The notes beneath the pieces were generated by a model. It worked only from the letters and a program-made list of their open reading frames with translations. It made no database searches and had not been told where the DNA came from. A DNA stretch of 49,804 bases from a virus. The position numbers and the translations under genes were made by a program. The DNA is taken from the IMG/VR virus record IMGVR_UViG_3300035070_003001, positions 1 through 49,804 of that record. One strand, given 5' to 3'. Below are positions 1 to 49,804 of this stretch, piece after piece (the stretch's first letter is position 1; each line of letters begins with the position of its first letter).

Positions 1-1527
1 CTCTATAACTTGGCCATGGCCATGGCATTTAGATTAACGCCTGAGGATGAAAAAGATTCTTTCTTCAATGGACAACTCGAGACTGGAATTACTGGAACGA
101 AAGTCCGATTCGCTTCCATTAAGAAACTTAAGTTTTTCCAATCGATATATTTTATCAAGCTTTTTGAAAAAGAATCAATCCTCATCATGTCTGAATTGAT
201 AAAAGACGAATTAAGCAGAATGTCTCAATTGGTAGTCGATGGCCCAACTGACAAACCTTACTATTTTGACCTTTACAAGTCATTCTTTGGGATGAAATCT
301 TTCTTCGGAGATCGATCTAGTTCTCGAGTAGGTTTGAGCTCATATTATTTGGACAAACAAATAGGTGATTCGAACCCAGGTACCATACCGACGGTCATGA
401 GCAACAATCTCACCACACCAGTTTCACCATCAGATAAGCCTCAATTTATTGTAGAAAGTTATGTTAGGCTAGTGGAAAAGAACTTTGATGTTCCAAATCC
501 ATTTACCAATAGAGAAGCTAAATATAGAGGAGTGGTTTCTTTGGGCGACATGTCAAAATTTGTCGATGAAAATCTGGATTTTCTAGAAGAAAAATACCTG
601 TCAGACTTTTTTGGAGATTTATCTTTCTCATATGAAGGATCTTTCTCATCTTTGATGAAGAAGGGTTTTTCAAGTCAACAGAACATAAATCGCTTGATAG
701 AGCTGAATAAAGACTTGCCGAAGACACAAATAATATCAGCATATTCTTCACACGTAGGCTTGAGGCCTTATGAAGATTTTAGCGTACTATATGATGAGAC
801 ATTTTTACTAGATGGAGAAACTCCAGATCCAAAGTCAACCATAGGATCCACAGGTGTCAAATATGGGATGAGAGTGTCCCTTGTGTTCCCAAAAAATACA
901 TTTACACCTAGTGAATTATTGTCTATGAAAAACTCTATGTCTGAAATTTCAAGACAGGAAAAGTCATATATCTTTGAAGACGGTGGTTTCGTGATGCCAC
1001 TAGCCTCTTCCGAGATAGACGTTGTTGACTGTAAGTTTGAAGATTTTCATCCTATCGATGGTATTGAAACGTATGACTTGGAATGTTTAATAAATAAGAT
1101 GGTCGCAAAGCCCGAGTTTACTATGATGTTTGATAAGATTTTAAACTTTAGACAATCTTCTTCAATGTTATCAATTTATTGTATGGAAACATTACCGGCA
1201 TCTATTGGTAGGGATGAGAGCGAGAGAAATAATATAAACGGTGACCCAGATGTTGAAGATTGGGACAGAACAATTAATAAATTTGGCAAAAACTTTTTAA
1301 GAAGAGAGTTTAAGTCCCTGTATCTTTCAAATACAGAAGATGGCATGTCAAACGATGATGATGATGACGAACGAAGTTTAGCAAATTTAATAAAACTAAA
1401 TAATCCATTTGACTTCCTCACACTCCCATCAGTCCGCTTGCCGTGGTGGTTAAAGAGAAGAGCGAGGACAAAAGTTTATGATGCTAACGGTCAAGAATGT
1501 GCATCTCCTGAAAAAGATTTGCAATAA
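1..1527 (+). CDS. Virion structural protein, unknown, 5' partial
   Basis: The reading frame is open to the left edge of the window. In-frame TTG (10) and ATG (16, 22) codons lie in a short GCCATG repeat, but no ribosome binding site is visible before them, so the gene most likely begins upstream. At least 505 residues are present. I do not recognise a domain. The sequence has an acidic Asp-rich stretch near residue 453 and a basic patch (WWLKRRAR) about 20 residues from the end. It sits 29 bases before a gp25-type wedge gene, whose own Shine-Dalgarno is good, so a baseplate or tail role is inferred from position only. Confidence 0.6.
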   Translation, partial: LYNLAMAMAFRLTPEDEKDSFFNGQLETGITGTKVRFASIKKLKFFQSIYFIKLFEKESILIMSELIKDELSRMSQLVVDGPTDKPYYFDLYKSFFGMKSFFGDRSSSRVGLSSYYLDKQIGDSNPGTIPTVMSNNLTTPVSPSDKPQFIVESYVRLVEKNFDVPNPFTNREAKYRGVVSLGDMSKFVDENLDFLEEKYLSDFFGDLSFSYEGSFSSLMKKGFSSQQNINRLIELNKDLPKTQIISAYSSHVGLRPYEDFSVLYDETFLLDGETPDPKSTIGSTGVKYGMRVSLVFPKNTFTPSELLSMKNSMSEISRQEKSYIFEDGGFVMPLASSEIDVVDCKFEDFHPIDGIETYDLECLINKMVAKPEFTMMFDKILNFRQSSSMLSIYCMETLPASIGRDESERNNINGDPDVEDWDRTINKFGKNFLRREFKSLYLSNTEDGMSNDDDDDERSLANLIKLNNPFDFLTLPSVRLPWWLKRRARTKVYDANGQECASPEKDLQ

Positions 1528-1556
1528 TTACTAATTATTCGTAAAGGAGAGAACTT

Positions 1557-1955
1557 ATGCCACTCTATGGACCCAAATGGCCACTCAAATCTGGAAACAA
1601 AGACACGTTCGAGATCTATGATGATGTTAAGGATCAAATAAGCTTTTATTTAAAAAACTTGATCCTTACATCTCCTGGTGAGAACATTAGCGATCCCAAT
1701 TATGGCGTAGGAATACGAAGTTTTCTTTTTGAACAGAATACGCCATCTGCAAGATCTAGGATGTCTTCGCGGATTGCAACTCAAATTTCAATATATATGC
1801 CTTTTGTTTCTATAGAAAATATTGAAATCACATCAGATTCTCAAGAATTAGACAACCAACTGATGGTTAAAATCATATACGGGATACCAGGCAATGTAAT
1901 TCAACAAGTCTTTGAATTGGATCTAAGCCCAGACACAACAATAGGATTCTACTAA
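1557..1955 (+). CDS. 25: Baseplate wedge subunit, gp25/GPW family
   Basis: A 132-residue protein matching the GPW/gp25 lysozyme-like baseplate wedge family in length and pattern. It has an N-terminal beta region, then a helix followed by LTSPGENISDPNYGVGIRSF, which is the family's conserved turn (LT..GE....P.YG.G...FLFE). In T4, gp25 joins wedge proteins to the tail sheath and helps start sheath assembly. A strong Shine-Dalgarno (AAAGGAGAG) precedes the ATG. The stop overlaps the start of the gp6-like gene by one base, giving the gp25-gp6 order usual in contractile-tailed phages and suggesting translational coupling. Confidence 0.9.
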   Translation: MPLYGPKWPLKSGNKDTFEIYDDVKDQISFYLKNLILTSPGENISDPNYGVGIRSFLFEQNTPSARSRMSSRIATQISIYMPFVSIENIEITSDSQELDNQLMVKIIYGIPGNVIQQVFELDLSPDTTIGFY

Positions 1956-3748
1956 TGTCAAACAAGAAAATTTTAGTTAATTATACAAATAGAGATTTTA
2001 ACTCAATCAAGGATGATTTAGAAAAACATGCTCGCCTATATTACCCAGACACGTATAAAGATTTCTCAGAAAATTCTTTTGGCTCTTATGTGCTCGATAC
2101 TGTATCTCACGTAGGAGATATGCTCTCTTTCTATATAGACTACAAGGTCAACGAATCTTTTTTGGAAACAGCGGTAGAGTACGAAAATGTGCGACGAATG
2201 GCTAAGAACAATGGTTATAAGTTTTCCGGAAGACCTGCTGCATATGGTATAGCAACGTTTTACATAATGGTTCCAGCTATATCTTCAGGTCTCGGACCAG
2301 ATAGGTCTCTTTTGCCAATTTTAAAATCTGGAACTGAAACTAGGTCAACAGGCGGAACAACTTTTGTCCTTACTGAAGATGTGGACTTTAGTAATCCAAA
2401 AAATGAAATAGTTGCATCAAGGTTTGATCCAACAACAGGGAAGCCTTCGAAGTATGCAATTAGAGCACAGGGTCAGGTTAGGTCGACAGTTCTGTTTAGA
2501 ACCTTATTGGATGTTGGAGATTTTACTAGGTTCAACAAGATAAGAGTTGGCCCATCATCAATTGCAGAAATTAAATCCGTAACAGATAGTGAGGGCCACG
2601 AGTATTATCAAGTGGATCACTTGTCGCAAGATGTAATATACATAAACACTACAAATCCAAATGCTATCACAGATGGTGTTCCACAGATAATTAAGCCCAA
2701 GATTGTCCCTAGGAGATTTGTTTTGGAGCAAGACGAAACAGGGACATATTTGCAATTTGGATATGGTACTGACGAGGAAATCAACACAACAGACATCGCA
2801 GAGCCTTCCCAAGTAGCACTTAAGATGTCTGGAAAGCCGTACATCACTGACGCTGCATTTGACCCAACAAAGCTTTTGGATTCAAATACTTTGGGAGTTG
2901 CACCTTCTAACACAACTTTGGCAGTCTTGTTTTATCAGAATGATTCAGACTCTGTAAACGTCGCACAAGGTAATTTAAATCAAGTATTGTTATCTTCGAT
3001 GACTTTTCCAAACTCTAGTGGGTTAAGTAGTGCGGGAGAGTCGTCGGTAAGATCTTCTCTGGAAGTATCCAATGACACTGCGATCGTCGGAAACACATCT
3101 CTACCAACCTCGGAAGAGATCAGATATCGATCTTATGCTGCAAATGCCGCTCAACAACGCTCGGTTACTCGAAATGACTATGAAGCCTATATCCACATGA
3201 TGCCCGCCAACTTTGGATCAGTAAAGAGAGCATCTGTAATAAATGACCCTTCTTCTTCAAATCGTAGATTATCTGTGTATGTAATATCGGAAGATGCATC
3301 TGGAAATCTAGTGAAATCAAATATGACTATTAAGGAAAATGTTAAAGTTTGGCTAAATAAAAACAAAATGTTGAATGACAATATTGATGTGTATGATGCG
3401 CGTATTTTAAATATAGGTTTTGACTATGAAATTATTGTGCATCCATCCATGGACAAAACAGAGGTTCTGAATTCGATCAATAGATCGCTAAAGAGAGAAA
3501 TGTTTAATAAAATGTATATCGGAGAACCTTTCTATATTACAAATGTTTATAACATAATAAACAAAGTCGATGGTGTGGTCGATACAACTAAGGTGACGCC
3601 CGTTCTTAAAACATCGATAGGTTACAGCTCTGCAGCTGTTTCGATCGAAGAAATGAAATCTGCAGACGGAACCTACATACAGGCTCCAAGAAATGTAATC
3701 TTTGAAATAAAAGACTTTGATAAAGACATAAGAGGTACAGCGGTATGA
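1955..3748 (+). CDS. 6: Baseplate wedge subunit, gp6/baseplate J-like
   Basis: 597 residues, close to T4 gp6 in size and in gene order after gp25. The N-terminus (NYTNRDFNSIKDDLEKHARLY) and the region to about residue 95, with VSHVGDMLSFYIDYKVNESF, are the conserved opening of gp6/J-type wedge proteins. The C-terminal half (residues about 385-560) with NRDYEAY-like and GSVKRASVI segments is the wedge core domain. gp6 dimers form the inter-wedge ring that holds the baseplate together and opens when the sheath contracts. The gene starts in a TAATG overlap with gp25 and overlaps the next gene by four bases. Confidence 0.88.
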   Translation: MSNKKILVNYTNRDFNSIKDDLEKHARLYYPDTYKDFSENSFGSYVLDTVSHVGDMLSFYIDYKVNESFLETAVEYENVRRMAKNNGYKFSGRPAAYGIATFYIMVPAISSGLGPDRSLLPILKSGTETRSTGGTTFVLTEDVDFSNPKNEIVASRFDPTTGKPSKYAIRAQGQVRSTVLFRTLLDVGDFTRFNKIRVGPSSIAEIKSVTDSEGHEYYQVDHLSQDVIYINTTNPNAITDGVPQIIKPKIVPRRFVLEQDETGTYLQFGYGTDEEINTTDIAEPSQVALKMSGKPYITDAAFDPTKLLDSNTLGVAPSNTTLAVLFYQNDSDSVNVAQGNLNQVLLSSMTFPNSSGLSSAGESSVRSSLEVSNDTAIVGNTSLPTSEEIRYRSYAANAAQQRSVTRNDYEAYIHMMPANFGSVKRASVINDPSSSNRRLSVYVISEDASGNLVKSNMTIKENVKVWLNKNKMLNDNIDVYDARILNIGFDYEIIVHPSMDKTEVLNSINRSLKREMFNKMYIGEPFYITNVYNIINKVDGVVDTTKVTPVLKTSIGYSSAAVSIEEMKSADGTYIQAPRNVIFEIKDFDKDIRGTAV

Positions 3749-5148
3749 TTAGAAGATATTATGCAACAAAAGACAATACGATAACGAATGCTTTTAAGGA
3801 AAATCTTCAACAACGAGGAACTGGTTCGAACATGGGCGCCTCAGATATCTTAGAGACGTTTACAATTTACGGACAAGCTTCATCAGCTTCGGTAGAGACA
3901 ACAAGATTTTTGATACAGTTTGACACTGACGAATTGCTAGCAGACAGAGCCGCTGAAAAAGTTCCCACTAGTGGATCTGTATCTTGGTATTTAAAGATGT
4001 TTAACGCTCCGCATTCTCAAACTACACCATCAAATTTCGATCTTACCATCTCAGCAGTTTCTCAATCTTGGGAAGAGGGATATGGAATGGACATGGATTT
4101 TTACGAAAATGAGACTAGAGATGGAATTGGATCAAATTGGATTAATAGAGCTTCAGCCTCAGCATGGGATACTCAAGGTGGAGATTATCATGCTTCCCCA
4201 ACATTTAGTCAAACATTTCAAACTGGATTGGAAGATTTAGAAATTGACGTATCCACACTTGTTGAGGAGTGGCTTAAATCAGAAAAAGATAACGATGGGT
4301 TTGGGGTAAAATTTTCTGATGCATTAGAAAGCGAAGCTCGCTCATTCTTTAGAAAGAAATTTTTTGGTAGAGATTCTGAATTCTTTTTCCAGAGACCAGT
4401 TTTGGAGGCGAGATGGGATAGCTCTAGGAAGGACGATAGAGGGTCCTTCTACGCTTCTAGCTCTTTGGCACCTGCATTGGATAACTTGAACTCTTTATAT
4501 CTCTACAACAGCATTAGAGGACGCCTCAGGGACATACCCACGCTTGGTAGTAATGACATTTACGTAGATCTGTATGATAGTGTAGGAGGCTCTCTCCTGA
4601 CAGGCTCATTTACAGCATCAGCAGAAATAACTGGTGTTTACAAGTGCGATGTTCAAATTGAGACTACAGCATCAACAGTTTATGATGTCTGGTTCAGTGG
4701 ATCTACACAGTATCACACCGGAACAATTTCAGTAAAAAGTTTTGCTAGCGCTGACTATAACGCAGATAATGATTATGTAATTTCAATGCCTAGGCTAAAA
4801 AGTGAATACAGGAAAAATCAAACCCACAGACTTAGCTTGTATGTTCGTCAAAAAAATTGGTCTCCAAATATTTACACCAAAGCAGTCCAGTCTGGTATAC
4901 CATCTTTGTTGATAGAGAGTGCTTCTTATCAAATAAAAAGAGATGTGGACAACTATATTGTAGTTCCTTATGGAACAGGGTCTACGATGCACACTGGACT
5001 ATCTTACGATGTATCTGGAAACTATTTTAACCTAGATACAACTTATCTAGAAACAGGATATCTATATGAGATACAGTATAGTTTTTATGATGAAGATAAT
5101 GGTTGGCAAAATCAAGAAAGTCGATTTAAATTTAGAGTGGTGGATTAA
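3745..5148 (+). CDS. Baseplate/tail structural protein, DNRLRE-like N-terminal half
   Basis: A 467-residue protein translated in an ATGA overlap with gp6. The first 230 residues have the pattern of DNRLRE-type beta domains (TRFLIQFDTDEL, then SVSWYLKMFNA, then SVSQSWEEGYGMD and a VEEWL segment), a fold seen in surface and phage structural proteins. The rest is beta-rich, with repeated GS(T/F)TAS and VYDVWFSGS segments, and ends in a domain with SYDVSGNYFNLDT. No catalytic motif is visible. Its place between gp6 and the giant LamG protein suggests a peripheral baseplate component or fibre attachment protein. Similarity to DNRLRE is judged by eye and is moderate. Confidence 0.6.
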   Translation: MIRRYYATKDNTITNAFKENLQQRGTGSNMGASDILETFTIYGQASSASVETTRFLIQFDTDELLADRAAEKVPTSGSVSWYLKMFNAPHSQTTPSNFDLTISAVSQSWEEGYGMDMDFYENETRDGIGSNWINRASASAWDTQGGDYHASPTFSQTFQTGLEDLEIDVSTLVEEWLKSEKDNDGFGVKFSDALESEARSFFRKKFFGRDSEFFFQRPVLEARWDSSRKDDRGSFYASSSLAPALDNLNSLYLYNSIRGRLRDIPTLGSNDIYVDLYDSVGGSLLTGSFTASAEITGVYKCDVQIETTASTVYDVWFSGSTQYHTGTISVKSFASADYNADNDYVISMPRLKSEYRKNQTHRLSLYVRQKNWSPNIYTKAVQSGIPSLLIESASYQIKRDVDNYIVVPYGTGSTMHTGLSYDVSGNYFNLDTTYLETGYLYEIQYSFYDEDNGWQNQESRFKFRVVD

Positions 5149-8100
5149 TGAGTATTAAAGATTTATTTAACAATACTGGGTCTCCAAAGATCCAGAAATC
5201 TGTAACTTCGGACGAACTAGTAGAGACGGTTGAATCCTCTGATTACATCGAAGCGAAGAAGACAGAGCACCAACAGTTTGTTCCTCCGATTGACTTTTCT
5301 GATCCTTCTAACTTTGCAAAGTTTGGATCTGCTGAATTGTATTATGAAAAGTCATTTGAAAGAATACACAATTATTATCCATACGATGGAACATTGTCTG
5401 AGAAGATTGAGTTCGAGAACTCCTCATCTTATTTGGACAAATATGTCTTTGACAATCTTTATCCCCGCACCAACGGCTATGTCAATTTTGACGGAAACCA
5501 GAAAATAGAAATCTTTGGCGGACCACATACTGCCTCAGTTGGGATGGAAGGAAAGCCTTTGGAGGACACTTTCGATTCATCTATGGTTTATGATGCAGAG
5601 AAGCGTAGGGATGTTTCCTTCGAGTACAAAGCAGATTATGGTTGTACTATAGAATTTTGGCTTAAAAAAACAGAACCAACCGTCACCACAAGAAATCGTA
5701 TTGTTGACATGACAAACGGAGATGGTGGAACAACCTTTCAGCTAGACTACTTGAAGAACGGAGCAGACAATTTAATACAACTTCACATACAAAGCGGTTC
5801 GACCACAACATCCCGAACAGAAATTATGACAGATGCGGTAGATGGTGATTGGCATCATTATGCTTTTTCGATTTACAACGAGAACAATCAAACGAATGTA
5901 TCCAGCTTTAAAGACGGTCACTTCATAAGCACCTCTGGTGTTGTGCTCGGTGGCTCTCCAAAAGAAATATTAGACATTACTGCTGTCAGTAGTGGGATGC
6001 AAATGGCTATTGGAAGCACGATAGGCGGCGGAGTTGGATTATCTGGATCGATGGATGAATTTCGCTTCTGGAAAGTCAAAAGAACACCAGAGCAGATATA
6101 TAACACATGGTTCACACAGGTCGGTGGAGGAACAAACAAGAATGATGCAAATCTCGACTTAGGTCTATATCTTAAATTTAACGAAGGTATCTCTGGTAAC
6201 GATAGTTTGGATTCTTTAGTTCTTGACTACTCCGGCAGGATAAGTAATGGTGTTGTGGATGGATATGTTTCTTCCTTCAGGAGCACAGGTTCAGCCATCA
6301 CAGAGGCTTTAGGGCAACCAGAGTTTTTAGATCCCATAATCTATTCTTCACACCCAGATGTCGTATCTAAAAAAGCAGAATATAAAACATCTGGATCCTT
6401 AGCAGATATCGAAAGTACTTCGCAAATCATATCTTATTTCCCGGGATGGATGCAAGAGGAAGATGAATTGCAAGGAAAGCAGCTAAAGTATTTATCTCAA
6501 GTGATTGGATCGTACTTTGATACATTATGGCATCAAATCAATTTTATAGACAAAATTCACGACAATCATTACATAAGTGGTTCGAACACCGCTTTACCGT
6601 TTTCGAAAAAACTATTACAAGATAAAGGCTTCGTTATACCAGATATGTTCATAGACGCATCAATAACTGAAAATTTATTGAATAGAGATGACAACGAAGT
6701 TTATGAAAAAGAAATAAATGAAGTACGCAATACAATTTATCACAATCTATACAACAACTTAGAGACAATATATAAATCTAAAGGAACAGAGAAATCATTT
6801 AGAAACTTTTTTAGATCAATTGGTATTGGTCAAGACTTAGTTAAGCTCAACATGTATGCGGACGACTCAACATTCGTAATAAGAGATAACTATCAATACA
6901 AGTCTTTAGAGAAGAATTTTGTTAACTTCAACAGAGAAGGTCATTTCGATGCAACCCTCTTCCAGTCTTCCAGCAATGGAGATTATTATATCCCCGGAGA
7001 CAAAGACTATTTGGGTTCTTTTACTTTTGAAACAGAGATTATTCTACCCAAAAAGCAGAGGAAAAATGAAATTGGATATTTTTCATTCCCAGATTTGACT
7101 TCATCGATAGGAGGTTTTCACTCAACAGGTTCAGCATTTGATTATCCAACATCTAATGACTTGGGGATGTCCCTATATGTATTGAAAAATGAAGAGGAAA
7201 AGAACCTCAATGATGATGAGAGTCAAACAGTTCGTTTTATGGTCACTGGAGCATTTGGGGAACTAACCTCTTCGGAGATATCTTATCAATATGATAACAA
7301 TAAGTGGAATCTTGCATTGAGAATGAGACACTCTACTTATCCATATGGAAACATAACTGGATCTATTGAAGACGATTTTACGATTGACTTTTACGGTGTT
7401 GAATCTGATGGAGACGTAAAGAGAAATTATTTTTATGTCAGCGCCTCAAACATCACAGCAGACTATTTCAGATCAGACAAGATTTTTTACGCAGGAGCTG
7501 AGCGGGTAAACTATTCAGGTTCAATTGAATACAATACGGACATGAGACTAGGTTCGGTACGCTATTGGCATAGTTATTTATCTAACGAAGCAATTGATCA
7601 GCACTCGTATGACCCAGAAACATTTGGATCAAATAATCCAGAGCAGAGCGATTTGGTCGACACGTATCCAGTAGAGATACCTAGAGAAAAAACCCTTGCC
7701 CTCCATTGGGGATTTGACACACTAACTGGTTCTGATAGTTCAGGAGAATTTCTAGTACCAGATTTATCATCTGGATCAAACAGTCCAACTCTCTATGGTT
7801 CTTTGGCCGCCACTCTCGGACAAATAAATGAGGCCAAAGGTATAGAGTTCAACACATCTGATACAAAAGCAATAGATAAAGATTACTTGCACGTTGCGAG
7901 GAAACGCTTGTTAGACAATCTTATGTCTTCTGACCTTACAACCATTAAGTCAGACGAGACCGAACAGTTTTTCGTTGATGAAGATGTTTCTGACAACTTC
8001 TATTCGTTTGAGAAGTCTATGTATGCAACAATTTCCGATGAAATGATGAACTTGTTTTCAACAGCTATTGATCTAAATAATCTTATTGGTCAACCTAATC

Positions 8101-11100
8101 AAAGATATCACCATGATTACAATATGATGAGCTTCTTGAGAGATAGATTTTATGACGATGTGGAGAATGAACCAGATTTTGAAAAGTTCACATCTTTTTA
8201 TAAATGGATCGACGATTCGATCTCCATTGCGCTACAGCAATTGATACCTGCATCTGCAAGGTTTTCGGAAAAAATCAACAATGTTGTCGAAAGCCATGTC
8301 TTAGAAAGAAACAAATATACACACCAACTTCCAATTCTAACAACATTCGAATCCACAGAGGGTTCAATTAAAGGTATTTCAGAAATGAAGTATGATTGGA
8401 AACACGGCCATGCCCCAACTTATCCAGAAGAAGAGCAGCACAATGTTCTCTGGCAAACAGAAAGAAAGGAGAAAGATGGTCTTCGTGAAACATTACGTCA
8501 GAGCCGCAACAATCACTCTCTACAGTCTTCTGGGCTTGTGAGAAGGGAGATAGATGGCTCAACTAGAATAAGTGACACATACGCCGTTAGACGCTTTGCA
8601 AAGACTTATGATGTTTCTTTAGTAACACAACCAACAATACATGGTGGAACGAATTTCTCGAGAAACAAGAATGTATTTCTATTTCGAGATAACATTGCGC
8701 TAGGCGGTGAAGAAAATGGAGCCGCAGAGCCAATGAACATTATAACGGCTGGACTGGAAGAGGGTCTTGGTGTCGTCGATCAAGTTAGAAATGAAGATAA
8801 TTTACCTAGAAAGAAAAAGGTTGAGTTATCTGTACACGTCAAAAAGAGAAATAACGAAGAATACGGAAAGTTTATAAAGTCCAATTACATCCTTCCAATG
8901 AATGTGATGTCTGGAACAGTGCATACTGGTTACAACAAGACCGTAAAAGAATTGTTCACATCAGAATATATCTTTTCCAACCTCCATCATGACATAACTA
9001 GTTTGACAAACGATACGCCTATTCAAGGACCTTTCACGGAAGCGCACGTCGGCGGACTACAATATAGACATGTTGACATTAATAAATACGATATATCAAA
9101 ATCAAATACAGTAACGGTGTCCACGCTCACAACTCCTCCAACAGGAACAATCGAGTTTGACATCTCTGTGTTGGAAACAAAATATAACGAAGGAACAGGG
9201 TCATGGGTTAGAGTTAGAGATGCAGATGGATCTCGTGAAACATTTAACTATGCACCATTCTACGACTTTGTTGATGGCGAATGGTCCACTATGGATCAGT
9301 TATCTTATTTGATATCTCACAAATTAGATGTCCAAACAAATCAACAGACACCATCTATATTGGAATTAACTCAGAGTACATCAGGATCCTTCTATAATGA
9401 AACGATCACTACTGATAGTAACAATTTTATTACTGCATCTGGATTTGCAGGTGGTTTGGCACCTTCAGACGTTACTGTCAATAGATATATTGATGTGCAA
9501 GGTGAGAGACCGGAAGGTTGGGCCCTTCTTTTCAAACAACACATCAAAGAAAGTGACACAGATGGAGCTTTTGGTTTTGTTGGTGCCGACTATGGTACTC
9601 CATATCCATATCCACACTATCCTTTAGCCACTAGATATCGAGATGAGCATACAAAGAGGCCGATAAACGTTAGAAATATTAAAACCAACTCTGGATCACA
9701 AAAGGTTGGTAACTACAAGAATGAGGTCGAACTGTTTTCTGTAGCTTCTGAGTATCAAAAATCTTGGGCGAAAAGAGCATATGATGATCCTAACGTTGAT
9801 ATTCTACCACAGTCATTAACGGCATCGCTACCAGAAACTACACACTATCAGACCCTTGTTACAAGATATCCTTCTGAAGTTGGGAATATTTTCGGAACAA
9901 TTGTTAACAACAGGCAGGTAACCGGTATAGATCAGCCACCATCTTTTGCTTTGAATGTGGCAGAAATATTGTCACTACCAGAGAGCGAGCTAGCAACCAC
10001 TACTGCAACTGGATACTCAGCAACTGGAGATAAATCTTTTTCATTTTGGATAAATCTAAATGCTGATGCCGGCTCTACTGCTCAGTATGTTTTTTCGTCT
10101 ACATCAAACTCCAATACAGACTCAATTAGAATATGGTTTCAGAATGATCAAATAAACTTCTCCACATCTACCGGAGCAGGAGTTAAGACGTTTAAGTGGA
10201 ACGTAACAACTAGTGATTTTGTTTCCACATGGAAACATGTCGCTATCGTTTGGGACGGAGACCAAAGCAATGACCCTAATTTATATATCGATAACGTAGA
10301 TGAGGGCGGGCCCGATAGTACAGCCGGATCCGCCGGTGGAACGACAATTGTTGCAATGGAAAAGCTATACCTATTTGATTATAGGAGCAACAATGCCAAC
10401 CATGAGCTCCAAGGTTCTTTACAGAACTTTGCCATCTATAGTGTATCCTTCGGTGACGTGTTCGTTGCGAATGTTTATAATTCTGGAATTACACGAGATA
10501 CACCCAATTCTACAGCTAATCTGTTGGATTTCTGGTATTTAGGAAACGACATGACTGGGATATCTCTTGCTGACGAAATCATAAATGGCCAAATTGTCTC
10601 ATCAAGCTATGGAAACCTTAATCACCTAACTTCATCTGGTGGAGTTACTGTGGTAACTGGTAACCCTACTCCAACAAGAGGCGGATCTTCACCAATATCT
10701 CCTGATTTTTACAACATCATATTATCTCCAACAAATGAATCCGGAAAATCGTCTGAAAGAAACATAAACACGCGCTTCTCCGCTCCTGGTGGAGTTGAGG
10801 TTCAAACGCTAAGCTATTTAGATGCCTATTCTCAAACATATTCGGTACACAATGCCATGCCATTCCGTAACCTGTCCGTATTGGGCTCTGGAAGCGGTGA
10901 AGATGGTACCATAAGGGTAGAAGACCATCTCGGACTTAGGCGAGGCCTGAAGACCCTTAGAGCGCTTCATATGGGACAATTTGGAATTGATCCTGACTAC
11001 GGCGTAATTACTTCTGCTGGCTATCCGTCTAGCGCCTCTTTTGGAAAGCAACATCGTAATACAAGCAATAGAATGGAATGGAGTGGAAGTTCTGATGTAG

Positions 11101-11351
11101 GTTTATCAGGTGTCGAACTAATTACGGGTAGCGCTTTTGATAATATGCACATCAATAGTCCAATTCCTAGAAGCGAGTTGCAATATTCATGGATCCACAA
11201 TGCCACTTCTGGCTCGGACGCTCTGGAGCAACACATTCTGGGATACGCACCAAGAGATGGAATTGTCTCTTCGTCTGCGGGATTTGTTGAAGCAATTGTT
11301 TTTCCAAGCGCATCAAGTATTACGGCCACGATTAATTCTGGTCCACCATAA
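5148..11351 (+). CDS. Giant baseplate/tail protein with three LamG-like regions
   Basis: A 2067-residue protein starting in a TAATG overlap. Three regions look like LamG/concanavalin A-type jelly rolls. Residues about 166-370 carry TIEFWLKKT, GDWHHYAFSIY and GSMDEFRFWKVKRT. Residues about 620-870 carry FTFETEIILP, MRLGSVRYWHSYLS and LALHWGFDT. Residues about 1625-1790 carry KSFSFWINLN, WKHVAIVWDGD and LQGSLQNFAIYS. Such domains usually bind carbohydrate. The parts between them (for example 420-560, with long helices around YNNLETIYKSKGTEKSF) look like baseplate framework. By position it could stand in for T4 gp7 or gp10-type wedge components, but I see no direct similarity. A surface-contacting baseplate role is inferred. 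Confidence 0.7.
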   Translation: MSIKDLFNNTGSPKIQKSVTSDELVETVESSDYIEAKKTEHQQFVPPIDFSDPSNFAKFGSAELYYEKSFERIHNYYPYDGTLSEKIEFENSSSYLDKYVFDNLYPRTNGYVNFDGNQKIEIFGGPHTASVGMEGKPLEDTFDSSMVYDAEKRRDVSFEYKADYGCTIEFWLKKTEPTVTTRNRIVDMTNGDGGTTFQLDYLKNGADNLIQLHIQSGSTTTSRTEIMTDAVDGDWHHYAFSIYNENNQTNVSSFKDGHFISTSGVVLGGSPKEILDITAVSSGMQMAIGSTIGGGVGLSGSMDEFRFWKVKRTPEQIYNTWFTQVGGGTNKNDANLDLGLYLKFNEGISGNDSLDSLVLDYSGRISNGVVDGYVSSFRSTGSAITEALGQPEFLDPIIYSSHPDVVSKKAEYKTSGSLADIESTSQIISYFPGWMQEEDELQGKQLKYLSQVIGSYFDTLWHQINFIDKIHDNHYISGSNTALPFSKKLLQDKGFVIPDMFIDASITENLLNRDDNEVYEKEINEVRNTIYHNLYNNLETIYKSKGTEKSFRNFFRSIGIGQDLVKLNMYADDSTFVIRDNYQYKSLEKNFVNFNREGHFDATLFQSSSNGDYYIPGDKDYLGSFTFETEIILPKKQRKNEIGYFSFPDLTSSIGGFHSTGSAFDYPTSNDLGMSLYVLKNEEEKNLNDDESQTVRFMVTGAFGELTSSEISYQYDNNKWNLALRMRHSTYPYGNITGSIEDDFTIDFYGVESDGDVKRNYFYVSASNITADYFRSDKIFYAGAERVNYSGSIEYNTDMRLGSVRYWHSYLSNEAIDQHSYDPETFGSNNPEQSDLVDTYPVEIPREKTLALHWGFDTLTGSDSSGEFLVPDLSSGSNSPTLYGSLAATLGQINEAKGIEFNTSDTKAIDKDYLHVARKRLLDNLMSSDLTTIKSDETEQFFVDEDVSDNFYSFEKSMYATISDEMMNLFSTAIDLNNLIGQPNQRYHHDYNMMSFLRDRFYDDVENEPDFEKFTSFYKWIDDSISIALQQLIPASARFSEKINNVVESHVLERNKYTHQLPILTTFESTEGSIKGISEMKYDWKHGHAPTYPEEEQHNVLWQTERKEKDGLRETLRQSRNNHSLQSSGLVRREIDGSTRISDTYAVRRFAKTYDVSLVTQPTIHGGTNFSRNKNVFLFRDNIALGGEENGAAEPMNIITAGLEEGLGVVDQVRNEDNLPRKKKVELSVHVKKRNNEEYGKFIKSNYILPMNVMSGTVHTGYNKTVKELFTSEYIFSNLHHDITSLTNDTPIQGPFTEAHVGGLQYRHVDINKYDISKSNTVTVSTLTTPPTGTIEFDISVLETKYNEGTGSWVRVRDADGSRETFNYAPFYDFVDGEWSTMDQLSYLISHKLDVQTNQQTPSILELTQSTSGSFYNETITTDSNNFITASGFAGGLAPSDVTVNRYIDVQGERPEGWALLFKQHIKESDTDGAFGFVGADYGTPYPYPHYPLATRYRDEHTKRPINVRNIKTNSGSQKVGNYKNEVELFSVASEYQKSWAKRAYDDPNVDILPQSLTASLPETTHYQTLVTRYPSEVGNIFGTIVNNRQVTGIDQPPSFALNVAEILSLPESELATTTATGYSATGDKSFSFWINLNADAGSTAQYVFSSTSNSNTDSIRIWFQNDQINFSTSTGAGVKTFKWNVTTSDFVSTWKHVAIVWDGDQSNDPNLYIDNVDEGGPDSTAGSAGGTTIVAMEKLYLFDYRSNNANHELQGSLQNFAIYSVSFGDVFVANVYNSGITRDTPNSTANLLDFWYLGNDMTGISLADEIINGQIVSSSYGNLNHLTSSGGVTVVTGNPTPTRGGSSPISPDFYNIILSPTNESGKSSERNINTRFSAPGGVEVQTLSYLDAYSQTYSVHNAMPFRNLSVLGSGSGEDGTIRVEDHLGLRRGLKTLRALHMGQFGIDPDYGVITSAGYPSSASFGKQHRNTSNRMEWSGSSDVGLSGVELITGSAFDNMHINSPIPRSELQYSWIHNATSGSDALEQHILGYAPRDGIVSSSAGFVEAIVFPSASSITATINSGPP

Positions 11352-11371
11352 AATTTTAGAAGAGGTTGTAG

Positions 11372-14300
11372 ATGTCGTTTTTTGTAGATTATGTTGGTTT
11401 GAATACTATTATTTCAAGCTCTTTGGATCTGACTGATAATGTTATAAGTTATGGAGAAAATAGAGAAATTGTGATTCTCGATCATGATACACCATTCACA
11501 TCAGTTAGGGCGCCATCTTACTTGGTCGCATTTAATATTCATGCAAACGGCCCATATGGATACTCATCATGGAAGCAAGTAAGAGTATCGGAAAATCCAA
11601 TAACAAGATATCACAACAAAAACAGTACAATGACTTTTGTTACTGAACCTGGTCCTGTAATGAATCTTGGACAAAATGGAGAGCTTAGAATAAGAAGTCG
11701 CTACTCTGCATTGTACAACTATACAGAACCAGCGATTGCTCAGAAATCTTATCCATTGATATGGAACGTCGGTCGTCACTTTAAGGATGAAGATAATCAA
11801 CTTGCTCCAGAGCCGCAGAAGTTTTCAATTGTTTCCTCTTATGCGAATCAACAGATTGGATTTGCAAACGAGAAGGTCGACAAGCTTTTGAAGTTTGATC
11901 CGGATGAAGAGCAAACGGAATACGTAGTAATTTCAGATATGTATCTGGAGAACGGCTTGAACAAACAAGACTCGCCTTTAACTTATTGGGAATTCTTGCA
12001 ATACCGAGAGACCGTTTATCCTCATATGAAGAACCAATTTCAAAATGAAAACTTGGAGAGACCAACGTTCGAGAGTTTCTTTAGGCATAATAGAACAGAT
12101 AGGACAAAACTCCATTATTCATCTGACTTCCCAGATTATGCATCTAACCCATTTGGTTTTTCACCATACAACAACACCACGGAAGTAAATGAAAATTTGT
12201 CCCAAAGTACATGGCCACTGGATGAGCATCAAGATTTCTTGTCTAGACAATATTCGACTGTGACCGATAGTGTCGATTGGACCGGAGTGGGAGAAACTCC
12301 AGGTAACGAAGAGAACTCTAGAAACGGCGAAGGGTCACTGATGCAAACAATCAGCCAGTATAGTAACGAGATGGTCGTAAGAAGCAGTGCCCTAAATGAC
12401 CCAACCCCAAGCACCGTCATAACAGCAGCTTTGAGACTAGATTGGAGACTTGCACCTAGCCCTCTTTACATGCGACGCATATCCTTAGCAAACTCTGCAT
12501 CCGTATCTAACCCATCTGGTATGGAAATATACGGAACCGGCAGTGAACTAAAGCTATTCCAAGGTGGGGCACTTTGGGAAGCAGGTCCAAAGCGATACAT
12601 CAAAGATGCTACCGGAAGCTATATATCCGCTCCAAGATTACCTTTCTATGACACATATGAAGATTACATTGAAGAAGCGAGAAGGAGACATAAGAACTTC
12701 TCTGTCGTTCCTGAATTTAGAATGTCTACACAAGTCGAAGACTATCGCAGAACAAACAACGCAATCGAGCTAGACATGTTCGATGTGACAGGTGGAGTAT
12801 CCGGAACTACCAACTCATCAGATGACAATTTTTACGAGATCTACTCAAACTCGGACTTTATGAGAAACTTTGAAGTGATTGACGACGATCACAAAGATTT
12901 CACAAACGGAAAAGTGCTATCTCTCCGCTGCAAAGCAGTCAAGAAGTTCCTTCCATACGAAGGATTTTACCCAGCACAACGAACAGTTGATCTGACAAAA
13001 CAGTTTTATGATTCTTTTAAGGATCACATTAAACTTAAGAACGGCCTCAATGTCGAGATAAACGACTTTAACTATGGACGACAGTTGGTTATGACACCAT
13101 TGTTTGCACCGGGTGTCCTATTTAATACTATAAAATCTGGAGTTGCAGTTGACTATCCCATTATAACTGGTAGTCAGGTTATTTACCCTACAACCGGAGC
13201 TCCATACGACAGCAATGGTTCTTTTTTGATAGGGAATAATCTAAAAAAGAATTTCGATAAACGAATTCCATTTGAAGCCATTGTGGAGCCTCATAGATAT
13301 CTTGCTGGATATGACATAACATCAAACGAGCCTCACCCAAGTGGCAATCTGTCTGCATCCGCAAACTGGGATGGTGTTGGAGATGAGCTATATGGTTTGA
13401 TGGCGCACAATTTCCTAGCCGAAGTACCCGAATTCTTCCTTCCGGATGGAGAGTTGACCTCTGTTGTTTCAAAAAAACAAGGAGACATAAGTTTAAAATC
13501 AGGCTCCGTATATGGAATGAGAGTTAAGATGAAGAGATCCATGGACAAAACGCGAGGATCAGTTTATCATACAGGTTCCAGTGAACTACCTTATTATCCA
13601 CCTCAGGATATTATATCGGGATCTCACCCACGAGAAACGTACACAATGTATTCCAGACCGTCGTCTTTTGGACCACCTTCTATAGGAATGACTGTCTTTT
13701 CAGAAGGCTCGTCTGATTACGATCTTCATCAATTTGATGAATTGTACTTAGGTTTCACATCGGCCAGTATATCTAGCGAAACTTATCTAGCAAAAGACTC
13801 TTATCATGGATACAATTTTCCATTCACCCCTCCATATTATCATGGGGAAGCTTGGTGTGACATTGTGGTAACAGCCTCATCAGATAAGATGACCATTTCC
13901 GAATTACAAGCGGCTGCTGAATATGATTTTACTAGATTTGACAACACTTTTTATAACATGTCCAATAGCTCTGGTTTGATAAACGAAGGTGGCACCACCT
14001 TCGGTCCTCAATCTTTGTATCATATTGACCAAAACGCCGTTCAACTCTCAGCATCCTTGAACCTTAAAGGTATAGGTCGCACAAGAGACACCATCCGAAG
14101 ATCTCGAGATCAAGATCTTATTGTCGACACTGCTTTGGATGAATCGGATCGCTGGATTATCCAAACGAAATTCGAAACACCAATGTTAAACTTTGCTCAT
14201 GTATCTGGAAGTGACCATTTGACCCTCCCTGATTATGGTTCTGGATCCGTCCCGAGAGGAATGTGGCATCAACATGGAAGAATACCTGAAGAGAACGAAG

Positions 14301-15829
14301 GTGTTTTTCTAGAGGTTGGTCCGATTGAAAGAAACTATTATATTCAAGCAAAAGGAAACACAGCAGAAGCTGCTGATAAATTACAAGATCTTTCGGAAGC
14401 TTTAGGGTTTGCCGGCACGTCTACTAAGATTGGTCGCATAGCCTCAAGTAAAAAGATTTCCGAATGCGTTGTTGCTGTGCCATTCATAGAAAGAGAAGCT
14501 GAAAAGAAGTTTTTCCGACTTGCTTTAAGTGAAGAGATGTTGCAACAATACAAGGATGGCGATAAGCAATCTTTGACAACTGGTGAGCCACAATCTCAAA
14601 TCGGTCGTTCGGTCTTGCTTCAACTCGATAAGATGGAGAAATTTGTGTTTCCACCGTCATTTGACTTCTTAAGATTTCCAGACGTTGATCCTGTAGCAAT
14701 GTATGCTTTTGAATTCTCGCACACCCTATCTCAACAAGATTTATCAGACATTTGGCAAAACTTACCACCAGACATTGGAACAACCATGGAAGTTTCTGAA
14801 GTTGCCATAACTCACCCACTGTTACAAAAAGAACTTTTGGGACAAGGCGGAGAAGAGGGAAATCAATTAATCGACATGCCTGAAAAGTTAAAGTGGATGG
14901 TGTTCAAAGTTAAGCAGAGAGCGGCCACAAATTACTTCAAGAAGACCGTCTTGAGAAACCCTGATGTCAATACTGCTGTCAACAATTCAAACGTCACCAA
15001 AGACGAATTTGGAGACACTAGCCCCATACAATATAACTGGCCTTATGATTTCTTTTCTTTGGTAGAACTTGTCAAAATTGATGCTGAGGTAGAACTTGGT
15101 AACTTTGATGAAGATGAGATCAACAACTATATTGATAATTTACCTGCTTGGGCTGGAGTGTCTGCGGATATGGATAAGATAGAATATCTTGTTGGTGGTC
15201 TAGAGGACAATCCAATCCCCGAGGTACAAATACCAGATGAAGCTCCAGAAGGAAGAAAGACAACTGCCGACAGAGTTGAGAATCTAGGTCGAAGAAATCT
15301 TTTGTCTAAAGAAGGACTTTTTGATATACCAGGCAATATTCCATCGGAAGACGGACAAGTTTATGTTCAACTTAAGGGTCGTTTCACTGTAGAGGCGAAT
15401 ATGGATCCGCTAGCAAGTCTGCAAAGTCTTCAAGGAAAAGCGACCAGCGAACTCTTAGAGTTAGGTATAGCAGTTCTTAACATATCTAGTGCAACAGAGC
15501 AGTCTTTCTTTAGCTGGTCCAGCAAGTGGTACAATTCAGACCCATCTTTCCGACAAAAGAAACAACAGGCTCAATCTGGAAGCGATAGTGCAGCTGCTCT
15601 GAATAATCAAGTATCAACAAATCAGTTTGAAGCAGAGGTTATTCGTTTCATAAAGAACAAGTATAATGAATACGATACAGTGTTGAGAACTAAAAATAAA
15701 GCAAAAGCAAAAGCTTTCAATGAGATGAAGGCGAAATATTCTAGTGATTCTAGATACAGTAACGAACTAGAGATTAGAGCATACAACTCAATCGACACCG
15801 GCGGTAATGCTGGTGTATATTTGGAGTAA
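11372..15829 (+). CDS. Giant virion structural protein, unknown
   Basis: A 1485-residue protein with an AGAAGAGG ribosome binding site. I recognise no domain. It is rich in Ser, Tyr, Asn and Gly, as tail surface proteins are, up to about residue 990. It then becomes mixed helical (residues 1000-1150, with EAADKLQDLSEALGFAGTS) and ends in a charged helical tail with KNKAKAKAFNEMKAKY. It follows the LamG protein with only 20 bases between, so both are probably made together and belong to the same baseplate or tail-tip assembly. Confidence 0.65.
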   Translation: MSFFVDYVGLNTIISSSLDLTDNVISYGENREIVILDHDTPFTSVRAPSYLVAFNIHANGPYGYSSWKQVRVSENPITRYHNKNSTMTFVTEPGPVMNLGQNGELRIRSRYSALYNYTEPAIAQKSYPLIWNVGRHFKDEDNQLAPEPQKFSIVSSYANQQIGFANEKVDKLLKFDPDEEQTEYVVISDMYLENGLNKQDSPLTYWEFLQYRETVYPHMKNQFQNENLERPTFESFFRHNRTDRTKLHYSSDFPDYASNPFGFSPYNNTTEVNENLSQSTWPLDEHQDFLSRQYSTVTDSVDWTGVGETPGNEENSRNGEGSLMQTISQYSNEMVVRSSALNDPTPSTVITAALRLDWRLAPSPLYMRRISLANSASVSNPSGMEIYGTGSELKLFQGGALWEAGPKRYIKDATGSYISAPRLPFYDTYEDYIEEARRRHKNFSVVPEFRMSTQVEDYRRTNNAIELDMFDVTGGVSGTTNSSDDNFYEIYSNSDFMRNFEVIDDDHKDFTNGKVLSLRCKAVKKFLPYEGFYPAQRTVDLTKQFYDSFKDHIKLKNGLNVEINDFNYGRQLVMTPLFAPGVLFNTIKSGVAVDYPIITGSQVIYPTTGAPYDSNGSFLIGNNLKKNFDKRIPFEAIVEPHRYLAGYDITSNEPHPSGNLSASANWDGVGDELYGLMAHNFLAEVPEFFLPDGELTSVVSKKQGDISLKSGSVYGMRVKMKRSMDKTRGSVYHTGSSELPYYPPQDIISGSHPRETYTMYSRPSSFGPPSIGMTVFSEGSSDYDLHQFDELYLGFTSASISSETYLAKDSYHGYNFPFTPPYYHGEAWCDIVVTASSDKMTISELQAAAEYDFTRFDNTFYNMSNSSGLINEGGTTFGPQSLYHIDQNAVQLSASLNLKGIGRTRDTIRRSRDQDLIVDTALDESDRWIIQTKFETPMLNFAHVSGSDHLTLPDYGSGSVPRGMWHQHGRIPEENEGVFLEVGPIERNYYIQAKGNTAEAADKLQDLSEALGFAGTSTKIGRIASSKKISECVVAVPFIEREAEKKFFRLALSEEMLQQYKDGDKQSLTTGEPQSQIGRSVLLQLDKMEKFVFPPSFDFLRFPDVDPVAMYAFEFSHTLSQQDLSDIWQNLPPDIGTTMEVSEVAITHPLLQKELLGQGGEEGNQLIDMPEKLKWMVFKVKQRAATNYFKKTVLRNPDVNTAVNNSNVTKDEFGDTSPIQYNWPYDFFSLVELVKIDAEVELGNFDEDEINNYIDNLPAWAGVSADMDKIEYLVGGLEDNPIPEVQIPDEAPEGRKTTADRVENLGRRNLLSKEGLFDIPGNIPSEDGQVYVQLKGRFTVEANMDPLASLQSLQGKATSELLELGIAVLNISSATEQSFFSWSSKWYNSDPSFRQKKQQAQSGSDSAAALNNQVSTNQFEAEVIRFIKNKYNEYDTVLRTKNKAKAKAFNEMKAKYSSDSRYSNELEIRAYNSIDTGGNAGVYLE

Positions 15830-15833
15830 ATAA

Positions 15834-16796
15834 ATGACATTTTTTAATAAAAAAACAGAAGTAATGCAAATTGAAATGACGCCATACGGTCGCTACTTGT
15901 ATTCAATTGGAAAGTTCAAGCCACACTCGTATGAGTTTGTCGACGATGATATCTTATATAGAGCCTCTGGGTCAGCAGAAGAGCAAGAAGCAGCTCATCA
16001 GAGGATCTTAAATGAGACGCCAAGGATTAAAGTTAATCGAGCATTTCAAGATTCAGCTCCACAACAAGATTCTCCTCCAACTCTAGATAAGATTAGGGTC
16101 ATGAATAACAAGCAGGACCTCAAACAGTCCGGACTATATGCACTGGGTCGGTCTTCTTATTCCACTGACCGTAGTCCATCGTTTCAAGTAACAATGTTGG
16201 CAGGTGAGATAAAAGAAACCTCCATGTTCGACGATGCTTATGGGGAAGACTTACCTATCCCACAGGTCGATATTGATCTTAAGTTCATAGCTACTTTGAA
16301 AAACACTCTTACAGACCTGATGTCAGATGATGCGATCACATCTAACTTCTTTGACGATGGATCATATGTTGAAATTCATTATACTGAGCCGATCATTCAT
16401 ATGAAAGAGTTCAATTCTTTTTATGAAAAAGAAAATTTTGAAATTGAAGTGTTTGAGACCACGAATACCGGTCAACTTAGACCTTTAAAAATGTCCAAGA
16501 AAATGTCTTCAATAGTTAATGGCATTCTGATGGACGAGGAGTTCGCACCAGACAGAGAACAGTTCGATGACAGCTTCTTAGAAGATGATGAAAAAGGAAG
16601 ATCTGACTTGGAATATTTCTTTGATATTGATGTCGATGAGGATATACCACCAGAAATTATTTGTGAAGTTGTAGAGAGACTTGAGATAAATAACCAATTT
16701 CTCGACGAAGAGCTGCTTTGTCCGGACAAACGAACAGACATGTTTAATATTTATGCCACTAAAATTGGCCCAGAAGATTTGGAGGATTGCGACTAA
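15834..16796 (+). CDS. Virion structural protein with T..GR..L..GKF..DDDI.Y motif
   Basis: 320 residues. The N-terminus (residues 12-44) holds TPYGRYLYSIGKF followed by YEFVDDDILY. The same pattern opens the protein at 22240 (LTDEGRRRLAQG, then FALGDDEINY), so the two share an N-terminal module that I know from uncharacterised structural proteins of marine T4-like phages. The C-terminal third is very acidic (residues 235-290, DDSFLEDDEKG and DIDVDEDIPPE). It is the first of four coupled genes. Its TAA overlaps the next ATG by one base. Function unknown; a tail or neck structural role is inferred. Confidence 0.6.
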   Translation: MTFFNKKTEVMQIEMTPYGRYLYSIGKFKPHSYEFVDDDILYRASGSAEEQEAAHQRILNETPRIKVNRAFQDSAPQQDSPPTLDKIRVMNNKQDLKQSGLYALGRSSYSTDRSPSFQVTMLAGEIKETSMFDDAYGEDLPIPQVDIDLKFIATLKNTLTDLMSDDAITSNFFDDGSYVEIHYTEPIIHMKEFNSFYEKENFEIEVFETTNTGQLRPLKMSKKMSSIVNGILMDEEFAPDREQFDDSFLEDDEKGRSDLEYFFDIDVDEDIPPEIICEVVERLEINNQFLDEELLCPDKRTDMFNIYATKIGPEDLEDCD

Positions 16797-17638
16797 TGAA
16801 CGATATGACCGTAGGAATGGAGAACCTTCCAAATGTATTTATAGATAAGATAATAGTTAATCCGAGAGTGTACAGGCGCGTCCCACTGACGATCCAATAT
16901 AAAGTAAGAGTTGTACTAAAGATGTATGACTATACAGAAGGTCACTCGTGGAGAAATAAGTTGCATGGACTAAAAGTCAAATGTGCATTCGTATCAGACG
17001 AGAGGATAACAGCCTTAAACAATGGAGAGATGAGTTTGTTTGATATGCCACTTGGAGCAATATCGATGACAACTGCTCAATCTTGTGATAATTTTAGATT
17101 TTCAAACAGAAGAGCGGGATATGATAGTTTTAAAGCCGAGTTTGATTTCACAACGTTAGAGTCTCCTCAGAATTTAAATGTTTACGCTGCATGCTTTATA
17201 GACGATTTGCAATTTGGAATTCCACTGTTTGACAAATACTATGGTCCAATGGCAGCAGAGAGGATTTTTGTAGCAGGTATTCCAAATTCTAGATCAAACT
17301 ATTTTTATAATGGGCAAACAAACGAGGAGTATGGCGGCCCTGTACACCTTCATTCTTCAGGATATATGGAAGGGTCTGAACATAAAGACGTTCCCCACAA
17401 CAGATTGCGCTTAGTAGAAGAGGAGAACTATAAACTTGTCGTTGTTGAGACTGACAGCGAAGTTTATGCAGGTATGGATATAACGCGATTACCAGAAGAA
17501 AATAGAACAGAATTAAGACCAGGGTTTGTAGACAGAACACCAGATGCACAACTTGGCCCTCAAACAAATATTCCAGACCAAGAAGTTGAAATAGAGGACC
17601 CGAATATACCAACAGACCCACTAACGGAGATTTACTGA
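16796..17638 (+). CDS. Structural protein, unknown
   Basis: 280 residues from the ATG at 16796, chosen because it forms a TAATG overlap with the gene before it. A TTG three codons upstream is possible but has no support. The N-terminus (NVFIDKIIVNPRVYRRVPLTIQYKVRVV) looks like a beta-sandwich of a tail protein, and the C-terminus is Pro/Glu/Asp-rich and probably disordered. No recognised domain. It ends in a TGATG overlap with the next gene, so all genes from 15834 to 19740 are likely to be translated as a unit. Confidence 0.6.
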   Translation: MNDMTVGMENLPNVFIDKIIVNPRVYRRVPLTIQYKVRVVLKMYDYTEGHSWRNKLHGLKVKCAFVSDERITALNNGEMSLFDMPLGAISMTTAQSCDNFRFSNRRAGYDSFKAEFDFTTLESPQNLNVYAACFIDDLQFGIPLFDKYYGPMAAERIFVAGIPNSRSNYFYNGQTNEEYGGPVHLHSSGYMEGSEHKDVPHNRLRLVEEENYKLVVVETDSEVYAGMDITRLPEENRTELRPGFVDRTPDAQLGPQTNIPDQEVEIEDPNIPTDPLTEIY

Positions 17639-19740
17639 TGAACAAGTCACTAGTATTTAACATAGAAACACAAACTCAAAATGATGAAATATTGTCGCTG
17701 TGTTTTATTAATGAAAACACTTTAGCCTTAGAAACATCTGAAATAGCTAGAAAAATGTTTAGATTAAACAGAGCTCTTTTTAACAAGATCAATGGCTCAA
17801 CCAAAATGATGGGTGGTACTTTGTATCGTAATGAAATAACGAGACCGAAACACAACACGAACAGGCTCCAAGTAAAAATTGATAATCGATTTACCTCTAG
17901 GGAGATCGAGATATCAAAATTGTTTTTTGACAACAACATATTGAAAAATCAACAAAGAGCCATCACCAGTAATGGAAGAAAGATTGATTTTGATCCCAAC
18001 ATGTTGAAAGGGGCATCATCAGGAAACTTCTTAGATTCGGAAAACTTAACTTTCGATGATATCCAAGACATGAACATTGTCTGTTCTATAGAGGAAATTA
18101 GCCTATTCGAAGACCAAGGAGTTAAGGCAATCTTGATAACCGACAGGCTAGAGGAAAGGAGATCTCTTTTAAAAGTTGCCTATAGGTTGGAACTTAATGT
18201 AGACACCGACTTCAAGGAATATTTAGATTTAATTATAGAAAGGCTGACTAAATCAATCAAGTTCCTTACACAATATATTTCAAACATTAACAACTCTTCG
18301 CATTATGATTCCTTGAACCACACCTTTAAGCCATCTTTTTCTACGAAAATCTTAAGCAGCCTAGGTTTGTCACCAGAAAAGACGAACTACGATCTTTCAT
18401 CTCAAACAGTGAAGCAATCTGATTACGGACAAGCTGCTATCAATTACTACAATGCCTTACTTTTACTTGGCAATAATGTGGGCAAAGAAATTTATGGGCA
18501 AACATTGAGATCTCTGTTGCCAACATCCAAAACGACACCAGAGGCCATTACTGAAACTCTCAATTCCATGAGTAGACTATTGTCCGATATTAAAGGTCAA
18601 TACAAGTCAACAAAAAACAAACCAGGTTCAAACAAAGATTATTCAAAAATCAATAGAGCGTCTACCAAAAATAATTTATTAGAAGTTATCTCCACTGAAA
18701 GCTTCGACATCGAAAAAGAGAAGCTAGGATACTCTATTTTCTCTAGCAAGCAATCTGGGCTAAATGAATTTTCAACCGAAGGATATAAGACGAGATATGT
18801 TCTAGAACAGATGAAATACTATCCTAAAATTCAACTTGAAGATGCAGGCTATATGACACCAGATGAGAAAAACAAGTTTTCCAGATTAGACAACCAGCCA
18901 AGTTTTTTAACTCCGGTAGAACTTATTCTTCCAAATAAGAAAATAACTACAAATAGGGGTATGAAAAATATTAACCCTAATGACATAAGACAGTTTCGAT
19001 TAGCAAAGTCGGCTAGAGCTCAATCTAGAATGTCCGAGGCATATCCCACTAGTACATCTAGATCTAGAGTATCTGGGGATATAATGTCCAAATTTAATAT
19101 TCAAATAGGGAACCCTAGAAAGACTCTGTTATCACGCCCTACAGAGCAGCAAATAGATCCTTTAGTTGGAGTAGAGTACTATGTAGGAAATAGTTCTACG
19201 TTTGCTACAATCAGTCCTATCTCTCTGTCTAAGAGTTTTAAGAGAATAATGTCGCAACAAGATAAAAGAGTTTTGTCCATTGTATCGGATATTGTCCCTA
19301 GAAGGTTTTTGAGACAAGAAAAGGCCGTTAAATCAATTAAAGACTTACAAATCTCAAACCCAAAATCACTAATACGCTCAAATGTGACAGCACAATCTAT
19401 TGATTTAACAGCCATTCCTCCTCAAGTAAAGTATATGTGCACACCAGCTTTCAACCCAAATCCTCAATCGGACCCATTGAAAAATGCAGAGTCTCGTGAA
19501 ATAATTGAGGAGACACAAAAAAACCTTTTCCTTATTCGCGCACATGTGGGCTTTCATCACGACAACGATGGCTTGATTAATGTACACAGTCCCATATATG
19601 TTCCTTTGGATATCACGGTATTGCAATCTGGCAAGCCTATCTTAGCTAAGGCGTATGGGTATGAAGTTCCTGAATTAGGAATTGTAAAAGATAAATTCTC
19701 AGCAACTATTTATAGTAATCTAATTTATATACGAGGTTAA
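17638..19740 (+). CDS. Structural protein, unknown, 700 aa
   Basis: A 700-residue protein beginning in a TGATG overlap. It is Lys/Ser/Asn-rich with a mostly helical middle (residues 180-370, YRLELNVDTDFKEYLDLIIERLTKSIKFL) and a C-terminal beta region (about 620-700, NLFLIRAHVGFHHDNDGLINVHSPIYVPL). The last 80 residues look like a compact domain joined by a flexible, basic linker (residues 440-510). No signal peptide or membrane segment is present. I do not recognise the family. Its neighbours suggest a tail or baseplate component. Confidence 0.55.
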   Translation: MNKSLVFNIETQTQNDEILSLCFINENTLALETSEIARKMFRLNRALFNKINGSTKMMGGTLYRNEITRPKHNTNRLQVKIDNRFTSREIEISKLFFDNNILKNQQRAITSNGRKIDFDPNMLKGASSGNFLDSENLTFDDIQDMNIVCSIEEISLFEDQGVKAILITDRLEERRSLLKVAYRLELNVDTDFKEYLDLIIERLTKSIKFLTQYISNINNSSHYDSLNHTFKPSFSTKILSSLGLSPEKTNYDLSSQTVKQSDYGQAAINYYNALLLLGNNVGKEIYGQTLRSLLPTSKTTPEAITETLNSMSRLLSDIKGQYKSTKNKPGSNKDYSKINRASTKNNLLEVISTESFDIEKEKLGYSIFSSKQSGLNEFSTEGYKTRYVLEQMKYYPKIQLEDAGYMTPDEKNKFSRLDNQPSFLTPVELILPNKKITTNRGMKNINPNDIRQFRLAKSARAQSRMSEAYPTSTSRSRVSGDIMSKFNIQIGNPRKTLLSRPTEQQIDPLVGVEYYVGNSSTFATISPISLSKSFKRIMSQQDKRVLSIVSDIVPRRFLRQEKAVKSIKDLQISNPKSLIRSNVTAQSIDLTAIPPQVKYMCTPAFNPNPQSDPLKNAESREIIEETQKNLFLIRAHVGFHHDNDGLINVHSPIYVPLDITVLQSGKPILAKAYGYEVPELGIVKDKFSATIYSNLIYIRG

Positions 19741-19743
19741 AAG

Positions 19744-19959
19744 ATGTCTATTCAAAAATATATTGATACTGATATGGGGGAGCAAACGATAGACGTATCA
19801 GCATCTACTCGCAAGTTTCAAACTTCAATAATTGTTAACCAAGATCCTAATAAAGCAGGGGTTTTGACATTTCTGCAAGAATTCGAAGAGCAGGTCCCAG
19901 CACCACCTAGAAGAACAGCTCCGCAAACTATGAGACCTAGAAGACAAGGGAATTACTAA
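19744..19959 (+). CDS. Small structural protein, unknown
   Basis: 71 residues. The first half is ordinary, while the C-terminus is a short Pro/Arg tail (EQVPAPPRRTAPQTMRPRRQ) that may bind a partner or nucleic acid. The gene lies three bases after the 700-aa gene and its stop overlaps the next start (TAATG). The tight spacing and good codon use argue that it is real. No function can be given. Confidence 0.5.
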   Translation: MSIQKYIDTDMGEQTIDVSASTRKFQTSIIVNQDPNKAGVLTFLQEFEEQVPAPPRRTAPQTMRPRRQGNY

Positions 19960-22181
19960 TGCCAATCATTGTTGATGCACAAAATGTCGTATCTTCTAAA
20001 GACGACGCTCCTGATGGCTTAAGGGCTGAAGTTGGAACATATTATTCTCCACCAGTGCAGTCTGCATATCCAGCACCAGGTGGCTTCAGGGGCTTTAATG
20101 TTAACATAAATAAGAGTTATACAACTAACGCGCGTACCGATTCTAATACGATGATACCGGTAAGAAAATCGACTGTATTGTTTAGTGGTAATGAGGATGC
20201 TTTTAGAGATCAACGACAGTGGCGAGATTATGTAAATTCTTTAATCACCGAGGGAACTCCATTGTTCGATCATCAATGTGATCTGAGCTTTCCTGACATA
20301 ACAAATTCGTTCTCAAAGAACTATCACCATCCAAAATATGAAGACTTGACAAAAAAGTATGATTCTAATTTGCTCTTAAACTACAATTTGATCTCTTATC
20401 CGCACAAAAGAAAAGCGGAGACGGTAAGAAAAATAGGCGATATCAAAACGAGATTTGATGACACATCTGAATTTATTATTCAAAACAAGTCAACACTCAA
20501 TACTGCAATGCAGCAGTTCGAAAATAGAATTGCAAACTATTCGGGACCAGCTAATGAAATAATGGTAAAACAAAGAAACATATTTGATTTACAAAAATCT
20601 TCAATGCGTACACGAGGAGAATTGTTGGATGCCCCACCCGTCGTCTCAACAACTGCGTTTCCTTACTTCTACAAAAAGACGTTACCAATTATGGGAGACC
20701 GATTGAACAATCAAGAGTTTAAAAACATATTAGATCGCAATGGTATGACAAAAAATATATTGCAATCAATTAAGTCAAACTTATCGGCGTTAGTGAGAGA
20801 TTTTAATGTAGGTCCTAATTCTCAACAAGTAAAGCTGTATGATTTTATAGAGATGGTGACTTCCACTTCTATATTGTCCACAGTTGAACAGTCTGACGAG
20901 GTATTCTTGGTCCCTGAAAGCCAACTTGGCCATGGAACAAAGAACCATAGATTTCTAGAAAAACTATCTGCCATACGTCTCTTGTCGGAGATGAGAAAGT
21001 TTATAGATACTCACTCTCGAGATCTTGGAGACATCTATAGCTCTAAAAATAGTAAAACATTCTTACTGGGATATAGGATAGAAAAGTACTTAGACAATGA
21101 CGCAACACAACCTATCCAGACATATTACACGAACAATTCAACATTTATAGACACACAGCTTAAATATGGACGGCGTTACATCTATAAGACGAAAGCCTTA
21201 CTGGGTGTATTGGGAAGTTCTTACTCGTATTCTAATCTGTTCATATCTGACGACGACAATGTAATGATAAATAGTTCAGGCGAATCTCCATCATTGTATC
21301 CACCAGACTTCGCAGATGTCCTGAACGATAAATACAAGGCATATGCTGAGGTTGAAATTATTCCATCATTTAAGATTGCGGAATTAGAAGTAGACACAGA
21401 TGAAGTGTCCTTCGTAGATAGTCCAACCTTGCCACCGCAAGTTGATGTATTCAATAGAAAAGATAAGCCTCACATTGAAGTCCGGTTGTCTCCAAACTTC
21501 TTCACTGTTGAGAGTGTATCGAACGGATCAAACGAAGAGTTGATGAGGTCACTCTCTCCACTTACTGATGATGATTATGTAACCTCTGAGCTTCTAAGGT
21601 TGTCAAAAGATAAGTCTGTAAATCCTGATTACTTTACTGGTATTTATGAGATCTATAGAACCACTAAGCCGCCTAAATTCGAAAAAGACTTCGAAGACAG
21701 CTTCTTAACAACAGTGGATGACAAAACAGGATATTCATTCCCAAAAACAAACTTACCAGAAACCAACTTAGATAACATGGTTGGATACTTTAAAGATGAA
21801 GTGTTGGTTAACAAAAAATATTACTATGCTTTTCGGTCAATGACTTATCATGGAACCCCTTCTAATCTAACTATTCCTTTGGAAATTGAGTTGCAAAAAG
21901 ATTCGGATGAGTACAAGTTAGTTGTTAAGAGACACAATTATCAATCTGAAAAATATTATGAATTTAATAAAACAGCTAAAAGAATTTTAAAAGTTACACC
22001 TAACATTGATAGACTTCTATTTAGTGAAGAAGAAAGTGCATCTAAATGGGCTTTGGATAACGGATCTTTATTGTCCGTTGGAACAACAAAGACGTTTAAA
22101 ATTAGAGTTACCTCTAAGCATACTGGAAAAAAGATTGACTTGAACATTAACTTCAAGTTATCAAAAGACGATAGTTTTTAG
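19959..22181 (+). CDS. Structural protein, unknown, 740 aa
   Basis: A 740-residue protein coupled to the gene before it by a TAATG overlap. Residues 130-400 are largely helical. From about residue 460 the chain becomes beta-rich, with IEVRLSPNFFTVESV and VNKKYYYAFRSMTYHGTPSNLT segments resembling fibronectin type III strands (Y.YAFR...YHG..S). No catalytic motif is visible. It ends the run of coupled unknown structural genes, and a candidate late promoter follows it. Tail or baseplate role inferred from position. Confidence 0.55.
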   Translation: MPIIVDAQNVVSSKDDAPDGLRAEVGTYYSPPVQSAYPAPGGFRGFNVNINKSYTTNARTDSNTMIPVRKSTVLFSGNEDAFRDQRQWRDYVNSLITEGTPLFDHQCDLSFPDITNSFSKNYHHPKYEDLTKKYDSNLLLNYNLISYPHKRKAETVRKIGDIKTRFDDTSEFIIQNKSTLNTAMQQFENRIANYSGPANEIMVKQRNIFDLQKSSMRTRGELLDAPPVVSTTAFPYFYKKTLPIMGDRLNNQEFKNILDRNGMTKNILQSIKSNLSALVRDFNVGPNSQQVKLYDFIEMVTSTSILSTVEQSDEVFLVPESQLGHGTKNHRFLEKLSAIRLLSEMRKFIDTHSRDLGDIYSSKNSKTFLLGYRIEKYLDNDATQPIQTYYTNNSTFIDTQLKYGRRYIYKTKALLGVLGSSYSYSNLFISDDDNVMINSSGESPSLYPPDFADVLNDKYKAYAEVEIIPSFKIAELEVDTDEVSFVDSPTLPPQVDVFNRKDKPHIEVRLSPNFFTVESVSNGSNEELMRSLSPLTDDDYVTSELLRLSKDKSVNPDYFTGIYEIYRTTKPPKFEKDFEDSFLTTVDDKTGYSFPKTNLPETNLDNMVGYFKDEVLVNKKYYYAFRSMTYHGTPSNLTIPLEIELQKDSDEYKLVVKRHNYQSEKYYEFNKTAKRILKVTPNIDRLLFSEEESASKWALDNGSLLSVGTTKTFKIRVTSKHTGKKIDLNINFKLSKDDSF

Positions 22182-22209
22182 CAGAAATAGAAATAAAATC
22201 AAGAATAAT

Positions 22210-22218
22210 CTATTTATT
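22210..22218 (+). promoter_or_regulatory. CTATTTA late-promoter-like motif
   Basis: CTATTTATT begins 30 bases before the ATG at 22240, in the only gap of this region, and is followed by AATAGGAG. It belongs to a set of motifs found at nearly the same distance before five other genes (see the finding on this motif). It probably marks the -10 element of phage late transcription, leaving a leader of about 15-20 bases. Confidence 0.55.
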
Positions 22219-22239
22219 GAAGAATAGGAGAGGGAAAAC

Positions 22240-23169
22240 ATGGCTTTTCAAAATAATAGCGGCGACATCATCTTAGATGTTGTCCTTACCGACGAAGGAA
22301 GAAGGCGACTAGCGCAAGGTAACAATGGTTTTTCGATTGTTAAGTTTGCACTAGGAGATGATGAGATCAATTACGGCCTTTATGACAAGACCGTCCAGAC
22401 AGCTCTACAAGATTTGAGTTTACTTCAGACACCAATTCTGGAAGCATTCACTAACAATGGCTCTTCTATGAAATCAAAACTATTGTCTCTAGCTAATCAA
22501 AATTTATTATATCTTCCGGTTTTACGATTGAACACTGTGCCTGGTCAATCTCGCCAAACAGTTGACGGCAATTATGTTGTTTGTGTAGACAAGAGAACAT
22601 TTGACGATAGTGAATTGGGAACAACAGATGCTATTGGATATGATTCAAACGGCGTTAGAGACGGCTTCATGTATGGACTGGACACGGACAACAACGGAGG
22701 TTATATTAGAATTGATGCCGGTATCGATTCAACCGATGTAACTGAAATTGATGAATCGTTAATCGAAACTCAATTCATGGTAGAGATAGACGACAGATTA
22801 GGCCAACTTGTATCCAAAGATGGAAAAAGCTTTCCTGGTTTTGTATCTAGAGATGACGATTATGTAGCAACATATATCTTTACAAAGCAACCCGGAGATT
22901 CATTCGTCCGGACACCTAGTCAAGAAAGTCCAAATGATTCCTCGACACCAATTGACGGTCCGATTGCATCCACTTTAGAATTTAAAATTCGATCTTCTCA
23001 AGACTTGCGAGTTTCAAACTTCTTGTTTAATAGGATTGGTGGAACAAAAAATTATGACAATGCCGGCAGTGGTCAAACACAAACTAAATTCATTGACTCT
23101 ATCGTAAGAGTGACAGGTATGACAACCGGATATGCAGTTGATATCCCAGTAAGATTCGCAAAAGTATAA
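22240..23169 (+). CDS. Virion structural protein with LTDEGR..L..G motif
   Basis: 309 residues. The opening (DIILDVVLTDEGRRRLAQGN, then FSIVKFALGDDEINYGLYD) is a hallmark of an abundant, uncharacterised structural protein family in marine T4-like phages, and is shared with the protein at 15834. The rest is beta-rich with many Asp residues. A strong ribosome binding site (AGGAGAGGG) and an upstream CTATTTA motif suggest high late expression, which fits a major virion component. Confidence 0.65.
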   Translation: MAFQNNSGDIILDVVLTDEGRRRLAQGNNGFSIVKFALGDDEINYGLYDKTVQTALQDLSLLQTPILEAFTNNGSSMKSKLLSLANQNLLYLPVLRLNTVPGQSRQTVDGNYVVCVDKRTFDDSELGTTDAIGYDSNGVRDGFMYGLDTDNNGGYIRIDAGIDSTDVTEIDESLIETQFMVEIDDRLGQLVSKDGKSFPGFVSRDDDYVATYIFTKQPGDSFVRTPSQESPNDSSTPIDGPIASTLEFKIRSSQDLRVSNFLFNRIGGTKNYDNAGSGQTQTKFIDSIVRVTGMTTGYAVDIPVRFAKV

Positions 23170-23179
23170 GGAATAAAAC

Positions 23180-24286
23180 ATGACTATTTTCAAACCATTA
23201 GCAGCAGATGACAGAGTTTCAACCAAGACACTATTACATGAGGCTATACCAATTACCGGAACAATCGTAAGTGGTACGTATGCCGATGGTAACATACAAG
23301 ACTTTACACATGGAATGTTCCAGTCTGTTTACGATTATCCATACCTTAGTTCTTCTGCTAATCACATTTTCGACATAACGTTCGGAACATCAGATGCTTC
23401 TACTCTAGTGGTAAGTAATCAAATTGCTAAGAAAGATAATGTCTACAATCAAATGGCGCAAGTGCTCATGGGATACGATCAAAATGGATCGATCCAAAAG
23501 TTCGACGAAGACGGCGACTTAACAACCACCGGCGACAAACTTAATGATGTATCTTTCCTATCTTTCTCGAGACTTCTCTCGAAAGACGAAATCAAAAAAG
23601 GATCTTTTGAATTAGAATTAGGGACACTGGCGACATACGACCAAGCCGGAGCATTGTTTTCTGAGAGAGTTAAACTTTTAGATTTTGGTGCGGATACATC
23701 TTATAGGGTTAATTCTCCTGCTGGTGAATACGGAATTCTTTATGCAACTGCTTCAGCGGGGACAGATATCTTGGACACCGCTAGTACACATACGGCATCT
23801 TTGTCTGACGGCAATACATATTGGAAAGCCGGCTTAATTTACTATCAAGCAGGTGTGGCAGTTCTTACATCATCCGTGTTCATGGGTAGTTCAGAAGGTG
23901 GTTTTTTAGCCAATGGAAATGCTATTTGGGATGGATCTTCAAATTCATTCACAGGATCTTTAATCGGAGAAGAGATCTCTGGCTCAGCAAACGGCTTAAG
24001 AAACAGACTATACAATGTTCAATTCAACAACACAATTGAATTAAACTCCACGGTATATTTCTGCCGTGCAAAGCACAACGAATTCAACTACAGCGCTAAT
24101 CCAACTTATCTATCTGGATCTCAGATTGTGGTCAAAAACCAGGGCACAGACGCTCCTGTTTCCTATATTACATCTATCGGCCTATACTCTGCAGACAATC
24201 AGTTGCTTGCCGTTGGTAAGTTTTCGGAACCAGTTCGTAAGGACTCGAACATTGAACTAACTTTCCGAGCAAGATTGGACTACTAG
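23180..24286 (+). CDS. Virion structural protein, paralogue of next gene
   Basis: 368 residues. The C-terminal 80 residues (YFCRAKHNEFNYSANPTYL, then SIGLYSADNQLLAVGKFSEPV and LTFRARLDY) match the end of the next protein (FAHARKGHLNHSNNPTYR, VHIYDEDGNLIAITSMAKPV, FTFKMKLDI). A second shared stretch is GLIYYQAGVAVLTSSV versus GLVMYDEGIIMLTSSA. The two genes therefore arose by duplication. Both are Ser/Gly-rich, as tail surface proteins are. Exact role unknown. Confidence 0.65.
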   Translation: MTIFKPLAADDRVSTKTLLHEAIPITGTIVSGTYADGNIQDFTHGMFQSVYDYPYLSSSANHIFDITFGTSDASTLVVSNQIAKKDNVYNQMAQVLMGYDQNGSIQKFDEDGDLTTTGDKLNDVSFLSFSRLLSKDEIKKGSFELELGTLATYDQAGALFSERVKLLDFGADTSYRVNSPAGEYGILYATASAGTDILDTASTHTASLSDGNTYWKAGLIYYQAGVAVLTSSVFMGSSEGGFLANGNAIWDGSSNSFTGSLIGEEISGSANGLRNRLYNVQFNNTIELNSTVYFCRAKHNEFNYSANPTYLSGSQIVVKNQGTDAPVSYITSIGLYSADNQLLAVGKFSEPVRKDSNIELTFRARLDY

Positions 24287-24292
24287 GATGCT

Positions 24293-25558
24293 ATGCATAA
24301 ATTTGAGTTTACACCAGATGATCTTTTTATAAATAGACTAAAGACGTATCCTGAATACAGCGTATTCATTTACCAGTCACGAATGCATGTAAACTCTGAT
24401 ACTAGACCGAGTGGAAGTGGCGGACTTGTTGCATACGACATCAACCGCAACCTAACGGGTTCCAACTTGATAACTCCATTTGTAGAATCGGGATCTACCA
24501 AATCTGTCTTTAAGAGGCAAATATTCCAACCACTCGTCAAAACTGTAGATGCCGGCCCAAATGCACATTACTACAAAAACAAGTATGCTGCAACCGAGAA
24601 CCCGGACATCATTTCATCATATTCAGAAATCACGGGCGACAATTACTCTTCGTATGCATATGAAAGTCCTATTAAGAGAAACCTTGCCATTCCAACAACT
24701 GAGTTAGAAATGAGGTATTGGGACCCAACATCAACTAGTGTTTCAGATTATACAGCTAGTGTTGCTTCTATTAACATGTCAGCCTCGTCTCTTCAAAATG
24801 TTGCTAGAAAATATTCAATATTATCAGATCACTTTATATTCTCCTCATCGGCACACGGTAGAGATCTTAACGAGAGCAACATAAATTTTATTACAATTCC
24901 AAGCATGTACTATGGATCGACCATAAAGAAAGGTTCGGTAGAACTTAATTATTATATAACAGGATCTAAAGTAGCTACATGCGCGGATATTAATCACAAC
25001 GGAACTTTGATTGGCACTACTGGTTCCACTTCTGGCTCTATAGTTGGACTTGTAATGTATGACGAAGGTATCATTATGCTGACTTCATCTGCTCAACTTG
25101 AAAACAACAGTATAGAATATGAGCCCAGTTCTCCAAGTACTGGCTCTTGGCTCTACTATGGAACGACTTTGAATGACGGGACTGGGTCTTCGAATACCTT
25201 AGCGTCTGCATCCTATGATTTAAATTTTAAAGGAACAAGTTATGTAAATTCGATGACAATGTTTGCACATGCACGTAAGGGACATCTTAATCACTCAAAC
25301 AATCCAACGTACAGAGACTTAAGTGTTGAAAAAATTAATACAACAGGATCAGGTCTCACATTTGTTGAGGGGTCAACTGCCTTAGCGAATGTTGTTTCTG
25401 CCTCATATGTATCGGCATCATTTGAAAAAACGACATACATTTCTAAAGTTCACATTTACGACGAAGACGGAAACCTAATAGCCATTACATCAATGGCAAA
25501 GCCTGTCAAGAAAACTCTTAACGATGAATTTACATTTAAGATGAAATTAGATATCTAA
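24293..25558 (+). CDS. Virion structural protein, paralogue of previous gene
   Basis: 421 residues, seven bases after its paralogue and with a weak AGGA ribosome binding site. The C-terminal domain (residues about 325-421) is shared with the previous protein, while the N-terminal 200 residues differ and contain FTPDDLFINRLKTYPEYSVFI. The conserved end may anchor both proteins to the same partner while the variable part serves a different position in the tail. This gene ends the tail block, and a CTATTTA motif follows at once. Confidence 0.65.
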   Translation: MHKFEFTPDDLFINRLKTYPEYSVFIYQSRMHVNSDTRPSGSGGLVAYDINRNLTGSNLITPFVESGSTKSVFKRQIFQPLVKTVDAGPNAHYYKNKYAATENPDIISSYSEITGDNYSSYAYESPIKRNLAIPTTELEMRYWDPTSTSVSDYTASVASINMSASSLQNVARKYSILSDHFIFSSSAHGRDLNESNINFITIPSMYYGSTIKKGSVELNYYITGSKVATCADINHNGTLIGTTGSTSGSIVGLVMYDEGIIMLTSSAQLENNSIEYEPSSPSTGSWLYYGTTLNDGTGSSNTLASASYDLNFKGTSYVNSMTMFAHARKGHLNHSNNPTYRDLSVEKINTTGSGLTFVEGSTALANVVSASYVSASFEKTTYISKVHIYDEDGNLIAITSMAKPVKKTLNDEFTFKMKLDI

Positions 25559-25562
25559 GCCG

Positions 25563-25571
25563 CTATTTAGT
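25563..25571 (+). promoter_or_regulatory. CTATTTAGT late-promoter-like motif
   Basis: CTATTTAGT starts 28 bases before the ATG at 25591 and is followed by AATAAGGAG, the arrangement also seen at 22210, 32866, 36757 and 49729. It separates the tail block from a single gene and probably gives that gene its own late transcript. Confidence 0.6.
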
Positions 25572-25590
25572 ATCAATAAGGAGAGCCGCT

Positions 25591-26613
25591 ATGAAATATG
25601 GATTAATAATGGAAAACTGGAGACAATATCAAGCTCTAGGAGATAATAGTATAATCTTTGAAAATAAAAAAATTAGCTATGATGGATTACTATTAAGGCT
25701 CGACAGAAACGAACTCGATCCGATGGTATTCATAAATACTTTGGACGAACACATTTCTAGAAAGTGTGATCTGTTTATGAATAAATTGAACGAGAACATG
25801 TTCTCAAAGGGCTTTAAAGCCTTGGCCACAAGGGCGTTAAAGTTTGTCTTCAGTGCAATTGAAAAAATACAAAAATTTTTAAACGCCTTGGATTTTGCAG
25901 CTGGTGCCGCAATATATAAAGTTATCAAAAAATGCCTTGCAATAGTAAAAAAAGTAACCCCTGTTGCTACCAAAATAGCCAAAGTACTTGGTCCAATCGC
26001 TAGAGTAGCAATGTATACACTTATCCTAATGATCCTTACTACTTCTACAGCATACGCTTCGTCGAATGGTGTGGAAGTTGACAAAGAAGTTCTAGAAGTC
26101 GCTCTCACTGCGTTGCAAGATCTGACATTGGGCAACGAAGATCTGGCATCAGAAATTACGATTAATCAAACGATTGGTTCAACACAAGTTTTCGCAGATG
26201 GTGCAGAAGTTGTTGCCTCGGCTACAGAACATGCAGAAATCTTAGGTAATCAAAATAACGCTGTCGACAAAGCCCTTGAAGCAGCGTCATCTCTTATACA
26301 AAAAATGAACACAGGCGAACCAATCATGGAAGACGAATTTCAAGAATGGCTCAATACCTTAGATTCAGAAGTTGCGATGAATATAGAAGATGCACGAAAA
26401 CCATCAGAAGCAATGAAAACTGAAGACCCTGAAACATTTAAACAATTATCAACTCTTGGTAAAAAACTTAAGGTCGTACAAGATGCACACTCAGAAAGCA
26501 CTCTAAAGAAATTTAACGCAATTATAACGAAAGGCAATGTCGATACAGTAGTAGATTCTGCATCAACAGTTTCCAAGGGAGTAGTTAAGTCTAGATTTGA
26601 TCAAGGCGCTTAA
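25591..26613 (+). CDS. Tagged membrane protein, candidate packaged/ejected protein
   Basis: 340 residues with an AAGGAGAG ribosome binding site. The N-terminus reads GLIMENWRQY, matching the KLIMEGWREF tag of the three GNAT-like proteins at 45827-48033. A basic amphipathic region (residues 70-130) leads into one hydrophobic segment (about 135-153, VAMYTLILMILTTSTAYA). This ends in an AYA-S junction resembling a signal peptidase site. The remaining 180 residues are acidic and helical. I infer a head-packaged protein that could insert into the host membrane on DNA entry. It might instead be an ordinary membrane protein made in the infected cell. No enzymatic motif is visible. Confidence 0.55.
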   Translation: MKYGLIMENWRQYQALGDNSIIFENKKISYDGLLLRLDRNELDPMVFINTLDEHISRKCDLFMNKLNENMFSKGFKALATRALKFVFSAIEKIQKFLNALDFAAGAAIYKVIKKCLAIVKKVTPVATKIAKVLGPIARVAMYTLILMILTTSTAYASSNGVEVDKEVLEVALTALQDLTLGNEDLASEITINQTIGSTQVFADGAEVVASATEHAEILGNQNNAVDKALEAASSLIQKMNTGEPIMEDEFQEWLNTLDSEVAMNIEDARKPSEAMKTEDPETFKQLSTLGKKLKVVQDAHSESTLKKFNAIITKGNVDTVVDSASTVSKGVVKSRFDQGA

Positions 26614-26618
26614 AATAA

Positions 26619-26648
26619 TTAACAACACCGTCTAAAGTATGCTATACT
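26619..26648 (+). promoter_or_regulatory. Sigma70-type promoter with extended -10
   Basis: TTAACA (26619-26624), an 18-base spacer and TATACT (26643-26648) with TG one base upstream. It lies in the 103-base gap before the RuvC-like gene. It differs slightly from the five near-identical promoters downstream but has the same extended -10 design, and it opens the early/middle gene block. Confidence 0.6.
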
Positions 26649-26716
26649 GATTATGGTGTGACAAAAATTATTATTTTTTATCTAAAACAATTAGAAAACG
26701 AACAAGTGGAGCTAAA

Positions 26717-27232
26717 ATGATTTTAGGCTTAGATGTCTCAACCTCAAGAACTGGTTGGGCGATTATCACAGACGAAGGTGAATATGTTGACTCAGACTTC
26801 TTCAAGATGAAGCCGAAGACACCATTGGAAGAGCGAGCAACCTTATTGGAAGAACAAGTTCTTGAGCCCCTCTTCGCAAAGTATCTAATCAGTGAAGTCA
26901 GAATTGAAGAGCCATTCTCCATGTTCTCAGGTGGAAAGACCACAGCAAAGACTATGAGCTCCCTACAGCGGTTTAACGGCATGGTAAGTCTCTTGGCCTA
27001 TCAACACCTAGGTAAACCTCCAACGATGGTTGGAGCCACAACAGCACGCTCCAGATGCGGCATTAAGGTCCCAAGAGGAACAAAGGCAAAGGTTGTTGTC
27101 CTCCAATGGGTCGATGATAACATCGAAGACTTTATTATGGTTTACACAAAACACGGAAACCCAAAGCCGGGACTTGATGATGAAGCAGATGCAATCATCG
27201 TTGCATTGTCTCATTTTGATCTCCGAGACTAA
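26717..27232 (+). CDS. RuvC-like Holliday junction resolvase
   Basis: 171 residues with an RNase H-like fold: GLDVSTSRTGWA at the N-terminus (Asp6), IEEPF near residue 63 and LDDEADAIIVAL near residue 153. These supply the acidic metal-binding residues of RuvC-type nucleases. Such enzymes cut four-way DNA junctions, which in a T4-like phage form during recombination-dependent replication and must be removed before packaging. T4 itself uses the unrelated endonuclease VII, so this is a functional replacement. It follows a sigma70-type promoter and has a weak GGAG ribosome binding site. Confidence 0.8.
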   Translation: MILGLDVSTSRTGWAIITDEGEYVDSDFFKMKPKTPLEERATLLEEQVLEPLFAKYLISEVRIEEPFSMFSGGKTTAKTMSSLQRFNGMVSLLAYQHLGKPPTMVGATTARSRCGIKVPRGTKAKVVVLQWVDDNIEDFIMVYTKHGNPKPGLDDEADAIIVALSHFDLRD

Positions 27233-27240
27233 TTAAGAAC

Positions 27241-27870
27241 ATGAAACTTACCGAAGCAAAATTAAAGAAACTTATCAACGAAGTATTGGAAGAGGGAATG
27301 AATACCGCCTCGATGCTTCCTGAAGATGTGTATGTGTTAGTTACTAGGAGAGCGGAGGGTTTTTACACCGTTGCTTATGCCGACAAGACAGGGAAAGTCA
27401 TCATGCCATGGACCTTGGAAGGAGTAGAGAATGACGTCTATGGAGACGTAAGCTTCTACACCAGCAGCTATGATAAGCGCCCATGTAGCGGCTCATCAAT
27501 TATCGCAGTGACAGAAGCCGCCAGTGGTTGGGGGCCTCTGTTATACGATGTAGCAATGGAAGCGGCCTCGGCAATGACTAAAGGTTTAACTCCAGATAGA
27601 AACGAAGTGTCTGATGAAGCACGCGGCGTTTGGGACATTTATAGCACCGCTCGCTCAGATGTCGATAAGACACAACTTGACAATGAATATGGCGACCTCA
27701 CACCAGACAATCCAGAAGACGATTGTTCTCAGCATTCAGCTAGAATGCATAGAGGAGAAGAGTGGGACAAGTCTTCATTGTCAAAAATGTACAGCAAAGA
27801 CCCGACAACTTTGAACCAACTTCGAGACGCAGGAAAGCTAATATTAAAACGAGTAAGTTTGAACTTTTAA
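27241..27870 (+). CDS. Tagged GNAT-like protein
   Basis: 209 residues. The first 16 residues (MKLTEAKLKKLINEVL) are the Lys/Leu-type N-terminal tag found on at least six other proteins here. The body contains SGWGPLLYDVAMEAAS, GLTPDRNEVSDEARGVWD and LTPDNPEDDC. These correspond to segments of the GNAT-like proteins at 45827-48033 (a helix after the acyl-CoA loop, GLTSD, and TPDPNDDC). It lacks the Arg of the acyl-CoA binding loop, so enzymatic activity is uncertain. It follows the resolvase gene by eight bases. This body type is widespread and uncharacterised in marine phages. Confidence 0.6.
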   Translation: MKLTEAKLKKLINEVLEEGMNTASMLPEDVYVLVTRRAEGFYTVAYADKTGKVIMPWTLEGVENDVYGDVSFYTSSYDKRPCSGSSIIAVTEAASGWGPLLYDVAMEAASAMTKGLTPDRNEVSDEARGVWDIYSTARSDVDKTQLDNEYGDLTPDNPEDDCSQHSARMHRGEEWDKSSLSKMYSKDPTTLNQLRDAGKLILKRVSLNF

Positions 27871-27871
27871 C

Positions 27872-27900
27872 TTGACAAACATTTCCAAACGTGTTACATT
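27872..27900 (+). promoter_or_regulatory. Sigma70-type early/middle promoter
   Basis: TTGACA (27872-27877), a 17-base spacer and TACATT (27895-27900), with TG one base before the -10. The sequence GTGTTACATTATAA is repeated almost exactly before the primase gene. It drives the nucleotidyltransferase gene at 27921. Confidence 0.8.
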
Positions 27901-27920
27901 ATAAATATCACGGAGGATAC

Positions 27921-28439
27921 ATGCAATACACAATTTTAATTCCCGGTGGCTTCAAACCACCTCACAAAGGTCACCATGACTATATCAAGTTCTATCTCGA
28001 TAATCCAGACGTAGAAAAGGTCATCTTGTTTTGCGGAGACAAGTCGAGAGATAACATCACGTTAGAGCAGACAGAAGCCGTTCTAAGCCTTTATGGACTG
28101 ATGGCACACCCCAAACTAGATTATCGCCGTGCGAAGCTTAGAGAGGGCAAGAAGAAGACCTACACGAACCCTTTGGCCGACTGCTTTGACTGGGGTGACG
28201 AGAATGAAGATAAGAAGTTCGGCTTAGGTTGTTCTGGTAAGGATTGTAACTATCAGGCATCGTTCGGCGATTACTTTTACGGAAATGAGAATTACGTAAC
28301 TGCTCCAATGTTTGAAATGGTTGATGACTTATCCGCAACAGACTTCCGAGAGGCGTTGAGAAATAATAGCCCAATCGCAAAGTTTTTACCAGATGGAGTA
28401 AGTGAAGAAGAAGTTGTGTCACTATTTAATAACATCTAG
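27921..28439 (+). CDS. Nucleotidyltransferase, NMNAT/cytidylyltransferase fold
   Basis: 172 residues. The start was placed at the ATG preceded by CGGAGG; an upstream in-frame ATG would lie inside the promoter. Residues 8-18 read PGGFKPPHKGH, the HxGH nucleotide-binding motif of the nucleotidyltransferase superfamily. Residues about 137-145 (SATDFREAL) match the C-terminal S.T..R motif of NMN/pantetheine-phosphate adenylyltransferases. Members transfer a nucleotidyl group to NMN, phosphopantetheine or similar acceptors, and an NAD salvage role (as in KVP40-type phages) is plausible. The insert at residues 70-125 with Cys pairs (FGLGCSGKDCNY) is unusual. The substrate cannot be read from sequence. 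Confidence 0.75.
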   Translation: MQYTILIPGGFKPPHKGHHDYIKFYLDNPDVEKVILFCGDKSRDNITLEQTEAVLSLYGLMAHPKLDYRRAKLREGKKKTYTNPLADCFDWGDENEDKKFGLGCSGKDCNYQASFGDYFYGNENYVTAPMFEMVDDLSATDFREALRNNSPIAKFLPDGVSEEEVVSLFNNI

Positions 28440-28451
28440 CGGAGAACTTAA

Positions 28452-29024
28452 ATGAAACTTACAAAAGAAACATTAAAACAAATTATCAAAGAAGAACTAA
28501 AAACAGTTCTCGACGAAGTAAGAATAAGACCTGTGCCACCATCAATCTTAAGTCCGGCACATGTAGAGAAAATTCATAGTTTAATCGATTCGGGTGATGA
28601 ATCGTTTATCGATATGGCCAAATCCCTGATTGATGGACTCGGTGGTGATCCAAGCTATGTTGACCAATATATCGAATATTGGCAACTTAGTGACGCAGGA
28701 GAAGAGTTCGACCCAAGCAAAGCTGACCCAAAGTTCAAACAACCATGGGGAGCCGAAAGCAGACAACCTACCATACCGGAAAGATTTAAAGAACGTTTTG
28801 GAATGAACCCACGTCAACTTATCTTAAAGCAGTTGGAAAAGGACTACGGTGAAGCACAAGCAGCGAATCGAAAAAAACGATTTGAGATTCGTGACTGGTA
28901 TATGAAAAGAGTGGAAGATTCAACTCGAGATTTAGAACTCATAGATCAAGGCCATGACCACTATCAGATTATGAAATTAAGAGATAAAAGGCTGAGCCAA
29001 GAGCCGCCAAGACCTGAATATTAA
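28452..29024 (+). CDS. Tagged protein with LID.LGGDP.YVDQY domain
   Basis: 190 residues. It begins with the tag MKLTKETLKQIIKEEL. Residues about 38-72 (VEKIHSLIDSGDESF, then AKSLIDGLGGDPSYVDQY) form a helical module shared with the tagged proteins at 43189 and 43644. The C-terminal half is charged and helical (ERFKERFGMNPRQL, then RKKRFEIRDWYMKRVED). No enzymatic motif is seen. Its tag suggests that it is packaged in the capsid, although the gene lies among replication genes. Ribosome binding site GCGGAG. Confidence 0.6.
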   Translation: MKLTKETLKQIIKEELKTVLDEVRIRPVPPSILSPAHVEKIHSLIDSGDESFIDMAKSLIDGLGGDPSYVDQYIEYWQLSDAGEEFDPSKADPKFKQPWGAESRQPTIPERFKERFGMNPRQLILKQLEKDYGEAQAANRKKRFEIRDWYMKRVEDSTRDLELIDQGHDHYQIMKLRDKRLSQEPPRPEY

Positions 29025-29033
29025 ACTTTCTAC

Positions 29034-29062
29034 TTGACAAACCTTCTGTGATGTGTTACATT
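29034..29062 (+). promoter_or_regulatory. Sigma70-type early/middle promoter
   Basis: TTGACA (29034-29039), 17 bases, TACATT (29057-29062), preceded by TG at -14. It is followed by ATAAACAGGAGG, so the primase mRNA leader would be very short. The element is almost identical to the one at 27872. Confidence 0.8.
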
Positions 29063-29079
29063 ATAAACAGGAGGACATT

Positions 29080-30015
29080 ATGATCGAGGACAAAAGACAA
29101 ATTGTAACCCAAGTTCTTGGGAGTTACTATCAAAAGGGTGATGAGCATTTGTATCATTGCCCTTATTGCAATCACCACAAAAAGAAAATGTCGGTGAACT
29201 TCGCAAATGGCTACTGGAAATGCTGGATTTGTGATGCGAGAGGCAAGAACATTTACCGAATTGTAAGAAAGTTCGGCACTTACCAGCAACGACAAAAGTA
29301 TCTTGAATTACAAGGAAGGCTCGATCTCAACGAGTTCGACAATTTATTCAGAGAACTTAACAGCATTGAAGAGAAGCAGCACATCGATTTACCCGAAGAG
29401 TTCATCTCATTGTGTAATAAAGACTTGCCCATTGAGACAACAGACGCATTCCGCTATCTGTCCTCTAGAGGCATTGGTCGGAGAGAAATATTAAAATGGA
29501 AGATTGGCTATTGTAAGGAGGGCCGTTATGCAGGAAGAATTATTATACCGTCGTTTGACGTGGATGGAGATTGCAATTACTTCATCGCTCGCAGTTACGT
29601 TGGGCATTCTTATAGGTACCTCAACCCTCCAGCGGATCGTGACATCGTTTTTAATGAGTTGATGATTGACTGGGACGAACCAATCGTTCTTGTCGAAGGT
29701 GTCTTTGACGCAATCGCAGCAGGAGAGAATGCCATTCCAATCCTTGGCTCAACCCTTAGAGAGCAGTCACGTCTGTTCCAAGCCATCGCCATTCACGACA
29801 CACCAGTCTACATGGCTCTTGACTATGATGCCGAGAAGAAAGCAGAATGGATCATCAAGTCCCTGCTTAAGTATGATCTCGAAGTTTTCAAAATTCCAAT
29901 CGACGAAGAAGATGTTGGAGAAATGGGCGAGAAAGAATTCAAAGAGAGAATGCAAACAGCAGCACCAATTAAGAATGAAATGTATTTCTTTGAAAAACTT
30001 TTAGAAAACATTTGA
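29080..30015 (+). CDS. 61: DNA primase (zinc-binding plus Toprim)
   Basis: 311 residues from the ATG with AGGAGG upstream; an earlier in-frame ATG overlaps the -10 box and is rejected. The N-terminus has a zinc ribbon, CPYC (27-30) and CWIC (48-51). The Toprim domain follows with IVLVEGVFDAIAA (about 202-214) and MALDYDAEKKA (about 244), giving the conserved Glu and Asp-x-Asp that bind metal. This is the DnaG/T4 gp61 type that makes RNA primers on the lagging strand with the replicative helicase, whose gene is not in this window. Length matches T4 gp61 (342 aa) fairly well. Confidence 0.9.
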   Translation: MIEDKRQIVTQVLGSYYQKGDEHLYHCPYCNHHKKKMSVNFANGYWKCWICDARGKNIYRIVRKFGTYQQRQKYLELQGRLDLNEFDNLFRELNSIEEKQHIDLPEEFISLCNKDLPIETTDAFRYLSSRGIGRREILKWKIGYCKEGRYAGRIIIPSFDVDGDCNYFIARSYVGHSYRYLNPPADRDIVFNELMIDWDEPIVLVEGVFDAIAAGENAIPILGSTLREQSRLFQAIAIHDTPVYMALDYDAEKKAEWIIKSLLKYDLEVFKIPIDEEDVGEMGEKEFKERMQTAAPIKNEMYFFEKLLENI

Positions 30016-30040
30016 CAAGTCAATTGAGACGTGTTATCTT
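30012..30040 (+). promoter_or_regulatory. Sigma70-type early/middle promoter
   Basis: TTGACA (30012-30017), 17 bases, TATCTT (30035-30040) with TG at the extended -10 position. The -35 box overlaps the stop codon of the primase gene. It drives the nucleotidyltransferase gene at 30063. Confidence 0.78.
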
Positions 30041-30062
30041 ATATAAAACAACGGAGGAGAAC

Positions 30063-30896
30063 ATGGGTGGTAACATCTTTAAGAACACAGCAACGGCAAT
30101 CCCTAGAGATAGAGTTGGACCAACAATAGAAGCATACAAGAAAGCATTGGGTCAAATTTTCCCTATGAAGAACTTAAGCTTAACACACTTTGAACCAGTA
30201 GGGTCTGCCGGCAAGAAAGAAGTCTCTGGTGATCTAGATCTAGCCATTGACGCAACTCACATTGTCAGGTCTTTTACAAGTTCAGAGATGGGCAAGTGGG
30301 GAATTGAATGGGATGATTGGAACGATCTCTATACGAAAATCCATAAGAGAGCACGTACTGCAACATACTACATGTCAAAGATGCGTGCACTACTGACGAT
30401 AATCTCTGGTAAAATCGCAGAGAACAATATTGATGTAAACAATAGAGTTACCGCTGGTAACATCTTCACATGCTTCGAACAACACGATGCAAACGGACCG
30501 ACAGGAGATTACGTTCAGATTGATTGGATGGTTGGAGACATAGATTGGCTTAGGTGGTCATACTATTCTCATGGGGAACAAGGTCTTAAAGGTCTGCATA
30601 GAACTCAATTTCTTGTGGCTTTATTTTCAGAGATTGGATACACTTTTAGCCACTTCAGCGGCATCAAGAAGAAAAAGACCTCAGAATGGACAATTACGTG
30701 CCCCGAGGATGCGCTACAACTACTGTCTAAGAACTATGGAGACATAAAGTATAGCCAAACGCAAACATTCGCTCAACTGCATTCTTGGCTTCTTAAGTGC
30801 GAACCACATTCTTATTTCGCGGTTATTTCAAGGTATCGAGAAATTCTGAGAATACAAAAAGAAAACGTTCCAAACGCTTTGCTTCACACTATTTAA
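30063..30896 (+). CDS. Pol beta-type nucleotidyltransferase
   Basis: 277 residues from the ATG after CGGAGGAG. An in-frame ATG 17 codons upstream overlaps the promoter. Residues 47-63 hold GS, then GDLDLAID, the GS...D.D signature of Pol beta-superfamily nucleotidyltransferases. The third acidic residue is probably in VQIDWMVGD near residue 154. The superfamily includes CCA-adding, poly(A), aminoglycoside-modifying and MNT toxin-type enzymes, so the substrate (RNA end, protein or small molecule) cannot be assigned. The next gene downstream is a tRNA without an encoded CCA end, so a tRNA-related role is conceivable, but the C-terminal half shows no CCA-enzyme motifs. Confidence 0.72.
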   Translation: MGGNIFKNTATAIPRDRVGPTIEAYKKALGQIFPMKNLSLTHFEPVGSAGKKEVSGDLDLAIDATHIVRSFTSSEMGKWGIEWDDWNDLYTKIHKRARTATYYMSKMRALLTIISGKIAENNIDVNNRVTAGNIFTCFEQHDANGPTGDYVQIDWMVGDIDWLRWSYYSHGEQGLKGLHRTQFLVALFSEIGYTFSHFSGIKKKKTSEWTITCPEDALQLLSKNYGDIKYSQTQTFAQLHSWLLKCEPHSYFAVISRYREILRIQKENVPNALLHTI

Positions 30897-30897
30897 T
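30889..30897 (+). promoter_or_regulatory. Possible late-promoter-like motif before tRNA
   Basis: CTATTTAAT lies 18 bases before the tRNA 5' end, overlapping the stop codon of the previous gene. It resembles the CTATTTA motifs found before late genes, but the following bases differ and it may be chance. Confidence 0.3.
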
Positions 30898-30906
30898 ACT
30901 GATTGT

Positions 30907-30979
30907 GGGGGTGTAGCTCAGTTGGGAGAGCACTTGCTTTGCACGCAAGGGGTCAGGAGTTCGACTCTCCTCATCTCCA
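30907..30979 (+). tRNA. tRNA-Ala (UGC)
   Basis: A complete cloverleaf can be drawn. The acceptor stem is GGGGGTG with CATCTCC (two G-U pairs), the D stem GCTC/GAGC, the anticodon stem CTTGC/GCAAG around loop TTTGCAC, and the T stem AGGAG/CTCCT around TTCGACT. The anticodon TGC reads alanine codons. The discriminator base is A, and the CCA end is not encoded, so a CCA-adding enzyme is required. It is the only tRNA I can find in the window. It lies between a nucleotidyltransferase gene and a terminator. Confidence 0.95.
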
Positions 30980-31025
30980 CTTTTTCTAGAACCTATGTTC
31001 TTCGGAGCTCTCACGCATCCTCTTG

Positions 31026-31048
31026 ACCTCTCTTCGGAGAGGTTTTTT
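31026..31048 (+). terminator. Intrinsic terminator after tRNA-Ala
   Basis: ACCTCTC (31026-31032), a UUCG tetraloop, GAGAGGT (31037-31043), then six T residues. It is a textbook rho-independent terminator that ends the tRNA transcript 47 bases past the tRNA. The Smr gene starts only 14 bases later, so its message may depend on read-through. Confidence 0.9.
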
Positions 31049-31061
31049 ATTTTGGACTAAA

Positions 31062-31271
31062 ATGAAAACAATAGATCTCCACGGTTCTCGATATAAAGAC
31101 GCTAAACGCAAACTCGAACTATTTATTAATAGCAATTGGCGATGCAGAATGAAGGTTATCACCGGAAACTCAGAAGCCATGAAGGATCTTGTTAGTTCAC
31201 TATTGAACTACTACGATCTAGAATACGAGCGCCGGGAGTTCCTCGGCTACATAATTGTTATAGAGCACTAG
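31062..31271 (+). CDS. Small Smr-domain protein
   Basis: 69 residues from the ATG at 31062; upstream in-frame codons lie inside the terminator hairpin. The whole protein is an Smr (small MutS-related) domain. MKTIDLHGSRYKDAKRKLE gives the LDLHG motif, and MKVITGNSEAMKDLVSSLL stands where other Smr domains have HG.G. Smr domains bind or cut branched DNA or RNA, and some cleave mRNA in stalled-ribosome rescue. Free single-domain Smr proteins of this size are known in phages. No clear ribosome binding site is present. Confidence 0.75.
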   Translation: MKTIDLHGSRYKDAKRKLELFINSNWRCRMKVITGNSEAMKDLVSSLLNYYDLEYERREFLGYIIVIEH

Positions 31272-31279
31272 GAGTTATC

Positions 31280-32197
31280 ATGCTATTAGCCTTATTTTTG
31301 GCCTGCGGTGGAGACATCGGTATTAGAACAACAGAAAAGGTTCAAGTCTTGGACACATCTGTTGATGATACAGACATCACAACAGAAGCGTCCACAGAAC
31401 CATCATTAGAGCCTTCTAGTGAACCGGCTACCGAACCATCAACGGAACCGTCCAATGAACCTTTGGAGGGCACTGTTGGGCTTGTAAACTACAATCTAGA
31501 GCAAGTTGCCTGTTTACAATGCATGGGTGTGTCCCAAGAAATAACCATCCAGTTCGAAGCAAAGTTTCATGATAAAATAGGCGAGACACATCCAACATGG
31601 TATCCACCATCAGGACAGTGCGTAAACTCAATGAACCCTGTATCTATCTTCGTGCAAGGAAAGAACATTGGCTCATCAATCAACGTCTTCGGCAATCCGA
31701 ACTCGTTTACAGCCTTCAATAACAACTCGAACATCTACAGTGGGTTTTTGACGGAATCTCAATATGATCGAGACACTCAGATGAGCGTACAAACTCAAGA
31801 TGGAACATCGTTCCAATTCAGATCTATTCGTGGCTTTGACTTTATTGAACCTTATGAGATGCGTTATGTCGATCCGTCCTACGCCTTTGCAGCAGTTGTG
31901 TCAAAGTTTGGAACACAATTCTCATGGGGACCATCAGGAGGGCAGGACTTGTTCAACATCACAATCGCAACTTATTCCTCAGATGGAAGTCAACTTCTTG
32001 GCGTTGCATCATGCTCAGGTCCAGATAGTGGTTACATGTCTTTTGACGGCTCTTTCTTTCAAGCTTACCCTACGTGGTCTCTAACTGCAATACATATGAC
32101 AAGATTTTCTCAACAAAGAGTTCCCTATGAAGGTCTCAATGGCTATGTCGACGTACAACTAGAATGGTCTGTTGTGGGAACCGGTCACATCGAATAA
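31280..32197 (+). CDS. Putative lipoprotein with Glu-Pro-Ser linker
   Basis: 305 residues with an AGGAG ribosome binding site. A very short hydrophobic leader (MLLALFLAC) ends in Cys9, a lipobox-like site, though without the usual basic N-terminus and with Phe at -3. A linker of repeated EPS units (residues 39-61) follows. A beta-rich domain from residue 70 has a CLQC pair and ends with DVQLEWSV. Lipidation would place it on a membrane surface, where phage lipoproteins often block superinfection, but that role is inferred. The leader plus EPS linker resembles lipoproteins of Myxococcota and Bdellovibrionota. Confidence 0.6.
   Translation: MLLALFLACGGDIGIRTTEKVQVLDTSVDDTDITTEASTEPSLEPSSEPATEPSTEPSNEPLEGTVGLVNYNLEQVACLQCMGVSQEITIQFEAKFHDKIGETHPTWYPPSGQCVNSMNPVSIFVQGKNIGSSINVFGNPNSFTAFNNNSNIYSGFLTESQYDRDTQMSVQTQDGTSFQFRSIRGFDFIEPYEMRYVDPSYAFAAVVSKFGTQFSWGPSGGQDLFNITIATYSSDGSQLLGVASCSGPDSGYMSFDGSFFQAYPTWSLTAIHMTRFSQQRVPYEGLNGYVDVQLEWSVVGTGHIE
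31394..31462 (+). repeat. In-frame EPS repeat tract
   Basis: Seven tandem units of about nine bases coding Glu-Pro-(Ser/Ala/Leu) with Thr or Ser between them make up the linker of the putative lipoprotein. The DNA units vary in sequence, so this is a selected protein repeat and not recent slippage. Confidence 0.8.
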
Positions 32198-32215
32198 CTT
32201 CCGCTACTCTCGGCA

Positions 32216-32224
32216 CTATTTAGT
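32216..32224 (+). promoter_or_regulatory. CTATTTAGT late-promoter-like motif
   Basis: CTATTTAGT lies 24 bases before the GTG start at 32240 and is followed by TTGGAGGG. It belongs to the same family as 22210, 25563, 32866, 36757 and 49729, here with a slightly shorter distance. Confidence 0.5.
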
Positions 32225-32239
32225 GTTGGAGGGTTCGGT

Positions 32240-32446
32240 GTGGAAAAGATTGAAGTTGGATCATTGGTTATTTTTTTGGAAGAGTTCAAAGGAGATACTA
32301 TTCCAAATGTAGGTATTGTCGTGGATGTGATTGACTTTAATAATTTGATTGGAGAAGAATTAGGTGAAGGGATCATGTGGTATGCCGTTTTGTTTGGGGA
32401 TGTTGACATGGTTGTCTCATCTGAGATGATTATTTTACTTAGTTAG
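32240..32446 (+). CDS. Small SH3-like protein, unknown
   Basis: 68 residues, GTG start chosen because GGAGGG lies six bases upstream. The pattern VGSLVIFLEEF, then GIVVDVIDF and WYAVLFGDVDMVVSSEMI fits a small SH3-like beta barrel seen in many short phage proteins. Such proteins may bind protein partners or nucleic acid, but no role is known here. It is preceded by a CTATTTAGT motif and followed by a sigma70-type promoter for the next gene. Confidence 0.6.
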   Translation: MEKIEVGSLVIFLEEFKGDTIPNVGIVVDVIDFNNLIGEELGEGIMWYAVLFGDVDMVVSSEMIILLS

Positions 32447-32447
32447 C

Positions 32448-32476
32448 TTGACAAGTTATCCTCAACATGTTATATT
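32448..32476 (+). promoter_or_regulatory. Sigma70-type early/middle promoter
   Basis: TTGACA (32448-32453), 17 bases, TATATT (32471-32476), with TG one base before the -10. The -35 box begins two bases after the previous stop codon. It drives the 106-aa gene at 32501. Confidence 0.8.
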
Positions 32477-32500
32477 ATCTTATACATTAGGAGGTATAAC

Positions 32501-32821
32501 ATGAATAAGTTTATTGACAATGCCGTCAAAAAAGGCTATGAGTTTATCGTAATAGAACCACAAGAGTGCTACAATGATTCAATAGTTGCTTTTGACAGAG
32601 GCAGGTTGGTTTACGACACAGAGAAACTAATGGATTGTTCTCGAAAATATTATGAATGGGAGTATGGAACTGCTATTGAGTGGTTTGAATATAATACTCT
32701 ATCTCTCACATACATGGAGGGTGGCCCACTTTTTTTTGAAGAAGATGAGGAATATTACTTGACACACAACAATGAACGTGTTACATTAGAAGTACGAAAC
32801 AAAATCCTGGAGGATAAATGA
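32501..32821 (+). CDS. Hypothetical early/middle protein
   Basis: 106 residues with a strong AGGAGG ribosome binding site behind a sigma70-type promoter. It is acidic, with many Tyr and Glu residues (YYEWEYGTAIEWFEY). No domain is recognised. The last 20 codons contain the promoter of the gene that used to follow (32759-32787), and its TGA overlaps the ATG of the relic at 32818. This shows that it was once directly coupled to the Mre11-Rad50 gene. Confidence 0.65.
   Translation: MNKFIDNAVKKGYEFIVIEPQECYNDSIVAFDRGRLVYDTEKLMDCSRKYYEWEYGTAIEWFEYNTLSLTYMEGGPLFFEEDEEYYLTHNNERVTLEVRNKILEDK
32759..32787 (+). promoter_or_regulatory. Sigma70-type promoter inside the 106-aa gene
   Basis: TTGACA (32759-32764), 17 bases, TACATT (32782-32787) with an extended TG. 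Its GTGTTACATTA core equals those at 27872 and 29034. It lies within the end of a coding region and points at the old Mre11 start at 32818, so it is probably the original promoter of the Mre11-Rad50 gene, which is now displaced by the endonuclease gene. Confidence 0.75.
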
Positions 32822-32862
32822 AACGAATTGCACACATCTCAGATAGCACATTTAGCGGATAG
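32818..32862 (+). pseudogene. Relic of the original Mre11-Rad50 start
   Basis: A 14-codon frame, MKRIAHISDSTFSG, with a fine ribosome binding site (TGGAGG), ends in TAG. It matches the start of the intact protein, MFRISHISDTHIRN, at M.RI.HISD, which is the first metal-binding motif of the nuclease. The second half has decayed or been replaced. The codons for HISD differ between the copies (CACATCTCAGAT versus CACATTAGTGAC), so this is not a simple recent duplication. It marks where the endonuclease gene was inserted. Confidence 0.7.
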
Positions 32863-32865
32863 ACA

Positions 32866-32874
32866 CTATTTATA
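32866..32874 (+). promoter_or_regulatory. CTATTTATA late-promoter-like motif before endonuclease gene
   Basis: CTATTTATA starts 29 bases before the ATG of the homing endonuclease, four bases after the relic's stop codon, and is followed by AAAAAGGAG. It would place the endonuclease under late control, as is known for T4 I-TevI. Confidence 0.55.
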
Positions 32875-32894
32875 ATAAAAAGGAGAAATAAAAA

Positions 32895-33578
32895 ATGCTT
32901 ATTTATTGTATATTATTCCCAAATGGAAAACGCTATGTTGGAAAAACTGAGTGCTCACTTGCAAAAAGACAGAAAGAGCACAGGCATCATTCAAAAAATG
33001 GGACAACTAGATTGTATAACGCAATAAGGAAATATGGCTGGGGTAATTTAGATTGGATTACACTAGAAGAATGTAAAAACGCAACAATACTCTCAGAAAG
33101 GGAGGTCGTGTGGATAGATAAATTTTCTTGCCTAGAGAGAGAGAAAGGGTATAACCTTCGTGAGGGAGGAGAAGGCGGCAGACATTCCGAAGAAACAAAG
33201 AAAAAGATATCCAAAGCAAATTTGGGAGAAAACAATGGAATGTATGGGAAACCTTCTTGGAATTCTGGTAAGAAGTTGTCGAAGTCTCACAGGGAGGCTC
33301 TGTCAAAAAGCCACAAAGGTCAAGATCCATGGAACAAAGGAAGGAGAGGCGAATACTCAACGGGACCTAGAAGCAGAGAATGTAAGGAAAAGATCTCCAA
33401 AGCAAACTCGGGCGAAAACAATGGCCAAGCAAAAATGACTTGGGAAGTCGTCAGGGCAATAAGAGAAGAGCACAAAACAACAAAAACAACACAAAAGAAA
33501 TTAGCCAAAAAATATAATGTTTCGCCTTATATGGTTTGGTCCATAGTCAATAACAAAAGATGGAGGAAAAATGACTAA
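32895..33578 (+). CDS. GIY-YIG homing endonuclease with NUMOD3 repeats
   Basis: 227 residues. The GIY-YIG nuclease domain covers residues 1-95: LIYC (2-5), KRYVG (12-16), Arg25 in SLAKRQKEH and Glu in LSEREVVWI. Three NUMOD3-type DNA-binding segments follow (TKKKISKANLGENNGMYGK, SHREALSKSHKGQDPWNKG, CKEKISKANSGENNGQ). The C-terminal helix-turn-helix is TQKKLAKKYNVSPYMVWSIV. Such enzymes cut phage genomes that lack the gene and so spread it. The end overlaps the start of the Mre11-Rad50 gene by eight bases and carries that gene's GGAGG ribosome binding site. Confidence 0.93.
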   Translation: MLIYCILFPNGKRYVGKTECSLAKRQKEHRHHSKNGTTRLYNAIRKYGWGNLDWITLEECKNATILSEREVVWIDKFSCLEREKGYNLREGGEGGRHSEETKKKISKANLGENNGMYGKPSWNSGKKLSKSHREALSKSHKGQDPWNKGRRGEYSTGPRSRECKEKISKANSGENNGQAKMTWEVVRAIREEHKTTKTTQKKLAKKYNVSPYMVWSIVNNKRWRKND

Positions 33579-36500
33579 GAAAAAAATGTTTAGAATAAGC
33601 CACATTAGTGACACACACATCAGAAACCTTAAATATCACGATGAATATCGTCACGTATTCAATCAAATCTATGACAGTCTAAAGCAAGAGCAACCAGACT
33701 ACATCGTCCACACAGGAGACTTGGCTCACACAAAGACGCAACTGTCCCCGGAGTACTTTGAAGTTGCTTCAAACTTCTTAAGGTCTTTAGCAGACATAGC
33801 TCCTACTATCATGATATTAGGTAATCATGACGGAAACTTAAAGAACGGAGACCGTCAAGATGCCGTCACTCCGATTATTGAAGCTCTGCAGCATCCCAAC
33901 TTTACCCTACTTAAAAACTCTGGAGAGTACTCTCCCGAGCCAGGAATAACATTTAACGTATTGTCAGTGTTTGATAGGGACAATTGGCAACAACCATCTG
34001 ATTCAAACTCTATCAACATAGCCTTGTACCATGGAGCTATCAAAGGTTGCCTCGTAGGTTCAGACTTCTCTCTTGATCATGGCGAAGATGATATCTCAAT
34101 ATTCTCATCTTTTGACTACTCTATGCTTGGAGATATCCACCGCACACAATTTTTAGATCAAGAGAGAAGAGTGTGGTATGCTGGATCCACAGTTCAACAA
34201 AACTTTGGAGAATCAGAATTGAAAGGTTATTTAATCTGGAATATTCACTCCAAGGATAAACATACAATCGACAAGAGGTTGTTTCGATCTCCTAGGCCGT
34301 TTATCACCGTCAACATCAATAAGGACGGTACTCTACCTAAGACAGACATTCCTAGAGGCGCAAGACTTAGATTGGTATCCAATTATAATTTGCCGGTTGC
34401 AAAGCTTAAAAGAGCATGTGACTATGCACAAGTGAAGTGGAGCCCATACTCTGTTAGTTTTGTTAACAAAGGATCTCGTGGATCTCTCGGAGGAGTTCTT
34501 GATGGTGCAACTGGAAAGTCAATCAACATGAGGGACGAGAAAAATCAAGAAAAGTTTCTGATAGATTTTTTAAAAAATAAAGAAATTGAGAAACAAGTGA
34601 AGGATCGTGTTCTAGAGTTGTCTCGAGAATATTTGAAAAAAGTAAATGGCGGAAGTGACGTTTCTAGAAATGTTTTATGGGATATACGTAAAATGACGTG
34701 GAACAATCTATTTAATTACGGAAAGGGAAATTCAATTGATTTCACTAAAGTTAATGGATTAGTGGGTATCTTTGGAAAAAATTACTCTGGTAAGTCATCA
34801 ATTATTGATGCTGCCTTGTTCGGCCTTTTCAATACGACGTCCAAAGGAGAAAGAAAGAATGTCCATATCATCAATCAAAACAAAGAAAGAGCTCTTTGTA
34901 AGCTCGAGATCGCTGTCGGCGATGATGTTTATAAAATTGCTAGAAGCCTCGAAAAAACAACCAGCAAGTCTAAAGGACGCGAAGTCGTCTCGGCGAAAAC
35001 TTCACTAGACTTCACAAAGCTAAATCTAGGAACTCACGAAGAATCCAAGAACGGTGATACTCGAAATCAGACTGACGAGAATATTCGTAAAACTTTTGGT
35101 ACACTGGAAGACTTTATGATGACCTCTTTGGCTGCTCAAAATGATTCTTTTGGTTTCATGAATGAAGGCTCTACGAAGCGTAAAGAGATACTAGCAAAAT
35201 TTTTAGATCTACAGATATTTGATCAAATGCATAAATTAGCCAAGTCTGATTCATCAGAGATGCGTGGCGTCATAAAGCACTTGAACTCTGTTGACTGGCA
35301 AAAAAAGCTATCTCGAGCAAAGGCTGAGTTTTTAGAGATTGTCGAAGACATTGATAATCAACAGTCCTTGTGTTCTAAGCACACCGCTAGATTATCTGAC
35401 CTCACAGGAGAACAGCGTCTGATACAAGATCAAGTTGAAGCCGCATCACAAAGAGAAATAGATATTGATGATGTAAAATTGTCCCTTTCAAAGTCTCAAA
35501 AATCGCTTCTAAAGAACTCTAAAGACATAGAGAGCCTCTCTAGCGAAGTAAACTCTAAACGCAAGCAGATCGAAGATTTAAACCTCAGATTGCCAAGCCT
35601 GCTCGAAGAATCAACTAGAGCAAGAGAAGAGTTGCAATCATTAGAAAAACTCAAAAGTCTAATAAGTGACACCCACAAGTCCGTTGAGAAAGCAAAGCGA
35701 GAAAAATCTAGGCTACAGTCCAAGATAGATATGCTGCATGACCACGAGTATGACCCAGATTGTAGCTTCTGTAGCAACAACGAGTTTGTCAAGAAAGCAG
35801 AAGAGGCAAAGGTCACAATTGTAGATGTTACCCAAAACATAGAGAGCCTTAACTCTCAAATGTTGGACTTGAAAATGAAAGCATCGCTTTTCAACGAAGT
35901 TTATTTAGAAGCAGTTGTTCGAGACTATGAGGTTCAACGCGACACATTAGCTAGGGAACAATCTGAGGTTCGTAATATGTCTTTAAAGCTGGAAAACTGC
36001 GAAGGAAAAGTTTCATTGATGGTACGGCGCATCAAAGATCTTGAAGCAGATATCGCCTACTACAACGATAATATCGAAGCTTACGAAAATCTTACTTCAT
36101 TACGCAGAGATCTTAAAGCCATCAGCAAAACTATCTCAATCAAAGAAACTGAGATAAGCCGGTGTCAATCTAAAGTTCTTGAGTTCATGTCCGAGAAAGG
36201 ATCTGCCAAGAGAACCATAGAGGAAGCAGAAGAGCGTATTAAGCAAATCAAAGATGCAGAAAGAGATTACATTGCTTATGACTTGTTTGTGCAGGCCACG
36301 CATGCAAATGGTATCTCATATGAGGTCATCAAATCTATGATGCCTGTGATAAACGAAGAGGTGCAAAAAATACTTGCTTCTATTGTTGATTTTCAAGTAT
36401 TTTTTGACAACGACGGCGACAAGCTAGAAGTATATCTCCAACATCCTAAATATGATCCGCGACCATTATCTATGGGTTCTGGTGCAGAGAAGACCATCGC

Positions 36501-36747
36501 ATCAATGGCAATTCGCCTTGCTCTGATATCTGTATCGTCTCTACCCAAACCATCGTGGTTTATCTTGGACGAACCTGCAACTGCGCTTGATGCTGAACAT
36601 ATGGAAGGTTTCACTAGGCTTTTGCAAATGATTAAAACTCAATTCAAGACTGTTCTTCTGATTACACACTTGGAATCACTAAAAGACATTGTTGACACAA
36701 CAATTGAGATAGATAAGGTCGATGGATACGCGCAGGTCAATTTGTGA
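33571..36747 (+). CDS. Mre11-Rad50 (SbcD-SbcC, gp47-gp46) fusion nuclease
   Basis: 1058 residues in one open frame. The N-terminal metallophosphoesterase has HISDTH (10-15), HTGDLAH, GNHD (84-87), HGAIKG and LGDIH. The Rad50 ATPase begins near residue 390, with Walker A GKNYSGKSS near 402. A coiled coil carries a zinc hook CSFC (about 731-734). The C-terminal lobe has the signature LSMGSGAEKT (about 965) and Walker B WFILDEPATALD (about 996). The complex processes DNA ends for recombination-dependent replication and degrades host DNA. In T4 and in cells the two halves are separate genes. Here no stop or start lies between them. Confidence 0.93.
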   Translation: MTKKKMFRISHISDTHIRNLKYHDEYRHVFNQIYDSLKQEQPDYIVHTGDLAHTKTQLSPEYFEVASNFLRSLADIAPTIMILGNHDGNLKNGDRQDAVTPIIEALQHPNFTLLKNSGEYSPEPGITFNVLSVFDRDNWQQPSDSNSINIALYHGAIKGCLVGSDFSLDHGEDDISIFSSFDYSMLGDIHRTQFLDQERRVWYAGSTVQQNFGESELKGYLIWNIHSKDKHTIDKRLFRSPRPFITVNINKDGTLPKTDIPRGARLRLVSNYNLPVAKLKRACDYAQVKWSPYSVSFVNKGSRGSLGGVLDGATGKSINMRDEKNQEKFLIDFLKNKEIEKQVKDRVLELSREYLKKVNGGSDVSRNVLWDIRKMTWNNLFNYGKGNSIDFTKVNGLVGIFGKNYSGKSSIIDAALFGLFNTTSKGERKNVHIINQNKERALCKLEIAVGDDVYKIARSLEKTTSKSKGREVVSAKTSLDFTKLNLGTHEESKNGDTRNQTDENIRKTFGTLEDFMMTSLAAQNDSFGFMNEGSTKRKEILAKFLDLQIFDQMHKLAKSDSSEMRGVIKHLNSVDWQKKLSRAKAEFLEIVEDIDNQQSLCSKHTARLSDLTGEQRLIQDQVEAASQREIDIDDVKLSLSKSQKSLLKNSKDIESLSSEVNSKRKQIEDLNLRLPSLLEESTRAREELQSLEKLKSLISDTHKSVEKAKREKSRLQSKIDMLHDHEYDPDCSFCSNNEFVKKAEEAKVTIVDVTQNIESLNSQMLDLKMKASLFNEVYLEAVVRDYEVQRDTLAREQSEVRNMSLKLENCEGKVSLMVRRIKDLEADIAYYNDNIEAYENLTSLRRDLKAISKTISIKETEISRCQSKVLEFMSEKGSAKRTIEEAEERIKQIKDAERDYIAYDLFVQATHANGISYEVIKSMMPVINEEVQKILASIVDFQVFFDNDGDKLEVYLQHPKYDPRPLSMGSGAEKTIASMAIRLALISVSSLPKPSWFILDEPATALDAEHMEGFTRLLQMIKTQFKTVLLITHLESLKDIVDTTIEIDKVDGYAQVNL

Positions 36748-36756
36748 CACGATATA

Positions 36757-36765
36757 CTATTTAGT
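36757..36765 (+). promoter_or_regulatory. CTATTTAGT late-promoter-like motif
   Basis: CTATTTAGT starts 29 bases before the ATG at 36786 and is followed by AAATAGGAG. It opens the candidate lysis cassette and the packaging/head block. Confidence 0.6.
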
Positions 36766-36785
36766 TTCAAAATAGGAGTTCTATT

Positions 36786-37091
36786 ATGGGATTAAAAGAA
36801 GAGTTGGCTGAAAAGCTGGCAGGTATTGACTGTAAAGACAAAATTAAAGAGACTCTGGATGAACATAAAGATGACATCCGGAGTGCTCTTTATCAGGACA
36901 GAAAAGACAAGGGAGTACTCGATGCGGTTCAAGAAAAAGTTATTTCTCGTAAGCTTCTTGTATTTGGTGTGGCCACTGGGTTGCTTTATTGGGGCGCAGG
37001 TCTCGATGCCGATACTTGGGGTATGATTGCTGTTACTTATATTGGCGGACAAACTGCGATTGATTTTGCAAGGACGTGGCGTCATGGTTGA
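36786..37091 (+). CDS. Putative holin-like small membrane protein
   Basis: 101 residues with AATAGGAG upstream. The first 50 residues are charged and helical. Two hydrophobic segments follow (about 56-73, LLVFGVATGLLYWGAGL, and 78-93, WGMIAVTYIGGQTAID), and the end is short and basic. The YIGGQ.AID segment is common in small phage membrane proteins often annotated as holins. With the two coiled-coil membrane proteins that follow and its late-type promoter, a role in making inner membrane holes is plausible, but no endolysin is seen nearby. Overlaps the next gene by eight bases. Confidence 0.5.
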   Translation: MGLKEELAEKLAGIDCKDKIKETLDEHKDDIRSALYQDRKDKGVLDAVQEKVISRKLLVFGVATGLLYWGAGLDADTWGMIAVTYIGGQTAIDFARTWRHG

Positions 37092-37452
37092 TTGGTTAAA
37101 GGACAAGTGGGAATTCCTATTGGCAGGACTTACAGTTTTGACCGTGTTTGTTTTAGGTCGAAAGAGCAAAGATGGTCAGCTTGAAATTGCTGAGACAACT
37201 ATCAAAGCAAAAGAAGAAGAGATAAAGGTTGTCACCAAGACAGCTTCCGATGAGAGATTGAAGAAGGCTCTCGCAAGAAAGAAATATTCCGAATCAAGAC
37301 TTTCTTTGATGAAAAAAAGAAACAAAGCCCAAACCGACTTAGAGAGATACGACATTGAAAGAAAGCTCGAGTTGGTTGAACAGGCAAAGGAAGATCCTGA
37401 CGCCATCGATCGTATCTTAATGGAAGAATATAACATCGCAAAACTAAAATGA
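37084..37452 (+). CDS. Membrane-anchored coiled-coil protein, i-spanin-like
   Basis: 122 residues from the ATG at 37084, which overlaps the previous stop; an upstream in-frame TTG lies inside the previous gene. One N-terminal hydrophobic helix (residues about 9-24, EFLLAGLTVLTVFVLG) is followed by a long charged coiled coil to the end. That layout fits an inner-membrane Rz-type spanin subunit or another membrane-tethered assembly factor. Its place between a holin-like and a signal-peptide protein supports the first, but no sequence identity is claimed. Confidence 0.45.
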   Translation: MVDWLKDKWEFLLAGLTVLTVFVLGRKSKDGQLEIAETTIKAKEEEIKVVTKTASDERLKKALARKKYSESRLSLMKKRNKAQTDLERYDIERKLELVEQAKEDPDAIDRILMEEYNIAKLK

Positions 37453-37853
37453 TTTTACTACTAATTTCATTAGTCTCCGCCGAGCCGCTCATGACCTCTC
37501 TCGATAAAGGTCAGGCGGCTCCTTTTGGTGGTAGACTGTTCAACGACGAAGCAGTGGCTTCAATAATAGCAGGAAAAGAGTTCGCCGAGGAACAATGCGA
37601 GATCCAAATGTCTCTAGATTATTCTCTACAATTAGCAGAGAAACAACTAGAAATTGACTATTTAGGCATTGAAAAGGAAACTTTGCAAAAGAAGCATGAT
37701 GCTCTAATGGAAATCCGAGATCAGGAAATCCAAACCTTGCGTAAACACATCAACCCCAAAAGATCTATGTGGATCTTTTTTGGAGGGTTTACTTTGGGAA
37801 CAGCATCTTCTCTTGCAACTTACTATGCTGTTAATCAAATATCGGAGAACTAA
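37449..37853 (+). CDS. Exported coiled-coil protein with C-terminal membrane helix
   Basis: 134 residues, coupled by an ATGA overlap. A short signal peptide (MILLLISLVSA) is followed by LDKGQAAPFGGRLFNDEAV, a motif (GQ.APF.G.LF...A) common in phage proteins that precede a periplasmic coiled coil. The coiled coil covers residues 45-100. A C-terminal hydrophobic helix (about 108-125, MWIFFGGFTLGTASSLATY) ends the protein. This may be the partner of the previous protein in host envelope disruption. Function inferred. Confidence 0.5.
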   Translation: MILLLISLVSAEPLMTSLDKGQAAPFGGRLFNDEAVASIIAGKEFAEEQCEIQMSLDYSLQLAEKQLEIDYLGIEKETLQKKHDALMEIRDQEIQTLRKHINPKRSMWIFFGGFTLGTASSLATYYAVNQISEN

Positions 37854-38221
37854 TGAGTAAAGATCCAAATTACGCTGCAAAGGTTGAGAAAGCCATTGCG
37901 GAAAAATACGGCAAAGAAGCCGTGGAGAATCCCAAGTCCAAATGGGACGATGAAAAAGAAAAAGAATATCTAGCTGAACTGAAGTCAAACTATCGCAACG
38001 ATAAAACAGAAAGCAAAAGAGTTGAGCTTGGGAGTGTTTTAATCTCAAAAGAACTACTTAATAGAGAATCCGAGCGTTCATGTCCAACTTGTAACACTTA
38101 TTCATTTAAATCCGTTGATGATCTTTACATGACGAAATTTGAATGTTGCTACAAATGTTATATTCAATGGATAGAAGGTCGGGAAGAAAGATGGAAAAAA
38201 GGTTGGAGACCAAACAAATGA
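37853..38221 (+). CDS. Conserved zinc-ribbon protein, unknown
   Basis: 122 residues, TAATG overlap with the gene before. The N-terminus (MSKDPNYAAKVEKAIAEKYG) is charged and helical. The C-terminus has CPTC (about 80-83) and CCYKC (about 101-105), four cysteines that should bind zinc, followed by IQWIEGREERW. The family is frequent beside terminase genes in marine T4-like phages and has no known role. A packaging or head function is suggested by context only. Its TGA overlaps the ATG of the next, tagged gene. Confidence 0.6.
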   Translation: MSKDPNYAAKVEKAIAEKYGKEAVENPKSKWDDEKEKEYLAELKSNYRNDKTESKRVELGSVLISKELLNRESERSCPTCNTYSFKSVDDLYMTKFECCYKCYIQWIEGREERWKKGWRPNK

Positions 38222-38490
38222 AACTTACAAAACAAACATTAAAACAAATTATCAAAGAAGAACTGGACGCAATGTTGAGTGAAGAACAAGTTGATGTGAA
38301 AGTTAGAAACTTTCCTAGTAACTCTGGTGAACCACGTTACTTTGTTAAAGTAGGTGATAAATTTTATCAAACACAAGAGAGTGTCGCGAAAGACATCGAA
38401 CAAAATGGCTATGACCCAAAGAAGCATGATTATGATATGTCAGAAGTGTCTGATGAGATGCTAATGAAAATAGCACCAAAAATGAAATAA
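38218..38490 (+). CDS. Small tagged protein, unknown
   Basis: 90 residues. The start at 38218 is set by the ATGA overlap and by the tag MKLTKQTLKQIIKEEL, whose DNA is nearly the same as in the genes at 28452 and 39069. After the tag and a short acidic linker there is a compact domain of 60 residues (RYFVKVGDKFYQTQESVAKDI) with no recognised relatives. A candidate capsid-packaged protein. Confidence 0.6.
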   Translation: MKLTKQTLKQIIKEELDAMLSEEQVDVKVRNFPSNSGEPRYFVKVGDKFYQTQESVAKDIEQNGYDPKKHDYDMSEVSDEMLMKIAPKMK

Positions 38491-38511
38491 CCATAAATAG
38501 GAAACAAGAAG

Positions 38512-39072
38512 ATGAGTAAAGAAACATTAGAAATTATACAGGGACTTTCCCAAGCAGCAGCCAACGGTTCATACGATGGCGGTCAACACATGGAAAACTA
38601 CTCACACGACGGACAAGTTCGCAAGACTGGTCTTATGCGAGAAGAAGGAATTCCTCTTCTCGACAAGCGCTGCATTGACGGCTTCAAAGTCAAGTTCTAC
38701 GGAGACTCAATGATCATTAATTATCAATCTGATGTTATGATGAGAGATTTCAAAGACGATGGTTTTGAAAACGAAATTGTTCAAACCATCAATGAAGTAA
38801 AAAAGTTCTTACAAAAAGAATATAAAACCATTACCGGCAAATCCGTTTCCTTAACTGCAAAAGGTGAGCCTCAAATGATTGTACAAACTACATCTAGAGT
38901 TCGCACATTTGTACAAGCATATCAGCATTATAAAATTGGTGGGTTGAGCATGGACGGCATAGGGCAACCATCAGAACCAACCGTTCGAGACATTACAAAG
39001 AAATTTTTAGAGACCGCAAAAGCAAAGCGTCCTCAAAATGAAAAAATTAACCCAAAGGATAATCAAAAATGA
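38512..39072 (+). CDS. Conserved phage protein near terminase, unknown
   Basis: 186 residues, preceded by ATAGGAAACAAGAAG. The N-terminus (MSKETLEIIQGLSQAAANG) and the core (GIPLLDKRCIDGFKVKFYGD, SRVRTFVQAYQHYKIGGL) belong to a family common in marine T4-like phages, always close to terminase and portal genes. No catalytic motif or DNA-binding motif is plain. A head or packaging role (for example neck or small-terminase function) is possible, but the sequence does not show it. The TGA overlaps the start of the next gene. Confidence 0.55.
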   Translation: MSKETLEIIQGLSQAAANGSYDGGQHMENYSHDGQVRKTGLMREEGIPLLDKRCIDGFKVKFYGDSMIINYQSDVMMRDFKDDGFENEIVQTINEVKKFLQKEYKTITGKSVSLTAKGEPQMIVQTTSRVRTFVQAYQHYKIGGLSMDGIGQPSEPTVRDITKKFLETAKAKRPQNEKINPKDNQK

Positions 39073-39683
39073 AACTTACAAAAGAAACATTAAAAAAACT
39101 CATCAAAGAAGAATTGGAAGCTGTTATGAATGAGGGGGAATACCGTCACAGCGGTAGAGACGCCGCAGCGGAGCGTGGAGTTCACGGTCTAGGAAAGCAT
39201 TCAGCTGATGACATGGAAAAGAAGAGAAGAGCAGGTGCAGCAGCAGACGGTGCGCAATCAAGAGACAATGCTGCGATCAATGCTCGTGCAGATCAATTAG
39301 TCAAAGAAATGATGTCTGATGCTCAAAAAGAAATTATGGAAAATGTTCTGAGTAGTTATTATGGACGATTGTTGCAAAAACATGCATCAAAGTACGTTAG
39401 TGACATTAGAGATGCTTTGGTTAAAAATAAGATCTGGAGATTGCGAGAACTAGAAAACATTTCCGGATCAAGATCGAGTGGCGATGCTACTGGTGAAGAA
39501 GTGGACGGATACATTTCAGCCTCAGCGTCTGAGGCGATCAAGGGATATGAAAGAGTTAAAAAAAGAGCTCAAAAGAAAGCCCAAGCTGAAGTTTCTGGAG
39601 GTTCTGACGGGTCAAATAAGAAAAGATCCTTCATGCAAAAAGCAGGAAGCTTCGTGACTGGAAAAGGATTTCGCGAGGAATAA
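39069..39683 (+). CDS. Tagged helical protein, unknown
   Basis: 204 residues, starting in an ATGA overlap with the tag MKLTKETLKKLIKEELEAV. Residues 30-75 are Ala/Arg/Gly-rich and probably disordered. Residues 75-170 form a helical region (KEIMENVLSSYYGRLLQKHA). The end is basic (KKRAQKKAQAEV, then NKKRSFMQKAG). Basic, small and tagged fits a DNA-associated internal head protein like T4 internal proteins, but no sequence relation is seen. The next gene, terminase, starts at once with GTG. Confidence 0.55.
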   Translation: MKLTKETLKKLIKEELEAVMNEGEYRHSGRDAAAERGVHGLGKHSADDMEKKRRAGAAADGAQSRDNAAINARADQLVKEMMSDAQKEIMENVLSSYYGRLLQKHASKYVSDIRDALVKNKIWRLRELENISGSRSSGDATGEEVDGYISASASEAIKGYERVKKRAQKKAQAEVSGGSDGSNKKRSFMQKAGSFVTGKGFREE

Positions 39684-41261
39684 GTGAAACTCACCAAAAA
39701 TGAAATCGTTAAAGAACTTGTAAAGTGCGGAAAAGATCCTCAATATTTTATTGATAATTATTGTAAGATCTCGCACCCTATGCATGGTCAAATTCCTTTT
39801 AAGACTTATGACTATCAGAAAGACATGCTCAAGAGCTTTAACGATTATCGTTTTAACGTAATTTTAAAAGCAAGGCAGCTCGGGATCTCAACCATTTCGG
39901 CTGCTTATGTTGCTTGGTTCATGTTGTTCCACCGAGAAAAGAACGTTCTCGTAATCGCAACAAAGTTATCTACAGCAGTGAACCTCGTAAAGAAGGTTAA
40001 AATGATCTTCAAGAACCTTCCTCCATGGATGATGATTGCGAAAATTGCTACAGACAACAAGCAATCATTCGAGTTAACAAACGGTTCTCAAGTTAAAGCT
40101 GGAACCACATCAGGTGACGCTGGTCGTTCAGAGGCTTTGTCACTTCTCATTATTGACGAGGCAGCGTTCGTTGACGGCCTTGATGAGCTTTGGACGGGTC
40201 TTTACCCTACTTTGTCTACAGGGGGACGCTGCATAGCTCTGAGCACCCCTAACGGCGTTGGAAACTGGTTTCACAAAACCTACTCCGAGGCTGAGACGGA
40301 AATGAATGATTTTTTCCCAACCAAATTAAATTGGGACGTACATCCAGATAGAGACGACGCTTGGTTCGAAAAAGAAACAAGAAACATGTCTAAACGCCAA
40401 ATAGCTCAAGAGCTTGAGTGTTCATTTAATGCTTCTGGTGAAACAGTGATTAACCCAGAGGATCTTCAAAGGATTCATGAATTAATAGTCGACCCAGAAT
40501 ATAAAACAGGATATGACCGCAATTTTTGGATCTGGGAAAGATATGAGGATACATGTCCATACCTTCTTGTAGCAGATGTTGCGCGAGGTGATGGCGCAGA
40601 TTTTAGTTGCTTCCATATACTAAGAGTGGACACTATGACAGTCGTAGCTGAATACCAAGGTAAGCCTGATCTTGACATGTACGCTGATATATTATTCTCA
40701 GCAGGTAGAGAATATGGCAACTGTTTGTTGGTGGTTGAAAATAATGGAATTGGTATAGCTGTTTTGGAAAAGTTAAAAGAACTGCAGTATCCAAAAATTT
40801 ACTATTCTATCAAATCTACTCATGAATATGTAGAGTCTTATTTGGCCGAGAATGACGACAGAGCAGTGCTTGGCTTCACAACCTCGACTAAGACAAGGCC
40901 GCTAATTGTAGCCAAATTGGAGGAGTACGTTAGAAACAAACTAATTAATATACACTCCAATCGTGTTTTTCACGAACTAAAAACTTTTATTTGGCACAAC
41001 GGCAAGCCTCAAGCAATGCGCTCTTACAATGATGATTTGGTTATGTCCCTCGCAATAGCATGTTGGGTACGCGACACAGCCCTCTCAGAAAATGAAAGAG
41101 ACATGGCATACAAAAAGGCGATGTTAAATGGTTTGATGAAGTCTACAACGACTATGAATACTCAAATCAAAGGCCAAAAGATTTATAAAGAGACGTTCGC
41201 CGAAAAACACGAAGAGGAGATAAAAAAAGCAAAAGAATTTTTGTGGATATACAAAGGATAG
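39684..41261 (+). CDS. 17: Large terminase subunit, gp17-like
   Basis: 525 residues, GTG start directly after the previous TAA. The N-terminal ATPase has a degenerate Walker A, KARQLGISTIS (about 61-71), Walker B LLIIDEAAFVD (about 153) and the coupling motif ALSTPNGVGNW (about 182). The C-terminal RNase H-like nuclease has LVADVARGDGADFS (about 294), VVENNGIGIAV and YNDDLVMSLAIA (about 448). The protein cuts concatemeric DNA and drives it into the prohead through the portal, whose gene follows. Its own N-terminus, MKLTKNEIVKELVKCG, partly resembles the tag. No small terminase subunit is recognised. Confidence 0.95.
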   Translation: MKLTKNEIVKELVKCGKDPQYFIDNYCKISHPMHGQIPFKTYDYQKDMLKSFNDYRFNVILKARQLGISTISAAYVAWFMLFHREKNVLVIATKLSTAVNLVKKVKMIFKNLPPWMMIAKIATDNKQSFELTNGSQVKAGTTSGDAGRSEALSLLIIDEAAFVDGLDELWTGLYPTLSTGGRCIALSTPNGVGNWFHKTYSEAETEMNDFFPTKLNWDVHPDRDDAWFEKETRNMSKRQIAQELECSFNASGETVINPEDLQRIHELIVDPEYKTGYDRNFWIWERYEDTCPYLLVADVARGDGADFSCFHILRVDTMTVVAEYQGKPDLDMYADILFSAGREYGNCLLVVENNGIGIAVLEKLKELQYPKIYYSIKSTHEYVESYLAENDDRAVLGFTTSTKTRPLIVAKLEEYVRNKLINIHSNRVFHELKTFIWHNGKPQAMRSYNDDLVMSLAIACWVRDTALSENERDMAYKKAMLNGLMKSTTTMNTQIKGQKIYKETFAEKHEEEIKKAKEFLWIYKG

Positions 41262-41264
41262 AAA

Positions 41265-43199
41265 ATGGCCCGTAACGAAAGAAACCCGAATAATAATAAG
41301 AATGATTTGTTCAAATCTTTAACAAGAATATTCTCAGGTCCGATGACCCAACGAAGAACACAATCTGGGAGACAACTTAGACGGCGGCATTTAGACATCT
41401 ACGCAAAGCGTTTCAAGTCAGCCTCAGGACAACAGTTCAAAAAGACTGAATATAACCCGATGAACATCATGACGCTCAACATGATTTCAAACAGAAATCG
41501 ATCAGAGCGATATGTTGATTTTGATCAAATGGAGTTCACGCCTGAGATTGCATCTTCTTTAGATATTTATGCAGACGAGATGACCACTCACTCAGCCTTG
41601 AATCCAATGTTACATATCAAGTGTCCAAATGATGAAATTAAATACATACTACATTCTCTATACTACAATGTAATGAATATCGAACACAACCTCTTTGGTT
41701 GGGCAAGAACCATGTGTAAGTACGGAGACATGTTTTTGTATCTTGACCTTGACGAAGAAAAAGGTTTGCAAAATTGTATCGGACTACCTCCTCAAGAAGT
41801 CGAGAGACTTGAGGGCGAAGATCCAACAAATCCAAATTACGTACAATTCCAATGGAACTCAGCGGGCCTAACTCTAGAGAATTGGCAAATGGCTCACTTT
41901 CGTGTTCTTGGAAACGACAAGCATGCCCCGTACGGAACATCTGCATTAGAGCCCTCCAGACGCATCTGGAGACAGCTTACGCTTCTCGAAGACGCAATGA
42001 TGGCCTATCGTATTACACGATCGCCAGAGCGCCGTGTGTTCAAGATTGACGTTGGCGGAATTGCTCCTCAAGATGTTGAACAATACATGCAGAAAGTTAT
42101 GACACAAATGAAACGACATCAAGTTGTTGATCCGACCACCGGTCGCGTAGATTTACGCTACAACCCTCTTTCGATTGAGGAAGACTACTTTGTCCCGATC
42201 AGAGGTGGACAGTCCTCTACGAACATTGAGAACCTTCCTGGTGGACAATTCACGGCACAGATCGAAGACGTTAAGTATCTTCGAGACAAATTATTCTCAG
42301 CATTAAAAGTTCCACAATCTTACCTATCAATGGGTGAAGGCGCAACTGAAGATAAGACAACCTTAGCTCAGAAAGACATCCGCTTCGCAAGAACCATTCA
42401 AAGACTGCAAAGAGTTTTGATTTCTGAATTAGAAAAGATTGGCATCGTACACTTATACACTCTTGGCTATCGAGGAGACGACTTGTTAAACTTTAAATTA
42501 AGCCTTAACAATCCATCGAAGATTGCTGAGATGCAAGAGCTTGAGCATTGGAAAACCAAGTTTGATATTGCTGGAGCTGCAACTGAAGGATATTTCTCTC
42601 GGCGCTGGGTTTCCGAAAATCTTCTGGGACTATCTCAAGACGAATATTTAAGAATGCAAAGAGAGATGTTTACTGATAAAAAGTTCATGGCGGAACTCGA
42701 AGCAGCCGCTCAACCACCAGAAGAAGGCGGTGGCGACTTAGGCGGAGGAGACTTAGGCGGAGATGACCTGGGTGGAGACTTGGGAGGCGATGACCTAGGA
42801 GGTGACCTGGGCGGAGACGATCTTGGTGATGACTTGGGTGGAGCTGATGAGCCTGCTGCAAGTGGTGGAGATGAACCTGACTTGCTAGCTGAACCTCCTG
42901 CTAAACGCGATGACGATGCGAAGCCAAAAAAGAGAGGTCCATACAAGAAGCACAAAATTTCCTATCGCAAAGGTGGATTTTCGAAACAAATGAAAAACCA
43001 AGCCTTTAGCGGAGAGGTCCGAGGATCTACAGCAAGAACAACATTTCCGGGAAAAGTAGGTTTTGGAGGAGTGGATTCTTTGTCTAGAGCGATTTATGAA
43101 CAGAACGAAAATGAAGAAGACAAGCTATTTAATACCAGCGCAGGACTAAAAACCCTGCTAGAATCACTAAACAAAAAGGAAAATCCAAATGAAACTTAA
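41265..43199 (+). CDS. 20: Portal vertex protein, gp20-like
   Basis: 644 residues. The core (RYVDFDQMEFTPEIASSLDIYADE, from about residue 80; PHAPYGTSALEPSRRIWRQL; YFVPIRGGQSSTNIENLPGG; KVPQSYLSMGEGATEDKTTLAQKDI) is the conserved portal of T4-like phages. The portal forms the twelve-fold ring through which DNA enters and leaves and to which the neck binds. Residues about 488-540 are a Gly-Asp-Leu repeat and the end is basic, an extension absent from T4 gp20 (524 aa). Stop overlaps the next tagged gene by 11 bases. Confidence 0.93.
   Translation: MARNERNPNNNKNDLFKSLTRIFSGPMTQRRTQSGRQLRRRHLDIYAKRFKSASGQQFKKTEYNPMNIMTLNMISNRNRSERYVDFDQMEFTPEIASSLDIYADEMTTHSALNPMLHIKCPNDEIKYILHSLYYNVMNIEHNLFGWARTMCKYGDMFLYLDLDEEKGLQNCIGLPPQEVERLEGEDPTNPNYVQFQWNSAGLTLENWQMAHFRVLGNDKHAPYGTSALEPSRRIWRQLTLLEDAMMAYRITRSPERRVFKIDVGGIAPQDVEQYMQKVMTQMKRHQVVDPTTGRVDLRYNPLSIEEDYFVPIRGGQSSTNIENLPGGQFTAQIEDVKYLRDKLFSALKVPQSYLSMGEGATEDKTTLAQKDIRFARTIQRLQRVLISELEKIGIVHLYTLGYRGDDLLNFKLSLNNPSKIAEMQELEHWKTKFDIAGAATEGYFSRRWVSENLLGLSQDEYLRMQREMFTDKKFMAELEAAAQPPEEGGGDLGGGDLGGDDLGGDLGGDDLGGDLGGDDLGDDLGGADEPAASGGDEPDLLAEPPAKRDDDAKPKKRGPYKKHKISYRKGGFSKQMKNQAFSGEVRGSTARTTFPGKVGFGGVDSLSRAIYEQNENEEDKLFNTSAGLKTLLESLNKKENPNET
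42727..42846 (+). repeat. GGDLGGDD repeat tract in portal gene
   Basis: Imperfect direct repeats of 12-24 bases (GGCGGAGATGACCTGGGT-like) code for GGDLGG and GGDDLGG units near the portal C-terminus. The acidic, flexible tract is likely to vary in length between relatives by slippage or recombination. Confidence 0.85.
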
Positions 43200-43647
43200 T
43201 AAAGAAACACTTAAACAAATCATTAAAGAAGAGCTTGACGCTGTCATGAATGAGACGATGACCGTACCTCCAATTGGAGGAAACATAACACCAGAACAGC
43301 AGCAGAAAATTGATGAACTAATCCGATCTAATAATCCAGAGGATGTGAATTTTGCTAAATCATTGGTGGATGCGCTAGGTGGAGATCCAGAATATGTTGA
43401 AAGAATTTTGGCTATAGATTACGAAGGGATTACATCTTTGGCTCATCAACAGAGAGATGTTATTGATACCTTCCCCGATCCTAAGGATGCAACACCTCAA
43501 GATCATAGAGATGCCTACAGTGCGACATCAAACTATGATGGAGATGCTCGACAGAGAATAGCAGACAAATACTCTGACACACCAGAACAGGCAAGACGTG
43601 CAGGACGCATGTATAACAATGCTATGAACTCGAGGATCCGTAGATGA
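43189..43647 (+). CDS. Tagged protein with LVDALGGDP.YV module
   Basis: 152 residues starting inside the end of the portal gene. Tag: MKLNKETLKQIIKEELDAVMNE. Residues about 45-75 (KIDELIRSNNPEDVNFAKSL, VDALGGDPEYVERI) are the helical module shared with the proteins at 28452 and 43644. The rest is charged and polar with no known motif. It lies in a row of three small tagged genes between portal and scaffold-region genes, the place where T4-like phages keep head-core and internal protein genes. Confidence 0.6.
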   Translation: MKLNKETLKQIIKEELDAVMNETMTVPPIGGNITPEQQQKIDELIRSNNPEDVNFAKSLVDALGGDPEYVERILAIDYEGITSLAHQQRDVIDTFPDPKDATPQDHRDAYSATSNYDGDARQRIADKYSDTPEQARRAGRMYNNAMNSRIRR

Positions 43648-44132
43648 AACTTAACAAACAAACACTAAAACGAATTATAAAAGAAGAGCTCGACGCAGTT
43701 ATGAATGAAACAAGAATTAAACCAGACTTAACTGGTATTCCCGATGAGTATGTTGAAAAAATAAATTCGCTCATTGACGATGGCGAGGTTGCACAAGCAT
43801 CATCACTGATCGATGCCCTAGGGTTTGATCCAAACTATGTTGACCAATATAGAGAGTATCAACAAGTTGGAGACATAGAGAAACTAGGAAACAAAATGAG
43901 AGATTTATACGCAAGCCATGGTGGATCAGACTCATATGAGTATTTGGGTCATCCGTTCCACGATGAAGTGGATAAAATCCAAGGTCAGATTGATGATTTG
44001 GCCCAAGAGAAAGCAGATGCTTATGGTAACCCAATAATTCCGGGTGACCAAAAATCTTTCGATGACGCCGTTCGAACGCGTCAAATTCAAAGAAATCGAA
44101 GAGGTGGTTTAAAAGTCGGACCAAAAAAATAA
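43644..44132 (+). CDS. Tagged protein with LIDALGFDP.YVDQY module
   Basis: 162 residues, ATGA overlap with the previous gene. Tag: MKLNKQTLKRIIKEELDAVMNE, identical over its last eight residues to the tag before it. Residues about 36-70 (YVEKINSLIDDGEVAQASSL, IDALGFDPNYVDQY) carry the shared helical module. The C-terminal 80 residues are unlike those of its sister. Tandem duplication followed by divergence of the C-terminus is the simplest reading. Confidence 0.6.
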   Translation: MKLNKQTLKRIIKEELDAVMNETRIKPDLTGIPDEYVEKINSLIDDGEVAQASSLIDALGFDPNYVDQYREYQQVGDIEKLGNKMRDLYASHGGSDSYEYLGHPFHDEVDKIQGQIDDLAQEKADAYGNPIIPGDQKSFDDAVRTRQIQRNRRGGLKVGPKK

Positions 44133-44145
44133 CAAGGAAACAAAC

Positions 44146-44427
44146 ATGAAACTAAGCAAAGAAACATTAAAAAGAATTATCAAAGAAGAGTTTGATAGAC
44201 TAAGTGAAGGTATGTTTTCTCCGACTGAAATATACATGGACTTTCAGAGACAAGGTGGTCGGGATTATTGGTTATCTAAAGCACATGGGATGGATATGAA
44301 GTATTCAGATTTTATGCATGCTGACCAAGCACTTAAAGCCTACATTGATGAGATCAACCCATCCTTAAATGATATGCCCCAAAATGTTTGGAGTCAAATA
44401 ACGCAACTAATTAATGACACAGTATAA
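44146..44427 (+). CDS. Small tagged protein, unknown
   Basis: 93 residues with an AAGGAAAC ribosome binding site. Tag: MKLSKETLKRIIKEEF. The rest (TEIYMDFQRQGGRDYWLSKA, then DFMHADQALKAYIDEI) is predicted helical with no known domain. It is the third tagged gene in a row after the portal. Confidence 0.55.
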   Translation: MKLSKETLKRIIKEEFDRLSEGMFSPTEIYMDFQRQGGRDYWLSKAHGMDMKYSDFMHADQALKAYIDEINPSLNDMPQNVWSQITQLINDTV

Positions 44428-44444
44428 AAAAAAAGGAAGCAAAC

Positions 44445-45260
44445 ATGAAACATAATAAGAAAAGAAATACCGCTTTTCTTTACGAATGTCTAATTCGTGA
44501 ATTAACAAAAGCAATTGTTCAAGAGAACAAAACGAAGCAAACAAAAGTCAAGGGTCTTTTAAGAGAATTTTTCTCAAAAGGAAAGCCTCTTAAGCAAGAG
44601 TTAGATCTGTACTCTTCTATTTTGGAATCTAAAGAAATGGATAGAGATTACTCTAAAAGATTTCTAACTGAGACTAAAAAAGATTTTAATAATTTAGATA
44701 GAAAGTCAATATTCAATGAGCAGACATCTCTAATTTCAAAGATTAACAAGGTCCTTAACAACCGAGTATTCTCAAACTTTGTTCCAAATTACAAAGATCT
44801 CGCCACAGTTGGCTTGTTCCTACAGGACAACTCACTAAAGGCTAAAAAGAGAATTATGTTGGAAGATAAAATGTTGGGCATGGTGAGCGGAAAAGAAGAA
44901 GTCATTTTCGAAATGCAACATGTAGACAAGCTAGAATTTCACATGTTTGTTAAGAGATTTAACGATACGTACAAACATTCATTGCTCAAAGAACAGAAGG
45001 AGTTGCTCAGCAATTTCATCACATCATTTGCAGACAACGGTTTAGGACTTAAATATTATCTGAATGAAGAGATTGGAAGATTAAAAAGCGCATTTGATTC
45101 TAAGATAGATGAAAACAACGCCTCAAAATTAAATGAAAATTTTAAAAGAGTTAGACAGAAATTAGATAATTATGCAAAAGCACCATTAACTGAAGCGTCT
45201 GTAACGGAAATCTTTTATATTCAAGACTTATTGTCGGAGGTTCAAAGAGATGTCGATTAA
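44445..45260 (+). CDS. Conserved head-region protein, unknown
   Basis: 271 residues with an AAAGGAAGC ribosome binding site. Almost entirely helical and basic at the N-terminus (MKHNKKRNTAFLYECLIREL), then FTTEASVTEIFYIQDLL-like at the end. The family is common in marine T4-like phages between portal and prohead protease, where T4 has its head-core genes 67 and 68. A core or scaffold-associated role is inferred from position and helicity. It overlaps the next gene by 11 bases. Confidence 0.55.
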   Translation: MKHNKKRNTAFLYECLIRELTKAIVQENKTKQTKVKGLLREFFSKGKPLKQELDLYSSILESKEMDRDYSKRFLTETKKDFNNLDRKSIFNEQTSLISKINKVLNNRVFSNFVPNYKDLATVGLFLQDNSLKAKKRIMLEDKMLGMVSGKEEVIFEMQHVDKLEFHMFVKRFNDTYKHSLLKEQKELLSNFITSFADNGLGLKYYLNEEIGRLKSAFDSKIDENNASKLNENFKRVRQKLDNYAKAPLTEASVTEIFYIQDLLSEVQRDVD

Positions 45261-45834
45261 TGTTAAAATCTCTAGCGAGAAAGATCAGGAAATACAACTA
45301 CCTAAAGAAAAGACTGTGAAGATAGAGATTGTAAATAAGGACAAAGTAAATTTTAAGTTAATGTCCCGCTCGGCTATAAATGGAGATATTATGATTTTAG
45401 ACCATAAAGATATCGACATTGTAATAAGTCAAGACAAGGGAAAAATAATAACGTTTGCGAAAGAAACTTTGTCAGATTTTACTTATGGCGCCGAAGCTAG
45501 ACTTCTTGAGTTCATGAGAAGAAAGGGAATTCTAGAATATAATTCCATCAAAGGTGGAAACATTTATGGATCTCTAGAGGGACAGTTGATGACGTCTGCT
45601 GAGACTGATGTCAACAAAGTTGCTTTATTGGTTATATCTGAGTGGATGACAACTGAGGAGTCCTACATAAAAGGTACAACAGCGTACGATGATGTGCAAG
45701 ATGACCATCTAGTTTCACCAGATGGAGAGTACTCTACTGAATTTGGCGAAGTGCCACACGAAGAAGAGAAAGGCTCGATAAGGCAACAAAACCTGTTCGC
45801 CCCGTATATGTATGGTAGGTACACTTATGAGTAG
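45250..45834 (+). CDS. Conserved head-region protein, unknown
   Basis: 194 residues. The N-terminal half is beta-rich (SAINGDIMILDHKDIDIVIS, GKIITFAKETLSDFTYGAEA), while the end is acidic and ends in FAPYMYGRYTYE. The family accompanies the previous protein in marine T4-like phages and is uncharacterised. A head-assembly role is inferred. It overlaps the first GNAT-like gene by eight bases. Confidence 0.5.
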   Translation: MSINVKISSEKDQEIQLPKEKTVKIEIVNKDKVNFKLMSRSAINGDIMILDHKDIDIVISQDKGKIITFAKETLSDFTYGAEARLLEFMRRKGILEYNSIKGGNIYGSLEGQLMTSAETDVNKVALLVISEWMTTEESYIKGTTAYDDVQDDHLVSPDGEYSTEFGEVPHEEEKGSIRQQNLFAPYMYGRYTYE

Positions 45835-46582
45835 TCAAAAACTTATCATGGAAAGCTGGAGACGGTTTCTAAAAGAAGAAGACGAAAGAGGCGAGCGCTT
45901 AGATCCAAAAGATGTTTGCCTAGCTTCTTATATCACACCTGGTTCCGATGCTACGTTTATATTGTATCGTCGCGGCAAAGGAGAGACAGTTGAAGACCAA
46001 TTTGATAATCTATCGATCATTGGATCAATATGGATAGAAAGCCTTAAAGAGGAGGGCCCTTGTCTCTCCGGTGATGGTCGAGGACCAGCCTGGCACGTAA
46101 AAGCAGTTCACACCGCTCCTTCACACAGGAGAGTTGGATATTCAAACGAGTTATATGGTTTTGCATTTTTGATTGCAAAACAAAACAATGCCGCATTAAC
46201 CTCAGACAAGCATGCTGGGACAAAACCCAAGGCCATCATGAAGTGGAAAGGCTTCGAAAAAAACACTTCAACATACGAAAAGGCATCAACAAGCAAGCCC
46301 TATAGTTCTACTGAATTTGACTATGATGGATCAACTCCTGATCCGAAAGATGATTGTGCTACCATAATTGTTGGAGATGATCCAGACAATGGCACTGACT
46401 CTGCTTTTGTGCACAAAAACCCAGAGATTTACGAAGACATAATGGTCTCATACGAGGCGAACCACCAACAGTTTCTAAGTGAACTGTTGCCAACAGAGTG
46501 GGTGACGGAGCGTGAGTTTACAATAGAGTTAGCGGAAAAAGAAGACGACAGCTTCAACAACGCGTTTCCGGAGGAAAAATGA
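45827..46582 (+). CDS. Tagged GNAT-like protein 1 of 3
   Basis: 251 residues from the ATG at 45827, which keeps the overlap with the previous gene small; an ATG five codons earlier is possible. Tag: SSQKLIMESWRRFLKEE. The centre (VKAVHTAPSHRRVGYSNELY) has the R-x-x-G acyl-CoA loop and following helix of GNAT acetyltransferases. AALTSDKHAGTKPKAIMKW and TPDPKDDC follow, shared with its two neighbours. GNAT enzymes transfer acyl groups from acyl-CoA to amines. Target unknown. The tag suggests delivery in the virion. Confidence 0.65.
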   Translation: MSSQKLIMESWRRFLKEEDERGERLDPKDVCLASYITPGSDATFILYRRGKGETVEDQFDNLSIIGSIWIESLKEEGPCLSGDGRGPAWHVKAVHTAPSHRRVGYSNELYGFAFLIAKQNNAALTSDKHAGTKPKAIMKWKGFEKNTSTYEKASTSKPYSSTEFDYDGSTPDPKDDCATIIVGDDPDNGTDSAFVHKNPEIYEDIMVSYEANHQQFLSELLPTEWVTEREFTIELAEKEDDSFNNAFPEEK

Positions 46583-47325
46583 TAAACCAAAAGCTTATCA
46601 TGGAAGGATGGAGAGAGTTCCTAGGACTAGTCGACAAGAAAAAAACTAGCGACTTTAATCTAGCACAGACGTGCATGATCGTACTAGGTCAAAAAGGGTC
46701 CAGAAAGAAAATAATTCTATACAATCCTAGAGAGTTTACAGAGCTGTCACGCGATGACATGAGAGAGAATGGACAATACAAAGAAGCAGAAATTATTGGG
46801 GGCATAGACCTTGTGCTTTCCACTAAAATCTCGCCCGAACCATGCATAGCAAACACGTACCAAATCACGGCAATCTATGTCACAGATGCCTACAGAGGGA
46901 AGGGACTTCAAAAACAACTAATGGACATCGCTTTCTATATGGTCTCTGAGGAGGGCGCCGGATTAACTTCAGACCATCATTATGGTACGAGACCCAAGGC
47001 TGGTGGAGCATGGAAGAAAATTGAAAAAAGCCCAGACTATGAAAAGAAGACGACAAATAAAGGAAACGATACTTTTGACTACGAAGATGCCACACCAGAC
47101 CCAAACGATGATTGCAATAACCCATCAAGAGATCCCGCCGCGACTGATCATAGCTTCGAAAAGAAATCAAACTCTATAGGCAAAAAACTGTTCGATGATT
47201 ACAAAGCAAATCACAAAGTAATAACTGACTTCTTGAAGAGTAAGTTTATGAAAATTGATAACTTTGAATATACCATGGCAGATATTTCTGATAATAAATT
47301 CAGAGATGCATATGCCGATAGCTAA
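46579..47325 (+). CDS. Tagged GNAT-like protein 2 of 3
   Basis: 248 residues, ATGA overlap with the previous gene. Tag: NQKLIMEGWREFLG. Residues about 97-116 (YVTDAYRGKGLQKQLMDIAF) are the best GNAT motif A of the three, with R-G-K-G. GAGLTSDHHYGTRPKAGGAW and TPDPNDDC follow. The C-terminal 65 residues (SFEKKS, then LFDDYKANHKVITDFL) are shared with the third copy. Clearly a paralogue of its neighbours, though well diverged. Confidence 0.7.
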   Translation: MINQKLIMEGWREFLGLVDKKKTSDFNLAQTCMIVLGQKGSRKKIILYNPREFTELSRDDMRENGQYKEAEIIGGIDLVLSTKISPEPCIANTYQITAIYVTDAYRGKGLQKQLMDIAFYMVSEEGAGLTSDHHYGTRPKAGGAWKKIEKSPDYEKKTTNKGNDTFDYEDATPDPNDDCNNPSRDPAATDHSFEKKSNSIGKKLFDDYKANHKVITDFLKSKFMKIDNFEYTMADISDNKFRDAYADS

Positions 47326-47337
47326 TGGGAGGGCAAC

Positions 47338-48033
47338 ATGAAACAAAAACTTATAATGGAAGGATGGCGAAAATTTCTTCTGAATGAAAACATTGTATCT
47401 GAGGGTATATGCCTCTATCATCATGGCGCAGGCAGGCCCAATCAAAGAATCATCCTATACAAACCTGTTGAGGATACGCAAATTAAAAGCAGATTATTCT
47501 TGGACACTATTATAGTTGGTGCGATTTTATTTCAAAATACTGATAGCGTAGTGAACGAGCCGTGTATTCCGGAGACATTCCAAGTCAGCACAATCTTCAC
47601 ACACAAGGACTATGAAGGTCAAGGGTTTCAAAAGCTAATGATGGATTGCGCTTTCTATGTTTTAGGAAAAGAAGGGAAAGGCTTAACATCAGACCAAGAT
47701 ACAGGCACAAAAGACAAAGCCGCTCGTGCATGGGACAAGATTGAAAATTCCTCAGAATACAAAAAAAGAGAGACAGATGACGGTAACAACATGTTTGACT
47801 ATACGGATCAAACAGATGATCCCAATGATGATTGTAGCATGCCTAGCCAACATCCAGCTACCACTCACAGCTTTGAGAAGCGGAACGCATCCAGCATCCA
47901 ACCGCAATATGATAGTATGAAAAACAATCACATAAATTTTCTTAAGAAAATAGGTAGAGACAAGGGAGCATTCAACAACATGTTGAAAAATAGATCTCGA
48001 GCAGATTTTATAGAAAGATATTCGGGGCTTTAA
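47338..48033 (+). CDS. Tagged GNAT-like protein 3 of 3
   Basis: 231 residues, preceded by GGGAGGG. Tag: KQKLIMEGWRKFLLNE. Motif A is FTHKDYEGQGFQKLMMDCAF: the Arg that contacts the CoA pyrophosphate in most GNATs is Glu here, so this copy may have lost or changed activity. GKGLTSDQDTGTKDKAARAW, DDPNDDC and a C-terminal SFEKRN/NHINFLKK region match copy 2. Its stop overlaps the next start (TAATG). Confidence 0.68.
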   Translation: MKQKLIMEGWRKFLLNENIVSEGICLYHHGAGRPNQRIILYKPVEDTQIKSRLFLDTIIVGAILFQNTDSVVNEPCIPETFQVSTIFTHKDYEGQGFQKLMMDCAFYVLGKEGKGLTSDQDTGTKDKAARAWDKIENSSEYKKRETDDGNNMFDYTDQTDDPNDDCSMPSQHPATTHSFEKRNASSIQPQYDSMKNNHINFLKKIGRDKGAFNNMLKNRSRADFIERYSGL

Positions 48034-48362
48034 TGGAAACATTACATTTTATTTTAGCAGCATACGGCATGACATTTATGATAGTCTACGGTAAAATCTT
48101 CGAAGACATCCGACCCAAGAAAGACTACACAAAGAAGTGGAACACGCTGTGGAATTGTCCATTGTGCATGGGATTTCACGTAGGTTGGGTTTTAATGCTC
48201 CTTTCTCCATATACGGAACTATTTAGTTTCGAGCGTTCTTTCGGGAATGCTTTTGTTCTCGGTTGTATATCAGCTGGGACATCTTATTTAATTTCGGTCT
48301 TAGTCGATGATTTTGGACTAAGGCTATCGTCGAGATCAGGAGGTGATTATGTCGATGATTAA
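48033..48362 (+). CDS. Small membrane protein with CPLC.GFH motif
   Basis: 109 residues with probably three membrane segments (about 4-20, 48-64, 72-93). The loop NTLWNCPLCMGFHVGW, with two Cys and a His, matches a motif of small integral membrane proteins of the DUF1360 type that occur in bacteria and phages. Function unknown. It is coupled to the third GNAT-like gene and its end overlaps a 19-codon frame with a perfect ribosome binding site. Confidence 0.6.
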   Translation: METLHFILAAYGMTFMIVYGKIFEDIRPKKDYTKKWNTLWNCPLCMGFHVGWVLMLLSPYTELFSFERSFGNAFVLGCISAGTSYLISVLVDDFGLRLSSRSGGDYVDD

Positions 48363-48408
48363 GCGCTGGGTTTTACAACCCGTCCGTCGCTGCTGCAGCG
48401 GATCCTAG
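48349..48408 (+). CDS. 19-residue leader-like peptide frame
   Basis: The frame MSMIKRWVLQPVRRCCSGS follows AGGAGGTGATT, a near-complete match to the anti-Shine-Dalgarno sequence and the strongest ribosome binding site noticed in the window. Tandem Arg-Arg-Cys-Cys codons recall attenuator leader peptides. The frame runs into two of the hairpins ahead of the terminator at 48432. It could instead be a small functional peptide or a chance frame. Confidence 0.45.
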   Translation: MSMIKRWVLQPVRRCCSGS

Positions 48409-48463
48409 CTCGAGCGGGTAACGCCCGCTAAGGGTGGAGCTTAGCTCTGCCCACCTTTTTTTT
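48361..48463 (+). ncRNA. GC-rich structured leader or small RNA
   Basis: About 63 percent GC in an AT-rich genome. Four hairpins in a row: GGGTT/AACCC (48368-48381), CGCTG/CAGCG (48388-48400), AGCGGG/CCCGCT (48413-48429) and the terminator (48432-48452). Alternative pairings exist: AGCGG (48397) with CCGCT (48425), and AGCTC (48407) with GAGCT (48437). The second would break the terminator stem. The region may be an attenuator controlling the protease gene, or a discrete small RNA. Confidence 0.5.
48432..48463 (+). terminator. Intrinsic terminator just before prohead protease gene
   Basis: GGGTGGAGC and GCTCTGCCC form a nine-base-pair stem (two G-U pairs) with a TTA loop, followed by ACC and eight T residues. 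The protease ribosome binding site starts about ten bases later, so there is no room for a promoter in between and the protease message must come from read-through. Confidence 0.88.
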
Positions 48464-48478
48464 ATTTTGGAGAAGAAA

Positions 48479-49108
48479 ATGAGTAAACAATTATTAAGAG
48501 AGTTTCATGCATTATGCCCCGACGGTCGATGCTTGGATCTTTTGACAGAAAGAGAAAAAAAAGAGGTTGTCGAAGAAGGCGTGGTCTATTTGACCGGTCG
48601 AATTCAAACAGCAGATAAAAAGAATGGTAACGGTCGCAAGTATCCACACAAAGTTCTCAAGAGAGAAATGGATAATTACATGGCAATTGTTAAAGACAAC
48701 AGAGCGTGTGGTGAATTAGATCACCCTGATGATTCTGTAATCAATCTAAAGAACGTTTCTCACATGATCACCGATTGTTGGTGGGAAGGTAAAGATGTCA
48801 TGGGAAAGATTAAAGTCTTAGATACTCCAAGCGGAAGGATTTTGAAAGACCTTATCAACGCTGGTGTCAAACTAGGTATTTCATCACGAGGGTTAGGATC
48901 AGTTCGCGAATCAATGGGTACAACAGTTGTAGAAGAAGACTTTCAACTTATTTGTTTTGACATTGTTTCTGAACCATCTACACCAGATGCATATGTGTAT
49001 CCTGGTGAAGGCTCAGGCAATAAAACAGCCAAAGCATTCAACATGCGCCTTAGAGAGCATAGAGAAAATAATATTGATAACCTATTTAAGAAGATTCTTG
49101 GAGACTAA
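48479..49108 (+). CDS. 21: Prohead core protease, gp21-like
   Basis: 209 residues from the ATG with GGAGAAG upstream; the in-frame ATG at 48434 lies inside the terminator stem and is rejected. VVYLTGRIQTADKKNGNGRKYP (start of the fold), GELDHPD with His82, and GISSRGLGS with Ser135/136 are the conserved residues of the T4 gp21 (S80/U9-like) prohead protease family. The enzyme is made inside the prohead, is activated after assembly, and cuts scaffold, capsid and internal proteins after hydrophobic-x-Glu sites. That specificity matters for the N-terminal tags elsewhere in this window. Confidence 0.92.
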   Translation: MSKQLLREFHALCPDGRCLDLLTEREKKEVVEEGVVYLTGRIQTADKKNGNGRKYPHKVLKREMDNYMAIVKDNRACGELDHPDDSVINLKNVSHMITDCWWEGKDVMGKIKVLDTPSGRILKDLINAGVKLGISSRGLGSVRESMGTTVVEEDFQLICFDIVSEPSTPDAYVYPGEGSGNKTAKAFNMRLREHRENNIDNLFKKILGD

Positions 49109-49534
49109 ATGAACAAAGAACAATTGAAGAAAACTTTAAAACCTCTAATAAAAGAGTGTGTTAAAGAAGTCATTTTTGAAGATGGAGTTCTCTCCGGTAT
49201 CATTTCAGAAGTCTTGAAGGGCACTGGATCTCAACGCATTGTTGAGACACCAACACAACCTTCATACAGAAAACCACAAATAGACCATGAAGCGAAACAT
49301 AGACAAATGAAGAAGCAACGTGAAAGAATGTTGGAATCTATAGGCGCAGACGCATACAATGGCGTTGACTTATTCGAAGGTACACAACCTTTGAACGAGA
49401 GACAGGCTGGTAAATCCAGCCCTGCAGCAGGCAGCAAAGCCTTAGAAGGAATTGCACCGAACGATCCCGGCGTTGATATCTCAGCTTTCGGAATGTCTTC
49501 AGCTATTTGGTCAAAATTAGCAAAGGGAAAATAA
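49109..49534 (+). CDS. Putative head-core protein
   Basis: 141 residues, starting directly after the protease stop. The N-terminus (NKEQLKKTLKPLIKECVKEV) is a Lys/Leu helix loosely like the MKLTK tag. The middle is charged (HEAKHRQMKKQRERMLESIG) and the end is Gly/Pro/Ala-rich. In T4 the scaffold gene 22 follows gene 21, but this protein is only about half that size. A core or internal head role is inferred. Its stop overlaps the next start (TAATG). Confidence 0.5.
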   Translation: MNKEQLKKTLKPLIKECVKEVIFEDGVLSGIISEVLKGTGSQRIVETPTQPSYRKPQIDHEAKHRQMKKQRERMLESIGADAYNGVDLFEGTQPLNERQAGKSSPAAGSKALEGIAPNDPGVDISAFGMSSAIWSKLAKGK

Positions 49535-49728
49535 TGGCTACCAATTATAAAATGAAGCCTCGCAAAGGCGAGACTATGGAAAGATTTATCAAACGTTTCA
49601 CTAAGAAATGTAAAAAGCTTGGAATTATCCAAGAAACTAGAGACAAAAGACACTTCCAGTCTGTGTCTGAAAAGAAAAGGCTTGCTCGCAAAAAATGGAG
49701 AGCAAACTTAAAGAAGAAGAAAAAATAA
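49534..49728 (+). CDS. rpsU: Ribosomal protein bS21 homologue
   Basis: 64 residues from the ATG at 49534 (TAATG overlap); an in-frame GTG nine codons upstream is unlikely. GETMERFIKRFTKKCKKLGI, then RDKRHFQSVSEKKRLARKKW and a poly-Lys end follow the bS21 pattern (F..ALRRFKR.C...G.....R.R..YE.P...RKR). bS21 sits near the anti-Shine-Dalgarno region of the 30S subunit and helps mRNA selection. Phage-encoded bS21 is known from Pelagibacter phages and huge phages, where it is thought to tilt host ribosomes toward phage mRNA. Confidence 0.82.
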   Translation: MATNYKMKPRKGETMERFIKRFTKKCKKLGIIQETRDKRHFQSVSEKKRLARKKWRANLKKKKK

Positions 49729-49737
49729 CTATTTAGT
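49729..49737 (+). promoter_or_regulatory. CTATTTAGT late-promoter-like motif
   Basis: CTATTTAGT begins one base after the bS21 stop and 29 bases before the ATG at 49758, with AAGCGGAG in between. It has the same spacing as at 25563, 32866 and 36757, and suggests strong late expression of the gene that follows. Confidence 0.6.
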
Positions 49738-49757
49738 TCAAAAGCGGAGTACACATC

Positions 49758-49804
49758 ATGGGAAATTATAGAGTCGGTCTAAATCACGTTGGATCTTATC
49801 AGGT
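49758..49804 (+). CDS. Late structural gene, 3' truncated by window end
   Basis: Only the first 15 codons are present (MGNYRVGLNHVGSYQ), after a GGAG ribosome binding site and a CTATTTAGT motif. It follows the protease and core genes, where T4 has scaffold and major capsid genes, so a virion protein is likely. The RVGL..VGSYQ start resembles uncharacterised marine phage structural proteins more than gp23. Identity cannot be settled from this fragment. Confidence 0.5.
   Translation, partial: MGNYRVGLNHVGSYQ

What the first reader, a model, noticed from the sequence alone, without database searches (positions are those of the whole stretch)
27241..48033. Two families of conserved N-terminal tags on at least eleven proteins: probable capsid-targeting sequences
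Seen: seven proteins (starts 27241, 28452, 38218, 39069, 43189, 43644, 44146) begin with M-K-L-(T/N/S)-(K/E)-x-x-L-K-x-(I/L)-I-(K/N)-E-x-(L/F). Four others (25591, 45827, 46579, 47338) begin with (K/G)LIMExWRx(F/Y). Apart from a few subfamilies, the rest of these proteins are unrelated. Known: T4 packages Alt and internal proteins through short N-terminal capsid-targeting sequences that the gp21 protease removes after (Ile/Leu)-x-Glu. Both tags contain such a site (I-K-E or I-N-E; I-M-E), and a gp21-type protease is encoded here. Inferred: the tags send cargo into the prohead, are cut off, and leave a set of head-packaged, possibly injected, proteins. Two tag types might bind different core proteins or mark different positions. 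Such leaders are common in marine phage proteins but, to my knowledge, have no established role.
Basis: partly seen in the sequence, partly recalled or inferred. Interest (0 to 1): 0.88.

Follow-up and report, generated by a model that had tools for sequence, protein, structure and literature searches.

The report
Interchangeable head-packaging tags on phage proteins
Eleven otherwise mostly unrelated proteins of this uncultured marine T4-like phage start with one of two short address labels that match, at the positions shown by experiment to matter, the T4 signal that loads proteins into the phage head and is then cut off, so hundreds of nameless marine phage proteins are probably cargo carried in the head and delivered into the host cell.

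Summary

Best reading: lineage-specific capsid-targeting sequences (CTS) of the T4 kind. In T4 IPIII, residues 4 and 7 direct targeting and 8 and 10 processing (PMC9026906). The same spacing, hydrophobic-x-x-hydrophobic-hydrophobic-x-E, is kept in 98% of 497 tag-1 and 66% of 156 tag-2 leaders, against about 1% after shuffling.

Tags are interchangeable: one acetyltransferase-like family carries tag 1 or tag 2, in this window too; one 2H-phosphoesterase-like family carries tag 1, tag 2 or none. 654 tagged bodies form 417 clusters.

Corrections: the cut is probably at the distal L-x-E, and two destinations are unlikely.

New: the protein after gp21 carries three tandem CTS-like cores.

Virion presence and cleavage remain untested.

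The parts
27241..27306 (+). tag 1 MKLTEAKLKKLINEVLEEGMNT, on a member of the acetyltransferase-like family (gene 27241-27870)
28452..28517 (+). tag 1 MKLTKETLKQIIKEELKTVLDE (gene 28452-29024)
38218..38283 (+). tag 1 MKLTKQTLKQIIKEELDAMLSE (gene 38218-38490)
39069..39134 (+). tag 1 MKLTKETLKKLIKEELEAVMNE (gene 39069-39683)
43189..43254 (+). tag 1 MKLNKETLKQIIKEELDAVMNE (gene 43189-43647; paralogue of 28452 and 43644)
43644..43709 (+). tag 1 MKLNKQTLKRIIKEELDAVMNE (gene 43644-44132)
44146..44208 (+). tag 1 MKLSKETLKRIIKEEFDRLSE (gene 44146-44427)
25591..25638 (+). tag 2 MKYGLIMENWRQYQAL; atypical, no distal L-x-E (gene 25591-26613)
45827..45877 (+). tag 2 MSSQKLIMESWRRFLKE on an acetyltransferase-like protein (gene 45827-46582)
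46579..46629 (+). tag 2 MINQKLIMEGWREFLGL on a GNAT-like acetyltransferase (gene 46579-47325); low-confidence helix ahead of a well-predicted body
47338..47388 (+). tag 2 MKQKLIMEGWRKFLLNE on an acetyltransferase-like protein (gene 47338-48033)
48479..49108 (+). gp21-type prohead protease (Peptidase_S77), with its own N-terminal LLTE site
49109..49534 (+). conserved protein right after gp21; N-terminus has three tandem CTS-like cores LKPLIKE / VKEVIFE / LSGIISE; candidate prohead-core protein
   Evidence: no Pfam match
41265..43199 (+). T4-type portal protein (gp20), used to collect relatives
39684..41261 (+). large terminase; its VKLTKNEIVKEL start is not a tag

Best explanation
The leaders are capsid-targeting sequences of the T4 kind. 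A short N-terminal helix with the spacing hydrophobic-x-x-hydrophobic-hydrophobic-x-Glu recruits each cargo protein to the growing prohead core. The gp21-type protease then cuts after L/I-x-E, most likely at the distal site, and frees the body inside the head, from where it would be injected with the DNA. Tag 1 holds two such cores in tandem and tag 2 one core behind an L-I-M-E extension. They are alternative labels for the same compartment and can be swapped between proteins. Shown: the leaders, their modularity, their match to the T4 functional positions, and their association with the protease. Inferred: packaging, cleavage and injection.
For: (a) T4 IPIII residues 4 and 7 (targeting) and 8 and 10 (processing), from PMC9026906, map onto tag-1 positions 8, 11, 12, 14 (pattern kept in 98% of 497) and tag-2 positions 7, 10, 11, 13 (66% of 156); within-tag shuffles give 0.6% and 1.3%. 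T4 IPII and IPIII start MKTYQEFIAE|A. (b) L/I/V/M-x-E is fixed at set positions (tag 1: 98% at 14, 67% at 21/22; tag 2: 91% at 5, 69% at 13), against 0-5%, mostly 1-3%, further downstream. (c) Swaps: L099 ...AVLGE|GGVAYSGVVLDE versus L326 ...YTLTE|AIAYSGVVLDE, with untagged L525 MNISYSGIVL. The GNAT-like family carries either tag. (d) 153 tags in 0.73 Mb of T4-like DNA, 0 in 1.58 Mb of two other groups. 19 of 36 tagged records encode S77, all 16 with Gp23 among them; the other 17 are fragments sharing genes with T4-like records. The 484 kb phage LR756508 has both tag-like leaders and S77. (e) The core is enriched at N-termini in the window (OR 28), G023 (11), G032 (8), G026 (3.9), LR756508 (31) and immuto (5.9), and not in the two control groups. 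(f) Capsid-protein leader regions of the clade end LLRE|A, LLRE|S or similar. (g) AlphaFold gives the leaders low confidence ahead of confident bodies.
Against: No virion proteome was found for this clade and no cultured phage with close copies was found. The final cut site is ambiguous: 25591 and 46579 lack the distal site. A 20-letter log-odds comparison of the two tag profiles showed no similarity (p about 0.5); only BLOSUM62 (p 0.017) and reduced-alphabet (p 0.002) versions did. The core is not significantly enriched in T4 as a whole, in P-SSM4 or in RM378, although all three encode S77. T4-type late-promoter motifs are not enriched upstream of tagged genes.
Confidence: 0.84

Rival explanations
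1. The leaders are amphipathic helices that dock the proteins on the host membrane or on another assembly (replication site, tail, phage compartment) during infection and are never cut.
For: Both tags have an amphipathic helical pattern with hydrophobic moments of 0.37 and 0.49, and a helix alone would give similar hydrophobic spacing.
Against: It does not explain the invariant Glu at L/I-x-E, the loss of conservation right after it, homologous bodies starting right after the distal site, the match to the T4 functional positions or the confinement to gp21-bearing phages.
Confidence: 0.08
2. The leaders are recombination or translation cassettes: a shared 5' DNA segment that helps genes be captured or expressed, with no role for the peptide.
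For: Within the window, identical residues of tag 1 use different codons in only 31% of pairs against 60% expected, so the leader DNA has partly been copied between genes.
Against: Across 497 distinct leaders the protein pattern is kept with sharply position-specific residues. Two different peptides serve the same families. DNA copying explains how leaders spread, not why these residues are kept.
Confidence: 0.04
3. The tagged proteins are prohead-core (scaffold) components consumed during maturation, like T4 gp67, gp68 and gp22, rather than delivered cargo.
For: Some tagged proteins are small and acidic, one lies directly beside gp21 in relatives (G023 16921, G026 106024, G032 37826), and the neighbouring 49109 protein carries three cores.
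Against: Bodies include enzymes (GNAT, 2H phosphoesterase, NUDIX, AAA_33 and guanylate kinases, protein kinase, exonuclease) and are far too diverse for scaffold (417 clusters). Probably true of a minority.
Confidence: 0.1

Closest known systems
T4 capsid-targeting sequence of IPI, IPII, IPIII and Alt (Mullaney and Black 1996; PMC9026906, PMC3012670, PMC12373910)
   Same: Short N-terminal leader on unrelated small proteins; same functional spacing (T4 residues 4, 7, 8, 10); ends at L/I-x-E before the body; phage encodes S77 protease gp21; bodies hyper-variable.
   Different: Different sequence, two leader types of 16-22 residues instead of 10, tandem cores in tag 1, about 11-22 cargos per genome instead of a few, and enzyme-rich cargo.
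Propeptides of phiKZ-like giant phage head proteins (SPN3US gp245 substrates, PMC10052503)
   Same: N-terminal propeptides cut by a prohead protease, sometimes at several sites; head-packaged and ejected proteins.
   Different: Most are 111-254 residues long and not one short shared label; these phages are not in the clade studied here.
Leader families of Flavobacterium phage immuto (FDLKKFLVENKLT..., MKKSQLRQIIKEAL...)
   Same: T4-like phage with S77; repeated N-terminal leaders containing the same core.
   Different: Different leader sequences; no functional data found.

Membership tests
T4-type capsid-targeting sequence (CTS) | At the extreme N-terminus of several otherwise unrelated proteins | tested here: met
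   11 of 11 in the window; 654 distinct bodies in 417 clusters
T4-type capsid-targeting sequence (CTS) | Hydrophobic residues at the positions of T4 residues 4, 7, 8 and Glu at 10 | tested here: met
   98% of tag 1, 66% of tag 2; shuffles 0.6% and 1.3%; window genes 25591, 46579 and 47338 deviate
T4-type capsid-targeting sequence (CTS) | gp21 consensus L/I-x-E at the boundary to the body | tested here: met
   which of the two sites is used is unresolved
T4-type capsid-targeting sequence (CTS) | Encoded by phages with a gp21-type (S77) prohead protease | tested here: met
   16 of 16 tagged records with Gp23 also have S77; two groups without tags, none found with S77 in the records tested
T4-type capsid-targeting sequence (CTS) | Leader is separable from the body | tested here: met
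   tag swaps and untagged homologues
T4-type capsid-targeting sequence (CTS) | Directs packaging into the head | not testable with these tools
   needs virion proteomics or a reporter fusion
T4-type capsid-targeting sequence (CTS) | Removed by the protease in mature heads | not testable with these tools
   needs N-terminal mass spectrometry
GNAT acetyltransferase (body of 46579) | GNAT fold | tested here: inconclusive
   best fold matches in the list shown are all GNATs (E 4e-4, probability 1.0) but TM-scores are only about 0.2-0.5; weak Pfam match 0.0027
2H phosphoesterase (body in L522, L099, L326) | Two H-x-T motifs and 2H fold | tested here: met
   both motifs invariant in 17 sequences; model pLDDT 91, top fold hits CNPase 2H domain, TM about 0.6

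The most novel reading that the evidence does not exclude
A large uncultured marine T4-like clade runs an open-ended cargo-delivery system: two interchangeable head-targeting labels, built from tandem repeats of the T4 CTS core and mirrored by a three-core protein encoded next to gp21 that may organise the core, load a dozen or more rapidly exchanged enzymes per genome (2H cyclic phosphodiesterase, polynucleotide-kinase-like, NUDIX, acetyltransferase-like, kinase). These are injected with the DNA to disarm host defence or repair RNA before phage genes are expressed.
Probability: 0.4. Interest if true: 0.85.

Novelty: new variant of a known kind. Interest (0 to 1): 0.72.

Why it matters
A leader readable from sequence alone would assign a place, the phage head and probably the injected load, to hundreds of marine phage proteins that now have no function. 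It extends the CTS principle from a few T-even anti-restriction proteins to a cargo system of about 11-22 proteins per genome with recognisable enzymes, and it gives a way to list candidate injected anti-defence proteins in uncultured phages. It also gives a consensus (hydrophobic-x-x-hydrophobic-hydrophobic-x-E) that can be tested in cultured relatives such as Flavobacterium phage immuto and cyanophages.

Tried and rejected
Similarity of tag 1 and tag 2 by 20-letter log-odds profiles: negative (p about 0.5). BLOSUM62 and reduced-alphabet tests are positive at one register, so I call the tags analogous in spacing and do not claim homology. Tag 1 as a homologue of the 49109 N-terminus: HMM scores not distinctive; only the core pattern is shared. 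T4 late-promoter motif upstream of tagged genes: absent or not enriched. Searching named phages with the tag peptides: no close isolate; tag-2 hits were chance matches in Microviridae capsid proteins, tag 1 hit only LR756508. The GNAT-like protein has no relative in the phage collection. Virion proteomics for immuto: no paper held. Terminase 39684 starts VKLTKNEI but lacks the core and is not counted. An early idea that the two sites of both tags share a spacing of 8 as one common design was dropped, because the best register aligns tag-2 FLxE with tag-1 IIKE.
Full report
OBSERVATION. The window is a 49,804-base IMG/VR fragment of a T4-like phage, with large terminase (39684), gp20 portal (41265) and gp21-type protease (48479; Peptidase_S77 2.6e-33; PHROG 207). 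All seven tag-1 and four tag-2 leaders are present at the stated starts and nowhere else in six frames. Sixty order-5 Markov simulations of the window give no tag 1 and at most one tag 2. Ten of the eleven proteins have no good Pfam or PHROG match; 46579 has a weak GNAT match.

DISTRIBUTION. Eighty relatives collected by the portal alone hold 117 tag-1 and 36 tag-2 leaders in 0.73 Mb. Near-complete records G023, G026 and G032 (162-190 kb) carry 22, 11 and 14 tagged genes, mostly in a few clusters.

CO-OCCURRENCE WITH THE PROTEASE. Of 36 tag-1 records of at least 35 kb, 19 encode Peptidase_S77, none encodes the HK97-type S78 protease, and every one of the 16 with a T4-type major capsid protein (Gp23) also has S77. 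The other 17 are fragments. Most hold close homologues of the window's structural genes and end before the head genes. The rest share genes with near-complete T4-like records; G014 shares only a few. Two unrelated phage groups, selected by a Pelagibacter phage HTVC010P terminase and a Cellulophaga phage phi38:1 DNA polymerase, contain no tag in 1.58 Mb at the same thresholds. Their type phages, and three of their contigs, have no S77. LR756508, a 484 kb uncultured phage, has 12 tag-1-like hits in 50 kb, most of them leaders, and S77.

MATCH TO THE T4 SIGNAL. In T4, ten residues of IPIII suffice for packaging; residues 4 and 7 matter for targeting, 8 and 10 for processing (PMC9026906). The T4 record gives MKTYQEFIAE|A for IPII and IPIII. 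The corresponding pattern, hydrophobic-x-x-hydrophobic-hydrophobic-x-E, is kept at positions 8-14 in 98% of tag 1 and at positions 7-13 in 66% of tag 2, against 0.6% and 1.3% after shuffling residues within the tags. Five of the seven window tag-1 leaders hold this core twice in clean tandem (for example LKQIIKE-E-LDAVMNE). A stricter core with K/R/Q in second place is enriched in the first 20 residues of proteins of the window, its relatives, immuto and LR756508. It is not enriched in the two control groups, nor significantly in T4, P-SSM4 or RM378. Immuto has its own leader families with the same core, such as FDLKKFLVENKLT.

WHERE THE LEADER ENDS. L/I/V/M-x-E occurs at fixed positions (tag 1: 98% at 14 and 67% at 21/22; tag 2: 91% at 5 and 69% at 13) and at 0-5%, mostly 1-3%, further downstream. 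Homologous bodies start just after the distal site: MKITNEQLKQIIKEELSAVLGE|GGVAYSGVVLDE (L099) and MKLLFENWRQYTLTE|AIAYSGVVLDE (L326), with untagged MNISYSGIVL (L525). Some tag-2 variants keep only the distal half, for example KSYKLHKNFRKFLLNE. In the 28452/43189/43644 family Glu22 is invariant while the bodies diverge. Capsid-protein leader regions of the clade end in LLRE|A, LLRE|S and similar. The proximal site is the most conserved residue block of tag 1, and giant-phage propeptides can be cut at several sites (PMC10052503), so both may be used.

ONE COMPARTMENT, TWO LABELS. Window gene 27241 (tag 1) belongs to the same family as 45827, 46579 and 47338 (tag 2), with seven invariant columns across 36 sequences. 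Five clusters of bodies hold both tags. Untagged homologues exist too: the window's own 27891 protein is related to a tag-2 protein in L318. This argues against two destinations. Within the window the tag-1 DNA is more alike than codon usage predicts (31% against 60% different codons), so leaders have partly been copied between genes.

CARGO. 654 distinct bodies form 417 clusters, 337 of them singletons. Among 98 representatives Pfam finds AAA_33, GNAT, NUDIX, guanylate kinase, protein kinase, RNase_T, cytidylyltransferase and pentapeptide repeats in a minority; most have no match. Two predictions: the 46579 body has GNAT-like fold matches with low TM-scores. The L522 body is a 2H phosphoesterase with pLDDT 91, two invariant H-x-T motifs and CNPase as top fold match. 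2H enzymes include the phage anti-CBASS protein Acb1 (PMC9117128, found; the link is my inference). T4 Ip1-3 are injected inhibitors of type IV restriction enzymes that share only their leader (PMC12373910).

A NEIGHBOUR WITH THE SAME CORE. The gene directly after gp21 (49109-49534, no Pfam match) starts with three cores, LKPLIKE, VKEVIFE and LSGIISE. Of 42 distinct homologues, 35 have three and seven have two, against 0 of 2,104 control ORFs with three. By position and composition it is a candidate prohead-core protein; this is inference, and tag 1 is not demonstrably homologous to it.

VERDICT. Lineage-specific capsid-targeting sequences of the T4 kind, confidence 0.84. Shown: presence, conservation, modularity, boundary, protease association. 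Inferred: packaging, cleavage and injection. The kind of system is known; the scale, the two swappable labels, the tandem cores and the enzyme-rich cargo are new as far as the held literature shows.

Noticed in passing
window 49531-49728: A ribosomal protein bS21 gene (Pfam Ribosomal_S21, 1.8e-8) two genes after gp21; a similar small gene sits at the same position in relatives G023, G026, G032 and G010.
   Followed up: partly
window 33571-36747: A single 1,058-aa protein joins a calcineurin-like phosphoesterase and an SMC-like ATPase, as if T4 gp47 and gp46 (SbcD/SbcC) were fused.
   Followed up: no
window 32895-33578: A protein with NUMOD3 repeats, probably a homing endonuclease, inserted upstream of the SbcCD-like gene.
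   Followed up: no
window 42700-42960 (C-terminal part of gp20): The portal protein has a low-complexity GGDLGGDDLGG repeat insert near its C-terminus.
   Followed up: no
window 31280-32197: A probable lipoprotein-like ORF with a low-complexity EPS(T)EP repeat stretch near its N-terminus.
   Followed up: no
L087 (Flavobacterium phage immuto), 13807, 21676, 27632, 28633: Immuto carries a repeated leader FDLKKFLVENKLTxNS and a leader RMQKLAGIITE, which may be its own head-targeting labels.
   Followed up: partly
L176:8654-11419 and homologues L201, L328: Very large (about 900 aa) tag-2 proteins; L176 has no convincing Pfam or PHROG match. Possible multi-domain cargo.
   Followed up: no
L577-L586 (Microcystis phage Mel-JY01): Two proteins start MIKLKSLL[QK]E|IISDRVWHLTT, a short CTS-like leader on paralogous bodies.
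   Followed up: no
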